Source of the DNA: Ampullaceana balthica
Taxonomy: Eukaryota; Mollusca; Gastropoda; Lymnaeidae
NCBI GenBank assembly: GCA_944989445.1
Contig: CALYLW010000182.1
Location: 1,054,501-1,118,500 of the forward strand
Direction: 5' to 3'
DNA length: 64,000 bases
How positions within the stretch are numbered: the first letter of the stretch is position 1; every line of letters starts with the position of its first letter. Below are positions 1 to 64,000 of this stretch, in pieces. The notes beneath the pieces are model-generated. The model was not told where the DNA came from. It saw only the letters and a list, made by a program, of their open reading frames with translations, and made no database searches. Both the position numbers and the translations under genes were made by a program.

Positions 1-492
1 TTTGGCTCAGTACTCAGTTAAAGCATGCTTTAAAATACATGCATGTCTTTAAATCTCCGTAAAATGTGTTCAAGTATTTAAAATAAAAAAAGCCTTACCG
101 TTTATGGCAACAACAAAAAAAAACACACACAAAAAAACAAACAAAAAAAAATAACAGAGCATTAAGCATTTTAAAAAAAAATCATATGAAACATACAATT
201 TAATATATAAAATATATAAATGTAAGTTTATGTTTATTAATTTTTAGTGTGTGTAAAAAATGTTTTTAAGATATAATAGTTACATTTTCCATAAAGATAA
301 CAATAAATAGCAGTTTTTCATTGTTAGCAGATTCCATGCATGGTGATCGTCTGCCCATGTCTCTACGCTACGGATGCAATAAACCCCGGGTAGTGCCGAT
401 GGGGTCGTGGCCAACGCCCTGCCTACAATGTGCCACGTGAGAGACTTGTCATTCTGACACGTCAAGGGGAAAGTGTTATATAATAAAACAAA
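1..492. other. AT-rich non-coding flank
   Basis: No supportable gene. The stretch has A-runs and a short CA-rich tract near 120-145. The block at about 330-470 is richer in G+C than its surroundings and could be the remnant of a repeat, but a 61-codon minus-strand ORF there has no recognisable similarity and is not called. Confidence 0.5.
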
Positions 493-576
493 CCCGTAAA
501 AACAAAGTTTTTGACTATAAATCCCTTATATATGAGACATAACTCGTGAATGTTCATTCTCTTTTGGGTCGAGCCG

Positions 577-2001
577 TTAGGCTCTTAGGACCCGGTTCAT
601 TTTATCGCAAGCGAGCCTCATCAAGCGGGCATCGCCGTAGAGGTAGTCCTCTGAAGGTATCGTTAATTCTCCTTCCAAATCCCCGCACAGCTCGGAGCAC
701 TCTTCGAGTACGTGGGCCACCGTCTCCTCTGGGTGGCCACACAGTCGACAGGCCAGTTCCCTTCTAGTGTTAAACTTGTACAGGTAGCTTCGTATGGGAC
801 AATGCTCAGTTCTCATTCTAGTTATGAGCGTCTGATTGCTACGTCCAATTTTCCACCAGGAGTCGCTTTTGCTCGGTCGCGGCATGTACTGGAATACTTT
901 TCTGGCCGTGCTTCCAGATGCCCAGCCCTGGAGCCACTTCTCTCGGAAATGGTCCTTAAGCCACGATCTGATCCCCAGCTGGGTCATCGGGCGATCGGGA
1001 TGGGGCTGAGCTGAACCTTCTCTCGCCAACTTATCAACCCTGTCTGAATGAGTCTCGCCACTGTGCCCAGTGATGTACTGAAGGACTACTTTTCCGCCTT
1101 GTGCTAGGATTTCACCTACTGTTTCCAAAATGACACTGACCGTTTTCGTCTCCAGAGAGGATCGACCCACAGTCTCGAGCAAAAACCGTGAGTCGGTGAA
1201 GACTACGACGGTCGGGAAAACCTTTCTTCTTGCTAGACGTCGGCGCACTTCCTTCAAACCCTTGCAAATCGCCTCCAGTTCGGCGTCGTGACTACTGTAT
1301 GCAGATCCGCACGGCCCTGACAGTTCGATACTGTCAGGTCCAGGTTGAGGGTATTGAATTAGTACTGCGTATCCACTTCTGCCATCCTTGAAACGTGAGC
1401 CGTCCGTGTCGCCATAAGCCTCGATTGTCTTCAGAGTCTCGTCTCGCTGGAGCTCGACGGGACTGGCTTTCGTCACCGCTGTATTTGCCAGTGTCAAACG
1501 TAGTTCAGGCAAGTCAAAGCTCTCATGTGGTCCTCGAGCAGGGACCAGTTGCATTCGTTCCCTGTGCTTGGGTATGGGGACTGAGTTTTCTGGTTCGTAG
1601 ACCGTATCCATGAAGGATGGCCTTTTCAGTCGGGTCCTCTTTACCCATCGGTCTTGTAATTGGAAGCAGTTTTCGTCATGCTCTAACCTACGGTATCGCT
1701 CTACCATGGTCATGATTGCTTTTTCTCGCCTTATCGCCAGGGGTTCTACGTTTGACATAATTTCTACAGCGGCTGTGGGTGTCGTACGTAACGCCCCGCA
1801 TACGAACCGTAGAGCTTGGTTCTGTATTCGGTCCAGTCCCTCTAGAGCCGTACGGCTCGCAAAGGCTTGGACCGGTAGGCTGTAGTCAATGGCACCCCTC
1901 ACACTACCGAGGTAGAGAGCTCTCAGTAGTCTTGCATCCGCACCCCAACTATTGCTAGCCAGTTTCTTCACCAGGGACAGTTTAGCTGTGGTTTTGCGCA
2001 C
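577..2001 (-). pseudogene. LINE ORF: RT thumb, RNase H and C-terminal zinc finger
   Basis: The segment has 474 codons. The N-terminal third is the reverse transcriptase thumb (KLSLVKKLASNSWGADARLL, and IQNQALRFVCGALRTTP). An RNase H domain follows from about residue 190, with catalytic positions visible as DTDGSRFKDG, AELEAICKGL, VVVFTDSR, and ITGHSGETHSDRVDKLA. RNase H removes element RNA from the cDNA hybrid. The end carries CRLCGHPEETVAHVLEEC, the CCHC finger typical of I- and R1-like elements. This is the longest intact piece of the element. Confidence 0.88.
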
Positions 2002-2108
2002 AATTCACGCACATGGTTACGTAGCTGGACCTTCTGGTCCAACTTGATTCCCAAGTACGTTGGTGTCCGATCCCAATTCAATCTTTTCCCCATATCTGAA
2101 GCACCACC

Positions 2109-2735
2109 TCATGCTTCAGTGCATTCCGTCCATTTGTAAAAAATGGAGTGGGCCGTTTTCTCCGTATTGACTACTAGGCGCCAACGGTTGGCGTAGTCTT
2201 CGATTCGATTCAGATCTTCCTGCAGCCTGTTCTGCATGGTTGCGACGTCCTTTCCGGAACTCCATATAGCCAGATCGTCAGCAAACATGGCATTCTGCGA
2301 CCCCAGAATACCTTGTAGGTCGTGGACATAGGCTAGGAACAATGTACAACTAAGGGCGGACCCCTGTGGGAGTCCGTCCTCCAGACGCGCTTCGTAGGAT
2401 AATGACTCCCCCACCCGAGTCTTGATCGTTCTGTCCGTAAGGAATGATTTTATCCAACTGTACATGTTCGCAGTGACACCTAACTGCTGCAACTTATAAA
2501 GTAGCCCTCCACGCCACACCTTGTCGTATGCCTGCTTTAGATCGAAGAACACCACAACAGTGTGATTCCTCGACTGGAGTTCATTTGTAATCGTCTGAAT
2601 TAGTCGGAAAGCCTGGTCCATCGGTTGGCGTCCCTTTCGGAACCCACCCTGCGTCAATGGAATGCATTTGGTTTTTTCGAGGAACCAGTAGAGTCGTGCG
2701 TTCACTAACCGTTCAGCTACCTTTCCCCACACCAT
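2109..2735 (-). pseudogene. LINE ORF: reverse transcriptase palm
   Basis: This segment holds the catalytic core of the reverse transcriptase, which copies element RNA at the nicked target. Visible motifs in order are QGGFRKGRQPMDQAF, FFDLKQAYDKVW (first catalytic Asp), GLPQGSALSCTLF, and FADDLAIW. The last is the YxDD box with Phe in place of Tyr. It is shifted by one base relative to both neighbouring segments. After WTECTEA it hits a stop at 2109, while the expected thumb sequence (TPTYLGIKLDQKV) continues in another frame. Confidence 0.88.
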
Positions 2736-4014
2736 ACGTGAGGGAAATTGGCCGGTAACTGGACGGGTGTTTGCCTGGTTTCCCCTCTTTGGGAATTGGG
2801 GTTATTGTGGCCTTTTTCCACAGCTTCGGCAGCGTGTCTGTTGTCCAAGTTCTATTTATGAAACTCAATAGTTTCATTCGGCCTGTCCTGCCCAGGTGTT
2901 TGAGCATTTCATTGTGAACTTTATCTGGTCCTGGTGCTTTGCCAGCTTGGCATTTGTTGAGTGCGGTTTGCAACTCTGTCATTGTGAATGGGGCCGCGAA
3001 AACCTCTAGTTGAGGGCCCTTGCTTTGTCTTCTTGAGCCCTCTTTGCGCATTCGGTCGATTGTTCGACTAAAATCAGATCTGGCGCCTTTCTTGTTAACC
3101 TGGGCAAAGTGTTTGTTTAGCGATCGTGCGCGCTTAACTTCACTAGCCCTTTGGCCCTTTGGTGTCGTCAAAGGGTTGGAATTCTTTGTCTTCCCCGCGC
3201 CAGATAATGCGTCTAAGAGCCGCCAAACTTTTCTTCCGTCTACGAGGTCGAGTTTTTCGCACGTATTTACCCATTTCGCCTTCTTCGCTTTGTCGACAGC
3301 GGCCCGGACTTCAGCCGTCAGTCTGTTGTACGCCCTACTAGCTTCGGGTGTCTTCAGCCTGGTTGCCTTTTTCCGTGCTTTTGCTCTTTGCTTCACCAAT
3401 TCTGTCAGACTCTTGTCCCAGTAAGGTATGAACTTCTGTTTCCCGTTTGTCCTTGGGATCGTTCGCCTCGCAACCCCAAGGAGTATGTCAATAAACTGCC
3501 CGTAGGTGGCATCCATGTTGTCTCCTGCAACATCCAGCAGAGCGAGCTTGGTCTCGCTCTCGGCCTCGTACTTTCGCCAATCGGCCTTACGGAACTGCCA
3601 ATGCCTTCTTTCAAATCGAGGTTTGCCTGCACCAAGTCCAAATTCAATCAGGATTGGTAAGTGATCGCTACCTACTTCCTTTAATACTTCCAGTCTATGC
3701 TTCGACTCTAGGTCAGCGGAAATAAGCGTTAGATCTGGGCGGGACTCCGTGCTGTGCCCCGTGTGCAGTAGTGTCGGTTCACTGTCTGCGTTTTGTAGCC
3801 TGATGAGATTCGTATTAATACAGACATCCTCGATGTAGCGGCCTGACGCGTTTCGTTCGGCATAGCCCCAGTCAGGAGACTGTGCATTTAAGTCTCCTGC
3901 TATTATCGTTCTTCCAAAAATGACATATTCCCCAACTGGAAGTGCGATTGGATTTCTGGGCGTATTATAGACGTTCGTGATTGTAAAGCCAACGTCGCAT
4001 TTGAAAACTCTCAC
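2713..4014 (-). pseudogene. LINE ORF: endonuclease C-terminal part and RT fingers
   Basis: It continues the upstream segment in frame after the nonsense codon. It holds the remaining endonuclease motifs, AGDLNAQSPDWGY near residue 40, RPDLTLIS, and GSDHLPILIE near residue 118 with the Asp-His pair. A basic linker follows, then the reverse transcriptase start AGKAPGPDKVHNEMLK and PSSYRPISLT. The frame is lost around 2730, where the minus strand should run on into GKVAERL of the next segment. The apparent start is GTG and is not a real initiation codon. Confidence 0.85.
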
Positions 4015-4047
4015 GGTGAGAGTATCAGTGTTGCTGTAACACTTAAC

Positions 4048-4662
4048 TTAGAGCAGCTCCATCGTTAAATCATTCCGGACCGCTGTGGCAAGACCTCGAC
4101 ATCGCCGGTCACACTTGCAATGGTATAGCGAGTAACCAGTGATATGAAACGGCTTCCCCTCAAGGAGCGTTTCTTGGAATAGTGCTACATCCACTTTCCG
4201 TTCGTGGGGTATTTTGGTTACTTCGTGTGCCTTTTGCCTTATGCCACAGACATTCAACTGTAAAACTACCAGGGCTTGTTCAGGATGGCCCTTCGCACCC
4301 ATACAAGGATGGCCAGTCACCGATTGACCGCTTGGACATGGCCTGTCGTTCGTCACCATGCCTCTAAGAGGGGAGGTAGCCAACCGACCCAACGTACCAC
4401 CATCCACCGAGAAGGGGTTTAGAAGGTCCATTCCGGGACCTGCTTTTTCGATAAATGAACCATAGAATAGAGAGGGGTAGGCAGAATTCTTCAACCCATT
4501 GAGCACGGTCCGTGTGCGTTCCGCCCCTTGCCCAGAGGGTGTTCCTGTCTTCGGCGTTCCTAGCCGGACATTGTTGGGTATGGGCCTGCTCCCACACCCA
4601 GCACCGGGCCTCTCGATGAGGCCATGACCGTCCCTCCAGTTGTCCGGAGGGTTCCAGTGCAT
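4048..4662 (-). pseudogene. LINE ORF: endonuclease N-terminal part
   Basis: This 204-codon segment contains the start of an apurinic-like (exonuclease-endonuclease-phosphatase) domain: LQLNVCGIRQK, then DVALFQETLL with the catalytic Glu, then GLATAVRND. In the retrotransposon this domain nicks the target DNA. The first ~100 residues (from MHWNPPDNW) are Gly/Pro-rich and may be translated 5' leader. The segment ends at a TAA (4048-4050). The next segment is in the same frame, so a single nonsense codon splits the endonuclease. Confidence 0.8.
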
Positions 4663-5242
4663 ATGTTTTGGCGATTTCGCCGGGGTTAGTCAGTTTCAGG
4701 TCGCAGCCACTTCCGCAACCCTACTTATCTCCCGGGCCCGTAAAGGCCAACCCCTTCCGAGAGATGAGACATAACTAAAAGTATTGATTATGTTCAAACG
4801 TGACAAAGATTTATAGACTGAATCTTTCTTAACTCCCCTTTGCTTTTAACCCGGAGGGGGGTGGGAGAGGGGAAAGGCCTTGTCACCGATCGCTGACCCG
4901 AGCTCAGCGTGACACGCAAAATGTAATCAAGAGCACGCCGGTACACCTGGTTAAAACACGAGATGTGTTCACCTCTGGCTGGCGTGAAGTCAAGTGACCC
5001 GTAAAATGTAAACAATAGTGACCGCTACATATAGTTTATATAGATAAACTAAAAATGCATTAATTTAATTACAGTACGTTCGATAGATCTGAAATTTTGA
5101 TACGATGCATTGTTAGGTGACTCAGGTCCGTTTGCCAAATTTCAGCTCGATGGCTTTACGGGAAGTGGGTCATTTTCGACTTTTGTTTTTCCGTGGTTCC
5201 CGACCAAGACAGAGAGAGACGGCGGTGAAGTTAATATAAGGG

Positions 5243-7029
5243 ATTTAATAAAACAAACCCGTAAAAACAAAGTTTTTACTATAAATCTAATATATAAAGC
5301 TCAGTTGGTGTTTGTATGTTTGTATTTTTGTAAGTTTGTATGTTTCACTTTTCGACTTTCTGTTAGACAGCCACGGAAAAACCAAATGACGGACGGGGAC
5401 CAACTTTGGCAGGATGGTTCCTTTTACCCTGAAGGTTGTTTTAAGTTAGTTTTTGTAATTGTCCCTTTTGCCCGAATGCCGTAAATTAAATAATCAGAAA
5501 ATGCAGAGACAAAGAATAAAAAATTTAACCTTATTTCTGTATTGAACAAATTTACGCAGACGTTCAAATGCCGTTCAAAGCGAGTTACTTTGGTGACGTT
5601 TTTTTCCCCCAATACTTTATTTTCAGCGGTGCGCATTCAAAAAATATTATAATGTCTAATTACGGTGCGCACATTTTGAGCTGTGTAGTACAAAGAATTG
5701 TCATTTTCTTTACTGTTACTTTCTATATATTAGATAGACACGTAAACATATTTAATTACAACTGCCACACGATGCATTAGATTTAATTGTTTACACGTTT
5801 AAATTTAATTGCAAATTTGTTTTAATTATTTTCTGTTCCATAACTCGACATTTAATAAAAACCTATTTATGTAATAATTGTGTCAGTATTTTTTTCAAGG
5901 CTTCATTTTTAGCGGTGCGCGTTCTAAAATCTTTTATCGCCTGATTACTGTGCGCACATTTTCATGTACGCATCTTAAATTTAGCTGTGCCCTATTAATA
6001 TAACCTTTACATTTTGTTTGTCTTTTACATAAGCTATTGTTTTTTTTACATAACCTATACACTTATACTATTTAAACTTAGGCTACCGGACCTATTACCA
6101 TAAGTATATTAAACTAAATAAAGTCATTCTGAAAACGCTTAATTATTTTGTATTGCGAATTGATTATGTTTTGTTCATTCCATTGATGATGGATTAACAT
6201 AGGCCATTTTTAAAAATCAATTATTGTCAAGGTTTCACATGCGTTTTTAACATAAAATTGATTTGTTTTGTTTTTTTGTTTTTTTAAACTAGGAAAATAG
6301 CCTAATTTCTTTATTTATCTTTATTACCTTTATCTCATAGACGCTGTTGCAAATATTGTATTAATTACAATTGTGTTACGATGCAGTGTCGTAAATATAT
6401 AAGAGCATTTTTAGTGACGGCAGTGGCAGAGATCTTTTGGAAAAATGTCAACAAAACAGTTGCCTTTTTTTAATGGATACAAACAAACAAACATAAAAAT
6501 ATGAACTTAGCTTTATATATTACATATGCGTTTAAATTATTTTAATTTTAATTATTTTCACGATGCATTGTATTAATATTTTACATGCAATGAATAAAAT
6601 TGGGATTTTAAAAAAATTAATTCATAACTGACATTTAATTAAAAACCATAGATGTAGCGAGTTTATTTTATGTTGAAAGTGATGGCCTATGTCAAATAAA
6701 CTTACACTTTAAAACAGTTTACTTAAGCTTTATATACACTATACATTATAAACTTTCGCTACCGAACGTATTAACAAAACTTGACTAAATTTAATGAAGT
6801 GATCCTGAAAACGCTTAATTAATATAAATTGCGAATTGAATATGTTTTTATGTTCATTCCTTTGTATTCAGAATAGCATAGGCCATTTCTAAAATTGCCT
6901 TTTAATCATTTTTAAGATGCACTTATTAACAGACGGTTGAATCTTTTTTTTTCATTTTTATTTTTTTTCAGACATTAAATCTGGTGTGTGTGTGTGCATT
7001 GCATATAATTTTAAAAGTATGATGCTTTA
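5243..7029. other. Repeat-derived non-coding DNA with internal direct repeats
   Basis: No gene is supported. 5243-5290 repeats the MITE start in direct orientation. 5300-5480 is a GTTTGTATGT-rich block followed by a GC-richer segment that looks repeat-derived. A motif beginning GCGGTGCGC and ending GTGCGCACATTTT recurs at about 5627-5690 and 5911-5965. A ~110-bp block beginning TATCTCATAGACG at 6337 recurs at 9250-9370 with about 80% identity by eye. These direct repeats suggest unclassified transposon fragments. Confidence 0.5.
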
Positions 7030-8886
7030 GGGGCCGTCCATAAATGACGTCACGCGATTTTTGCCGATTTTTGACCCCCTCCCTCCCCCCTCGTCACGCG
7101 ACGTCACAAAAACTTAGACCCCCCCCCTCTAAAAATACGTCACAAATCTTTGACAACAACAAAAAACAAAAAAAAACAACAACTTTATTTTCTATTTGAA
7201 AATAAGTATGTTTCAAATCACTTTTATTGTCATTTAAGTATTTATTATTTATTTAGTGAATATCTACATTGTAATATCGTAACCCGCGTGAAGCATTTTT
7301 AAAAAAACGTTTAACCGGCCTTCAGAAAACGAACTGTGTTAACATCCTTAGCTTATATTTTATTTTAATGAATACAAATTAAACATTGACTATTGATATC
7401 ATCACGGTTAACGTCTTTGTTTAGAAAAAAAATTATTTAAAAATAACATTTTTAAAATGTATTTTTTTAAAAATCCCTCAATTGACTGACGGGCATCCCG
7501 TAAGACAGAGGTCGGCGAACAGAGGTAAATAACCTGAACTGGGGTCAAAAAGGGAATTCTTGGGGGTAATGCAGACTCATTTGGGACATATAACATCCAC
7601 TACAATCCGCTAGATATATTAAAATACGTCATGTGTACGTGTACGCTTGGAACATATGCCCATTATTAAACAGGTTCCTTCCAGAAAATGCATTTTTAAA
7701 AATTTGACAACTATGTAGATTTCTTACCTACGCACTATATGAAGACACCTAAATCTACCCTACTTTCATTTATATTGACACGAGTGACAATAATCTTAAT
7801 CCACATGACTTGTCTTTATCACGTATCATTTCTGTGATATTTAAAATTAATGCCTTAAAAACTGAGCTAAGAAGAAAAGTTGTTTTGTTCTCCTCTCGAA
7901 TTGCAATGTCAAGAATTTGATGCATTCAATAAAGTTAATGAATACTTGACTAATTTTAAATGGGCTCATTTACCATTATATCTAGAACAGTGCTTCTCAT
8001 ACTTTTTAGTATTGCGGACCAGCAGGAATTTTTTCCATTGTACCAGGGACCGGTGCACTATTTTCCCTGCACTGACAATTTTTTCTGTCCTTTTTTGAGA
8101 ACATCTGCGGACCGGCAGCGGATGGCCCACGGACTGGCATCGGTCCGCGGACCACCACTTTGAGAAGCACTGATCTAGAAGACTAGAATGGCCAGGGGCG
8201 TTTTATCAAAAAACCATCGAACAATTATATCAAACTTAAAACGTTTTTAATTCTATCAAATAGATTCCCCCCCCTCCCCTTTTAAAGAAAAAGGATATTC
8301 CGTGTCGTTTTGACTTAAAATATCTACACATAATCCTATTCAAATCATTTTTAGACACTTGTCATGCTTGTAAAACTCACCAGTAGCATTTTCGAGGGGT
8401 GGGGGTGCTAAAGACGCTCCCCCAAATCCCCGAGTCACGTGAGCAGGACCTAGAGTCTGGGTAACGCATACATAAACTTGTATATTTTGTGGTAACGGGC
8501 ATGAGAGAACCAAACGGAGCTGCGGTTAGATCACAAATGCTTTGATGTCAACATCAAACGACGCAGTGTAACAATTTCATATGTTATCTTGTGGATTCTC
8601 AAATTTAAGGATTATAATTAGATTTAATTTTCGTGTCTTGATAGCATACGCCAACCAGCGTCTGATGGCCTACCGACCAGCACATTGAGAAGCACTGATT
8701 TTTAAAAGTCATTAAATAAATTGTAAGCGACCAAATATTTCAGTGGAAGTTTTATTTAAAGTTACCCTTTTGATGTGACGTCACATTTCTTTCAAACCCC
8801 CCTCCCTCCCCCTCGTCACGCAACGTCACAAAAGTGTGACCCCCCTCCCCCCCCCTAGGTGCGTGACGTCATTTATGGACGGCCCC
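7030..8886. mobile_element. Harbinger-like non-autonomous DNA transposon
   Basis: The left terminus is GGGGCCGTCCATAAATGACG. The right terminus is its reverse complement over the same 20 bases and remains palindromic in outline for about 100 bp (C-rich runs, TCGTCACGC, ACGTCACAAAA). A TTA trinucleotide flanks each side (7027-7029 and 8887-8889), the target duplication expected of PIF/Harbinger. There is no transposase inside. It carries a hAT MITE at 7988-8172 and a second partial copy of that MITE's end at about 8640-8697 (CACATTGAGAAGCACTG). A degraded inverted copy lies in the right arm around 30.4-33.2 kb. Confidence 0.75.
7988..8172. mobile_element. hAT-type MITE
   Basis: A 185-bp element with terminal inverted repeats CAGTGCTTCTCATACTTTTT and, at the other end, ACTTTGAGAAGCACTG. 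Inner sequence is also inverted (GCGGACC near the left, GGTCCGCGGACC near the right). It is flanked by a perfect 8-bp target duplication ATCTAGAA (7980-7987 and 8173-8180), the hAT signature. It is nested in the Harbinger-like element, so it is the younger insertion. No coding capacity. Confidence 0.9.
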
Positions 8887-10062
8887 TTATCCAAAATAGG
8901 GAACAGATTCCTTTTTTAAATTATACACATTGCTTATAAACTGTAAATATAAATCGTAAAATATAGAGACATAAAAAATGTTAAATAGTATTTCCCTGTT
9001 ACAATAATTATGAATACGTCAAATGGAGGAGTTATTTTTGTCCAGTACATTTACTTTATAACAAGACTTTATTTTATGCGACCAGCTTTCTATATTGTCT
9101 AAATATGGTGTGCACATTGTTTTGATGTCATTTTAATACGACCGGTTTTTTTTTAAAAAGTATTTAGAAAGTACATTTATAATTTTGTTTGTTTGCGCTA
9201 TGAGTTACTTAGCTTTTGCCTTTTAAAGGGATAGTGCCACATGTTCTTTATCTCATAGACGTGGTTACAAATATTATATAACTTACAGTTGTAATACGAT
9301 GCAGTTTCGTAATTATATATTAAATTTTTGAGTGACGAGTGTGGTAGAGCTCTTTCGGAAAACCTATAAGTTATGCTAATTTTGAACAAGTGGGAATGAA
9401 ATTGTAAATTTAGTTATTATGGTCGGCAAAGATCATTATTTAATAAATCATATCTTTTAAATAGTAAGGTTATGTTAAAAGGCACTGCATTAAGTTAAAA
9501 CAACTCATGCAGTAAAATGGCATATCTCTGTTTCTCATTAGATTTTAACTAAATAGATGAATCTGAAATTTAACTTGGAAAATAAAAATTGTAATAACCA
9601 GCAACTAATACTTGGATAAAGAGTCAGCACACTTCCGCTACAGAGTGCGGGTATTTTTCTAGCCCCTTATATATGAGACATAACTAACAGTATTTATTAT
9701 TTTCAAACGCGACAAACATTTAAAGACTGAATCTGTCTTAACTCAACTTTGCTTCATAACACTGGGGGGGGGGAGGGGAAAGAAAGCCTACAGTGGCTGC
9801 TGCAAATTTATTTCGTCACCATATACTAGCATTGTAGAAAATAATACGGGAGTCAGTTTATCAGAAAAATCCCCAATATGAGTGTTTACAGAAAAAGAGT
9901 GCTTTAGAGTTTTCATTATGCTTACTTTAGTTTGCCATTGAAAATATGTTCAGTGCTTCAACAGATCTACTTCAGACATATATTCTTAACGATGTTCAAA
10001 AAACATGATTATTATTTCTGCATTCAACACCAATAATAAGTTGGTGAGATACATGAGAATGT
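8887..10062. other. Non-coding repeat fragments
   Basis: No gene is supported. 9250-9370 is the second copy of the block at 6337-6450. About 9660-9785 is a fragment of the MITE-like family seen at 493-5242 (TTATATATGAGACATAACT, then GCGACAAACATTTAAAGACTG), truncated before its second half. The rest is AT-rich and not recognised. Confidence 0.5.
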
Positions 10063-10072
10063 GTACAGCAGT

Positions 10073-10116
<44 letters not shown>

Positions 10117-10144
10117 TATATATATATAATATATATATATATAT
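10063..10144. repeat. (TA)n microsatellite
   Basis: About 80 bp of nearly pure alternating T and A, abutting the left end of the MITE at 10145. A minus-strand ORF of alternating Ile and Tyr is the trivial translation of this tract. Confidence 0.95.
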
Positions 10145-10401
10145 GGTTCCATAACAAAACGACTAGGTGACACAACGACAAGGTCTCATAAAAACAATGT
10201 AGACCAATGTAGAACCCCCTAATGAAGTCCCATTGACGAGGTCACTTTGAACTTGGACTAAGCGTGCCAGACTCAATAGCTCAGCGGCCAAAACTAAAAA
10301 TACACTTAAGCCAAAATCATTGTCTTTTTTTTTCGTTTTCCCATTTAGAACTATGTCTGTCACCTTGTCGTTTTGTCACTTGTCGTATTGTCTGGTTACC
10401 A
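10145..10401. mobile_element. Short MITE inserted in a TA microsatellite
   Basis: The ends are imperfect inverted repeats: left GGTTCCATAACAAAACGACT followed by AGGTGACACAACGACAAGG, right CCTTGTCGTTTTGTCACTTG followed by TCGTATTGTCTGGTTACC. TA-rich microsatellite lies on both sides, consistent with insertion into a TA target. It is 257 bp with no coding capacity. The superfamily is not clear. Confidence 0.7.
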
Positions 10402-10411
10402 TAGATATCTA

Positions 10412-10418
10412 TCTCTCC

Positions 10419-10466
<48 letters not shown>

Positions 10467-10482
10467 GTGTGTGCGTGTGTGT
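10412..10482. repeat. Compound (CT)n-(TA)n-(TG)n microsatellite
   Basis: A run of CTCTCT is followed by TATATA and then by TGTGTG with one GTGCG interruption, directly beside the MITE. Confidence 0.9.
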
Positions 10483-11246
10483 GTAATTATAATCTGTTAA
10501 ATAACTACTGGCAATAAATTATACTTAAGTAAGAACATTTAATAAATTTCCATTAAGTAATGTGTTAACATACAAATACAATGAATAGCTTGATCATCGT
10601 TCAGATAATTTTATATACCAAGGTTAGAGTGTTAACATATAACACGAATGTTACATTATAATTATGCTCTTGTCGGCATCATTTCGCCCCCCTAGAATAA
10701 CAGGGTTCTATGTGACCTTTTTGTCGAACGGAGATATTCGAGTTTGAAAATTTGATGTTTGGGTACGACAAACTATACATGTTTTTGCCAAAGTTGTTAT
10801 TGCATTCTGTTTGTACTATCAATACAAGGTTTTACCATTTAATACAATTTTTTTTGGTGTTAATTTAGATTTTATATGAATTTTTTAAATTTTCAATAGA
10901 ACCTTTTAATTCTGAAAATGCCATTTCAATTAATTATAACAAGGTTCTATTATTTTTTACACTATAATTTTATTGGTTTATTTAAAGAAAAAGTACTTAT
11001 TCTTAATTAAGAGCTCTAATACTGATAAAGACAACAAAAAATAACAACAAAAGGATTATATTTAATCAAAGACAGACAATATTTGTTTATATTTTTCAAT
11101 GTATTTTTATTTATTTATTTGTACTAACATTAAAACTGTAACTTTTATTGTAAAAATAAATGTTTTTTACACACAGCAAAAATTGTTCTTTGACTTTCTA
11201 CATTTTAACATGTTACTGTAAGAGAAAAAATGCTATCATTTGTATG

Positions 11247-11937
11247 TTACTTAAGTGTGTTACTGTAATACTGCCTATCTATTTCTGGCATGTATTTTAA
11301 CATTTCTGTTAAGTCTGATTTCTTTGCCTCAGACAGTTTATTAGAAGAAATTGCAATCTTTGGCACAGGCATCAATACTTGAGTGGGTTGAATAGTTGTG
11401 ACACAACTTCTTGTCAAAATAGGTTTTCTTAAATTTATGTTTTCAAATGTTATGTCTTTATGGCTAAATTTGCAACAAACCATTGGCTCATTTTTAAATT
11501 TTATAACAGATACTTTGGAATATTTTACACATTGAAAGTTAAATATCTCAGCACATGCTTTAAAATCTTTAAAGTCATTTGCCCTCATCTGAATAATTAT
11601 AAAAGGTTTTTTTCTGTTTACAGTTTTAAGGACTCTAATTAGACTTATTGGGGAAAACACTTCATGTGCTTTTAAGGCTTTCTCAATTTGTGAATGCATA
11701 TTATCAACAACTTGAACACAAGAGTGACCAGGAACACTAAATTTCATGGTGACTGACTCAATGTGTGGATGTGTGTTCAAAAAATGAAGAACTGCATATG
11801 ATATTATGCTATTTTTGTTTTGAGGTACACATGAATCACTCCATGTTACAATGTTTTTAATGTCCATATCTGATTCAGTTATCCTTTCAAGGATTTTAAC
11901 AAAAGCTGAAGCTATATCATTGCCAGCTCTCCCAGAT
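11247..11937 (-). CDS. Transposase-like gene, exon 2 downstream part
   Basis: It continues exactly in frame after the 718-bp insertion is removed: SENLSGR joins AGNDIASAFVKIL across the duplicated target. Then come NIVTWSDSCVPQNKNSIISY (probable second acidic residue in WSDSC, with the conserved QNKN), KFSVPGHSCVQVVDNMHSQI, and KKPFIIIQMRANDFKDFKAC. It ends with a stop at 11247 after DRQYYSNTLK. With the upstream parts the protein is about 670 residues, a normal size for the family. The pattern FDLQ...WSDS...VDNMHS resembles a DDE/D integrase-like core. Catalytic assignment is inference. Confidence 0.8.
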
Positions 11938-12655
11938 CCTACATGTGGAAGAAAATCAGAAGCCCCGAGCCTAGTGCTCTTCATGGGTCTTCCTGGAAGA
12001 CCCATCCCAGCTATCTGGCCCCCTCCCCCAGAAAAGGACGTTGACAGCTGGGAAAACCCCCCCCGGAGCGGTCGCTTCTGAAGCGGCCACCTGGGCATCT
12101 AAGACAGAAAGTCGAGGATGCCTCCCACTAAGTTGGCCTCACAAGGAGGGGTGGAATTTCCTTACTACGACCCGCTACCACTTCGGCGCCACCCCGGCAA
12201 AGCATACGAGTCTCAATGGTTAGGATCGCCGCAATGCGGGGGATCATCAATGACCTACCTAGGGTGCAACCCCCATGGAAGGTTTCCTCAGAGCTGGCGT
12301 CCGCTGCGTTCTTCGCGGTACCTTTTGCTAATCCGTACTGGCGCTCCTGGCCCTAAACCGGCACCGCTCAATGGCGTTGCTAGTAAAATTGAGGGGGACG
12401 AAACGGTCACTTCGGATTTACCCGACCCTCAACGGGTACTTTGGTTTTCATCATCGACAATGCATTTAAGATGCTTTGTCTAAGATCCGTACAGCGACTG
12501 TAATCATATGTGACTAGCACCTAACCCTAACATATCGGACTTTGGCATTGCCTGCCGGGAGATGTTGGTTTCAGGTCGCCGAGTCACGGTCAGGTCCATG
12601 CCCCGCGACCCTACTCATCCGCCGAGCCCCGTAGAGGCCTCCCCCTTTCGACGGA
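11938..12655 (-). mobile_element. 718-bp retroposon in the transposase gene
   Basis: GC-rich, flanked by a perfect 11-bp target duplication CTCTCCCAGAT (11927-11937 and 12656-12666). On the minus strand its 5' end resembles the 5' end of the LINE at 545-4763: AAGGGGGAGGCCTCTACGGG then a GATGAGTAGGGT-like stretch, against GGGGTTGGCCTTTACGGG and GATAAGTAGGGT. It then contains no reverse transcriptase and ends TTCCACATGTAGG. This looks like a non-autonomous retroposon using LINE 5' sequence. The target duplication and lack of terminal inverted repeats support target-primed insertion. Confidence 0.75.
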
Positions 12656-12666
12656 CTCTCCCAGAT

Positions 12667-13871
12667 AAATTCTCTGACCAAATTACACAATAGCCTTGTT
12701 TACTTTTAGAAGAATATCTAGTTAAATTATAAACATTTAATTTTCTTCTGTAAAAAAAAGAACTGATGTCAGCCCTGGGGAGAGAAATGACATTTTGCAA
12801 ATCAAAGCTTATAACAACATCAACATGTTCATCTTTCAGGTCATTCTGAGCTGCTATGCGCATTGCATTTTTATTCTCAATGTGAGAAGCATAGTTTTCT
12901 GACTCTTTCTCTGTTAAGGTATTTTGCTCTTGTGCCACTTTGACACTTGCACAGAGATCACATCGATCCTTCTTTCTAGTGTGAAAGTTAATATTAAACT
13001 CTGTGTTAAAAATGTATCTATAATAAGAACCTTTTACAGGTGTTTGACCTTGTTCAAGTGACTGCTCTACAAATAGATCATACATTTTATTTATATTAAG
13101 GTCACACTGTAAAAACTCTTTTTGTGTAGATTTCCTACAGTAGTGTGATTCCACACGAGGAAAGCTATTGATATGATCAATCACAGTTTTTCTATCTATC
13201 TCTGAGATTTTTTTCTTGATGTGTTTGCCTCTTCCATCTCTGCATGGTGTGCCAGTAACAAAAATTTTTTATTATGGGTTTTGTATACCATTTTTTGACT
13301 TATTGCCAGAGTGCCAAGATAATAGTTCTTGCAAACTCTCACATTAGAGCCTGCAACTGCAAAGCTATAAAAATATGTGTTTAAGCGCCTAGATTCATTT
13401 TCTGCACATTTTTTAAAACATTGACTAGTATTTAAAATATATGAATGCTTTTGATCGTAATGAAGCGTATAAAAGTTTTTGAAAATGTTTTCCCTTTCAG
13501 TTGTTGAAATTTTGGTTTCACATTTAAACTTGCAAATCTTTTTACAGTCTTTTAGATGCTGAATTTTCTTTTCAGGAACAACCTTGTTCCTTATATTTAT
13601 GTAAGCCTGCCCAGCTTCAGACAATTTGTTCCTCTGATTGCATTTCCAATTCTCAGGATTGCGTTGTCTTTTCCTTGTCAGCTTCTTACTGCCATTAGTG
13701 TCACTGTTAGATGCTCCTATTTCTAAATTAGTTTGACCTATCAAAGGTGTGCTGGCCTCTCTTGGACATGTCTCAGGAGTTTGACTGCAGTTTTTGATGT
13801 TCTGCTCAGTCTGAGTTTCACTCTCATTGAATGTATGCGATGCTGGCATCAGAAGGTGCAAGTGAGACTGA
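12667..13871 (-). CDS. Transposase-like gene, exon 2 upstream part
   Basis: This part carries family hallmarks: CKFKCETKISTTERENIFKN (a Cys-containing basic helix near the middle), the segment GRGKHIKKKISEIDRKTVID, SHYCRKSTQKEFL, NFHTRKKDRCDLCASVKVAQ, and SFDLQNVISLPRADISSFFY, whose Asp may be the first acidic residue of an RNase H-like fold. The reading frame shifts once inside the run AAAAATTTTTT at about 13260-13271. The upstream frame there ends at 13196. The protein belongs to a common invertebrate family that I recall being annotated with an uncharacterised C-terminal domain (DUF7869). That name is from memory. Confidence 0.75.
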
Positions 13872-14213
13872 CTATGAGGGATGAAGGAATGCTGGGAAAA
13901 AAAATAAAGTGGAGTTAAAACTAAAGTAAAGGCTTACCAACTTAAAACTTTAAAAGCTTAACTTAATAATTGTAAAGAAATGAACTTATGGACTATATAA
14001 ATGTATATGTGTTAAAATTATTTTTTAAAAAGCAACTGAAAAAATATTAACTTCTGTTATGCATCTGCATTATTCTTTAATTGATACAGACCAAAGACTC
14101 GAAGAGTGTGCAACTGTAACTACACACCTGACCTCGTTTCGATTATGTTGGCTCAAACCGCTCAATATTAACTATTTTGCATTTAGAAACAATATTTGAA
14201 TAAAAATACTTAC

Positions 14214-14335
14214 ATGTCTTCTTCAGAAGAACTATCACATTGCAGTGGATAGTTGTAGTCACTGCTATTAGTGTCATTTTCACTTGAAGAGGCAGAGGTA
14301 CTTGAAAAACTAAGCCTAGTGACGACGTCCGCCAT
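14214..14335 (-). CDS. Transposase-like gene, exon 1
   Basis: It starts at ATG (14333-14335), MADVVTRLSFSS, and continues as a Ser/Asn/Asp/Glu-rich leader to SSSEEDM. It ends at a strong GTAAGT donor after two bases of a codon. A matching acceptor one base out of codon phase exists at 13871 (CATAG|T). Joining there restores the exon 2 frame, whereas the upstream CCCAG at 13892 would lead to a stop. The exon is acidic and low in complexity, as is common at the N-terminus of such proteins. Confidence 0.65.
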
Positions 14336-14665
14336 TTTGATACAACCCACCCGTACCAGGGTATACAACAAGGCATATGATTGGCTGGTTATGTTAAACT
14401 AAATCTCAAAGCCCTTTTTTCAGTGGCTTATGGTAGATAGGACCTTGTTAAAACCATAATGAATATTAGAACTTTGTAATTTTCATTGGAAAGGCCTATC
14501 TCGTGTTAGAACCTTGTAATTCTGTACTTTCTGCAAAATTGGCTCACGATACAGCTTTCAGATTTTGTGCTATGATAGATTGAAACATGGGCAATATCCC
14601 AGGGGTGATAACTCATTTTTGTCAAAAAATAAGCTTCAAGCCTTGTTATTCTAGGGGGGCGATTT

Positions 14666-14934
14666 AGTAAACTGATTGTATGTGATAAGAATGAGTGGTT
14701 TCCTTCAATTTAAGTCCTTGTTTCCTATTTCATTTCCTTCAACACCATGCCCTAGTTGAAAACTAACCTTCTCGGAAAGAAAGTGAATTAATGAGTTATC
14801 GGAAGTTTATTGTGCTCAATACTCATTAGTTGACATTGTTTCTTAGACTTTTGTAGCAAAACGAATGTGTGTAAGCTAGTAAAATGTGTAAAATAAAACG
14901 ACTGTAGAATATAAATAAAGCAAACTTAGAAGAT
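14666..14934. other. Presumed upstream region of the Ig-like gene
   Basis: No repeat or gene is recognised. It lies between the transposon and the signal-peptide exon and is AT-rich. A TATAAATAAAG stretch at about 14911-14921 sits just before the ATG at 14935, but no initiation element can be assigned. Confidence 0.4.
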
Positions 14935-15001
14935 ATGGATTACTTATATATTTTAATTATCGGACTTATTTTTAGAGATAATAAAGTAATTTCAGCAAAA
15001 G
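14935..15001 (+). CDS. Ig-like secreted/membrane protein, signal-peptide exon
   Basis: ATG opens MDYLYILIIGLIFRDNK, a short hydrophobic leader, ending in VISAK. The exon closes after one base of a codon at a good donor (AAAG|GTAAGA). The next exon begins two bases into that codon, so the join reads ISAK then VKLTIPCD. Small phase-1 signal exons preceding Ig-type domains are common in animals. The function is unknown. Confidence 0.6.
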
Positions 15002-16157
15002 GTAAGATATTGTATACAACATATATGAGAAAAAATGCTGCAACTGTTGTTTTATTTTTTAATTTATTCTATTGTTTTTATTTCCGTCAAATAAAACTTA
15101 ATATTTTCATAGCATATTCCCACATTGTTAATGATAGCTTAGGGCGGATAATTAAATAACTTTTTTGTAACTCATGTATAGAAAATGATATTTTTTTAAC
15201 CAGTAACTTTTTTGGGAACGTACTTAAGGGGAGGTGTGGGTCAAAATTCTAAAATTTGTATCTAGCGTCCTGAGTGATTTTAAGTAAAATATTCTTATAG
15301 GGTATAACAATAGATGTAAATTGCATTAATTTTTTTTTCAAAAATCTCTTTGGTTTCCATGGAAACTCAAATAAACATCCGCCATTTTGTTTTTTTGGGT
15401 GAATTTCAAAACGCTAAGGCTTTTTTAAATTACTAGTTATGGCTTTCAAATTTAAAATATAGATATTTTATCATGTATTAAAACTTTATATAACGGGACT
15501 TTTCTAATGGATGCACTAGTTTTTAAAAAAAAATTCACAAAAAGTGTCTCCATTTTTTTTGTCAAAATTAAGGGTTATGGGATACATTTTTATCTGTATT
15601 TTCCTTTGTAGGGAAGTTATTAAAAAAATTAGGTTATTTAAATCTTTATTTGTGTTTAAAGATCACACAGAAAAAATATGGAGTAATTTGCTCAATAATT
15701 AAAAAAGTCATAATTGATATACCTTTTTATCAAAATTGTTCAAGGTCGTGTAAAACTATATTCTAAATAAAATAGCATTAAGGACCCCGATTAAGTTTGG
15801 TTAAGATGCACCCCACCTTGTGAGGTCAAACTTAGTGGGAGGCATTTTCGACTTTGTGTCCTGGATGCGCAGGTGGCCGCTTCAGAAGCGACCGCTCGGG
15901 GTGTGGAGGGGGGGGGGTCTCATCTGTTACGTCCCCTTGGGGGACAAGCGAGATAGTTGCGGGGGGGGGGTCTTCCAGGAAGCCCCATGAAGAGCATTAG
16001 GTCGGGGCTTCTGATTATCGTCTACATGTAGGTCATTAAGTAGCAGATAAGATATTGCTTTTAAATTATTTGCGATAACCTTAAATAATATTTATGTAAA
16101 TGATTACTGTAAAATGAATTTTGGTATCCTAATCATATTTCTGCTTCTATTCCACAG
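15002..16157 (+). other. Intron of the Ig-like gene with a retroposon
   Basis: Non-coding, AT-rich. It holds the 251-bp retroposon copy at 15783-16033. The 15220-15780 stretch contains several T-runs and the segment CCGCCATTTTGTTTTTTTGG. It is not recognised. Confidence 0.5.
15783..16033 (+). mobile_element. Truncated retroposon, same family as 11938-12655
   Basis: It repeats, in the opposite orientation, the last part of the 718-bp element, including AGGTGGCCGCTTCAGAAGCG, CTTCCAGGAAG, GGGGCTTCTGATT and the ending CTACATGTAGG. It is flanked by the 7-bp duplication CATTAAG (15776-15782 and 16034-16040). It is 5'-truncated, as expected for target-primed retroposition. The shared 3' end CATGTAGG in both copies defines the family's 3' terminus. 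Confidence 0.75.
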
Positions 16158-16493
16158 TAAAATTAACCATTCCTTGTGATCCTGCCGAAGAGGCAACAGT
16201 TTACATAATTCAGTTCAATTCTACGATAAAACACAATAAAGACAGTATGATACTTATCGAGGCTCACAGTGGCCGAGTAGCGACCTGTAGTGATGGCAAA
16301 AATTCATGCTCAACACGTCAACAGGATCTCTACAATTCAAGTATTTTGGTGGTCAATGGTAGAGTACAAGTAAACCTCACAGTATACAACGTATCGAGGG
16401 AAACCCTGCGCTCAGATGAGCGGTTTTACTTTAGAGTTATCATTCAAAGTTCTTTGAGTGAGGAAGAAATTACATGTTGGCCAACTGTTTATC
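16158..16493 (+). CDS. Ig-like extracellular domain exon
   Basis: A 336-bp exon between a CCACAG acceptor and a GTAAGT donor. Both boundaries are phase 1, the symmetric arrangement used by shuffled extracellular modules. The peptide begins VKLTIPCDPAEEATVYIIQF, contains RVATCSDGKNSCSTRQ, then VQVNLTVYNVSRETL and ends EEEITCWPTVY. Four cysteines (CD, CSDGKNSC, ITCW) and several N-glycosylation sequons (NST, NSS, NLT, NVS) fit an Ig-superfamily-like ectodomain, possibly an immune-type molecule. The fold is inferred from pattern. Downstream exons are not in the window because the sequence folds back at about 18 kb. Confidence 0.55.
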
Positions 16494-16619
16494 GTAAGTT
16501 TTCCTTAGGAAAAAAACATTTATTGGATTTATTAAACTTTTAAAACAAAATATATGTTCAGCAAATCAATAGAATTGCGCTTCTCTCTCTTAAATTAAAA
16601 AAAAATAATAATAAAATTT

Positions 16620-17280
16620 AAAAAAACCGTATAAAACCAAGCTTTTGACTATAAATCCTTTTTTGTACGAGAAGTAACTAAAAGTATGTCCATTATAATA
16701 CGCAGCGCAAGACCATCCAAAAATACAAAATAGTAGTTGTGTCGTAAAACATGTTTAATATAATGTGCACCGATCAGGAATATGTTTATAAAAAGTGTTG
16801 TCAATAAAATGCGCACCTTATTGCGCGACAGAAAGGCTGTTCAATATAATGCGCACCCTTACACTCTATCTCAAAATATAACATGATGCATAGGAATAAA
16901 TAAAATAATATAAAAAAAATCAATAATTCAATTACGGTACATGTGATCGATCTGAAATTTTAATACATTGACTTTATTATCGGTACGAAACAGCCTGCAA
17001 CATTTCAGCTCGCTAGCTTACGAGGAAGTGGGTTAAAATGGATCCAAAGTTTTGTGACAAGGGTGCAAGGGTGCAAGCAAGCAGACACCACGAGTTAATA
17101 TAAAGGATTTAATTTTAAAAAAACGTAAAAAACAAGTTTTTTACTATAAATCCTTTATTTACGAGACGTAACTAAATAGAATATTCATTATAATACGCAG
17201 CGCAAGACCATCCAAAAATATAAATTAGAGTTGTGTCGTAAAACATGTTTAATATAATGCGCACCGATCGCCTCGAGTAA
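16620..17280 (+). repeat. Two tandem copies of a ~500-bp repeat start
   Basis: A ~150-bp block (GACTATAAATCC, then GCAGCGCAAGACCATCC, then GTGTCGTAAAACATG, then GCACCGATC) occurs at about 16625-16775 and again at about 17124-17270, about 500 bp apart. GCGCACC motifs recur between them. Its first bases resemble the MITE-like family at 493-5242, so the two families are probably related. Confidence 0.6.
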
Positions 17281-18200
17281 GAAGATGTCTCCCACGTGAC
17301 CGCAAATAAATTAATACTAGTTTATTAAAAATATTTTGATAGTAGTCAATTAAATAACGCACCTTGTTTCGCGAACAGAAAGGTCGTTCGCAAGGAACTA
17401 CAATGATACGAAGTCACTGCGCTGCAACAGCGCCGAACGACGTGTGTTTGACCTAACCGCCAAGTCAGGCCCGTACAGATATATCCGTCGGGATGCCGAG
17501 TGAGCGTCTGCTTGCTTATTCAGAAGTACAAACAATTTAGAAGATGTGCATCCACAAATGCTTATGATACACAAGAGTCCACACCGCTCGTAGAGCTTGT
17601 TGGAGACCGTACTTAATGACTACCCACGATGTGTGATTCGCCCGCGCGAACGATTGATCGGTATGTATCGTGGCAAGAAATGTTTTACTATATGAAGTGG
17701 GCTGGCGTTTGTAAACTATTATACGTACCAAGTCGTACGTGTGTAAACGGCCCAGTCGAACGAAGAATAGGAGTCCGGGCCGCAGTGGGCTGGCCTCAGC
17801 GATCCGGTCCGCCATTAGAGAATCCAGCGCATGGGTGGGTTAGAACGAGCGAGCCATGACGGGGCCATTCTAATGACCTGGGCGCCTACTTCATAAGAAT
17901 ATGCACCGCGGCCGACTGTCAGAACGATCGGGGGTTAGCTAGCCCTAGTCCTCCAAACGCTCCGTATCTCACTCCTCGCCTCCCACCTTTTCCCACCCCC
18001 ACCGTACCCTTTAGAACAGTTCTAGGTGAAGTGCGTTTAAGGTTTTGAGGGACTGCACAGTGACGATGTACCCTGGCGCGATGTGCACCGCGGCATGCCA
18101 GCAGACCGACGGAACCTTTTCAGGGCCCTCAGTAGAGAGCAACTAAGCACTTGAGTGCGCGTCATAAAGCACAGGTTATCCTCTATACACCTTTCTCCGA
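17281..18200. other. Turning point of the 33-kb inverted repeat
   Basis: Matches between 17200-17280 and about 18670-18760 and between outer pairs place the symmetry axis near 18.0 kb. Around 17.4-18.2 kb the sequence becomes GC- and C-rich and unlike either flank, with a short hairpin TAGAACAGTTCTA at about 18012-18024. ORFs here (for example 17537-17815 minus, 17629-17859 plus) have no family resemblance. I see no gene. Confidence 0.6.
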
Positions 18201-19689
18201 TTTTCCCCCTCCAGTCCCCTCCAGAGCGCAGAGCGGACCAAACACCAAGCTCTCCCCGCCTCCATCAAGATCACCATTGGCTCTTACTTACCCCTCACAA
18301 AATCACAACGGTAATTAGTGCTCAATCATACAACACGACCTCAAGAACCCACCCAGCCCACCCACCCCTTCACCCTAGCTTCATCTCCCTCCCCCCACTT
18401 CACACTACTCTCCTCCCCCCCGCCCCCGCTCGTCTGCTTCTAACAGTTTCTTCTTCCCCTCTACTCTCATCCACATACACCATTTAATTAAATCTCTCTC
18501 TGCTTCTCCGATCTACGAAAACCCAAGCACTCCCTATCATTCCTGCTCGCCTCCAAAGGTCCAAACTCGAACCGCACCACAAAAAGAAAAGTTGGCGTGA
18601 GGTACGTTAATGTGAAGTAAGGCTATAAACATGCCACACACACGAAGTTAAAAAACATATTTCAAAGAGATCGGTGCGCAATTAAATATATAATACCTGT
18701 AAACGACACATACTCTAAATTTATAATTTTTTATGCATGGTCCTTGGCGCTGCTATTAATATATGAATCATTTTCCTAAATTACAGTATATACGCTCGTA
18801 AATATAAGGATTATAATTAGAAAAAAAACTTGTTATTGTTTCCGGGTTTTTATTTATTGTTTTGTCCATTTTTTATTTTAAGTTTGATTTTTTATTTATT
18901 ATTTTTTGGTTTGTTTTTTTTAAAAAATATAAATTTAACAGAATAATTAATTAACCTTAATATTAACTCGTTGATGTGTTTAGTCTGCTTAGGCTTGCAG
19001 AAGCAACTGCAAACCGGGAAAAAACGCCATGGCCTCCTTGCAACCCTTGTCACAAAACTTTGGATTCCCTTTTAACTACCACATTCCTCGGAACTAAGGC
19101 GAGCTGAAAAGTTGCATGCTCGTTTCGTTACCGCTAATAAAGGTCAATGTATTAAATTTCAGATCGAATCACATGTAAGGCAGTAATTGAATTAATTGAT
19201 TTTTTATTATATTATTTTATATTATTCCATAGTCAACATGTTTATATTTATGAAAGATAGAGTGTAAGGTGGCGCATTATATTGAATTGGGGGGGGGGGG
19301 GCAGCCTTTTATCTGTCGCGCGCAATAAGGTGCGATTTTATTGACAACACTTTTTTATAAACATATTTCTGATCGGTGCACATTAATAAACATTTTTTAC
19401 GACACATACTACTATTTTGTATTTTTGGGATGGTCTTGCGCTGCGTATTATTATGTGACATACTTTTAGTTACACTCAGAACGGATTGCAAAAAAAGGAT
19501 TTAATTTAGTCAAAAGCTTGGTTTTAAAGCGGTTTTTTTAAAATTTATATTTTATTATTTTTTTTTAAAATTTTAAAGAGAGAGAAGCGCAATTCTAATT
19601 GTTATGCTGAACATATAATTTTGTTTTAAAAAGGTTTAAAATAAACCCAATAAATGTTTTTTTTTTTTTTATTTTTTTTTTTTTTTTTT

Positions 19690-20120
19690 TCTTGCCCTAA
19701 GTAAAAACTTTACGATAGAACAGTGTGGCCAATCATGTAAATAATCTTCTTCCTCACGTCAAGAAACTTTGAATGATACTCCTAAAGTAAAAAAAACCGC
19801 ATCATACTGAAGCGCGAGGGTTTCCCTCGATACGCTTGTAATGTACTTGTGAAGGCTTTTAGACTTGTACTGTAACTCTATACCATGTGGACCACGACAA
19901 AATAAACTTGAATTGTAGAGATCACTGTTGACGTGTTGAGGCATGAAAATTTTTTTGCCATCTCATGATACTACAGGTCGCTCTCGCCCATCTGTGGAAG
20001 CCTCGATCAGTATCATTACTGTCATTATGTGTTTTATCTTAGAATTGAACTGAATTATGTTAAACTGTTTCCTCTTCGGCAGGATCACAAGGAATGGTTA
20101 ATTTTACTGTAGGAATAGAA
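19690..20120 (-). pseudogene. Mirror copy of the Ig-like exon
   Basis: The reverse complement matches 16158-16493, including CTTGTGATCCTGCCGAAGAG and the acceptor region ATTCC(T)ACAG. It has several indels that destroy the frame. It is a product of the inverted arm, not a second gene. Confidence 0.75.
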
Positions 20121-22344
20121 AGCAGAAATATGATTATGGAATACCGAAATTCAATTACAGTTAAAACAAAATTCAAAAATATTTTTTAAGAGTTATCGCA
20201 AAATAAATTTAAAAGCAATTTTTTTTTTTTTTTATTTTTTTTTTTTTTTTTTTAATCCTTATATCAAAACACAAATATCTGGGCTCATACTTATAGACCT
20301 ACATTAGACAGAATAAACAGACAAGCCGCACACCTATGCTTTCGGTCACGTTCGAGCCATAACTATAGGCGCATCGCAGACCTACATGCTCTTCAATGTG
20401 GGGGGCGTATGCACCGCTCTTACTTGGGGGGCTCTCCCAAGCTCCTCTGTTGGGTTTAAGAACCCAATGGGGCTTTCTTTTCCCGTACCATGGGCTAGAG
20501 TGTTTCCTTTATCTGATTGTCCTTTTGAGGCGGGGCTTAATAATGTTATAATTTTCTTTGACCCTCGCTCCCTGGGAAAACAGACCCTTCACCGCGGACC
20601 CGGCTTGCACCCTTGTTCCCCCCCCTCCTGCAAGCCGCCTCCGCGCCGGGACCACACCCTTCCCGACGCAATAAGATAACCGCCCGCAACTACTCGCCTT
20701 AGTTCCCCGCACCAGGGGAACGTAAACAGGAGATGAGAGGCAACCCCCTGACCTCCGCCCAGCTTCCCCCCCCCACCTCCACACCCGAGCGTGGTCGGGG
20801 CTTCTGAAAGACGGGTTGGCCACAGCTGCGCATTCCCAGGAGACACAAAAGGGGTTCGAAAAAAAAAAATTCCTGCCCACAATACGTTTGGGGGAGGGAC
20901 CTCGAACAGGTTGTGGGGTGCATTCTTAACCAAACTTAATCGGGGTCCCATAAATGCTTATATTAAATTTAGAATATAGTTTTTACACGACCGTTGAACA
21001 ATTTGAATAAAAAGTATAATCAAATATGACTTTTTAATTATTAGAGCAAAATTACCACACTGCTCCATATTTTTTCTGTGTGAAGGATCCGTTTAAACAC
21101 ACAAATAAAGACATTTCTGTAAATTAACCGCTAAGATTTTTTTATTTTTTTTAATAACTTCCCATACAAAAGGAAAATACAGATAAAAATGTATCCCATA
21201 AAACCCTTAATTTTTTGAACAAAAAAATGGAGACACTTTTGTGAATTTTTTTTTTAAAAAAAACAAATCACTAGTGCATCCATTAGAAAATGTCCGTTAT
21301 ATATAAGGTTTTAATACATATATAAAATATCTATATTTGTCAATTTGAAAGGCCATCAAATCTAGTAATTTAAAAAAGCCTTAGCGTTTTGAAATTCAAA
21401 CGATCATCCAAAAAAACAAAATGGCGGATGTTATATGATTATCAAGATGAGTTCTCTGGAAACCCGAAAGAGAGATTTTTGATATTAATGCAATATTTAC
21501 GATCTATCTGGTTATACACCTATAAGAATATTTATCTCTGTTAAAGATCACTCAGGACCTTGATACAAATTTTAGAGAATATTTAAACAAAAGCTTTGAC
21601 GGCCCAAAAACAGAAGACACCGAACAACTCTAACCTCCCCTTAAGTACGTTTTCCCCAAAAAAGTTACTGGATAAAAAAATATACATTTTCCTATCATGA
21701 TTACAAAAAAAGTTATTTAATTAATCCGCCGTAAGCTATCATAACAATGTGGGGAATCAATGCTAAAGGAAAATATTAAGTTTTATATAACATTTGACGG
21801 AAATAAAAAAACAAATAGAATAAAAACTTATAACAAAATAAAACAACAGTTGCCGCAGCATTTTTTTTTCTTCTTCATATATTTGTATACAATAACTAAC
21901 TCTTTGCTGAATTACTTATTAATCTCTAAAAAATAAGTCCGACAAATTTAAAAATATATAAGTACTCCTAATACTTACTATAGTTATGCTTTAATTTATA
22001 TTCTACAGACCTTTTTAACTTTACACAATTTTCCTAGCGTACCACGACAATTCGTTTTGCTACAATAAAGTTGTCTAAAGAAAACAATGGTCAACTAATG
22101 ATTCAATTAGAGTCCACAATAAACTTTGTCTGATAACTCATTATTCACTTTCCTTTATTCATTTCGCGAACGGAGGTTGCGTTAGTGTTTTCAAGCAATC
22201 AAACTAGGGCATGTGTGTTTGAAGGAAATGAAACAATCAGGAAACCGCAAGCGACTATAAAATGAGCAGGGAAAAAACCAACCATTGTCAGCATTTCGTT
22301 TATAGATATTCTATCCACATATACAATCAGGATATACTAACACT

Positions 22345-25300
22345 AATGGCGCCGCGACCACTAGATGAGAATAAACAAGGGCTTGAAGCTTATTTTTTGA
22401 CAAAAATGAGTTAATCACACATCGACGGAGATTCGCCTTGGGGCCTACAACTAGGGGATATGTTGTCCAATGTTTGGTTACAGATCTATCAACATATGGT
22501 ACACACACACCTTAAAAACGCAGAGAAAGTAGCGTCCAAGCTGAGTATCGTCGAGCCAATTTTGCAGGAAAGTAGCAAGAATTAGACAACGCGAGGTATA
22601 CTCTTAACACGATTTATACGGCATTCCAATTAATAATTAACAAATGTATTCATCCATAATATTCATTAATTGATTTAAAGACAGGTCCTATCTACACCAT
22701 AATCCCGACACTGAAAAAAGGGCTTTGATATCTTAAGGTTTACAAAAAAAAACAGAATAAACCCGGGACCCGGCACCAATCAATGAGATGCTTTTATGTA
22801 AATACGCCGGTACGGGTGGTGTTGTATCAAGAAATGGCTGACGTCGGTCACTGCCTAGCTTAGTTTTTCAAGTAATCCCCATGCAGCCGTCTTGCAAGTG
22901 AATAATGACAACTCCAATGAGTAATCCAGCAGTGCCTACAACTAACCACTGCAATGTATAGTTTTCTGGTTAGTCCATCCTTTTTCTGTTGCTCTCTATC
23001 TTCTTCCTTAGATAGGCACTAAATCTTCCTACTTTCATTAGGTTCTTCATCCTCTCAACTATCTCTTGCTATCCAGTTCTAACTCCTTTATGGACACTGC
23101 TCCTTAGCTCTTAGTGAACCTAACTCGCTCTTTCCTTTCTCCGTAATCTCTCTCTTTCTGAAGAAAGGACATGTAATAATTTTTATTCAATGATATTGTG
23201 TCTTCTTCTTCTAAATGCAAAATAGTTATAATATTGAGCGGCTTGATGCCATCATAATCGATAACGAGGTCAGGTGTGTAGTTACAGTTACACACTCTCG
23301 AGTCTTTTGTCTGTATCTCATTTAAAGAATAATGCAGATGCATAACAGAAGTTAATATTTTTTTCAGTTGCTTTATAAAAAATACTTTTTAACACATATC
23401 ATCTTATATAGTCCCGATAAGTTCCATTTCTATTTACTTACAATATAAGTTAAGGCTCTTTAAAGTTTTAGTTTGGTAAGCCTTTACTTTAGTTTTAATA
23501 CTCACTTTATTTTTTTTCCCAGCATTTCTTCATCCCACTCATAGTCAGAGTCTCACTTGCACCTTCTGATGCCAGCATCGCATACATTCAATGAGAGTGA
23601 AAACTCAGACTGCAGCAGAAACACTCAAAAACTGCAGTCAAACTCCTGAGACATGTCCAAGAGTAGGCCAAGACACACCTTTGATAGGTCAAACTAATTT
23701 AGAAATAGGAGCATCTAACAGTGACACTAATGGCAGTAAGAAGTCTGACAATGGGAAAGAGACAACGCAATCCTGAGAATTGGAAATGCAATCACAAAGG
23801 AACAAATTGATTGTCTGAAGCTGGGCACGTGCTTACATAAATATAAGGAACTAAGGTTGTGCTTTCCTGAAATGTAAATCTCAGTCACTAAAAGACTGTA
23901 ACAAGATTTGCAAGTTTAAATGTGAAACACAAAATTTCAACAACTGATAGAGTGGAAAACATTTTCAAAAACTCTTTATACGCTTCATTACGATCAAAAG
24001 CATTCATATATTTTAAATACTACTAGTCAATAGTTTTTAAAAAAATGTGCAGAAAATGAACTCTAGTCGGCTTAAACACATGATTTTATTATAGCTTTAG
24101 CTGCAGGTTGGCAGGCTCTATGTAGAGTTTTGACAAGAACTTATTATCTTGGCACTCTGGCCAATAAAGTCAACAAAATGGTATACAAACACACATAATA
24201 AAAAATCTTTGTTACTGGGCACACGCATGCAGAGATGGAAGAGGCAAACACATCAAGAAAATAAATCTCAGAGATAGAGTAGAAAAAACTGTGATTGATC
24301 ATATATCAATAGCTTTCCTTGTGTGCGATCACACTACTGTAGGAAATCTACACAAAAAGAGTTTTTATACAGTGTGACCCGTTAATATAAATAAAATGTA
24401 TGATCTATTTGTAGAGCACAGTCACTTGAACACGTGAGGTCAAACACACTGTTAAAAGGTTCTTATTATAGATACATTTTTTACATCACAGAGTTTATTA
24501 ATATTAACTTTCACACTAGAAGAGAAGGATCGATGTGATCTCTGTGATGTGTCAACAGTGGCACACAAGAGCAAAATACCTATAACAGATAGAAAGAGTC
24601 AGAAAACTATGCTTCTTCAACATTGAGACATAAAAATGCAATGCGCATAGCAGCTCAGCGAATGACCTGAAAGTCATGAGTCATGTCTGATGTTGTTATA
24701 AGGCTTGTTGATTTGCAACAATGTCATTTCTCTCCCCACGGCTGACATCAGTTCTCTACAGATGCAAAATTGAAATGTTATAATTTAACTAGATAGATTC
24801 TTCTAAAGTAAACAAGAGAGAGTCTATTTCATCTAGCATTATGTGTGTATTTTCGGTCAGAAATGAATTATCTGAGAGTCTCGAGTCGAAAGGCGCGATG
24901 GCCTAGGCTACGCCGGCGGCTCGGCGGGGCATGAGTCAGGCGTGCGCGTTCGGTGGACTAACTGGTCCGAGCATCGTGCGACTACCGGACGGATCCTGAA
25001 AAAACCCCAACTATCTCCTCCCGCAGGCAATGCCAAAGTCTCGATATCGGTTGAGGGTTAGCGTGCTAGTCACGAGCTCGGACTATATTGACTACAGATC
25101 TCGCTGAAAGCGATCTCCCTAGACAAGGCATCTTATAAATGCATTGTCGTGATGATGTACAACATCAACAGTACCGGCTCGTTGAGGGCTCGTCAAAATC
25201 CGAACGATCACCAACCGTTCACCAAGTGGACCAGTTCGTCTCGAATTTTACTAGCACGCCATTGAGGCACTCGGCTGTGCCAGGCTCTTGTAGGGCTCAG

Positions 25301-27400
25301 GCTGCGCCAGTACGGCATTAGCATAACAGCGGTTACCGCGATAGAACGCAGCGGACCAGCCACAGACTCTGGAGGATACCTTCGCAATGGGGGTTGCACG
25401 CTACTAGGTAGGAGTCGTCGAGTACCCCACCCGCTACAATTGCGCGGCGCGTCCTGCTAACCAGTTGTGAAACTCGTATGCTGTTTGGCCGGTGGGTGGT
25501 CGGGCGATGGCGCGGATGTGGTAGCGGGTCTAGTCAAAGAGGACAAAATTGGACCCCATCGCTAGGTATGACATTCTCCGTCCCACTCCTGCCTTGTGCG
25601 AGGCCAACTAGTGGGCAGCATCATCTCGACTCTCTGTCTCTTAGCGATGCCACAGGTGTCTGGCCGCTTCAGACAGTCGACACACCGCCTCCGTTTTCCA
25701 CGCTCGGTCAACCGTCCATTTTCGCTGCGGGGAGGCGGGGCCAGTTAGCTGGGTTGTCCCTTTTCAGGCAAGACCTCATGAGAGCGCACTAGGCTCGGCG
25801 GCTGTCTGGATTCTCTTTACCACACTGCATACATGTAGGAGGCCCAATCTGGGTAGAGCCTGCCTGGCCATGCATATAGCTTCAGTCTTGCGCTTGTAAA
25901 AATCACGCCTTTGAAAGGATTATCCTCGAATCAGACAGATATGGACGATAACACAGACATCTGTAACATAGTGAGTGATCCTGTGTGTCCACTACGGTCA
26001 AAACTAAATCAATTAGGCCCATAATCTATCATATGCAGTTGTCTTCATCGCTGAAACACAACTATTTACGACACAACCGCTAAACGCATGACACTACATT
26101 GAGTCTCAGTCACCACGTGAGAATTTAGTAGTGTTCCTGTGTCGACGTCTTGTGTTGCAGAGATTTGTATGATGAAACTATGCATTCACGTAAATTGACG
26201 AAGAAGCCTTAAAAGCAGCTACTGACAGTTCGGTTTTCCGATGCTCTAATATCAGTCTAATTACGTAGTCCTCTAAGAACTCGTAAATCAGAGAAAAATC
26301 TCTTTGATATTTAGTCAGATGAGGGCAATATGACTTTATCAAGATTTTGCAAAACGCATTCCGGTTCCCCATGTGCTGAGCGATATTTAACTATTCAATG
26401 TGGATAAATATTCCAAATGTATCTGCCGCTATACATATTTAATACAAATATGAGCCAAATGGGTTGTGTGGCAAATTTAATGCATCAGAGACACGTTAGA
26501 CTCAGTTTGCTAGATCACACTAAATTTACGAATAACGCTATTTTGTACAAGACGTTAAGTGTGTGTCACATCAGGCACTATTCAACTCTCGCCACGTGCT
26601 GAATGTATTGATGCCTCGTGCCATATGATTGCAATTCTTTTACTAATAATCTGTCTGCGGCAAAGAAAATCGGACACTTAAACAGAAATGTTAAATATAT
26701 ACATGCCAGAAATAGATACGGCAGTATTACAGTAACACACTTAAGTAACATACAAATGATAGCATTTTCTTTTTTCTCTTTACCTAGTCAACATGTGTAA
26801 AATGTAGCAAAGTCAACACGAACAGTATTTTGTTTCTGTGTGTATAAATAAAAAACATTTTATTTTACATAAAAGTTACAGTTTAATGTTAGTACAAACT
26901 ACAAATAAATAACAATACATTGAAAAATATATAAACAAATATTGTCTGTCTTTGATTAAATATAATCTCTTTGTTGTTTATTTTATGTTGTCTATATCAG
27001 TATTAGAGCTACTTAATCTAAGATAATAGTCACTTTTTCTTTAAATAAACAATAAAATTATAGTGTAAAAAATATAGAACCTTGTTATAATTAATTGAAA
27101 TGGCATTTTCAGAATTAAAAGGTTCTATTGAAAATTTAAAAAAATTCATATAAAATCTAAATTAACACCAAAAAAAATTACATTCAATGGTAAAACCTTG
27201 TATTGAGTAGTACAAACAGAATGCAATTACAACTTTGGGCCAAAATATTATCTCGTCTTGGATGGACTGTATAGTTTGTCACGTACCAAAACTATCTAAA
27301 ACTTTTGGCAAACGCTGCGACATATCTCCGTTCGACTCAATAAAGGTCACAAATAGGAACCAACTGTTCATTCGAAGTGCATTTGGCGTAATATAATGAT
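22345..27400 (+). pseudogene. Mirror copy of the 4.0-kb DNA transposon
   Basis: The copy runs from a corrupted inverted-repeat end near 22350-22390 (AATAAACAAGGGCTTGAAGC preserved) to about 27.4 kb. Exon 1 start ATGGCTGACGTC is near 22834. The exon 2 N-terminus (KNCSQTPETCP, PLIGQTNLEIGASNSDTNGS) is readable at 23618-23740. Every later segment is shifted by indels. The retroposon insert corresponds to about 24880-25880, expanded from 718 bp to about 1 kb. It is not an independent insertion, because flanking sequence is mirrored too. Confidence 0.75.
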
Positions 27401-29339
27401 GTCCGACTAAGAGCATAGATTATAATGTAACTAGGTTCGTGTTGATATGTTCACTACTCTAGACCTTGGTTATAAAATTATCTGAACGATGTTCAACAAG
27501 CGTTATGTTCATTGTATTTGTATGTTCTAACATTCATTACGTAAGGTGGAAATTTATTAAATTCTTACATTACAGTATACTTTATTGCCAGTGAGTTATT
27601 TAACAGTCTATAATTACACACGATCACGCACACAGCACAGTATATGATCATCATATATTATAGTATTATATATATCATAGAGAGAGAGAGAGAGGGAGAG
27701 AGATAGATAATTTCTAGTGTGTCAACCAGCACAATAGCGACAACTAAAAACAGATGACGAAAACGACTAGGATGGACAGACATGTTCTACATGAAATACG
27801 ACAGACAAGACAATGATTTTGCTTAAGTGTATTGTTTGTGTTTTGGCCGCCGACCTGTGGCTATCTGCGGGAGTCTGGCACGCTTAGGTCACGAAGTTCT
27901 AAAGTGTACCTACGAGTCAATGGGACTCATTACTGTTCTACATTGTGCGGGCTCTCTACAGCCAATTGTTTTTATGAGACCACTTGTCGTTGTGTCACCT
28001 AGTCGTTTTGTGTATAATTATGCGAACCTTATATCATATATATATTATATATATATATATATTTATATGTATGAGTAGATATATGTATATACATAGTCTG
28101 TGTATATAACTGCTGTACACGAATTAGCTCATATGTATCTCATTCAACTTATTATTGGTGTTGAATGCCTGAAATAATTATCATGTTTTTTGAACACGTC
28201 TCGTGAAGAAATATACCTGTCTGGAAGTGAGATCTGTGTGAAGTCATCTTGAGAACATATTTTCAATGGCAAGAACTTAAAGTAATGCATAAATGTGAAA
28301 ACTCTAAAGCTCTCTTACTTTTTTAGTTTATTTTCTGTAAACTCTCAGTATTGGGGATTTTTGCATTGTCTGTGAAGATAATGACTGTCATCACGCGTAT
28401 TTTTTACTACAATGCTGAAGCATACTGGTGACGAAATAAATTTGCAGACAGCCACTGTAGGCATTATGCCATACCTTGTTCCCCTTCACCTCCTTTTTCT
28501 ATCATTCGCACTATAGCTTAGCTGCAAGGCAGCAGTTGAGTTTTGAAACGCACAGTGAGTTAAGACAGATACAGTCTTTGATAATGTTTGTCGCTAGTTT
28601 GGACAAGTAGATAAATGTCTTGTAGTTATGTGCTCATATATAAGGTATGGCTAGAAGCAAAATCCCGCACTCTGTAGCGGAAGTGTGCTGACTCGTTATA
28701 GTCCAAGTATCGCTTATAGGCTGAGGTTGCGTGTTATTACAATTTTATTTGCCAAGTTGAAATGTCAGATTCATGCCTATTTGAGTTAAAATCCTAATGA
28801 GAGATCATGAGATATTGCCATTTTACTGGCAATGATTTTGTTTTAAAAAAAAAAAAAAAAAAAAAAACCTTCTTAAATAGTCAAGTCGCGCTTTTAAAAA
28901 AACCGCATAACCCTTACTTAATTAAAAGTGAGTAATGCAAGTTAAATTAAAAATAAGATGCATTGCCGACCCCATCCGCAAATAAGAAATAAATACTAAA
29001 ATTTTACCCCACCTTTTTTCATAAATTCATTCCCACTTGTTCAAAATTAGCGCTATAACATAATAGGTGTTTATCTTCCTCTTACCCCCGAAAGAGCTCT
29101 ACCAACACTCTTCACATTCAACAAATTTAATATAACATTAACGGAACCTAACTGCATCGTAAATAAAAACAAACTATGTAAAGATATATAATTAATTTGA
29201 TAACCACACAAGTTGAGTCTATGTGGGAAAATCAAGAGAACATGTAGGCACCTATCCCTTTAAAAGGCAAAAGCTAAGAAACTCATAGCCGCAACCAAAA
29301 ACCAAATAATAAAATTTATAAACTTATCTAAATTACGGA

Positions 29340-30010
29340 CTAATTTTTTTTTTTATAATTTTTAAAATTAAAAAAAATTAATAATAAAAAAATAAAGTAA
29401 TTTTTTTTAAGTAAAATTATACATTTTTAAATTTTTGTTTAAAAATAAAAAGTATTTAAAATATTGAATATTTATTTAATAAAATACAAAAATTTAAATA
29501 ATAAAAAAATTAAAATTAAGAAAATATAAAAAAAGAAATTTATATAATTAGTTTTATTTTAAAAAAAAACAAAAACCGGTCGTATTAAAAATTAAAGATA
29601 AACAATGTGCAACTCACCAATATTTAAGACCATATAATAGACACTAGCGTGGTCCGCGCATAAAATTAAAAGTCATGTTATAAAAGTAAATGTACTGGAC
29701 AAAACTAATAACTCCCTTCTTCCATCTTGACGTATTCATAATTATTTGTATACAGGGAAATTATCTATTTAAATAAACAAATTTCTTTTATATTTTATTT
29801 TTTGTTTTTTATTTTTTATTTTTTTATATTTGGTATCAGATTTTTTATATTTTTATGTGTCAAAAGCTCTTTCTCTATAATTTTAAAACGATTTATAGAT
29901 TTACAGTTTATTTAGCAATGTGAGATAAAAACTGCTTAGAAAAAAGAGGGAATCTTTTTTTGTTTTTTTTTATATTTTATTATTTTTTTTTTTTTTTGGT
30001 TTTTTATTTT

Positions 30011-30048
<38 letters not shown>

Positions 30049-30277
30049 TTTTTTATTATTATTTTTTTTTTATTTTTTTTTTTTTTTTTGTTTTTTTTTT
30101 TTTTTATTTTTTTTTATTTTTTTTTTTTGTTATTTTTTTTATTATTTTTTTTTTTTTTTATTTTTTTTTGGTTTATTTTTTTTTTATTTATTTTTTTTTT
30201 TTAATAATTTTTTTTTTTTGTTTTTTTTTATTTTTTATATTTTTTTTTTTTTTTTTTTTTTTTGTTATTTTTTATTT

Positions 30278-30318
<41 letters not shown>

Positions 30319-30345
30319 TTTTTTTATTTTTTTTTTTTGTTCGCC
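29340..30345. repeat. Low-complexity AT tract with long poly-T
   Basis: 29340-29570 is nearly pure A/T. About 29957-30340 is almost unbroken T with sparse A or G. In the left arm the matching position (about 8893-8915) has GGAACAGATTCC with only a handful of extra T, so roughly 400 bp were gained here. The 141-codon Phe-rich ORF at 29960-30385 is an artefact of this tract. Confidence 0.85.
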
Positions 30346-31413
30346 TAACCTACTAAATCAAATCCCACCCCGAAAAGGAGTGTAGTATCCCATTTTGGCT
30401 ACCTACCCCAACGCCCCCCATCATTATCGCCGACCCAAGGAGCGTTGTGCGTGTGTTCACAAACTTAAGTGACGTAGCTGATTAATCTCTTGTGATGGAG
30501 GTTGCTGGAATCACTCACTGAGACTAGTACATTCCCGCCCCTATTCGAAAAGGATACCAATAAATAAAAAACCAAAATCCACTGAGAAATCTTTTAGGAC
30601 GCTTACCATATACATTAATTTACCATATTTTTTTTCTAGTAATTGAAATTAAAACAATGCATCCTCCCAATGTTGGCTGGTCGGTAAGGGGAGGGCCATT
30701 CAGAGCTTAGCTGGTTGGCTGTATGCAAACAAAGACACGTACATTAAAATCTACCTTATAATCATGTTAAAATTTGATAATCCACAAGATAACATATGAC
30801 CTGTTTACAACAGACTGCTTCGATTGATGTAGTACATCAAATCAATTGTGATCTAAGAACCGCTAGCTCTACCGTTTGGTTTCACCGCTTCATGCCCGTT
30901 ACCACAAAAATCTTACAAGTTAATGTAAGTAAAAAGCGTAAGTATTTCTAAAAAAACACCCACCAACATCGACGCGTAAAAGCCAAAAGCACCGTCGGGC
31001 CTCAACCCCACCTCTACGTCCCGGGTACGATCCACACTCGTCCCCTCCCAGACATCTAGGTCCCTGCTCATCGAGACTCGGGAATTGGGGGAGCGTCTTT
31101 AGCACCCCCCACCAGGCCTCCTCACCTCCCCCCACGCCCCCCGAAAAGTGAACTTACTCGTCGAGCTTTTTACAAGGGCCTTGACAAGTGTCCAAAAAAT
31201 GATTTGAATTAGGATTTAGATGTGTAGATAATATTATTAAAAGAGTCAAAACGTCCCACGGAATCTCCTTTTTTTATTTTTCTTTTCTTTTTTTTTTTTT
31301 TTTTTATTCCTTTTTTTTTTTTCTTTTTTTTTCTTTAAAAGGGGAAGGGGGGTATCTATTAGATAAGAATTAAAAACCGTTTTAAAAAGCGTTTGATTAT
31401 AATTGTTCCGAAT

Positions 31414-31452
<39 letters not shown>

Positions 31453-31516
31453 CTTCCCACGTGGTCAACTCTAGGTCTTGACTTTTAGTCCTGTTTTCTG
31501 ATATATCTAGATCACA

Positions 31517-31812
31517 GTGCTTCTTACATACGCTTTCGCTCCTTCGGCTTCTACGCCTGCTACTAATCTCTTTCCCTCATCAAAGTGGTGGTTCCGCGGA
31601 CCGGATGCCAGTCCGTGGGGCCATAGCCGGCTTCGTGTGGTGAGAGGGTTGGCCCGAAGGTCGGCGCAGATGTTCTCCGATGTTCTCAAAAAAATGGACA
31701 ACGACAAAAAAAATTGTCAGTGCAGGGAAAATAGTGCAACCGGTTCCTGGTACAATGGAAAAAAATTCCTGCTGGACCGCAATACTAAAAAGTATGAGAA
31801 GCACTGTTCTAG
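31517..31812 (-). mobile_element. Mirror copy of the hAT MITE, with extra bases
   Basis: It is the reverse complement of 7988-8172, with GAAGCACTG-type ends and the same ATCTAGA flanks. It contains an unmatched burst of about 45 bp near its start, so it is 295 bp instead of 185. It shows the insertion-rich corruption of this arm. Confidence 0.75.
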
Positions 31813-32435
31813 ATAATAATGGTAAATGAGCCCATTTTAAATTTAGGTCAAGATATTCATTAACTTTATTGAATGCATCAAATTCTTGACATTGCATCGA
31901 GAGGAGACACAAAACAACTTTTCTTCTGCTTCAGTCTCTTTTTTAAGGCATTAATTTTAAAATATCACAGAAATGATACGTGATACAGACAAGTCAGTGG
32001 ATTAAGATATTGTCACTCGTGTCAATATAAATGAAGTAGGTTAGATTTAGGTGTTCTTCGTATATAGTGCGTAGGTAAGAAATCTACATATTGTCAAATT
32101 TTTAAAAAATGCATTTTCTGGAAGGAACCGTTTAATAATGGCATATTTTCCAAGCGTCACACGACGATGACGTAGTCTTAAAAATTTTTTAATATACTAG
32201 CGGATTGGTAGTCGGATATTAATATTTATAAATTAATATTAATGTCCCACAGCCCGTATATGATCTTGACACTTACCTCCCAAGAATTCCCTTATTTTGG
32301 AACCTACCAAGTTCATGGTTATAGTTCACCCCTCCTGTTCCGCCGACCGATCTCTGTCTTACTGGATGCTGCCCGTCAGTCTCAATTGAGGGATTTTAAA
32401 AAAAATAAACATTTTAAAAAAAAATTTAATTTTAA

Positions 32436-32996
32436 AATAATTTTTTTTTTTTTTTTTTAAAAATTTTTTTTTTATTTGTTTTTTTTTTTTTTTTTTTTTG
32501 TTTTTTCTTTTCTAAAAACAAAAAGTATACAGACAAAAACAAAAGAGGAAACCGAGACATGAGGCTACGAAGCGCGGTTTAACACTTTTGATGAATCAAA
32601 TCCAAGTAGGTCAGGATGTTTAAACAAAATTTGTAGTATTCCCGCTTTTCACCAGCGCACACATGTCCATTAAAATACAATATAAGCTATGAGAAGGATG
32701 GTTAACACAAGTTCGTTTCTAAGGGGGTAAAATGGGGACATGGTTTTTTTTTTTAAAAGCTTCACGTGGTGTTACGAAATTACAATGTATATATCCACTA
32801 AATAATAAATATAAAATACTTAAATGTGACCATAAAATGTGAATTGAAACATACTTATTTTCCCAAAAAGAAATCAAGATAAATCTTGTTGTTTTTATTT
32901 TTTTTGTTTTTTTTTTTTTTTTTTTTTTTGTGTGTGTAGAGTTTTTTTTTTTTTATTTTTTTTTTTATTTTTTTTTTTTTTTTTTGTTTTTTTTTT

Positions 32997-33036
<40 letters not shown>

Positions 33037-33055
33037 TTTTTGGGGGGGGGGGGGG
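32436..33055. repeat. Repeated poly-T tracts
   Basis: Two long T-rich runs (about 32436-32520 and 32893-33050) are followed by a G-run. They fall opposite short homopolymers in the left arm near 7.1-7.45 kb. The Phe-rich and Lys-rich ORFs on the two strands are trivial translations. Confidence 0.8.
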
Positions 33056-34974
33056 TCCAAGAAAATTGTGACGGTACAACTCTTTTTAAAGGGAGTGGGG
33101 GCTCTAATTTATTTGGTGACGCAGAGGTAGTGCGTGTGACGAGTGGGGGAGGGAGGTAGTGTCAACAAATCCTCGGGGGACAAACAAAAAAAAATCGCGT
33201 GACGTCATTTATGGACGGCCGCCCTATAGAAGCCATCATACTTTTAAAATTTTATGCAATTGCCTCACACACACACGTTGCTAACCATAATTTAAAAATG
33301 TCTGAAAAAAAAATAAAAATGATAAAAAAAAGGATTCAACGCGTCTGTTAATAAAGTGTCATAATCTTTCTTAAAAATGATTATTTAAAGTGCGAATTTT
33401 AGAAATGGCCTATGCTATTCTGAATAACAAAAGAGTTAGGATGACATAAAAACTGTCACTTCGCAATTAATATATTAATTATCGTTTTCAGGATCACTTC
33501 ATTAAATATTAGATCAAGTTTTGTTTATACCTTCGGCTTAGCGATAAAAGTTTATATTGTATAGTGTATTAAAGCTTAAGTAATGCTGTAAGAGTTTATT
33601 TGACATAAGGCCTAATCACGATTTCCAAACATAAAAAGTAAAGACTATCTACAACATCTAAGGTTATTAAAATTAAATGTCAAATAAGGAATTAAATTTT
33701 TTTTTTTTTTTTTTTTAAATCCCAATATTTTTAAAAAATATTTCATTGCTTGTAAAATAAATTAATCACAAAATGAGCATCGGTGAAAAAAATTAAAAAT
33801 AAAAATAATGTAAAAAACGCATATGTACGACATAAAATATACAGCTAAATTCATGATTTTTTTTTATATATTATTATATTTTTTGTTTGTTTTTGGGTTT
33901 GATTTTACTATTTCGAGAAATCTAACCCCCCATGTCATAGTTAACCATTATTTATAAAAAAACACAAAAATAAAAAAAAAAAAAAAAAAGCACACTGTAA
34001 ATTTATTATAAATTAAGGGGTAATATTTTTTTATATATTTAGCGATTTTTATTTTTTTTTTTTATAAAAATTTTAATTATTATGTTTTATGGAACTTTTA
34101 CTGAGCCGAAGGCTGTAGACAGTATATTATTGGGGTATTGAATAGCAACCATGAACATAGCCTATTAAGATAATATTTTTTTTTGTATTTTTTTTTTTCT
34201 TTTTTATATTTTATATATTTTTATTTCCCAGAACAAATCTTATCTCTGTGCCAAAAAGGCTGGACAGTTATGCTATTTACTAGCCGACCACAAAAAAATG
34301 GTCCTCTTGATATATTTTACGACAAGACTACCGCATCTGTTAACGACAATTGTATATTAATTACAATATTTGCAAAACAGCGTCCTATGAGATAAAGGTA
34401 AATAAGATTAAATCAAAGAATTAGGCTATATTTTTTTTCGCTCACTAGTTTAAACAAAAAAAACAAAAAAAAAAAACCCAAACAAATTCAATATTTTATG
34501 TTAAAAAAATATCATGATAAACCATGTAACGAAATATTGATTATTAAAAAATGCCCTAGCTATTTTAATCCATCATCAAGTGTAATGAACAAAACAAAAT
34601 CAATTCGCAATACCAAAATAAATGGGGGGGGGTAAGCGGTTTCCCGCGACTGACTTTAAATATTAGGTTTACTAAACTATGGTAATAGATCCGGTAGCCA
34701 AAGTTTAAATAAGAATATATGAGGAATAGGTTATGTAAAAAAAAAACAAATAGAGCTTATTGAAAAAATTAACAAAAACAAAATTGTAAAGGTTCTAACA
34801 TTAACCAACCCACCTCGGGCCCCACTGCTCCCAAAACAGCCATTCATCCCAAGGCCCAAGATCTGCCCCCGACATGATAAACAGAAACTGCCCGTTCCTA
34901 ATAACCGACATTTTAGAACGCGCACCGTCTAACAAAAAGAAGACCATTCAACAGCACAATCCTTACTCCCATAA

Positions 34975-36300
34975 TAACTCCCACAGGTTTTTACACCTGT
35001 CTCTAAACTTGTAACCCGCCCCACAAACCCAGGCCCCCACTAAATCCCATCCCAAACCCCGCTCTCCCTCCCCTCATCTCAGTCCCCCCCACCACCCGCT
35101 CCCCCTTGCCCCCCCCCAACCTTCGCCACCTCTCCCCCCCCTACCCCCACCCTCCTCCCCCTATTAACCTCCCACCTCCCTTCCCCCACCCCATCTCGCC
35201 CCCCCAATTGTCTCCAATATCGCCTCCCTGCCCACCGCCCGCCCCCCCCCCCCCCCTATACCCCCCAACGCCCAATCACCCCATCCACTAAAATTCCTAA
35301 ATACCCAACCCACCATTAACACACCTCTCTATATCACCAGCACCCAAACACTCCCCTACCCCACCTACCCCTCCCCAAGTGGCCCCCACAAACAAGTAAT
35401 ACACACCTCCCCTCCCCAGCACACGACCAGATCGCATGGTTTCCCCGTACACTTTTCCCCAGGAACATCACAATATATAAGCCTTTCAGCCTCCCGATTT
35501 TGGACTCACCCCACTCCTCGCCATACTCTCCGCGCCCGTCTCTTCCCAAATAACGAAAATCAAGTTGGTTACCCCCCCCCCCACCCCCCCTGACCCTTCC
35601 CCCTAAACATCTCAAATACCGGCCTTAGCGCCCCTTCGGTTTAGGTGGGGTTGGTCATCTAACAATATATATGGTTGAACAAAAACCTACAATAAGGTTA
35701 ACTTATAAAATATTATAATACAACTATTGGACAATCTGCATTCTATATCTACTGCAATTATATCTATAATACTACGCCCCTCTCTCATAAACCACCACCC
35801 TAAAAACCCCTCATCAAATATCCTCCGTAAACCCCCCTGCCGTGCAGACCTCTCCCCCCCTGCCCCCCCACCCCCCCTCCTTTAAGTCTTTTCTTTCTGT
35901 CGTCCTTTCTTCGTCTCTGTTTGTATGGCCCGATCTCCTTTTCTTCCCTCGCTCACCTTCTCGCTCACTACCACCAAAGCCGGCTCAAACGGAGAGTGAG
36001 GAGGTATACACCAAGCCCCCAGACCTCTACACCTGACTCAGTTTCCTTGTCTGACGAATGTGTGCATGTCTCCCCATGTTCTCCCTCGGCTCCCTCAGAC
36101 CCCACTCCCCACCAACCTCCTAAGCCCTACACCCACCACGCCATCGCCCCCCATATTACCCCCCACGCCCCCGCCACCAACTCATACGTCGTCTCCCCCA
36201 CCCCGCCCCCCCCCACCCCCCAGCCACAACCACCCCCCACCTCCTCATCCACCTCCGTTGCTGTTACCCCGGCCAGCCCCCCCCGACTATAAACACCATC
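34975..36300. repeat. C-rich low-complexity stretch in the inverted arm
   Basis: About 1.3 kb is dominated by CCC and CCACC runs, with no match to the left arm, which at this place (about 5.3-5.6 kb) is AT-rich. Several Pro-rich ORFs result. The change in composition inside otherwise mirrored sequence marks it as unreliable. Confidence 0.7.
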
Positions 36301-36739
36301 CAAAGTTGGTCTCCCGTCCCGGTCATTAGGCTTTTTTTGCTAGTACTCCGTGGCAAGCGTCTAAAAACAGAAAGTGTCGACAAAGGTGGAAACATATCAC
36401 AACCAATAGCAAAATATAACGCACAACATGACAAAAACACCAACTTATTTTCTTTTTATTAATTAAATAAAAATTATTGAAGTAAACACATATTTGTTAT
36501 AATTATCTTATTTTTTAATAATTTTTTTATGTGTTATTTTTTTTTTTTTTTTGTAATAAACGTGGTTTGTTTGTATGAAAATAAAAAATTTAAAAAAAAA
36601 CCAACAGTCTCCCTTAATTTAACTTCATTTGAACATTAAAAAACTTCATTAAACTCCGCCCCACGTAACACAGGAGGCCCGGCAGGCACAGTACCGTACT
36701 CGACGACGCTGCGAATGCCGTAGACCAGCCGTCACTACT

Positions 36740-37871
36740 CTTATCTCTCTCCCCTCCGACTCCAATGTCGTTCCTTAAGGTGCGAACAAAGAAACCACGG
36801 AAGAAACAAAGTCGAAAATGACGTCGGACAACTTCCCCCCCCATCCCACGTAAAGAGGCCAACGAGCTGAACGTATTTGGCCACGACGGACCTGATAGGT
36901 CGACACGCCATAAACATCAGAGTCAAATGGCCCACTAGTGTATCCAAAAAATTTCAGGATCCAATCGAACTTTATACAGTTAATTAAATTAATGCATATA
37001 TATTTCTAAGTTTATCTAAAATAAACTCTATTGTAGCAGGTCAACTGTAACTGATTTTGTATTACCAATTTTAACTAGGGTCAACATTGGAAAGCCTTCA
37101 CCGGCGACGCCATAGGATGAAAAAATACCAACGGTTATCTCGTGTTATTTAATAAATAAACAAAAAAAACCAAGGTGTAAACGCGGGCGATTGCTCACGT
37201 TGGAATTAGACACTTACCAACGCCCAGACACCACCAAAACCGTTAGAATTGATGTTGGGATTTTGCCGGTCTGTAGGGTGGTGTCAACGCTGCAGCTCGG
37301 GTGATACAGATCGACGGAAGAGCCCGAATCGGTGACAAAGGCCCAGTTTTTTTCCCCCCCTCTCTCGCCCACCCAGGGCCCCCTTACCATCTCTCGGGTT
37401 AAAAAGCAAAGGGGTGTTAAGAAAGAGAACCATGCGCCAACAAATTCCAGTCCTATAAATGTTCTATGGGTCACAAGTTTGGAAACATTCAGAATCAATT
37501 ACTATTTAAATTAACGGTTATCGGGATGGACATCGTGCAATGATTTTTTTCTCCTTTTGGCTTACTCCGCTTCTATGTTAATTGCATCTCTCTTCTCCGA
37601 ACGGCGACGTTGTTCCGGACTCGAATTACCGTGCCCGGAGATAAGTAATGGGTTTGCGTGGAAGGAGGGTGGGTTCAGAGGTATTTTGGTGGGGATCGGG
37701 GAGCGGATGGCTTGGGGGGGGCGTGAGGAAGAAGTCGCCTTGCGACCTGAAACTGACTAGACACCCGTGCGAACATCGCCAAAAAACAAAATTCGCACTG
37801 GACAAAAGCCACTCAAAACCACAATAGAAGCCGGATCTAATCGGGGATCCTCCTCATCTCGCACTGACAGA
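36740..37871 (-). repeat. Mirror copy of the MITE half and LINE 5' end
   Basis: In reverse complement, 36740-37040 follows 5030-5240 (CATTTTCGACTTTG, CCGTGGTTTC). 37560-37871 follows the LINE 5' end (GCGACCTGAAACTGACTA at 37742-37759 matches the minus strand near 4700). It stops abruptly at the gap. Confidence 0.75.
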
Positions 37872-37918
37872 NNNNNNNNNNNNNNNNNNNNNNNNNNNNN
37901 NNNNNNNNNNNNNNNNNN
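37872..37918. other. Assembly gap (47 N)
   Basis: A run of 47 N. Sequence quality and content change completely across it: mirrored, noisy repeat DNA before, clean single-copy genic DNA after. Confidence 1.
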
Positions 37919-38396
37919 GCTTCTCTTACATATTCCTACACAAAAATTGTATTTACATTTTATTTGTTCATTGATTGAATTATGATTTTTCATAGCTCTT
38001 TGTAATTTTGAGAAACATATTTGAAACATGTCTTTGTTCTGTTTACAGTTTAAATTATCTGGCTATTGAATTAACCATTCAAATAAATACTAAAGATTCT
38101 TTTTCTCCTCTGTTATATTTATCTACTTAAATATTCTTCTTATATATTATTCTTGATCTATGGAAAATTAAATTAGTGGCAGTTAAAGTCTGTTAATAAA
38201 TTCTTTCAGTTTAAATAAAAATAGCTTTTGAAAAGCCAGATACTCTCTAAATGTACTTTGATGAATTAAACGTTAATGACTGTGCTTTAATGTAATTGCT
38301 TTAATGTTGATTCATGGGAAATACATATATTTTAGGGTTATAAATTTTGTTTTGTTTTTTGTTGATCCAAATATTTGAATGTTTTCATCCTGATAG
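37919..38396 (+). other. Intron upstream of the first visible acidic-protein exon
   Basis: AT-rich sequence with no ORF. It ends in a pyrimidine-rich stretch and the acceptor CCTGATAG. The gene's earlier exons must lie before the gap or be lost in it. Confidence 0.5.
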
Positions 38397-38501
38397 GATT
38401 ACTCAAAGTTTGCAGAGTCTGTTGAGTGGGACCAGCTCTATGAATTTCTCAAGCTGGAGAACCCCAACAAGGTTTCCAAGGCTTCAGTTGTTATAACAGG
38501 A
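38397..38501 (+). CDS. Acidic repeat protein, internal exon a
   Basis: A 105-bp exon, exactly 35 codons, between CTGATAG and a GTAAGT donor. It reads DYSKFAESVEWDQLYEFLKL then ENPNKVSKASVVITG, a conserved-looking, non-repetitive segment rich in aromatic residues. It is phase 0 at both ends, matching the next exon. The last 21 bases plus the donor form the start of a 63-bp tandem array (38481-38858), so several alternative donors lie downstream. The product is not recognised. The N-terminus of the protein is missing from the window. Confidence 0.65.
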
Positions 38502-38858
38502 GTAAGTTGTTATGTTCTAGTACAAATCACAGAAATCTCATTAGCTTCAGTTGTTATAACAGGAGTATGTTGTTATGTTCTAGTACAAATCACAGAAATC
38601 TCATTAGCTTCAGTTGTTATAACAGGAGTATGTTGTTATGTTCTAGTACAAATCACAGAAATCTCATTAGCTTCAGTAGTTATAACAGGAGTATGTTGTT
38701 ATGTTCTAGTACAAATCACAGAAATCTCATTAGCTTCAGTAGTTATAACAGGAGTATGTTGTTATGTTCTAGTACAAATCACATAACTTTCATTAGCTTC
38801 AGTTGTTATAACAGGAGTATGTTGTTATGTTCTAGTACAAATCACAGAAATCTCATTA
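38481..38858 (+). repeat. 63-bp tandem repeat (6 copies) copying a splice donor
   Basis: Copies start at 38481, 38544, 38607, 38670, 38733 and 38796. Each contains the exon end GCTTCAGTTGTTATAACAGG, then A and a donor. The donor is GTAAGT in copy 1 and GTATGT in the others. Sixty-three bases is 21 codons and the frame remains open through copies 1-4. Copy 5 has ACATAA, giving a stop. Donors at 38565, 38628, 38691 and 38754 could each lengthen the exon in frame. Confidence 0.95.
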
Positions 38859-39229
38859 GGTTACTATACAACACATTATACTATTTATTCTTTCATGTTT
38901 CCTTATTTTCATGCATCCTTGAGAACACCCTTTTTCATTTGGCATTTTTAAACTATTTGTTTATTTATTTTATATTACATTCTTTCTTTAACTATTAAAT
39001 AAAGCTCATGAGTTTGATACACGTAATATACATGTTTCTATTATATATTATTCTTTTATAATTTCTTGACAAGAAAGTCATGCACCCTTAAAGTGTATAA
39101 TTGTGCTCATGCCTTTTTTAAAACTCTATTTCCTTTTCTCTTTCTTGTTTTTTTTCTTTTCTAAAAGAAATTGTTTTTTTAAGAATCCATACTCCTTGTT
39201 AACAATGAAATTTCTCCCATTAAATTTAG

Positions 39230-39262
39230 GAAGAAGATGAAGAAAAAGAAAAAACAGATCAG
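39230..39262 (+). CDS. Acidic repeat protein, micro-exon b
   Basis: A 33-bp exon after TAAATTTAG, reading EEDEEKEKTDQ, before a weak donor GTAGAA. It is phase 0 at both ends and its composition matches the large downstream exon, so inclusion or skipping would keep the frame. Called from composition and splice sites only. Confidence 0.5.
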
Positions 39263-39578
39263 GTAGAAATGTTTGCTGTGGCATGGTGTCCATTGTTAGA
39301 ATTAATCTCTTTCGTCCCATCTACTAATTCCTTATATTGTTGTCCTGCCAACAGCTGTTTGATTGTAACTGTCAGTCATAAATGTTCTATTGAATTGGGG
39401 AGGGGAGGGGAGAGTTACTTCTTTTAGAGACCAAGCAGAATTAAACAGCTTCAGAGACTCAACATGTTTCAATAATAAAAGACAAATCTAAGCTTTGGTC
39501 CAGTAAATAGTGAAAACAAGTGTTACACAAGGATAAACATGTTCAATGTTTACAACTGGTTTATTTATTTAAAACAAA

Positions 39579-39668
39579 ATCTAAATAGATTGACCTTAGG
39601 TTAAAGTCATCTAAATAGATTGACCTTAGGTTAAAGTCATCTAAATAGATTGACCTTAGGTTAAAGTC
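39579..39668 (+). repeat. 30-bp tandem repeat, 3 copies
   Basis: Three identical copies of a 30-bp unit beginning ATCTAAATAGATTGACCTTA, in the intron between exons b and c. Confidence 0.95.
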
Positions 39669-40547
39669 ATTTACTAACAATTTTATGAAGGCAATCAGTT
39701 TTATTATTTTCTATCAAGTTCTCATGATGTAAAGCCACCAAATTGACAGGCTTCTATTTTTAATGTTCATGGAGTATTATCAGAAGTAGAAATATCATTA
39801 GTCAAACTAATAATAGTTTTTAATAATTATTTTTACTTTTCAATTTGTAATATAAATATAAACTAGATAAATTTTAATTTATATATTTAAAAAAAAGATT
39901 TGTTGTGAATAAAAATAAGGAACTTATCTTTTAAATTAGTAATTTAACACATTGTTTTTTAAAAAAGACTAGATTATTACGAATTTTTTCTTGTTACAGT
40001 TTAATGTTCCTGTACGATCTTAAAATGAAAGAGAATCACAAAACATGGCTTGTCTCTAAGTAAAACAAAGAACAATAACATTTCAACATAAAACACATAG
40101 TGGGCTCCAGTTTTAGCTGACAAAATCTTGCCTTTTATTGCATATTTTTAAAATTAAAAAAAATTATATTAATCTAAAAATGATTAAATTTAACATATTT
40201 TGTGCGTGTGATTGTAAGTTATCAAAAAATGTAAATGTGATGTCAGATATTCCCTGAATGAGAAGTCTTGCCACACATGATGATATTACATTTGAAGACA
40301 TGAGAAACAGCTGTGTTGTTATTGGGTCTCATATTTTTGTTCTACTTCTATCAGGGGTTGTTGAAGTGAAATGTTATGATGGTTTAAGCTCCTGTTTATT
40401 TTTTGTATTGGTAATTCTTTACCTTTATTTTATTTTTGGAAAATATTTTTGGGTGAAATATTTTATTTGCTGGTTTAGCTGGATTAATTTTATATTGATG
40501 AATGTCTTCTGGATGACACTAACTGTGTGAAATATTTTGTCAATCAG

Positions 40548-42554
40548 TCAGAGAAGTCAGAAGATGAAAGTAAAACAATTGATGAAGAGAAAGAGAAAAC
40601 TGCTGTTGTTGGGGAGGAAGAAGAGAAAGGGAAAGATGAGGTTGAAGGGGAGGAGGATAAGGAAAAGGGAGAAACTAAAAAGGAAGAGAAAAGTGGGGAG
40701 GACAAGAAAGAAGATCCTGGCTCCGCTTTTAAAAATAGATTTAAGAAACCTTACGATGATGATGAGGAGGTGGGGTTAGAGCTGGAAGGTTTGGAGGAAA
40801 AAGAAGAGGAGGTGAAAAAAGAAGACCCAGCCTCTGCCTTTAAAAATAGGTTCAAGAAACCTTTTGACGATGAGGAGGAGGAGGAGGGACTAGATCTTAG
40901 TGCGTTTGAAGAGAAGGAGGAAGAAAAGCCAAAGGAACCAGAGAAAGAGGTTGAGAACCCAGCAGCTGCATTTAAGAATCGGTTTAAAAAACCGTTTGAT
41001 GACGAAGAGGAGGAAGGATTGGATCTGGCAGCTTTCGAGGAGAAGGAAGAGGTTAAACCATCGGAGGTGGAGGGTAAAGTGGATGAGGAGGGTGGAGTCA
41101 AGGAAGTAGATGTGGAGAAAAAGGAAGAAGTTAAAAAGCCAGATGATGAAAAGAAAGAGGATGTTGCTTTGGCTTTTAAAAGTCGTTTTAAAAAACCATT
41201 TGATGACGAAGAGGAAGGTCTGGATCTAGATGCTTTTGAAGAAAGCAAAAAGAGCGAAGAGAAAAAAGAAGAAAATGAAAAGAAAGGAGACCCGGCAGAA
41301 GCTTTGAAAAATAGATTTAAGAAACCTTACGATGATGATGAGGAAGAAGGCTTAGACCTCTCAGCATTTGAGCAAAAGGATGGCGATAAAAAGGTGGAGG
41401 AGGAAAAGGAAGAGAAAAAAGAAGATGCAGCTCCTTCTCTCAAGAGTAGATTTAAGAAACCATTTGATGATGAAGAAGAAGAATTAGATCTTAGCGCATT
41501 TGAAGAGAAGCAAGAAGAAGTTGAAAAAAAAGAAGAAAAGGGTGAAGACGATGAACAAAAGGAGGTGGAAGAAAAAAAGAAAGTTAAAGAAGATGAGGCG
41601 ACAGAATACAATGTCAAGGTTGATGATCCAGCTGCAGCTTTTAAAAATCGTTTTAAAAAACCTTACGATGATGAAGATGATGAACATATGGAGGAAGTGA
41701 CTATAACCCAAACATCAGATGAGCCAACTGAAGAAACTAAAGAAGAAGAAGTAGAAGAGAAAAAGGAAGAACGAGTAGAGGAGAAAAGGGAAGAGCCAGC
41801 AGAAGAGAAAAAGGAAGAGCCAGTAGAAGAGAAAAGGGAAGAGCCAGCAGAAGAGAAAAAGGAAGAGCCAGTAGACGAGAAAAAGGAAGAGACAGTAGAA
41901 GAGAAAAAGAAAGAGCCAGTAGAAGAGAAAAAGGAAGAGCCAGTAGAACAGAAAAAGGAAGAGCCAGTAGAAGAGAAAAAGGAAGAGCCAGCAGAAGAGA
42001 AAAAGGAAGAGCCAGTAGAAGAGAAAAAGGAAGAGCCAGTAGAACAGAAAAAGGAAGAGCCAGTAGAACAGAAAAAGGAAGAGCCAGTAGAACAGAAAAA
42101 GGAAGAGCCAGTAGAAGAGAAAAAGGAAGAGCCAGTAGAAGAGAAAAAGGAAGCGCCAGCAGAAGAGAAAAAAGAAGAGCCAGTAGAAGAGAAAAAGGAA
42201 GATGAAAATAAGGAGAGTTCACAATTACCAAGGTCCAGACGCAGGAGAGCAGAGAAAGAAGAAGCGCCTTTGGTTGACGATGACTCAAATAAAAAAGTTG
42301 AACTGGCAAACGAGCAGGAAAAACCTAAACCAGAAGAGGAACAGGAAAAGAAGGAAGAGGATGAAAGAGAAGCGAGGCGAAGACGTAGGAGGGAAGAAAA
42401 GGAGAAAGAGGCAGCAGAGGCAGCTGAAGAGGATGACAGAGAAGCAAGGAGGAGGAGGCGACGTGAGGAGAAAGAAAAAGAGGCCGCACCTGCTGAAGAA
42501 GTCGATGATCGTGCAGCACGGAGAGCTCGACGCAGACGTGGTGCAGATGAATGA
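40548..42554 (+). CDS. Acidic repeat protein, large terminal exon c
   Basis: The exon follows TTTTGTCAATCAG and runs 668 codons to TGA. Upstream in-frame sequence begins only at a GTG, so it is not a start. Order: a Glu/Lys linker; seven repeats of about 31 residues or more with core FKNRFKKP(F/Y)DDEEE and GLDLSAFEEKEE; a run of about 18 eight-residue units such as EEPVEEKK (about residues 398-545); then Arg clusters (SRRRRAEKE, EARRRRRREEKEKE twice) and RAARRARRRRGADE. It is strongly charged and likely disordered, with possible coiled coil near the end. The conserved basic RFKKP core between acidic blocks suggests a binding motif. Its partner is unknown. It resembles neurofilament- or caldesmon-like proteins only in composition. 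Confidence 0.8.
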   Translation, partial: SEKSEDESKTIDEEKEKTAVVGEEEEKGKDEVEGEEDKEKGETKKEEKSGEDKKEDPGSAFKNRFKKPYDDDEEVGLELEGLEEKEEEVKKEDPASAFKNRFKKPFDDEEEEEGLDLSAFEEKEEEKPKEPEKEVENPAAAFKNRFKKPFDDEEEEGLDLAAFEEKEEVKPSEVEGKVDEEGGVKEVDVEKKEEVKKPDDEKKEDVALAFKSRFKKPFDDEEEGLDLDAFEESKKSEEKKEENEKKGDPAEALKNRFKKPYDDDEEEGLDLSAFEQKDGDKKVEEEKEEKKEDAAPSLKSRFKKPFDDEEEELDLSAFEEKQEEVEKKEEKGEDDEQKEVEEKKKVKEDEATEYNVKVDDPAAAFKNRFKKPYDDEDDEHMEEVTITQTSDEPTEETKEEEVEEKKEERVEEKREEPAEEKKEEPVEEKREEPAEEKKEEPVDEKKEETVEEKKKEPVEEKKEEPVEQKKEEPVEEKKEEPAEEKKEEPVEEKKEEPVEQKKEEPVEQKKEEPVEQKKEEPVEEKKEEPVEEKKEAPAEEKKEEPVEEKKEDENKESSQLPRSRRRRAEKEEAPLVDDDSNKKVELANEQEKPKPEEEQEKKEEDEREARRRRRREEKEKEAAEAAEEDDREARRRRRREEKEKEAAPAEEVDDRAARRARRRRGADE

Positions 42555-43190
42555 TGTTTTCAGGAGGTAACTTGTTTAGCCAGCATGGCCTAAACATCGC
42601 TCGGAGTGATACCAAAGCATGCAGAGTTGATTCCCTTTTTTAAACATTTATTTCTCAGTGACTACCATGACCTTTGGCTAACTCTTCCATTTCAGTAACA
42701 AAGGAATGTTCTATAATTTTGTACACATTTGACGTACAAAGGAATGTTCCATAATTTTGTACACATTTGATAAGTTGTTCTGTTTGACTTATGGTATGAT
42801 CAGAGTCCATCTAATGAACTATTTGATCAACTTGTGTGCAGCATGGTGTGACTGTATGCCTAACTTTTTGGTCATTTATCAGGATTTTCCCCATCTCTTA
42901 TTATGATTTCCTTTGACAAGGTTTAAATAATACTGAAGTCACAGTGAATATTTAATGCCCAGCATACTGACCTTATGCATAATGTACTGTTGCACTTACA
43001 GGCAAAAATTGACATTTAAAATTAACATATTCTGTTAGCTGCCTGACTTCAAATGTCATGGTTATCTTAAAATGCTTACATAAATGAGGGATCAAATTAT
43101 TAATTTTTTATTTGTTACCTAATATGTATATCTTTTAACTTTCTTTAACCCTTATTTAAACATTCATTCTTAACTAAACTATATCAATTA
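42555..43190. other. Probable 3' UTR/intergenic DNA
   Basis: No ORF of interest. A GAG|GTAACT donor-like site lies at about 42565-42573, just after the stop. A 38-bp duplication (ACAAAGGAATGTT...) occupies 42698-42771. Confidence 0.5.
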
Positions 43191-43778
43191 CCGTATATTC
43201 TCGTTCTAAAGCCGACCCTTTTTTAACAAAATCTAGGGGGAAAAGTTGGGGGGGTCGGCTGATGAGCGGGTCATAGGTGATTTCTGCATGTATATTGAAT
43301 ATCGGTGTTGTTATTGTAGATCATCAAGGTCCTTTTCTACTGCATTCTACAAGATTCGACTGCTCTCGCAGAAGCTATAATATATTATGAAACATCTGCA
43401 CTTACCTTATTTAATCATTTTATTTATTTTTGTGAATTTTTTAATCAATTGTTTTACAAATTTTGTTTTCACCAACGAATTTTAATATCTGTGCTTTCGT
43501 CACTGTTTAGCAAAGAATTTTTTTTTAAATACCAGTAACTCTTGCCTAACAAAGAGCACAAAGACAAAGATAGGCAGTAAAAAGTAAACAATCATAACGA
43601 CCGATTTAGCTTTTAGTTTAAAAAAAAATTTGTACTATTTTGTTTAAGCTGTCCTATTATTTTTGAGGGGTAGGTTTGCGAGCGGGTTATACACTTTTAA
43701 TACTTTTCTATTCCAAAAGAGGGGGTGGGGGGTGGGGTCTGCTTATGAACGAACGGGCTATAGAACGAGTACATAAGG
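43191..43778. mobile_element. Non-autonomous DNA transposon with TA target
   Basis: The left end CCGTATATTCTCGTTCTAAA and the reverse complement of the right end (CCTTATGTACTCGTTCTATA) are imperfect inverted repeats, followed inward by GCCGACCC and the inverse of CGGGC. TA flanks both sides (43189-43190 and 43779-43780). It is 588 bp with no ORF. A TA target duplication suggests a Tc1/mariner-type origin. Confidence 0.65.
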
Positions 43779-43780
43779 TA

Positions 43781-45239
43781 ATGTATTATTCTTTAATTTA
43801 TATGAAACTAATGAGCTTTCTAATTTGACTAGGGCATAATGCTATATTTTAACATCATTATTATATTCACTTTTTTTTCAGTCAGAGTCAGGTATAACAG
43901 ATTTAAGTGTTAGTTGTTGTTTTTGCACTAAGTAAATTATTATGATATATAATTTATCTAGTGCATAGACCACAGAGCCTGCACTAAGTAAATTATTATG
44001 ATATATAATTTATCTAGTGCACAGACCACAGAGCCTGCACTAAGTAAATTATTATGATATATAATTTATCTAGTGCATAGACCACAGAGCCATGGGATTT
44101 GGTATTTGTTATTTAACATTGTGTACATTTTATTGTAATTTTTGAAAGAAAAAAATGGCAATGACAATTTTAATTCTAACATTTAATTACAGTTCATTTT
44201 TTATCATAAATTTTAAGCATGAAACCATTACATGACTACACACAGCCCCCCCCCTCAAAGTTAATTGCTCTTTGTTGACATAACCTGGAATGCACCCCTC
44301 AACACTAGGTTTCAATATGTACATTAAATATTTGTGTGGACAGATCGTGTTTCCACAAATATTATCCAAGTGTTTTGTTAAATGAACTCCAACTTTTAAG
44401 TTGTTGAACATGGTTTATCCCAAACACAATAAATCACTTTGCCATTTAATAAATCACTATGCCATTTCCTGTTTCTTGAAGTTACTAAATCAAAATCCCT
44501 GCTCTAAACTATTTGAATGCATCGTGTTTATTTTAAATTTATCCTAAATTATTATTAATTTTAACAACCCCATTATCATTTTCTCAGGGCAAACCTATAG
44601 AGGAAGATTAAATGATGACAGGTATATTCAAGATTTTTATATTTTTATTAACACCGTTCCTACCTCAGTATATCTTCTTCTTCAGCTTATTTTAGTCAAT
44701 GATATTGAATAGTCCAAGATTCCAAAATTATTATTTTTGAAATGAAAAATTATTAAAACCCAATACATGTAATAATAATTGACCTAATTTGCTTCTCAGC
44801 TGTTGAATTCAATTTAGGATCCCATATGACAATGTCTTCATAAACTTACCATATTTCTTTAGGATGTTTAATAAAGCAATAATTGAATTGATGTGAGTAA
44901 CATGTTGAAATAACTTGATAAATAGCCATCACTTTTTGGTGACAGTTATTAAAAATAGAAATTAATTTTTTCATGCCATTTGTAATTAAAAAGGATAACA
45001 ATTTTGGAAAAAAAAATTCTTTAATTTTATGATGTATTTTTCATGTGATCATTGAAGTTTATTTAACTTTTGATAATTAAGTTTGTAGAATAGGCATTCT
45101 GACTTGATATATGTGAAAGGTAACACTAATCAACGTCTGAACTGCAGAAGAGTTTTCAAAATAGTAAATCTCTTAACTATTATATTCAGCTATAAAATAA
45201 TAAGAGAAAATGAATTTGAATACTGATCTATTTTTAAAT
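43781..45239. other. Intergenic/3' UTR DNA
   Basis: AT-rich apart from the hairpin array. A possible mini-exon lies at 44589-44612, after TTTCTCAG, reading GKPIEED then TAA. A strong acceptor TTTTTTTTCAG occurs at about 43871-43881. Neither can be joined in frame to the acidic-protein exon with confidence. Confidence 0.4.
43926..44092. repeat. 56-bp tandem repeat of hairpins, 3 copies
   Basis: Each unit is a near-perfect inverted repeat: arm GCACTAAGTAAATTAT, loop TATGATAT, arm ATAATTTATCTAGTGC. A short spacer (ATAGACCACAGAGCCT) follows. The three copies differ by one or two bases. Confidence 0.9.
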
Positions 45240-45662
45240 CCCTTATATTAACTTCACCGTCTTGTCTGTCATCATCTCTTCGTACGTCTGTACGTCGGGC
45301 GGAAAAAGAAAAGTAAAAAATGACCCACTTCCCGTGATGCCATCGATCTGAAATTTGGCACACAGACTCGTGTCACCTAACAATGCATCGTATCAAAATT
45401 TCAGATCGATTGAACGTACCGTAATTAAATTAATGCATTTTTTAGTTTATCTATATAAAACTATATGTAGCAGTTGCTATTGTTTACATTTTACGGGTCA
45501 CTTGACTTCACACCAGCCATCGGTGATCACATCTCATGTTTTAACCAGGTGGAATTCACTCAGTTTCAGGCTGTAAATGTTTGTCGCGATGGAAAATAAT
45601 CAATAGTTTAATTTCTGTCTCCTATATAAGGGATTTATAGTCAAAAACTTTGTTTTTACGGG
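45240..45662 (-). mobile_element. Intact copy of the MITE-like family
   Basis: The element is 423 bp. Its reverse complement matches 493-544 plus 4777-5242 along its whole length (for example GGTGTGAAGTCAAGTGACCC and TTGTTAGGTGAC). Ends CCCTTATAT and TTTTACGGG. Flanks ATTTTTAAAT (45230-45239) and TTTTTTAAAT (45663-45672) look like a ~10-bp target duplication with one difference. This copy shows that the family is mobile and that the 493-5242 copy was split by the LINE. Confidence 0.75.
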
Positions 45663-45847
45663 TTTTTTAAATTATCTTTTTAATTCTCCTGGCACTGCTT
45701 ACAGTTTAGGTTATGAAATAATGGTATGATAATTGTTTTGAAAATCTGCATGTTGCATTGCATGCGTATGTGCAATCTACCTTTGACACAAAAACCTCCA
45801 TTTTTAAACCGTAACTTTTAATTTCTATGACTATCCATGTTTTCCTT

Positions 45848-45905
45848 ATGTTTAATGATCAGTTGTGAATTAATATGTTTAATGATCAGCTGTGAATTAA
45901 TATGT
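45848..45905. repeat. 29-bp tandem duplication
   Basis: TATGTTTAATGATCAGTTGT and following bases are present twice with one substitution. Confidence 0.85.
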
Positions 45906-46683
45906 TGCAATTCACTAGTTCATATTTAATTATATATTGTATTATAAATGAGTGTCATGTCTACAAAATAGTGTTCTAAAAATTAAATTCTTTTCTGAAG
46001 GTTATGATGGAAAATAACAGATGGTGCCAAACTTATATTATTCACAATTCTTTTAATCATTTAATCTTTTAATAATTTTAAAAATATATAATTATACAAT
46101 TTATAAAATATATATTTAAAGTATATATATATTTTTATATATATTGTATTGATACTCTTGTTCACAATTTAAATTAATTATTCCCAATGGTTTAGTATCC
46201 TACTGTCAACAGTTATATTTATTTATTAATAATTAGGTCATGCTTTATACAATGTTGTAATGTTTTGTTTTAAAATTTGAAGTTGCCTTTATTTGTAGCT
46301 ATAAGTAAAGTAAAATATTAGTTTAACACTTTAAATTACTTATGAAAATAAGTAAAGCATTAACTATCTTATAGTAAACAGTTAATTTTCTTCATTAACA
46401 ACTAGGTTGTACTTTATTTCTATATTGTAGATTTTGTAAAGTTACAGTTGTCATTTATTTGCTACTGTAAATAAAATGAAATATTATTATGCGTTAAAAG
46501 TGCTGAGGAAAATAAGGAAAGGATTTCATATAATATTAATAAAAAGTTCATAACTCTTTAGCTTAAAACATATTTGTTTAGCTAAGTCTTGATTTAATTA
46601 CTATTAGGACCAAGACTTAAAAATCTCCACAAATTAATTACACAAAATATACTCCTCTTTTTAAGTTAGTATTACATTGACAT

Positions 46684-46788
46684 GGATATTTTCAATAACT
46701 CTATCAATTTGTTTAAAGTTCTATATTTTGTGAAGATTGATATTTTCAATAACTCTATCAATCTGTTTACAATTCTATATCCCTAGGA
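46684..46788. repeat. 54-bp tandem duplication before a possible acceptor
   Basis: GATATTTTCAATAACTCTAT and the following ~30 bp occur twice. The second copy ends in CTATATCCCTAG, followed by an open stretch GACCCACATGAATATGCC (DPHEYASIK, then a stop). It may be an alternative terminal exon of an upstream gene. This is unproven. Confidence 0.7.
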
Positions 46789-46964
46789 CCCACATGAATA
46801 TGCCAGTATCAAGTAGCATCTAGACGTTTTTCTTGGTGAGTGAACATTCCTTTGATTTTCCCCATCCAAATTGTAACTGTCAAATCAGCTTGTAAAGGTA
46901 ACATCATATCACTTTACACACCATCTCTAAAAATACTACTACATGTATATTGTTACTAGGTTGC

Positions 46965-47330
46965 GCCGGGGCGCCTACGACGCCCACGCCCACTTTTTTT
47001 TGGTCAAAAGCCCAAGTAACTTATCCTTGTTTGATAAATACGAAATATTAAACTTGCTGATATGTACACAAAGTATTTTATAATTAAAAATCCTCAAATC
47101 CTATTTTTACGTTCCCTTTTTCGAAATTAAAATATAAGCTAAAACAATGACATAATAAAATACTTTTTTTTACAGCGCGTCTTTAATGTATAATTATTTT
47201 GCACACCTTTTTGCGCGCCTTCCGATGCACACCTTGTATTAAAATGTAAGCTCAAAAAATGACGTCATAGCTTTACACATCCAACCTACCTGTGACTTGG
47301 GCTATTATATATTATTTACTAGAGATAACC
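46965..47330 (+). repeat. Dispersed repeat, copy 1
   Basis: It opens TTACTAGGTTGCGCCGGGGC and contains CAAAAGCCCAAGTAACTTAT then CCTTGTTTGATAAATACG. It closes near GTGACTTGGGCTATTATATA. A second copy in the opposite orientation lies at about 54010-54362. The inner and outer AAGCCCAAGT / ACTTGGGCT motifs are inverted. Class unknown. Confidence 0.6.
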
Positions 47331-50063
47331 CGTCAAAAATGACAGAATCTTTTTTGGTTTGAGTTCAATATAAAATTACAACGGGAATTATTTATATTGA
47401 TATTCAAGCAAATCATACTTTCAACCGTAACGGTTTTTAAAAAATTTGAAATCAAGATGTGATAGAAAGAGAGAGAAGATGTTAGCTATAAAACAAAATC
47501 GATCGCAGCGCCACCTAACAGCATTACATCCATACAGACAACGGGAATTATCTATATTGATGATACTTTAAAGGTAACATCATATCACTTTACACATCAT
47601 CTCTAAAAACTACTGCATTGTTAGTAGTTAGATTGCATGAGTTAGCCTGACAGAACGTAACAAAAGTCTCACCCCCATTATTAATCATTTTTTTCACTAT
47701 ATTGTTATACTTATACTGTACCAAGTCCTTTATGCATTTGAAATCGAACAAATTATGAATGCTAATACCAGTGAACTGACCAATTGATTTAAATCACTCT
47801 TACTATTTGTCTAAAATACAAAATACACAAACAAATTGTGCAATGAAAACAATAATTTTGAGCTTTATTTTTAGACTTTATTGCAGTCCCATTCTATATG
47901 ATGCATTACTATTTGTCTAATTATTTCAATGTTGTTGTTTTTTTGTTAGAAATATTATTAATTACTTTTTGTTTGTTCTTCTAGCTCACAAAATGATGTT
48001 GATCTCCCCTTTCTACTTGTACAAAACACAAGCCCCCTGCAGATATTCTGAGATATAACTTGGAGTTTAACTAAATGCTTAAATAATTGGCCTATTTCTT
48101 TTATTTTTTATTATTTAATTTAAAAAAATTACTACTGAAACACCCATTTTTTTGTATCCAGTCAATCCTCATGTGTGGGTGAAAATATTTTTTAAATTTC
48201 CAATTGTATTTTTTGGTGCTAAATATGTAATATGAAAAACAAATTGGAATGCATTACTGTAAATGAACACTGATTTAGAGATATGATTCAGATATAAGCT
48301 GTGACATTTTAGATGAATGGAAACATTAACTGGTTATTAGCTGATTTTGTAACCATGGCATGTAGAATAATAAATATGAACTATGTTTACTTTTGCTACA
48401 ATGAAAAGTTAAAACACTGCCACTGTCTTATTGTCATAAAGCTGTGTTCATTCTGCTAATGCCACCGAGATGTGTGAATTACACTGTGTGTGTTGTTGCC
48501 CTGCAATGTCATTTAGTTAGAGAACATAACCATTTTGTGCTTATCAAGTTTCACTTCAAGTTGTGGTTTTTAACTTTAGCAGGCCATCATAGCTGGCATT
48601 GAAATGATTGTGCAAGTTTTAGTCACTGCTCAGATGAAGCTGGTGTTAAAGAGAGGTGCTACACAAAATACAAAGCTCCTGTTGGGTGTGTTTTTCATTA
48701 ATCATTAATAATATCATAATGAAAAAGAAAACTATTGCTGTTGTATCCACTGCTTATCAAAATGCTGTCGCTTCTTGGGCATCCAATTTTAATGTGTTTT
48801 ATATTTTGAGTCTGTTTAACAACATTACCATATATGTCAACACTGAACAAAAGTCTTATATTCAAATTAAACAGGTCATATTTGTTTGGGCCAGAGAAGC
48901 TTTGTTTACAAAAATTGATCTAAGTGGATGTTGAAGGTAATTAAGTGGCCATCATTGTAAATAGTGCATTGCTTCCTGTACATATGATAGGATAAGTAAT
49001 TGTCTATGAAACTGAGAGACCTTTGCACAACATCATTTAATCAAATCAAAAGTTTGAAATTCTCATTAAGTGAAGGGAATGTGATGTTTATTTTTGTATA
49101 ATGGAAACAAAATTCTGTTTTCATAATTAAAAAAAGTATTGTTAAAATCATATTTTTATAGCAGTCATTTTGTACATTAGAAATAAAGTTGCATTGATTG
49201 ACATAAATGTTTCTTCAAAGCTGAAATTATTCTGGTGATAAAATAATGTGATAGCTTTTTTTAGGAAAACTTCCTTGTGCATAAGAAACAGAAAAATATT
49301 TTTAAGAGGTGAAGAAAATGTAAATATATTCATAGAATTAAATCTGGTATGTGCTTTCAAAATTTCTCCTATTAATTTTAAGATTAACATATATTTATAA
49401 AAATGTTGTCACCACTCTTCAGTGATAAAGTCTGAATCAAAGGTTTAATTTGAAGTTGTGCATCATACTTTATTTCAAATGAGCATTTTGGTCACAGTGC
49501 TTGAATAGTCTCAGTTATTGTTTATTTTTAGGCTCTAACTATTCTACTTTTAACTGCAAATATTCTTCAACAGATGTCAATTTTTGCCATCTAAAAAATT
49601 ATTTTTATGTTTAACATCATTGTATAATAATAGATTGTACAAGAGTAGATTTTAACATTATTCCTATTCCATAGTCATTGTGAGGATATATTTTTTTTAA
49701 AGGAACCTTTGCTCACAATTATATATTTTTAAAGATAATGTTTTAGTTTGAAAGTTTACCAACAGCTGTCACCTCTGAAATCATTTGTCAAGATCTTCAA
49801 TTGTAGCCGAGTTTGTATTTATACAAAAATAGAGAGCAACATTTCTACTGATAAAGATTGTGGGTGAGAAAGAAGACTTTGTCATACAAATCAGCATTCA
49901 AAGTGATTTTTATGACAAACGATGTATCTTAGTTTGAAGCAACACTTGGATTATCAAACCTGACCTCATGTAGTCCTTTAGTTGGGCTGAGATACCTGGT
50001 CTAGAGATTCAAGAAAAAAATCCTGTTTGAAGTATGGTGACTAATAATTAGTGCCCTGTTGTT
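47331..50063. other. Non-coding DNA
   Basis: No gene recognised. AT-rich with scattered T-runs. The ORF at 48656-48934 has no resemblance I can name. It may be UTR or intergenic. Confidence 0.4.
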
Positions 50064-50276
50064 CAAGTTTGATGTGTGTAGTCAAGGTAAGTCTATCCAA
50101 GTTTGATGTGTGTAGTCAAGGTAAGTCTATCCAAGTTTGATGTGTGTAGTCAAGGTAAGTCTATCCAAGTTTGATGTGTGTAGTCAAGGTAAGTCTATCC
50201 AAGTTTGATGTGTGTAGTCAAGGTAAGTCTATCCAAGTTTGATGTGTGTAGTCAAGGTAAGTCTATCCAAGTTTGA
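50064..50276 (+). repeat. 34-bp tandem repeat carrying GTAAGT, 6 copies
   Basis: The unit CAAGGTAAGTCTATCCAAGT plus TTGATGTGTGTAGT is nearly invariant. Each copy contains a consensus 5' splice site (CAAG|GTAAGT) at 50087, 50121, 50155, 50189, 50223 and 50257. No coding exon is evident beside it. An ACAATAAAATAAAC sequence about 85 bp downstream could serve as a polyadenylation signal on the plus strand. Confidence 0.9.
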
Positions 50277-50638
50277 CTAAAGTGTGACTAAATACTATTC
50301 TTAGTTAGTATGAAAATAGTGGTAGGCCAAGTATTATTGTAGATATTGAACCTGAATATGTAACAATAAAATAAACTTGTTGAACCTTCTGCTGACATTT
50401 CTGTTCTCTGAATGCATTAAGTTGACTTTGATTTATATCTATACATTAACTTATGTTCTTTTTGGATTTTATAGCATTAATTATATATAGAGGACATGTT
50501 AATCTAAATGCAAAATATTCAACTTTTATAACTCAACTCCATCAACTATTTAGTTATAACCAAAAAGAACAGGCTGCATTCTGATGAGTTAAAATATGCT
50601 TCAAACTTTCAAAATTTGTCTTAGTTCTAACCAACAGA

Positions 50639-50723
50639 GAACACACAAATACCTTGAGTGAACACACAAACACCTTGAGTGAACACACAAACACCTTGAG
50701 TGAACACACAAACACCTTGAGTG
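50639..50723. repeat. 21-bp tandem repeat, 4 copies
   Basis: Unit AACACACAAACACCTTGAGTG with minor variation. The in-frame seven-residue repeat on the minus strand is incidental. Confidence 0.9.
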
Positions 50724-51824
50724 CACCCCAAATTCCTTTATTGAGTAAGTGCATTAATATAGATAATTATTTTTTACAGTATAATAATGTATATACATAC
50801 AAATAGCAATTAACTAAAATAATGCCATAAAACAAAAACAAGTGGATTCACAGAGTATAAAGAAATTAAAATTTGACATGTTTTCAACAAGCCCCAGCAA
50901 TGATCATTGGGTATTGGTTCATAAAGTCTCAAAAAACAGAAGACAATATCAAGTGGCTTATCAACAATCCAGTAGGACTACCCCGTTCATTTTCTCTCTC
51001 TGAGATGTCATCCTTCAATCAATAAAATCACTTCGCACAACTTCATTCTGTAATGAAGCATCGTAACATTATTTGCAAGAAATGAAATTGTTTAGTGTGT
51101 GGAATTATATTCAAAAAGTCATTGAGCAAAAAAAAATCATAAAATCAGGCTGATAAAAGTTGAACAAGTTGTTAATTCAGTCAAATGACTTAAGATATTC
51201 ATTCAGTCAAATGACTGTATTATTATATCTATGATAATTTGTGAAGAATTTCTACTTATTGTGAATATCCTGTGAAATGAGTGAGTGACTCCCAGCTCTA
51301 TACTGTAATAAGATCATTTCACCAAATAAAATAAATTAGCTAGAAGCAAAATGAGTTCATTTAAAATATGATTTTAGCCAATATTTAATAATTAACATTG
51401 AACTCGTACAAAACCAATTAGTAATTAGCTAGATTCCTCCATAAGGGAAATGAATTAATCCAAAATAATATCTTATTAACAAGTTATCTTTTTTTTAAAT
51501 TAAAAAGAAATGGTCACCATTTTAAAGAAGAAACTTGTGGACTTAATGCTGACTTGTAATACTCTGAAGTTCTCATCCCACACATCTACATGAAAACACA
51601 CATAAGCTTACACTTACATCTACATGAAGACACACATAAGCTTACACTTACAGGGTTGACAAACAAAAAGATCAATGTTCTCTTGAACCAAATAAGCACA
51701 AGTCAGTTGAACTAGTTTGTATCGAGGAACAAGATTGCTACTTATGTTCACAATATTTTGGTCTATTTTGGTCACCTATGTCAACGTGAGATAGCAACTA
51801 GGGGAGGTCACCTATGTCAACGTG
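50724..51824. other. Non-coding DNA with small duplications
   Basis: No gene recognised. A ~32-bp duplication with ACACATAAGCTTACACTTAC lies at about 51590-51655. GTCACCTATGTCAACGTGAG occurs twice just before the LINE. Confidence 0.45.
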
Positions 51825-52466
51825 AGATGATAATAATAATAATAAATTGATTATTTATATAGCGCTGTATCCCAGTAAGGAACTGGGCTCACAGCGCTTT
51901 ACATGAAAGAAATAACATACTTATAAGTATTAAATTAACTTTCATATCACAACAAACACACAAAATTACAATACATTATACATAAGCTACGTTAATCATT
52001 TACAAGAAATGTTGTTTCATCAATTTTAAAAATAAATTTTGAAAAGATGTGTCTTAAGTGCAGTCTTGAAGGACTTGGTTGTTTGAATACTACGTATGTG
52101 TAATGGTAGAGAATTCCATTGTTTGGCTGCACAAAAAGAGAACGACCTTTCACAAAACGTTTTGGTGTGTGTCGTAGGAACAGAGAGAACGCGTGTGTCT
52201 GCAGAAGATCTTAGCTTGCGAGTGGGTGAGTAGACCGACAAAAGTTCAGTAAGATACGATGGGCATGAGTCCGAAAAGAAATTGTGACAGAGAACGGCCA
52301 GTTTGTAATCAATACGGGCTTGTATAGGCAGCCAATGAAGTGAGCGAAGAAGTGGAGTAACATGGTCATGTTTTTTTGCCTTGAGCACCAGTCTGGCAGC
52401 TGAATTTTGAACTTTCTGTAGTTTTTCAATGCATTGTTTTGGGATAGCAAAACTAGGGGAGGTCAC
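51825..52466 (-). mobile_element. 5'-truncated L2/CR1-like LINE
   Basis: On the minus strand, 146 codons (52026-52466) encode a reverse transcriptase C-terminal region: KLQKVQNSAARLVLKAKK, TPLLRSLHWLPIQARIDYKL, CAAKQWNSLPLHIRSI, SFKTALKTHLFKIYF, ending in frame at a stop. The 3' UTR has CAGCGCTATATAAATA and a tail of TTA repeats (51827-51843). A ~33-bp direct repeat AACTAGGGGAGGTCACCTAT...GTGAGAT flanks both sides (about 51795-51826 and 52450-52482). The same motif is also tandemly duplicated at the left, so part of that repeat may predate insertion. Confidence 0.85.
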
Positions 52467-52482
52467 CTATGTCGATGTGAGA

Positions 52483-54009
52483 TAGCAACTAGGGGAAGAC
52501 ATTTTGCATGACCTTAATTATACATGAAAACAATTGTACAAGATGAGCCAACATCACTGATACACACTGATACACGTATGCCTATTGCCTTCTCCCTTAT
52601 GATCATCCGCAGTATCCTATTCAATACTACAGAAATATAACAGACCCCCCCCCCAGCCAACGTTCAATATACACAGGAGCCTGAAAGATCAATACACTGA
52701 TTGTGGGCCCTAAAGATGAACATTTTTAGGAGCTGTTGATGTGTACAAGTGTGTACAAACAGAAAACCAATATGGCACATTGTTTTCTTTCCAAACATAT
52801 ACTATTGTACGTCTTGCAACCTTTATACCTGAAAAAAAGAGTAGTATGGAAACTCCCCTGGAATTTCATTGTTAACATGAAAATTAACAATCAGATTTCA
52901 GTGATGCAAAAATAACCAGGAATCTCATAGCTGTCATAAAGGATAGGACACTTGGATGAAAATAAGACATTGACCTTAGCCAGGAACTTAATGCTGACCA
53001 AATGATGTTTGGAAACAAAACATTTGCTAAGAACATCTTTACAACTACTCACAAGTTTAACCAGAAACTTAATTCTGACCAAATGATGTTTGCTAAGAAC
53101 ATCTTCACAACTACATGTACTCACAAGTTTAAGGACAGAGCCTCCTAAACACCCCCCCCCCTCCCTTGTCTTCCGGAATGGTTGTCATTGCTGCCAGTTG
53201 ACAACATGCAACAATAGGCACATCATGGAAATGTTTCTCACATTGAAGAAATGGTACAGGAATGAACAACTAGGGCTTGTACATGAACAGTATCATCCAT
53301 TCTTTCACAGCTACATACCAATGTGTTTATAAATAAAACCTAGGTATTGCAATAAGCATTCAGGTAAACCAGGCTCATTATTTGTTTAAATCAAGAAAGT
53401 ATTCATAAACAGAAACTATTGGGGCACTGATTTGATCAATTAAAGTTTCACTTTTTATTTTGAAATACAATTTTGTTCAATATGAAAAGTCAACATCATT
53501 TCCTTTCAGTTTCCTTATTTCCTCTGATAGACACAGTATGCCATCCACATGTTTCCAAATCAAGATACTCTTAGTAACAACCACCACCACTAAAAGTACT
53601 TATTAATGTGTGTTGTTCAATCATCAGTGGATCTTTAGATCAGATAACAATAGAAAGTCTACCTAACAACATCTTGTTTATTCAAAATTTGTTCTTTCTT
53701 TTATCTATTAAATTCAGTAAGAAGTGTGCTCCGTGTAACTTACTTTAGCTAATTTTCACTTTGTTCATTTTTATTAATTATAGAAAACATTTGACATGCA
53801 AAAAATACAACTTTAAAAAAAAATATGCTTACAATTTTTGACATGATGTATATGGACCAATATATGGTCATGACAGCTAACAAAAAAAAATTAGGGACAA
53901 TAAATCCTAAGGCATTTCTAAAAACAAATATCTGGGTTATTTTAAACATCCTGTAAAATAACTGTATAAACATTTGACACACAAATATACATTTTCACTT
54001 GAATACTAT
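52483..54009. other. Non-coding DNA, possibly distal UPRT 3' region
   Basis: No convincing ORF. A duplicated segment containing TTTGCTAAGAACATCTT lies at about 53000-53110. A C-run at 53150-53163 is followed by a GC-richer stretch. Nothing else is recognised. Confidence 0.4.
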
Positions 54010-54362
54010 TGATATAAACAATATAAAAGCCCAAGTCCCTGTCTCCATCTATAACGCTGAGGGACATAGTGCAACAGTCCATAGCAGTTAAAAAAGAAAA
54101 TTACTTTTTTAAAAAAGAAAATTACTTTTTTTAAAATTGAAATTATAGACGTAAAAATCAATCATTTTGATTTCGAGATTAACAGAGCGTGCTGTGGTGT
54201 TTCTCCCTGTAAAATATTATATGACGTCAATTACCCAAACAATTATAAAATACTGTGTGTACATTTCAAAAAGTGCAATATTTCATATTTATCAAACAAG
54301 GATAAGTTACTAGGGCTTTTGAAAAAAGTGGAGCCGTAGGGCGCCCTACAACCCCTAGTATA
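54010..54362 (-). repeat. Dispersed repeat, copy 2
   Basis: Reverse complement of the family at 46965-47330: TACTAGGGGTTGTAGGGCGC, a T-run, CAAAAGCCCTAGTAACTTAT, CCTTGTTTGATAAATATG, and a far end near GGGACTTGGGCTTTTATATT. GACGTCAT is conserved near the distal part of both copies. Confidence 0.6.
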
Positions 54363-54517
54363 TATATAATTACACTTCCCAAAATATGGCATTCCACTAA
54401 AATAAAAGAAAACACTCCATTAAAAATGTATGAAAAGCAATGAGGCGTACTTCCATCTGATCTGCTGAATAATGTCGCCATGACATTTTCAAGAGTTTTG
54501 AACAAGTTCCAAGTGCA

Positions 54518-54601
54518 GGCTCATACAGAGTTAACTCCCTTTTCTATGACTTCTCTCTAGGTTCATACAGAGTTAACTCCCTTTTCTATGACTTCTCTCT
54601 C
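54518..54601. repeat. 42-bp tandem duplication
   Basis: GGCTCATACAGAGTTAACTC and the next 22 bases occur twice with one difference. Confidence 0.9.
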
Positions 54602-55232
54602 CCATTTGATGTGAAATACATAAGAGTTGAACACTTTCTTTTACCAGAACGTATTTAGTGGGTTTTCCCTCTAACATTTAAAAAGAGGCAGACACTACCA
54701 AGAATAAGTTTTAAGAAACCATTCATTATCTAGTTCCAAAAGATCTAATATTCATTAACTGTATAAAATATAAGATTATGAAAATATTCTAATGACGTTT
54801 CTGGTGCTGTTGATTTTATCTAGCGCGTGATGAATGATCGCCAAGAAAACTGGACATTTTAATCAAAACGTTTATTGGTTCACACCAAAATGGCCATTAG
54901 TGATGCTTCATTAGTGGCAGGAAACTGAAATCAAGAACCTATGGTGGTTCTAGTGTTCACTAATACTAACAAAACTTGTGACCATAATGGATAATATAAA
55001 CATAAAAGTGGTTGATATTTAATTTTAAAACATTTAAAGTTCAAATCATTTTAAAGAATAAAAAATGGATAGACCTTTCCCAAAGCACAATCTAAAAGGA
55101 AACTTTCCTAGCTTTTAATATGCAAAAAATAAATACATTGTATATTGAAAATATTGTATGTAAAAACAAATTATATGATGAGGACTACCAAATGGCTACA
55201 TTTACTTTTTGCCCAAATCGTATCTATTAATT

Positions 55233-55465
55233 AGTCTTACAGGATCTCTATGGAGATGACAATACAGTTACTATTTGGTCTCCATTTAATCAGTCTTATG
55301 GGATGTCTATGGAGATGACAATACAGTTACTATTTGGTCTCCATTTAATCAGTCTTACAGGATCTCTATGGAGATGACAATACAGTTACTATTTGGTCTC
55401 CATTTAATCAGTCTTACAGGATCTCTATGGAGATGACAATACAGTTACTATTTGGTCTCCATTAA
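55233..55465. repeat. 59-bp tandem repeat, 4 copies
   Basis: The unit begins GTCTTACAGGATCTCTATGG and ends CTCCATTTAATCA. Copies start at 55233, 55292, 55351 and 55410 and differ by a few bases. Confidence 0.93.
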
Positions 55466-56635
55466 AAAGGGGCTAACTTATGGTAGCCTATAAAGTCATG
55501 GCTTTGTGTAAAGATATTCTAAGCACAAATTAATTTATTAAAGAAATTGATAGAAAACTTGGAAGTTAAATGTACATGTATATTCCTTGAGATTTACAGT
55601 AGAGAATGTGAAACAATGGCACAGGCTGATCTTAAGTATATATATTACATTCTTTTTTACACATGACATCAAAGTAAAACATTATATAAAAGGCAGGTTT
55701 TTGGAATTTTTATTTGGTACGAAGTATGAATGTTACAAATCCAATTGGTGAGTAACAAAATCATACCAATTGAAAGATTTGAGATAGTCAAACTGAAACT
55801 TGGGGGTAAGCAAAATAGCTTCTTAAAATTAATAAAAAACTTGAAAACTATGGAGATCTTTTCTTTTGAATTGTAAAGTCCCAACAAGTTTGTCTTAACA
55901 AAAACTTTGCCCCACAGTCACCCATGTTCCCTTTAAGCTGGGCAGATATCTGACAGACGTCATGCAGCTGCTTAGAACTACAGCACAGCAAATGTTGATA
56001 CGGATAATGAAATAGCTCTTTTAATTTTGCACAACGGACCAACAAACGTTAGAAGGAACACAGACGGCCTGCAATGGTACATATAGGATAATTGGTCACT
56101 TATTACTAAACTGTGAGCTAACTAGCACCTGCTTGTGAAGGAAATTTGTGGGGACGTAAAGAATAAATGAGCTCATTTCTTTATTACAAAGTCTTCCCAA
56201 TACTTTATAAAGAATTTTCCAAAATCCTGCAGTGCATATTTTCACAAAAAAGCCATACAAATTTTAATCATAAATTTGCTATTACAAGCACATAGTAATT
56301 TATTTTAAGGTCTTTCATGTCCAGAAGTTGCCCATAGAGTTGGTATGGTATAAAAACAACAACAACCAAACCATACATTTAAATATCACTCAATTAATAG
56401 AATGTTCTTTGAAATATCTGTAATGTTTGAGTGACACATGATACAGTATTTTATCATGTGTGTTTTGAGGGTTTGATAGATAAATGAATTATGGTAGCAT
56501 ATTTATATATCACCAAGTTAACATAAATGGCCTATTGATTAAGGGAAATACATGCAAATTTAACAATACATATGTCAGCAGCAAATATAATGAATTTCAT
56601 TAATGCCAACAAGATTTAGGAAGAAATTATGTAAA

Positions 56636-56739
56636 TTTCATGGGCAACTCTTGCTACTATTATACTTATTTCATGGGCAACTCTTGCTACTATTATACTT
56701 ATTTCATGGGCAACTCTTGCTACTATTATACTTATTTCA
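56636..56739. repeat. 33-bp tandem repeat, 3 copies
   Basis: Unit ATTTCATGGGCAACTCTTGC plus TACTATTATACTT, three near-identical copies. Confidence 0.93.
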
Positions 56740-57556
56740 AAGGCATCTTAAATTATAATGCCTGAAGAAAAAGTCAGTTTTGAGGGACTCATAAACCAAA
56801 CATAATTAATATGAATATAAGCAATCCAGTGCAAGCATATCCATCAAGTCCATGAACGTATAAAAAGACACAACTACAGACATTCAAGTTCTCAGTGAAC
56901 ATTTGTTAAACCTATACAGTGGAGAAATACAACTGGCCAAAATACAATCATTTCAATCTGTTTTTTTAAATATTGGTTTATCTGGAAGACTGAATGCCAA
57001 TCATCTGAAATTCCTAAAATAGCCGTTATTTTTCCTATGAAAATTCTTATAAAAAAGTGAATTAAGTAACAGGGATGGTCTTATTTTCCTTTAAAAGTTT
57101 ACTGAACGATTTTTGCAGATTAACTGTTCCACACTACATTTCAAGGTTGTTAAGACAGCTCATTGTTTGAAGACCAGTTAACCATTAAATAGGTAATAGT
57201 TGTTTTGAGATTCAACACACCAAAAAAAAATGAACTCTGGGTAATAAGCAATTACGGACTAACTGAGAACTATTTTTTTTAAAAAATCAACTGTAATTCA
57301 AAGCTCTCCTCTTGTCTAATGATTATTATTCCTAATTAAGATGTGGGAACATAGTTTTTATGAATTAGTATTAATAGGCATACTGCTATAATAAACATAA
57401 TCCTAATAATTATTTGGAGTAATATTTCTACAATCATGTAGAGAACCATTTTGATATTGCACTCTTTAATATTTGTAAACATAGCAAGTCATATGTTTGG
57501 TTTGGAAAGTGTGCAAGGGGAGAGGGTAATGGATGAAAGGAGGTGAGGGCTTTCAG

Positions 57557-57749
57557 AAATGGAATAATAGAAACCACCAGGTACCATGTTAAGTTTATTA
57601 TCTAACTCCTCTTGTCTTGAATGGAATAATAGAAACCACCAGGTACCATGTTAAGTTTATTATCTAACTCCTCTTGTCTTGAATGGAATAATAGAAACCA
57701 CCAGGTACCATGTTAAGTTTATTATCTAACCTAACTCCTCTTGTCATGA
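57557..57749. repeat. 62-bp tandem repeat, 3 copies
   Basis: Unit begins GAATGGAATAATAGAAACCA. The third copy has a small internal duplication (CTAACCTAACTCC). Each copy contains TTTATT, an AATAAA on the minus strand, which could act as a UPRT polyadenylation signal. Not proven. Confidence 0.9.
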
Positions 57750-58428
57750 ATAAGCCAAACAATGCAAAGATTTAATCATATGTAACACTTATTTTAAAAA
57801 ACAGAATGGTCAAATCAATTATAATAATTTACACATATATTGAAAAGATGTTTATATTATAACCTTAAAATATATTCACCTGCCAGCCATGAGAAACAAA
57901 AAAGAATTTAAAAAAAAAGTGCATTTTGAAAATTTCAGTTATACTAAAAACATTTTAAAAAACTTATTGTTGCAACTATTGCAAATTTAAAAAAGTTACA
58001 CCCTTACACCCTCAATAGAATTAGCACATACTAACTATTTTGTTAAATACAGCAAATGTTTGAGTAAAATGTTAAACCACTGGCATAATTCCATTCCTAA
58101 CAACTACTTTGATAGTATGTTACAATGTCCTTTCAAGACTATACAAAGCTATTGGATATGTTACAATGTCCTTTCAAAACAAAATAAAACTATTGTAAGT
58201 AAAAAAATAATTAAAAGAAGTCAAGATTATTTGGAAATGTTCAAAAACAACCTTTTACAATGCCCCATTTGTACAAAGAGAATTCAAAAGCGTATACCGG
58301 TATCTGGCTCATATTTTCTTATAAGGCTTTATATTGAGATCAGAGCAATCTCAATACAAACATCCATTTATAAATGCAGTGTCATAGAATAGATGGCTTT
58401 GAGCATTATTCTCAATCTGAAATATGTA

Positions 58429-58634
58429 CACCAGGTCAGTGCACCCAGTCAGTGCACCAAGTCAGTACACTAAGTTAGTGCACCCAGTCAGTGCACCACG
58501 TTAGTGCACCCAGTCAGTGAACCAGGTCAGTGCACCAAGTCAGCGCACAAAGTCATTGCACCCAGTCAGTACAACAAGTCAGTGCACCAAGTCAGTACAC
58601 CAAGTTAGTGCACCCAGTCAGTGCACCACGTCAG
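58429..58634. repeat. 13-bp minisatellite, about 16 copies
   Basis: Variants of CACCAAGTCAGTG and CACCCAGTCAGTG, about 206 bp. The array ends about 150 bp past the UPRT stop codon, so it is probably transcribed in the 3' UTR. Confidence 0.95.
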
Positions 58635-58781
58635 CTTACTTTGAAACAAAACACAAAAATACAGCAATCAACTAAGACCGTAAGTTGCTAGATTCATCAG
58701 TTACATTTTCCAATTAACATTCATGCTTACTTGATCTGTTATTCTGTGTAATAAGTAGTGATATTTTGGTAAATGTTTGGT

Positions 58782-58888
58782 TTATTCTGTGCCGAAGTAT
58801 TTTTGTCCAAAGTGAGTTGGAGCAACTGGGTGAACCTCTGAAGTTAGGATCGTCATCCCTGGAAATTCTGAAACAAGCTGGCTGGCAG
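58782..58888 (-). CDS. UPRT: Uracil phosphoribosyltransferase homologue, last exon
   Basis: After TTTATCCCAG the exon supplies two bases of a split codon, then ASQLVSEFPGMTILTSEV followed by HPVAPTHFGQKYFGTE and TAA (58782-58784). The ending HFGQ(K/R)YFGT(D/E) is the diagnostic C-terminus of the UPRT/FUR1 family, which makes UMP from uracil and PRPP in the cytosol. Some animal homologues lack key uracil-contact residues and their activity is debated. Phase 1 matches the donor of the exon at 63641-63739. A longer ORF in another frame (58714-58905) is a shadow. Earlier exons lie beyond the window. Confidence 0.88.
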
Positions 58889-59154
58889 CTGGGATAAACA
58901 AACATTAAATACAGTAGTTTTTATTTACTCTAGTAGCTGGTGTAAGCAAAAATCAAATAGTTTTTATTTACTAAATTCAGACACAATAATAGATTAAATT
59001 ATTTTTTTATAATTTGGAGATTATTTTGAAAGAAATATACATTTGCTTTCTGTTTAAATGAAGACTTTTAAATCTAGATTTAAGATGCTTCAATGAACAG
59101 AAGACACCATTAAGTGTTTTATATAATTTGATACATGTATAAATAGACACACCT

Positions 59155-59195
59155 ACCTACATACACAACATTTCAATTGATGTATTCACCAGGCA
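59155..59195 (-). repeat. Tandem copy of the UPRT exon/intron boundary
   Basis: CCTACATACACAACATTTCA...TCACCAG here matches TACACAACATATCA...TCACCAG at 63613-63643, which is the true exon edge and donor. Before the LTR element inserted, the two copies lay directly in tandem. The extra copy keeps a GTGAAT donor-like sequence in place of GTGAGT. Confidence 0.75.
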
Positions 59196-59315
59196 TACCT
59201 ACATATGTAATAGAACTTATGGCGTCAGTACTTCTGACATGATGTACAATGGCGTCAGTACTTCTGACATGATGTACAAGTAATTGCGAGTCAAGTAGCA
59301 AGACGTCAACACCTT

Positions 59316-59400
59316 GTGGTCTATGTAACAACTGTCGTTAATGAATCTCTTCAATCAACTACAATCAATGAATCTCTTCAATCAACTACAATCAACCCCT
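59316..59400. repeat. Short duplications in the 3' LTR
   Basis: AATGAATCTCTTCAATCAAC plus seven bases occurs twice (59339-59392). Just upstream, ATGGCGTCAGTACTTCTGAC plus ATGATGTACA occurs twice (59219-59278). Confidence 0.9.
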
Positions 59401-59425
59401 CGTTACATCGTGAACCTTACATTAA

Positions 59426-60686
59426 CAGGCCTGCCAACCTGCCAAGAAAAAAAATCTGTAGAGGGGTCCACGCGCGGCGTTGCAGCACCCCACGGCGCTG
59501 GTTTAAGAACTACATACTAAATAAATATAAAGTAATAAGTTAAATCCATTAAGTCCATTATCTTTTAATTTAAGTGTCTACAGAACACCACAGAATACTG
59601 GAAATGTTTACATTGCATTCAGATACACGAGAGAATAACCATGTTTTTCACATATGAACAGAGGCTGCATAGTCCTAGAGTTCAGCTTTCCAGCACTTCC
59701 CTAGTGGCCTTTTTGAACTTGAACAGTTCTTTCGTCAATTGAAGTTAGCTTTGCTTTTAGATAAATATTAGTTTTTAGTTAGAAACTTTAGAAAGAGTAT
59801 CATTCATCCGAACTAACCGAATTAATGATTGCTCTTGTTTCATTGTAATGTTTCTGGAAACATTTCTTTGAATCTGGCATTAAAAAGATAGGTATTAGAA
59901 AAATCTTTATTTCTTCCAAAAAGTAGGATGGTAAATAAAACTTTCCATCTCATATCTGAATTTCCTATTCCTTCAAAAATAATAACAAAGTAATTGTTAA
60001 CAGATTGTAGATTCACTACTTTTACTTTACTAATCAGCAGTTGTAATTTTTGCATTAAAATTAAACTATTTTTTATTGTTATTGAACCCACCACTTTCAA
60101 AAGATAATTAGGTCTGGCACAGATTGCAAATGTTTCGCCACGACCACAGGCGAGTGTTTTTCCAAATACTGATACTGTTTCGAAAACGAATGTCCCAATG
60201 AGGGCCAATGACGTCTTTTCTTTATTTGTTTAGTTAGTAGACTAGTCTAGTCTTAGTACTAGTACAAACACTCTGAAGCTCAGTCACTGGAAAACCGTTT
60301 TTAGCAGCGTTCCTTACAAATACATCCATTTTTTTTTAATTTTAAGTCACAGAACAGCTGAATTTTTTTATATTTTTTTTTATTAGGCTGGTAAAAGGAA
60401 TAATGTACGATCGGATGGCCAACGAAGAAATAGTTAGATATCGCGGTTCGCTTGGATAACGGAAGTACAGGAAAAAACCTAGGAAGTGGCATTTTCATTT
60501 TCGAAATACATCACCGCCATTATTAGTATTAGCTTTTTCTTTTTATAATTTTTTCGCATTCGGATTTTTCATGGTGAATTTTTTTTTCTTCGGAAAATCG
60601 GGAGATTAAGGGTCTTATCGGGATTTCGTAAGCATGGGTAAAAAATCCGTATAATCCCGAAAAAATCGGGAGGGTTGGCAGGCCTG
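59426..60686. mobile_element. hAT-like element nested in the 3' LTR
   Basis: Ends CAGGCCTGCCAACC and GGTTGGCAGGCCTG are inverted repeats. The LTR sequence resumes on both sides (CCTTACATTAA left, CATTTATCC right), so the target duplication is short and imperfect, about CATTAA/CATTTA. It is 1261 bp. A 122-codon minus-strand ORF (59840-60208; starts MALIGTFVFETVSVFGKT) is not recognised and may be captured or random sequence. Confidence 0.7.
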
Positions 60687-60809
60687 CATTTATCCTCTCT
60701 CAGATCACGACCACGCACCATTACAATTCACAGCACAAATCATGTGTTTCATACTCGGTGAAGTCCTCGCATGCTCATACAATGTAAACACAACAACACG
60801 TCTCTCACA

Positions 60810-60819
60810 TCTCCCTTCT
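60810..60819 (-). promoter_or_regulatory. Polypurine tract
   Basis: AGAAGGGAGA on the minus strand directly abuts the start of the 3' LTR (TGTGAGAG), the standard position for plus-strand priming. Confidence 0.8.
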
Positions 60820-60935
60820 AACAAAAAAAAATGAATGACCCAGATTAGCAATAAGAAAACAATGCAAGTAAAACATCGAATAATTCAGTACATGAATTCC
60901 ATCACTGAATATTCAAATGTCTCTTCAAAGCACTG

Positions 60936-61244
60936 CATAGATTTATGTCTCTTTATCTGGGTATCTCGTTGACCTGTCTCCCATATCTTCTTGTTGTTGG
61001 CCCTTTCACTTGCTGAGGTGCGACTCTAGGTGATGACCCATAGATTTATGTCTCTTTATCTGGGTATCTCGTTGACCTGTCTCCCATATCTTGTTGTTGT
61101 TGGCCCTTTCACTTGCTGAGGTGCGACTCTAGGTGATGACCCATAGATTTATGTCTCTTTATCTGGGTATCTCGTTGACCTGTCTCCCATATCTTGTTGT
61201 TGTTGCTGGCCCTTTCGCTTGCTGAGGTGCGACTCTAGGTGAAG
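60936..61244. repeat. 103-bp tandem repeat, 3 copies
   Basis: Copies start at 60936, 61039 and about 61142 (CATAGATTTATGTCTCTTTA). They repeat the coding end of the integrase tail plus its stop codon. Confidence 0.93.
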
Positions 61245-61494
61245 ACCCATTTGTACTGACGCTGGGAGCGTGTACTGCTTGCTCTGTTTCTGGTGTGTCC
61301 AACTCAAAAATATCTGTCACACCTCTCCTTCCACCAAATGACTGTCTCAACATGTTGTTGTTTCGTGGGTATGTCACACCATCGTTAGTCTTAACGATGT
61401 ATGACCTTGGCGTATTTGCTGCTGACACGACGACTGCTGGCTGCCACAAGCCTTTAGGTTCTTTCTGCATATACCCCTTGCTTCCAGGCTGCAA
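61159..61494 (-). pseudogene. Gypsy integrase C-terminal tail
   Basis: KGLWQPAVVVSAANTPRSYI followed by VKTNDGVTYPRNNNMLRQ is the chromo/GPY-like tail typical of gypsy integrases. It ends QVNEIPR and a stop at 61159. The junction with protease near 61555-61565 marks loss of about the whole RT-RNase H-integrase core. The last 30 codons overlap a 103-bp triplication (60936-61244). Confidence 0.75.
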
Positions 61495-62085
61495 GTGTGT
61501 ACGTTTGTATGTTCTGTCTGATTCTGCTGTTGGGGCCTCTGATACTTGTTGCGTATCACGCCGACAATTTTAATGAGATTCAGCTGCTGACAAGCTTGCA
61601 GACCAAGAATCGGCTTTGAGTGTGTCTTGACTATTTGAAACTCCAGCATCTCTGTTTGATCTTTTATAGAGCATTTGATTGATGCTTTGCCTACAACAGG
61701 CAATGTTTCACCACTGTATGTGGTAAGCCTTGCTGTTGATTTCTGAATGCTTACCATTCTAAGTTGACAAAACAATCTGCATGGCAGAATATTTACTTGT
61801 GTCCCTGTGTCCAGTGTGAACACTACTTGTCTCTACTCAAGCACTGCTTTCCATTTATCACTCGTTCCGTGTTGCGTGGACACACTTCCTAAACAGAATG
61901 TTTCTTGACTACAGTCAACCTTATCTTCTAGTTGACCATTGACAACTTGTACAGGATCTGAATACTGTAGAAAAATGATTCCGTTTTCCACAGTTGTGGC
62001 ATAATTTTCCATAAGCAGGACATTTTCTAGGTTCATGTTTTTTGCCACAATATTTACACTTGCCTGCTTTCACGTGCTTGACATG
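61374..62085 (-). pseudogene. Gypsy nucleocapsid finger and protease
   Basis: It begins KAGKCKYCGKKHEPRKCP, a CCHC-type knuckle, then a second, incomplete knuckle CHNCGKRNHF lacking its last Cys. After a stop at 61833 the protease follows, in the ORF at 61374-61823: FTLDTGTQVNILP holds the DTG active site, then VVGKASIKCSI and ILGLQACQQLNLIKIVG. From about 61560 the frame runs across the deletion into integrase-tail DNA read out of frame. Confidence 0.8.
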
Positions 62086-62672
62086 TTAACTTGTTGACAT
62101 GTGCGCACTTGATTTCTCACATGTCTTTGAATTCACTCTTAGCACATGCTTTTCTTCATTTAAAGCTTTGCGTTGCCATTCCGATGTCTCAGCCGAACTG
62201 CATATAATTTCAGCCTTGTTTAAATTCAGGTCTAATTCTCTCAGTAATCTAGCCCTGAGGTATTCGTTATTCACTCCAGCCCCGATTCTGTCCTTCATCA
62301 GCGACTCTGTTAAATTTTTAAATTCACAAGACTTTGCTTTAAGTTTCAGGTCTGTCATGAAATTATCAAAACTTTCTCCCTCACCTTGATTCCTGGAGAA
62401 AACACACGTGTCTCTCGACTGTAACATTCTTTCTTGGCAAACAATAACTCGAATTTTCTTAAGAAACACTTTACTGAATGAAAATCCGTGTCACAATCGT
62501 CACATTCCTGTTCAGTCCATTGGAATGTATTGTACACTTCTACCGCTTCATGGCCTATCACATGCAGCAGTGTCATGCTCTGCACTTCTTTGCTTTTTGT
62601 GTCGAGTCCACTGGCCATCTTGTATATCTGGAAAGACTGTTTAAATCTTCCAGTTGTCAGCAATGTTTCCAT
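62086..62672 (-). pseudogene. Gypsy gag (capsid region)
   Basis: Two overlapping frames. The first includes MASGLDTKSKEVQSMTLLHV and LRKFELLFAKKECYSRETRVF. The second includes RNQGEGESFDNFMTDLKLKA, KSCEFKNLTESLMKDRIGAG and RLLRELDLNLNKAEIICSSAE. The segment FELLFxPKxN...GESxxxFxTxLxxLAxxCEF is characteristic of gypsy/Mag-like Gag. A frameshift lies around 62395-62400, inside VFS(R)NQGEG. It would have formed the particle shell. Gag start ATG is near 62618. Confidence 0.8.
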
Positions 62673-62716
62673 TTAGCTCCAGTGGTTGGGGTGTGGAGTC
62701 GGTCAATCTGACACCA

Positions 62717-62828
62717 TGTAATAGAACTTATGGCGTCCGTACTTCTAATTTGAGATCACACTTCTGACACCATATAATAGAACTTATGGCGTCCGTACTT
62801 CTAATTTGAGATCACACTTCTGACACCA
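62717..62828 (-). repeat. 56-bp duplication of LTR edge plus primer site
   Basis: Two copies (62717-62772 and 62773-62828) each contain TGTAATAGAACTTATGGCG, the LTR edge, and end ACTTCTGACACCA. A partial primer-site copy, CTGACACCA, precedes them at 62708-62716. The LTR edge in these copies resembles the 3' LTR more than the adjacent 5' LTR. Confidence 0.85.
62815..62828 (-). promoter_or_regulatory. Primer binding site (tRNA-Leu)
   Basis: Immediately next to the 5' LTR the minus strand reads TGGTGTCAGAAGTG, complementary to the 3' end of many eukaryotic tRNA-Leu species including the CCA tail. It would prime minus-strand cDNA synthesis. Confidence 0.75.
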
Positions 62829-63610
62829 TGTAATAGAACTTGCAAGTCAAGTAACAAGACATCAATACCTTGTTGTCTGGGTAACGATTGTCTTTAATCA
62901 ACTATACAATCAACTCTTTGTTACATTGTGAACCTTACAATTATAGCCAGCCATCCCCTCAGTTTACGACCTTACATTTATAGCCAGCCATCCCCTCAGA
63001 TCACAACCTTACAATTATAGCCAGCCATCCCCTCAGTTCACAACCTTACAATTATAGCCAGCCATCCCCTCAGTTCACAACCTTACAATTATAGCCAGCC
63101 ATCCCCTCAGTTCACGACCTTACAATTATAGCCAGCCATCCCCTCAGTTCACAACCTTACAATTATAGCCAGCCATCCCCTCAGTTCACAACCTTACAAT
63201 TATAGCCAGCCATCCCCTCAGTTCACAACCTTACAATTATAGCCAGCCATCCCCTCAGTTCACAACCTTACAATTATACCCAGCCATCCCCTCAGTTCAC
63301 GACCTTACAATTATAGCCAGCCATCCCCTCAGTTCACGACCTTACAATTATAGCCAGCCATCCCCTCAGTTCACAACCTTACAATTATAGCCAGCCATCC
63401 CCTCAGTTCACAACCTTACAATTATAGCCAGCCATCCCCTCAGTTCACAACCTTACAATTATACCCAGCCATCCCCTCAGTTCACGACCTTACAATTATA
63501 GCCAGCCATCCCCTCAGTTCACGACCACACACTATTACAATCACATGTTTCATACTCGGTCAAGTCCTCGCATGCTCATACAATGTAAACACAACAACAC
63601 GTCTCTCACA
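62829..63610 (-). repeat. 5' LTR, expanded by a minisatellite
   Basis: On the minus strand it starts TGTGAGAGACGTGTTGTTG and ends CAAGTTCTATTACA. 592 of its 782 bases are the 37-bp array at 62933-63525. The 3' LTR has only one degenerate unit, split by a hAT-like insertion. Confidence 0.85.
62933..63525. repeat. 37-bp minisatellite, 16 copies, inside the LTR
   Basis: Unit CCTTACAATTATAGCCAGCC plus ATCCCCTCAGTTCACAA. Variant units (TACCCAGCC; CACGAC) recur as a set at copies 10-11 and 15-16, five units apart, indicating a block duplication of about 185 bp. Contiguous head-to-tail units with no unique spacers exclude a CRISPR array. Confidence 0.95.
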
Positions 63611-63640
63611 CATACACAACATATCAATTTATGTACTCAC

Positions 63641-63739
63641 CAGTGGGTGTGCAGAACAAATTCAATAAAATTATGTTTGATTCATTCACATTATTTTCTT
63701 GTAATATTTTGACAGCTGTTATGACAGTGTTGCCTGTGC
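63641..63739 (-). CDS. UPRT: Uracil phosphoribosyltransferase homologue, penultimate exon
   Basis: A 99-bp exon between the acceptor TTTATATTCCAG and donor CACTG|GTGAGT. With one base from the previous exon it reads (S)TGNTVITAVKILQENNVN then ESNIILLNLFCTPT, and is completed by the next exon. STGNT belongs to the PRPP-binding loop of the phosphoribosyltransferase fold, and the hydrophobic strand IILLNLF follows, as in animal UPRT. Both ends are phase 1. The intron to the last exon is 4752 bp, of which 4405 bp is one LTR element. The original intron was therefore about 350 bp. Confidence 0.88.
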
Positions 63740-63867
63740 CTGGAATATAAACCAAACAGTTCAAAGTTTCATACAAGGTAAGTTACGTGTGATTGTAAAA
63801 TGATTAATACTTGCAGTAAATAGCATTTATAATTTTATCTTGTTTTTTTGCTGATCACTTTAAATAC
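63740..63867 (-). other. UPRT intron upstream of the penultimate exon
   Basis: Non-coding, AT-rich. It includes the acceptor tract of the exon at 63641-63739. No other exon is seen before the window ends. Confidence 0.5.
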
Positions 63868-64000
63868 TAGGGGTCTACCGATATATCGACACCGATATCT
63901 CGATATCGGCAGCATGTAAAGATCCCGATATTGACGTCACCGATATTTTTTTTACGTCAACAAAAAAAAACAAAACCCTATCATTTAGATTTACATTATC
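63868..64000. mobile_element. Start of a MITE cut by the window end
   Basis: From ACTAGGGGTCTACCGATATA onward, CGATAT motifs recur (TCGACACCGATATCTCGATA, CCGATATTGACGTCACCGAT). This GGGGT(C/G)TACCGATATATCG terminus is familiar from hAT-type MITEs. The other end is outside the window. Confidence 0.55.

What the first reader, a model, noticed from the sequence alone, without database searches (positions are those of the whole stretch)
4570..37871. A 33-kb inverted repeat ends at an N gap: probable fold-back artefact
The order and content of 4.57-17.9 kb are repeated in reverse complement from about 18.1 kb to 37.87 kb, including nested transposons with their target-site duplications, so the mirror was made after all those insertions. 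Real inverted duplications this complete would be nearly identical or diverge by substitution. Here only the right arm is corrupted, chiefly by insertions, and it stops exactly at a 47-N gap. That fits a single-molecule read that went through the second strand and was never polished. A true but rearranged palindrome is the alternative.
Basis: partly seen in the sequence, partly recalled or inferred. Interest (0 to 1): 0.85.

Follow-up and report, generated by a model that had tools for sequence, protein, structure and literature searches.

The report
Unpolished fold-back read in genome assembly
About 20 kb of this animal genome assembly is most likely not real sequence but the uncorrected second pass of one sequencing read over the neighbouring 13 kb: an ordinary assembly error, though a long one.

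Summary
Observation confirmed; interpretation supported. Window 4615-17269 (left arm) is mirrored by 37858-18672 (right arm). At the axis (centre about 17,971) lies a 1.4-kb spacer with no mirror symmetry, and the right arm ends 13 bases before the 47-N gap. Against 11,270 left-arm bases the right arm has 5197 inserted, 340 deleted and 189 substituted bases, with 32 transitions and 157 transversions. Its cleanest stretch shows 9.9% insertions, 1.5% deletions and 0.6% substitutions, like simulated PacBio CLR noise. Third copies of repeats side with the left arm in 1629 columns and the right in 65. In 264 kb of scaffold, 33 homopolymers of 12 or more bases lie in the right arm's 19.2 kb, 27 of them T; the other 234,653 bases hold none. 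This fits one raw single-molecule fold-back read. PacBio CLR fits better than nanopore, because the noisy arm is 1.5 times longer than the clean one, and nanopore's is reported shorter (PMC7229812). Not shown: the reads, the assembly method, a hairpin adapter (no SMRTbell trace above chance at the axis) and the origin of the spacer. The true sequence beyond about 17.27 kb is unknown.

The parts
4615..17269 (+). Left arm: consensus-quality genomic sequence, the template of the mirror
   Evidence: Agrees with third copies of repeats and with repeats in 200 kb of surrounding scaffold; no homopolymer of 12 or more bases
17270..18672 (.). Axis spacer without mirror symmetry; right half probably read noise, left half undecided
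   Evidence: Mirror score not above shuffles; no match in 200 kb of neighbouring scaffold; composition test lowest 2% (right half) and lowest 8% (left half) of 311 native segments
18672..37858 (-). Right arm: reverse-complement copy of the left arm at raw single-read quality
   Evidence: 5197 inserted, 340 deleted, 189 substituted bases per 11,270 left-arm bases; 33 homopolymers of 12 or more bases against 0 in 234,653 other bases
29955..30338 (+). 384-base T-rich burst inside the right arm, absent from the left arm
   Evidence: Tandem-repeat finder; appears as insertions against left 8883-8899
35001..36500 (.). C-rich, G-poor burst inside the right arm
   Evidence: C 0.54, 0.37, 0.39 and G 0.07, 0.12, 0.13 in three 500-base bins; 35000-35700 scores below all 311 native segments
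37872..37918 (.). 47-N scaffold gap at which the right arm ends
7988..8172 (+). 185-bp terminal-inverted-repeat element with 8-bp target duplications, mirrored with its flanks in the right arm

Best explanation
The right arm, and at least part of the axis spacer, is one raw single-molecule read, most likely PacBio CLR. The polymerase read an insert of roughly 13 kb along one strand, turned round at the hairpin end without the adapter being recognised, and read the other strand back to the far end of the insert near 4.6 kb. The assembler took the read as a contig end. A scaffolder then joined the next contig across 47 N. Shown here: the mirror, the error spectrum, which arm is wrong, and the end at the gap. 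Inferred: one read, PacBio, the missed adapter, and what assembler and scaffolder did.
For: Colinear mirror, 0 matches in 20 shuffles. Insertion-dominated errors with 32 transitions to 157 transversions. The cleanest stretch has 8 sub, 124 ins, 19 del; simulated CLR noise gives 12, 129, 21, simulated 10% divergence 68, 51, 47 and ONT-like noise 38, 42, 84. Third copies agree with the left arm 1629 to 65. Homopolymers of 12 or more bases: 33 in the right arm, 27 of them T, 0 in the other 234,653 bases. The 283-aa open frame of the left arm falls to at most 84 codons in six frames of its right-arm copy. The arm ends at the N gap. PacBio errors are insertion-dominated, ONT's are not (PMC6879543, passages); missed adapters and long low-quality segments are named PacBio read artefacts (PMC6304105, passage); raw-read sequence can enter assemblies through solitary reads (PMC8848313, passages).
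Against: No SMRTbell adapter above chance at the axis (28; shuffled mean 27.8, max 36). The spacer's left half should be mirrored if the turn was a simple hairpin, and it is not. Single-base insertions equal a neighbour less often than chance (216 of 631, expected 285), which does not point to base stuttering. The deletion share (13% in the cleanest stretch) is below PBSIM3's RS II ratio of 6:55:39 sub:ins:del (PMC9713900, passage). A table in PMC5964698 lists deletions above insertions for raw PacBio data (passage). A survey saw virtually no fold-backs in PacBio HiFi, and 0.55-0.6% in ONT genomic reads (PMC12870357, Results). No reads could be inspected.
Confidence: 0.92

Rival explanations
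1. The library molecule itself was an inverted chimera made during amplification or strand displacement, with the 1.4-kb spacer as its unmirrored loop, and one raw read of it entered the assembly. The result is still a single-read artefact; only the step at which it arose differs.
For: The spacer is not mirrored, as a loop of true genomic DNA would not be. Whole-genome amplification makes such palindromes in PacBio data (PMC6218980, abstract and Background).
Against: The right half of the spacer is C-rich and G-poor like a burst inside the right arm, and scores in the lowest 2% of native segments. No evidence that the library was amplified.
Confidence: 0.2
2. A nanopore fold-back read (template followed by complement) with poor base calls in the second arm.
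For: Fold-backs are commoner in ONT genomic reads (0.55-0.6%) than in PacBio HiFi, and some have about 2 kb between the arms (PMC12870357, Results).
Against: Low-quality second arms in nanopore reads of inverted duplicates were shorter than the first arm (PMC7229812, passages); here the second arm is 1.5 times longer. Insertions exceed deletions 15 to 1, unlike ONT errors (PMC6879543, passages).
Confidence: 0.05
3. A real genomic palindrome, fixed or in one haplotype, whose right arm was assembled badly.
For: The mirror is colinear and includes a transposon with its target duplications. Sequence alone cannot exclude that the molecule was truly palindromic.
Against: A real palindrome at normal depth should have both arms polished; only one arm is raw. 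Substitutions in the cleanest part are 0.6%, leaving little room for divergence beyond read error. The mirror stops at a contig end.
Confidence: 0.03

Closest known systems
Missed-adapter and strand-jump reads of PacBio CLR (artefacts that the patch phase of a PacBio assembly corrects, PMC6304105, passage)
   Same: Long-read sequence that doubles back on itself, with long low-quality segments, harmful to assembly
   Different: Here it survived into the scaffold; no adapter remnant above chance
Fold-back reads profiled by Breakinator (PMC12870357, abstract and Results)
   Same: Second segment maps to the same place on the opposite strand; some reads have about 2 kb of unmapped sequence between segments
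   Different: That survey saw them mainly in ONT data and virtually none in PacBio HiFi
Palindromic reads after whole-genome amplification (Pacasus, PMC6218980, abstract and Background)
   Same: Inverted chimera read by PacBio
   Different: No evidence on whether this library was amplified

Membership tests
Single-read fold-back artefact | Second arm is the reverse complement of the first in full order | tested here: met
   24 opposite-strand matches, 19 on the mirror line and 5 displaced in order; 0 in 20 shuffles
Single-read fold-back artefact | One arm at consensus quality, the other at raw-read quality | tested here: met
   Third copies 1629 to 65; homopolymers 33 to 0; insertions 115 per kb in the right arm's repeats against 38 in the left arm's
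Single-read fold-back artefact | Supported by one read only, with no other molecule crossing the axis | not testable with these tools
   No reads available
PacBio CLR missed adapter | Insertion-dominated errors | tested here: met
   5197 ins, 340 del, 189 sub; cleanest stretch matches simulated CLR noise
PacBio CLR missed adapter | Adapter remnant at the axis | tested here: not met
   SMRTbell score 28 against shuffled mean 27.8, max 36. The adapter may be hidden by noise, so I file this as a fold-back read and only as probably a missed adapter
PacBio CLR missed adapter | Mirror symmetry up to the turn | tested here: not met
   17270-18672 is not mirror-symmetric; noise there could hide it
Nanopore fold-back | Low-quality second arm shorter than the first | tested here: not met
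   Right arm 19,187 against left arm 12,655 bases; expectation from PMC7229812 passages
True genomic palindrome | Arms near-identical, or diverged mainly by substitution | tested here: not met
   189 substitutions against 5537 indel bases, transitions 32 of 189

The most novel reading that the evidence does not exclude
The sequenced molecule was a genuine, rare (somatic or heterozygous) palindrome with arms of about 13 kb and a loop of real DNA at 17270-18672, seen by one poor read.
Probability: 0.03. Interest if true: 0.3.

Novelty: not a real feature. Interest (0 to 1): 0.1.

Why it matters
About 20 kb of this scaffold should be masked: it adds false transposon copies and could be mistaken for a young 13-kb palindrome. 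The mark used here, runs of 12 or more identical bases next to a reverse-complement copy, is cheap and could flag similar stretches in this assembly and others. The unknown sequence really begins near 17.27 kb, not at the N gap.

Tried and rejected
Adapter search. The first 21 bases of the SMRTbell hairpin (recalled) match once in the window with 3 mismatches, at 41396-41416 in a GAA-rich coding repeat, far from the axis (0 expected in 100 shuffles). At the axis neither strand of the full adapter exceeds block shuffles. A 13-base Illumina adapter tail (recalled) scores 20 at 18502-18514, equal to the best of 100 shuffles; the whole window also scores 20 while 10 shuffles of it reach 22. I count this as chance.

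Spacer as noise: the composition test is suggestive for the right half and weak for the left; most 700-base right-arm segments are unremarkable in it, so it is a weak test.

Left arm raw as well: considered because its CpG ratio is higher than that right of the gap. Rejected because third copies and surrounding repeats agree with it and it has no long homopolymers.

Aligner bias: six repeat pairs aligned with the arm settings gave 5-12 substitutions against 11-58 indel bases, with insertions and deletions roughly balanced. That aligner therefore under-calls substitutions, and the spectrum was judged against simulations run through it. Transitions were 20 of 48 in those pairs against 32 of 189 in the arms.

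Species: protein searches found for the LINE at 577-2004 4 proteins, best 72% over 46%, and for 52026-52466 371, of which 120 were listed, best 96%. The host was not identified. Rfam gave 0 matches at gathering score. A second copy of the left-arm end elsewhere in the own genome could not be searched (below). Paper searches: (0 papers).

Full report
WHAT IS THERE. A self-comparison of the window and an alignment of 4.0-18.4 kb against the reverse complement of 17.0-37.87 kb show one large inverted repeat: left arm 4615-17269 (12,655 bases), right arm 37858-18672 (19,187 bases). Between the arms BLASTN finds 24 opposite-strand matches; 19 lie within 6% of a straight mirror line and cover 6096 of 12,655 left bases, and 5 keep the order but are displaced. 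Each of 20 block-shuffled right arms gives none. Parts of the arms align poorly because of insertion bursts: insertions per left base vary from 0.05 to 2.39 between 250-base bins. The right arm ends at the 47-N gap, its last 13 bases without a clear partner.

THE AXIS. The last clearly paired bases are about 17,269 and 18,672, so the centre is near 17,971. The 1.4 kb between is not mirror-symmetric (score 29; 200 shuffles mean 31, max 48). It has no match in 200 kb of surrounding scaffold, and its part 17600-18600 was found once in the own assembly, at this place (which scores only the best candidates). Its right half has 36% C and 15% G, like 35.0-36.5 kb inside the right arm, and falls in the lowest 2% of 311 native segments in a composition test; the left half falls in the lowest 8%. 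I take the right half as probable read noise and leave the left half open.

WHICH ARM IS WRONG, AND HOW. Over left bases 6000-17269 the right arm has 10,741 matches, 189 substitutions (32 transitions, 157 transversions), 340 deleted and 5197 inserted bases, in 1298 insertion runs of which 631 are single bases; the longest exact run is 70. In the cleanest stretch (12750-13999) there are 124 inserted, 19 deleted and 8 substituted bases per 1250. Through the same aligner, simulated noise of 1% sub, 10% ins and 2% del gives 129 ins, 21 del, 12 sub; simulated 10% divergence gives 51, 47, 68; ONT-like noise gives 42, 84, 38.

Third copies of repeats show which arm departs from the truth. In eleven three-way alignments (six repeat pairs, five used in both directions, so not all independent) the third copy equals the left arm against the right in 1629 columns and the reverse in 65; the one third copy outside both arms (45231-45551) gives 378 to 13. 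Against 200 kb of surrounding scaffold, left-arm repeats (53 matches) have 109 mismatches, 38 insertions and 27 deletions per kb; right-arm repeats (13 matches) have 98, 115 and 19.

Homopolymers give the plainest mark. The window lies at C182:1054501-1118500 of an assembly of 1.097 Gb in 3363 contigs. In 264 kb of that scaffold (C182:954501-1218500) there are 33 runs of 12 or more identical bases in the right arm's 19,200 bases and none in the other 234,653 unmasked bases; 27 of the 33 are T on the + strand. Such strand bias is what one strand read once would leave (inference). A 283-aa open frame in the left arm with a DUF7869 match has no open stretch longer than 84 codons in the matching right-arm stretch.

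THE MIRROR POSTDATES THE INSERTIONS. A 185-bp element with terminal inverted repeats and 8-bp target duplications lies at 7988-8172. Both flanks are in the right arm, one exact and one split by inserted bases. I checked only this element.

MECHANISM. The simplest account is one raw single-molecule read that went along an insert, missed the adapter at the turn and came back to the insert's other end. The mirror's end near 4.6 kb would be the far end of the insert, and the contig end the end of the read. One read, the missed adapter and the assembler's behaviour are inferences. PacBio CLR is preferred because PacBio errors are dominated by insertions and ONT's are not (PMC6879543, passages), and because low-quality second arms in nanopore reads were shorter than first arms (PMC7229812, passages), whereas here the second is 1.5 times longer. 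PMC6304105 (passages) names missed adapters, polymerase strand jumps and long low-quality segments as PacBio read artefacts. PMC8848313 (passages) reports low identity of sequence put in by some gap fillers, and an option that inserts raw sequence from solitary reads.

AGAINST. No SMRTbell remnant above chance at the axis, and no symmetry in the spacer. Single-base insertions equal a neighbour less often than chance (216 of 631, expected 285). The deletion share is lower than the 6:55:39 sub:ins:del of RS II reads in PBSIM3 (PMC9713900, passage). A table in PMC5964698 lists deletions above insertions for raw PacBio data (passage). A survey saw virtually no PacBio HiFi fold-backs (PMC12870357, Results).

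RIVALS. An amplification chimera (PMC6218980, abstract and Background) would leave a loop of true DNA at the axis and is not excluded; it is still a library artefact. The 0.92 for a single-read fold-back covers both origins, and the rival's 0.2 is a share within it. A true palindrome is unlikely because normal depth would have polished both arms.

VERDICT. An artefact: well supported, ordinary in kind, of low biological interest. Whether another contig holds the true continuation past 17.27 kb could not be tested: the search of the own genome with 15900-17269 was asked 13 times and never answered.

Noticed in passing
577-4047 (minus strand): LINE retrotransposon with endonuclease (PF14529), reverse transcriptase (PF00078) and RNase H (PF00075) matches in three separate open frames.
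   Followed up: partly
11247-13933 (minus strand): Open frames that read like one transposon protein gene in pieces, the last with a DUF7869 match. A GC-rich stretch around 11.94-12.15 kb between the pieces has an inverted relative at 15809-16032 (79%).
   Followed up: partly
38001-60000: Most 500-base bins right of the gap have a CpG observed/expected ratio below 0.5, while most of the left arm is higher. This may reflect mosaic methylation or different element content.
   Followed up: no
C182:954501-1218500 outside the right arm: Homopolymers stop abruptly: 139 runs of 9 or more bases, 22 of 10 or more, 0 of 12 or more in 234,653 bases. Either the genome is poor in them or the consensus shortens them.
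   Followed up: no
40488-42554 (plus strand): 688-aa open frame with repeated acidic units and a 24-base tandem array, no Pfam match.
   Followed up: no
C182:1092372-1092418 and 1159144-1159243: The scaffold has a 47-N gap (this one) and a 100-N gap, so two gap conventions may be mixed.
   Followed up: no
52026-52466 (minus strand): LINE-like fragment with 371 relatives (120 listed), best 96% on an unnamed 1669-base ENA contig, 63% in the snail Littorina saxatilis. The host is perhaps a marine invertebrate.
   Followed up: partly
38481-63526: Many tandem arrays with units of 13-111 bases right of the gap, several over 95% identical between copies.
   Followed up: no
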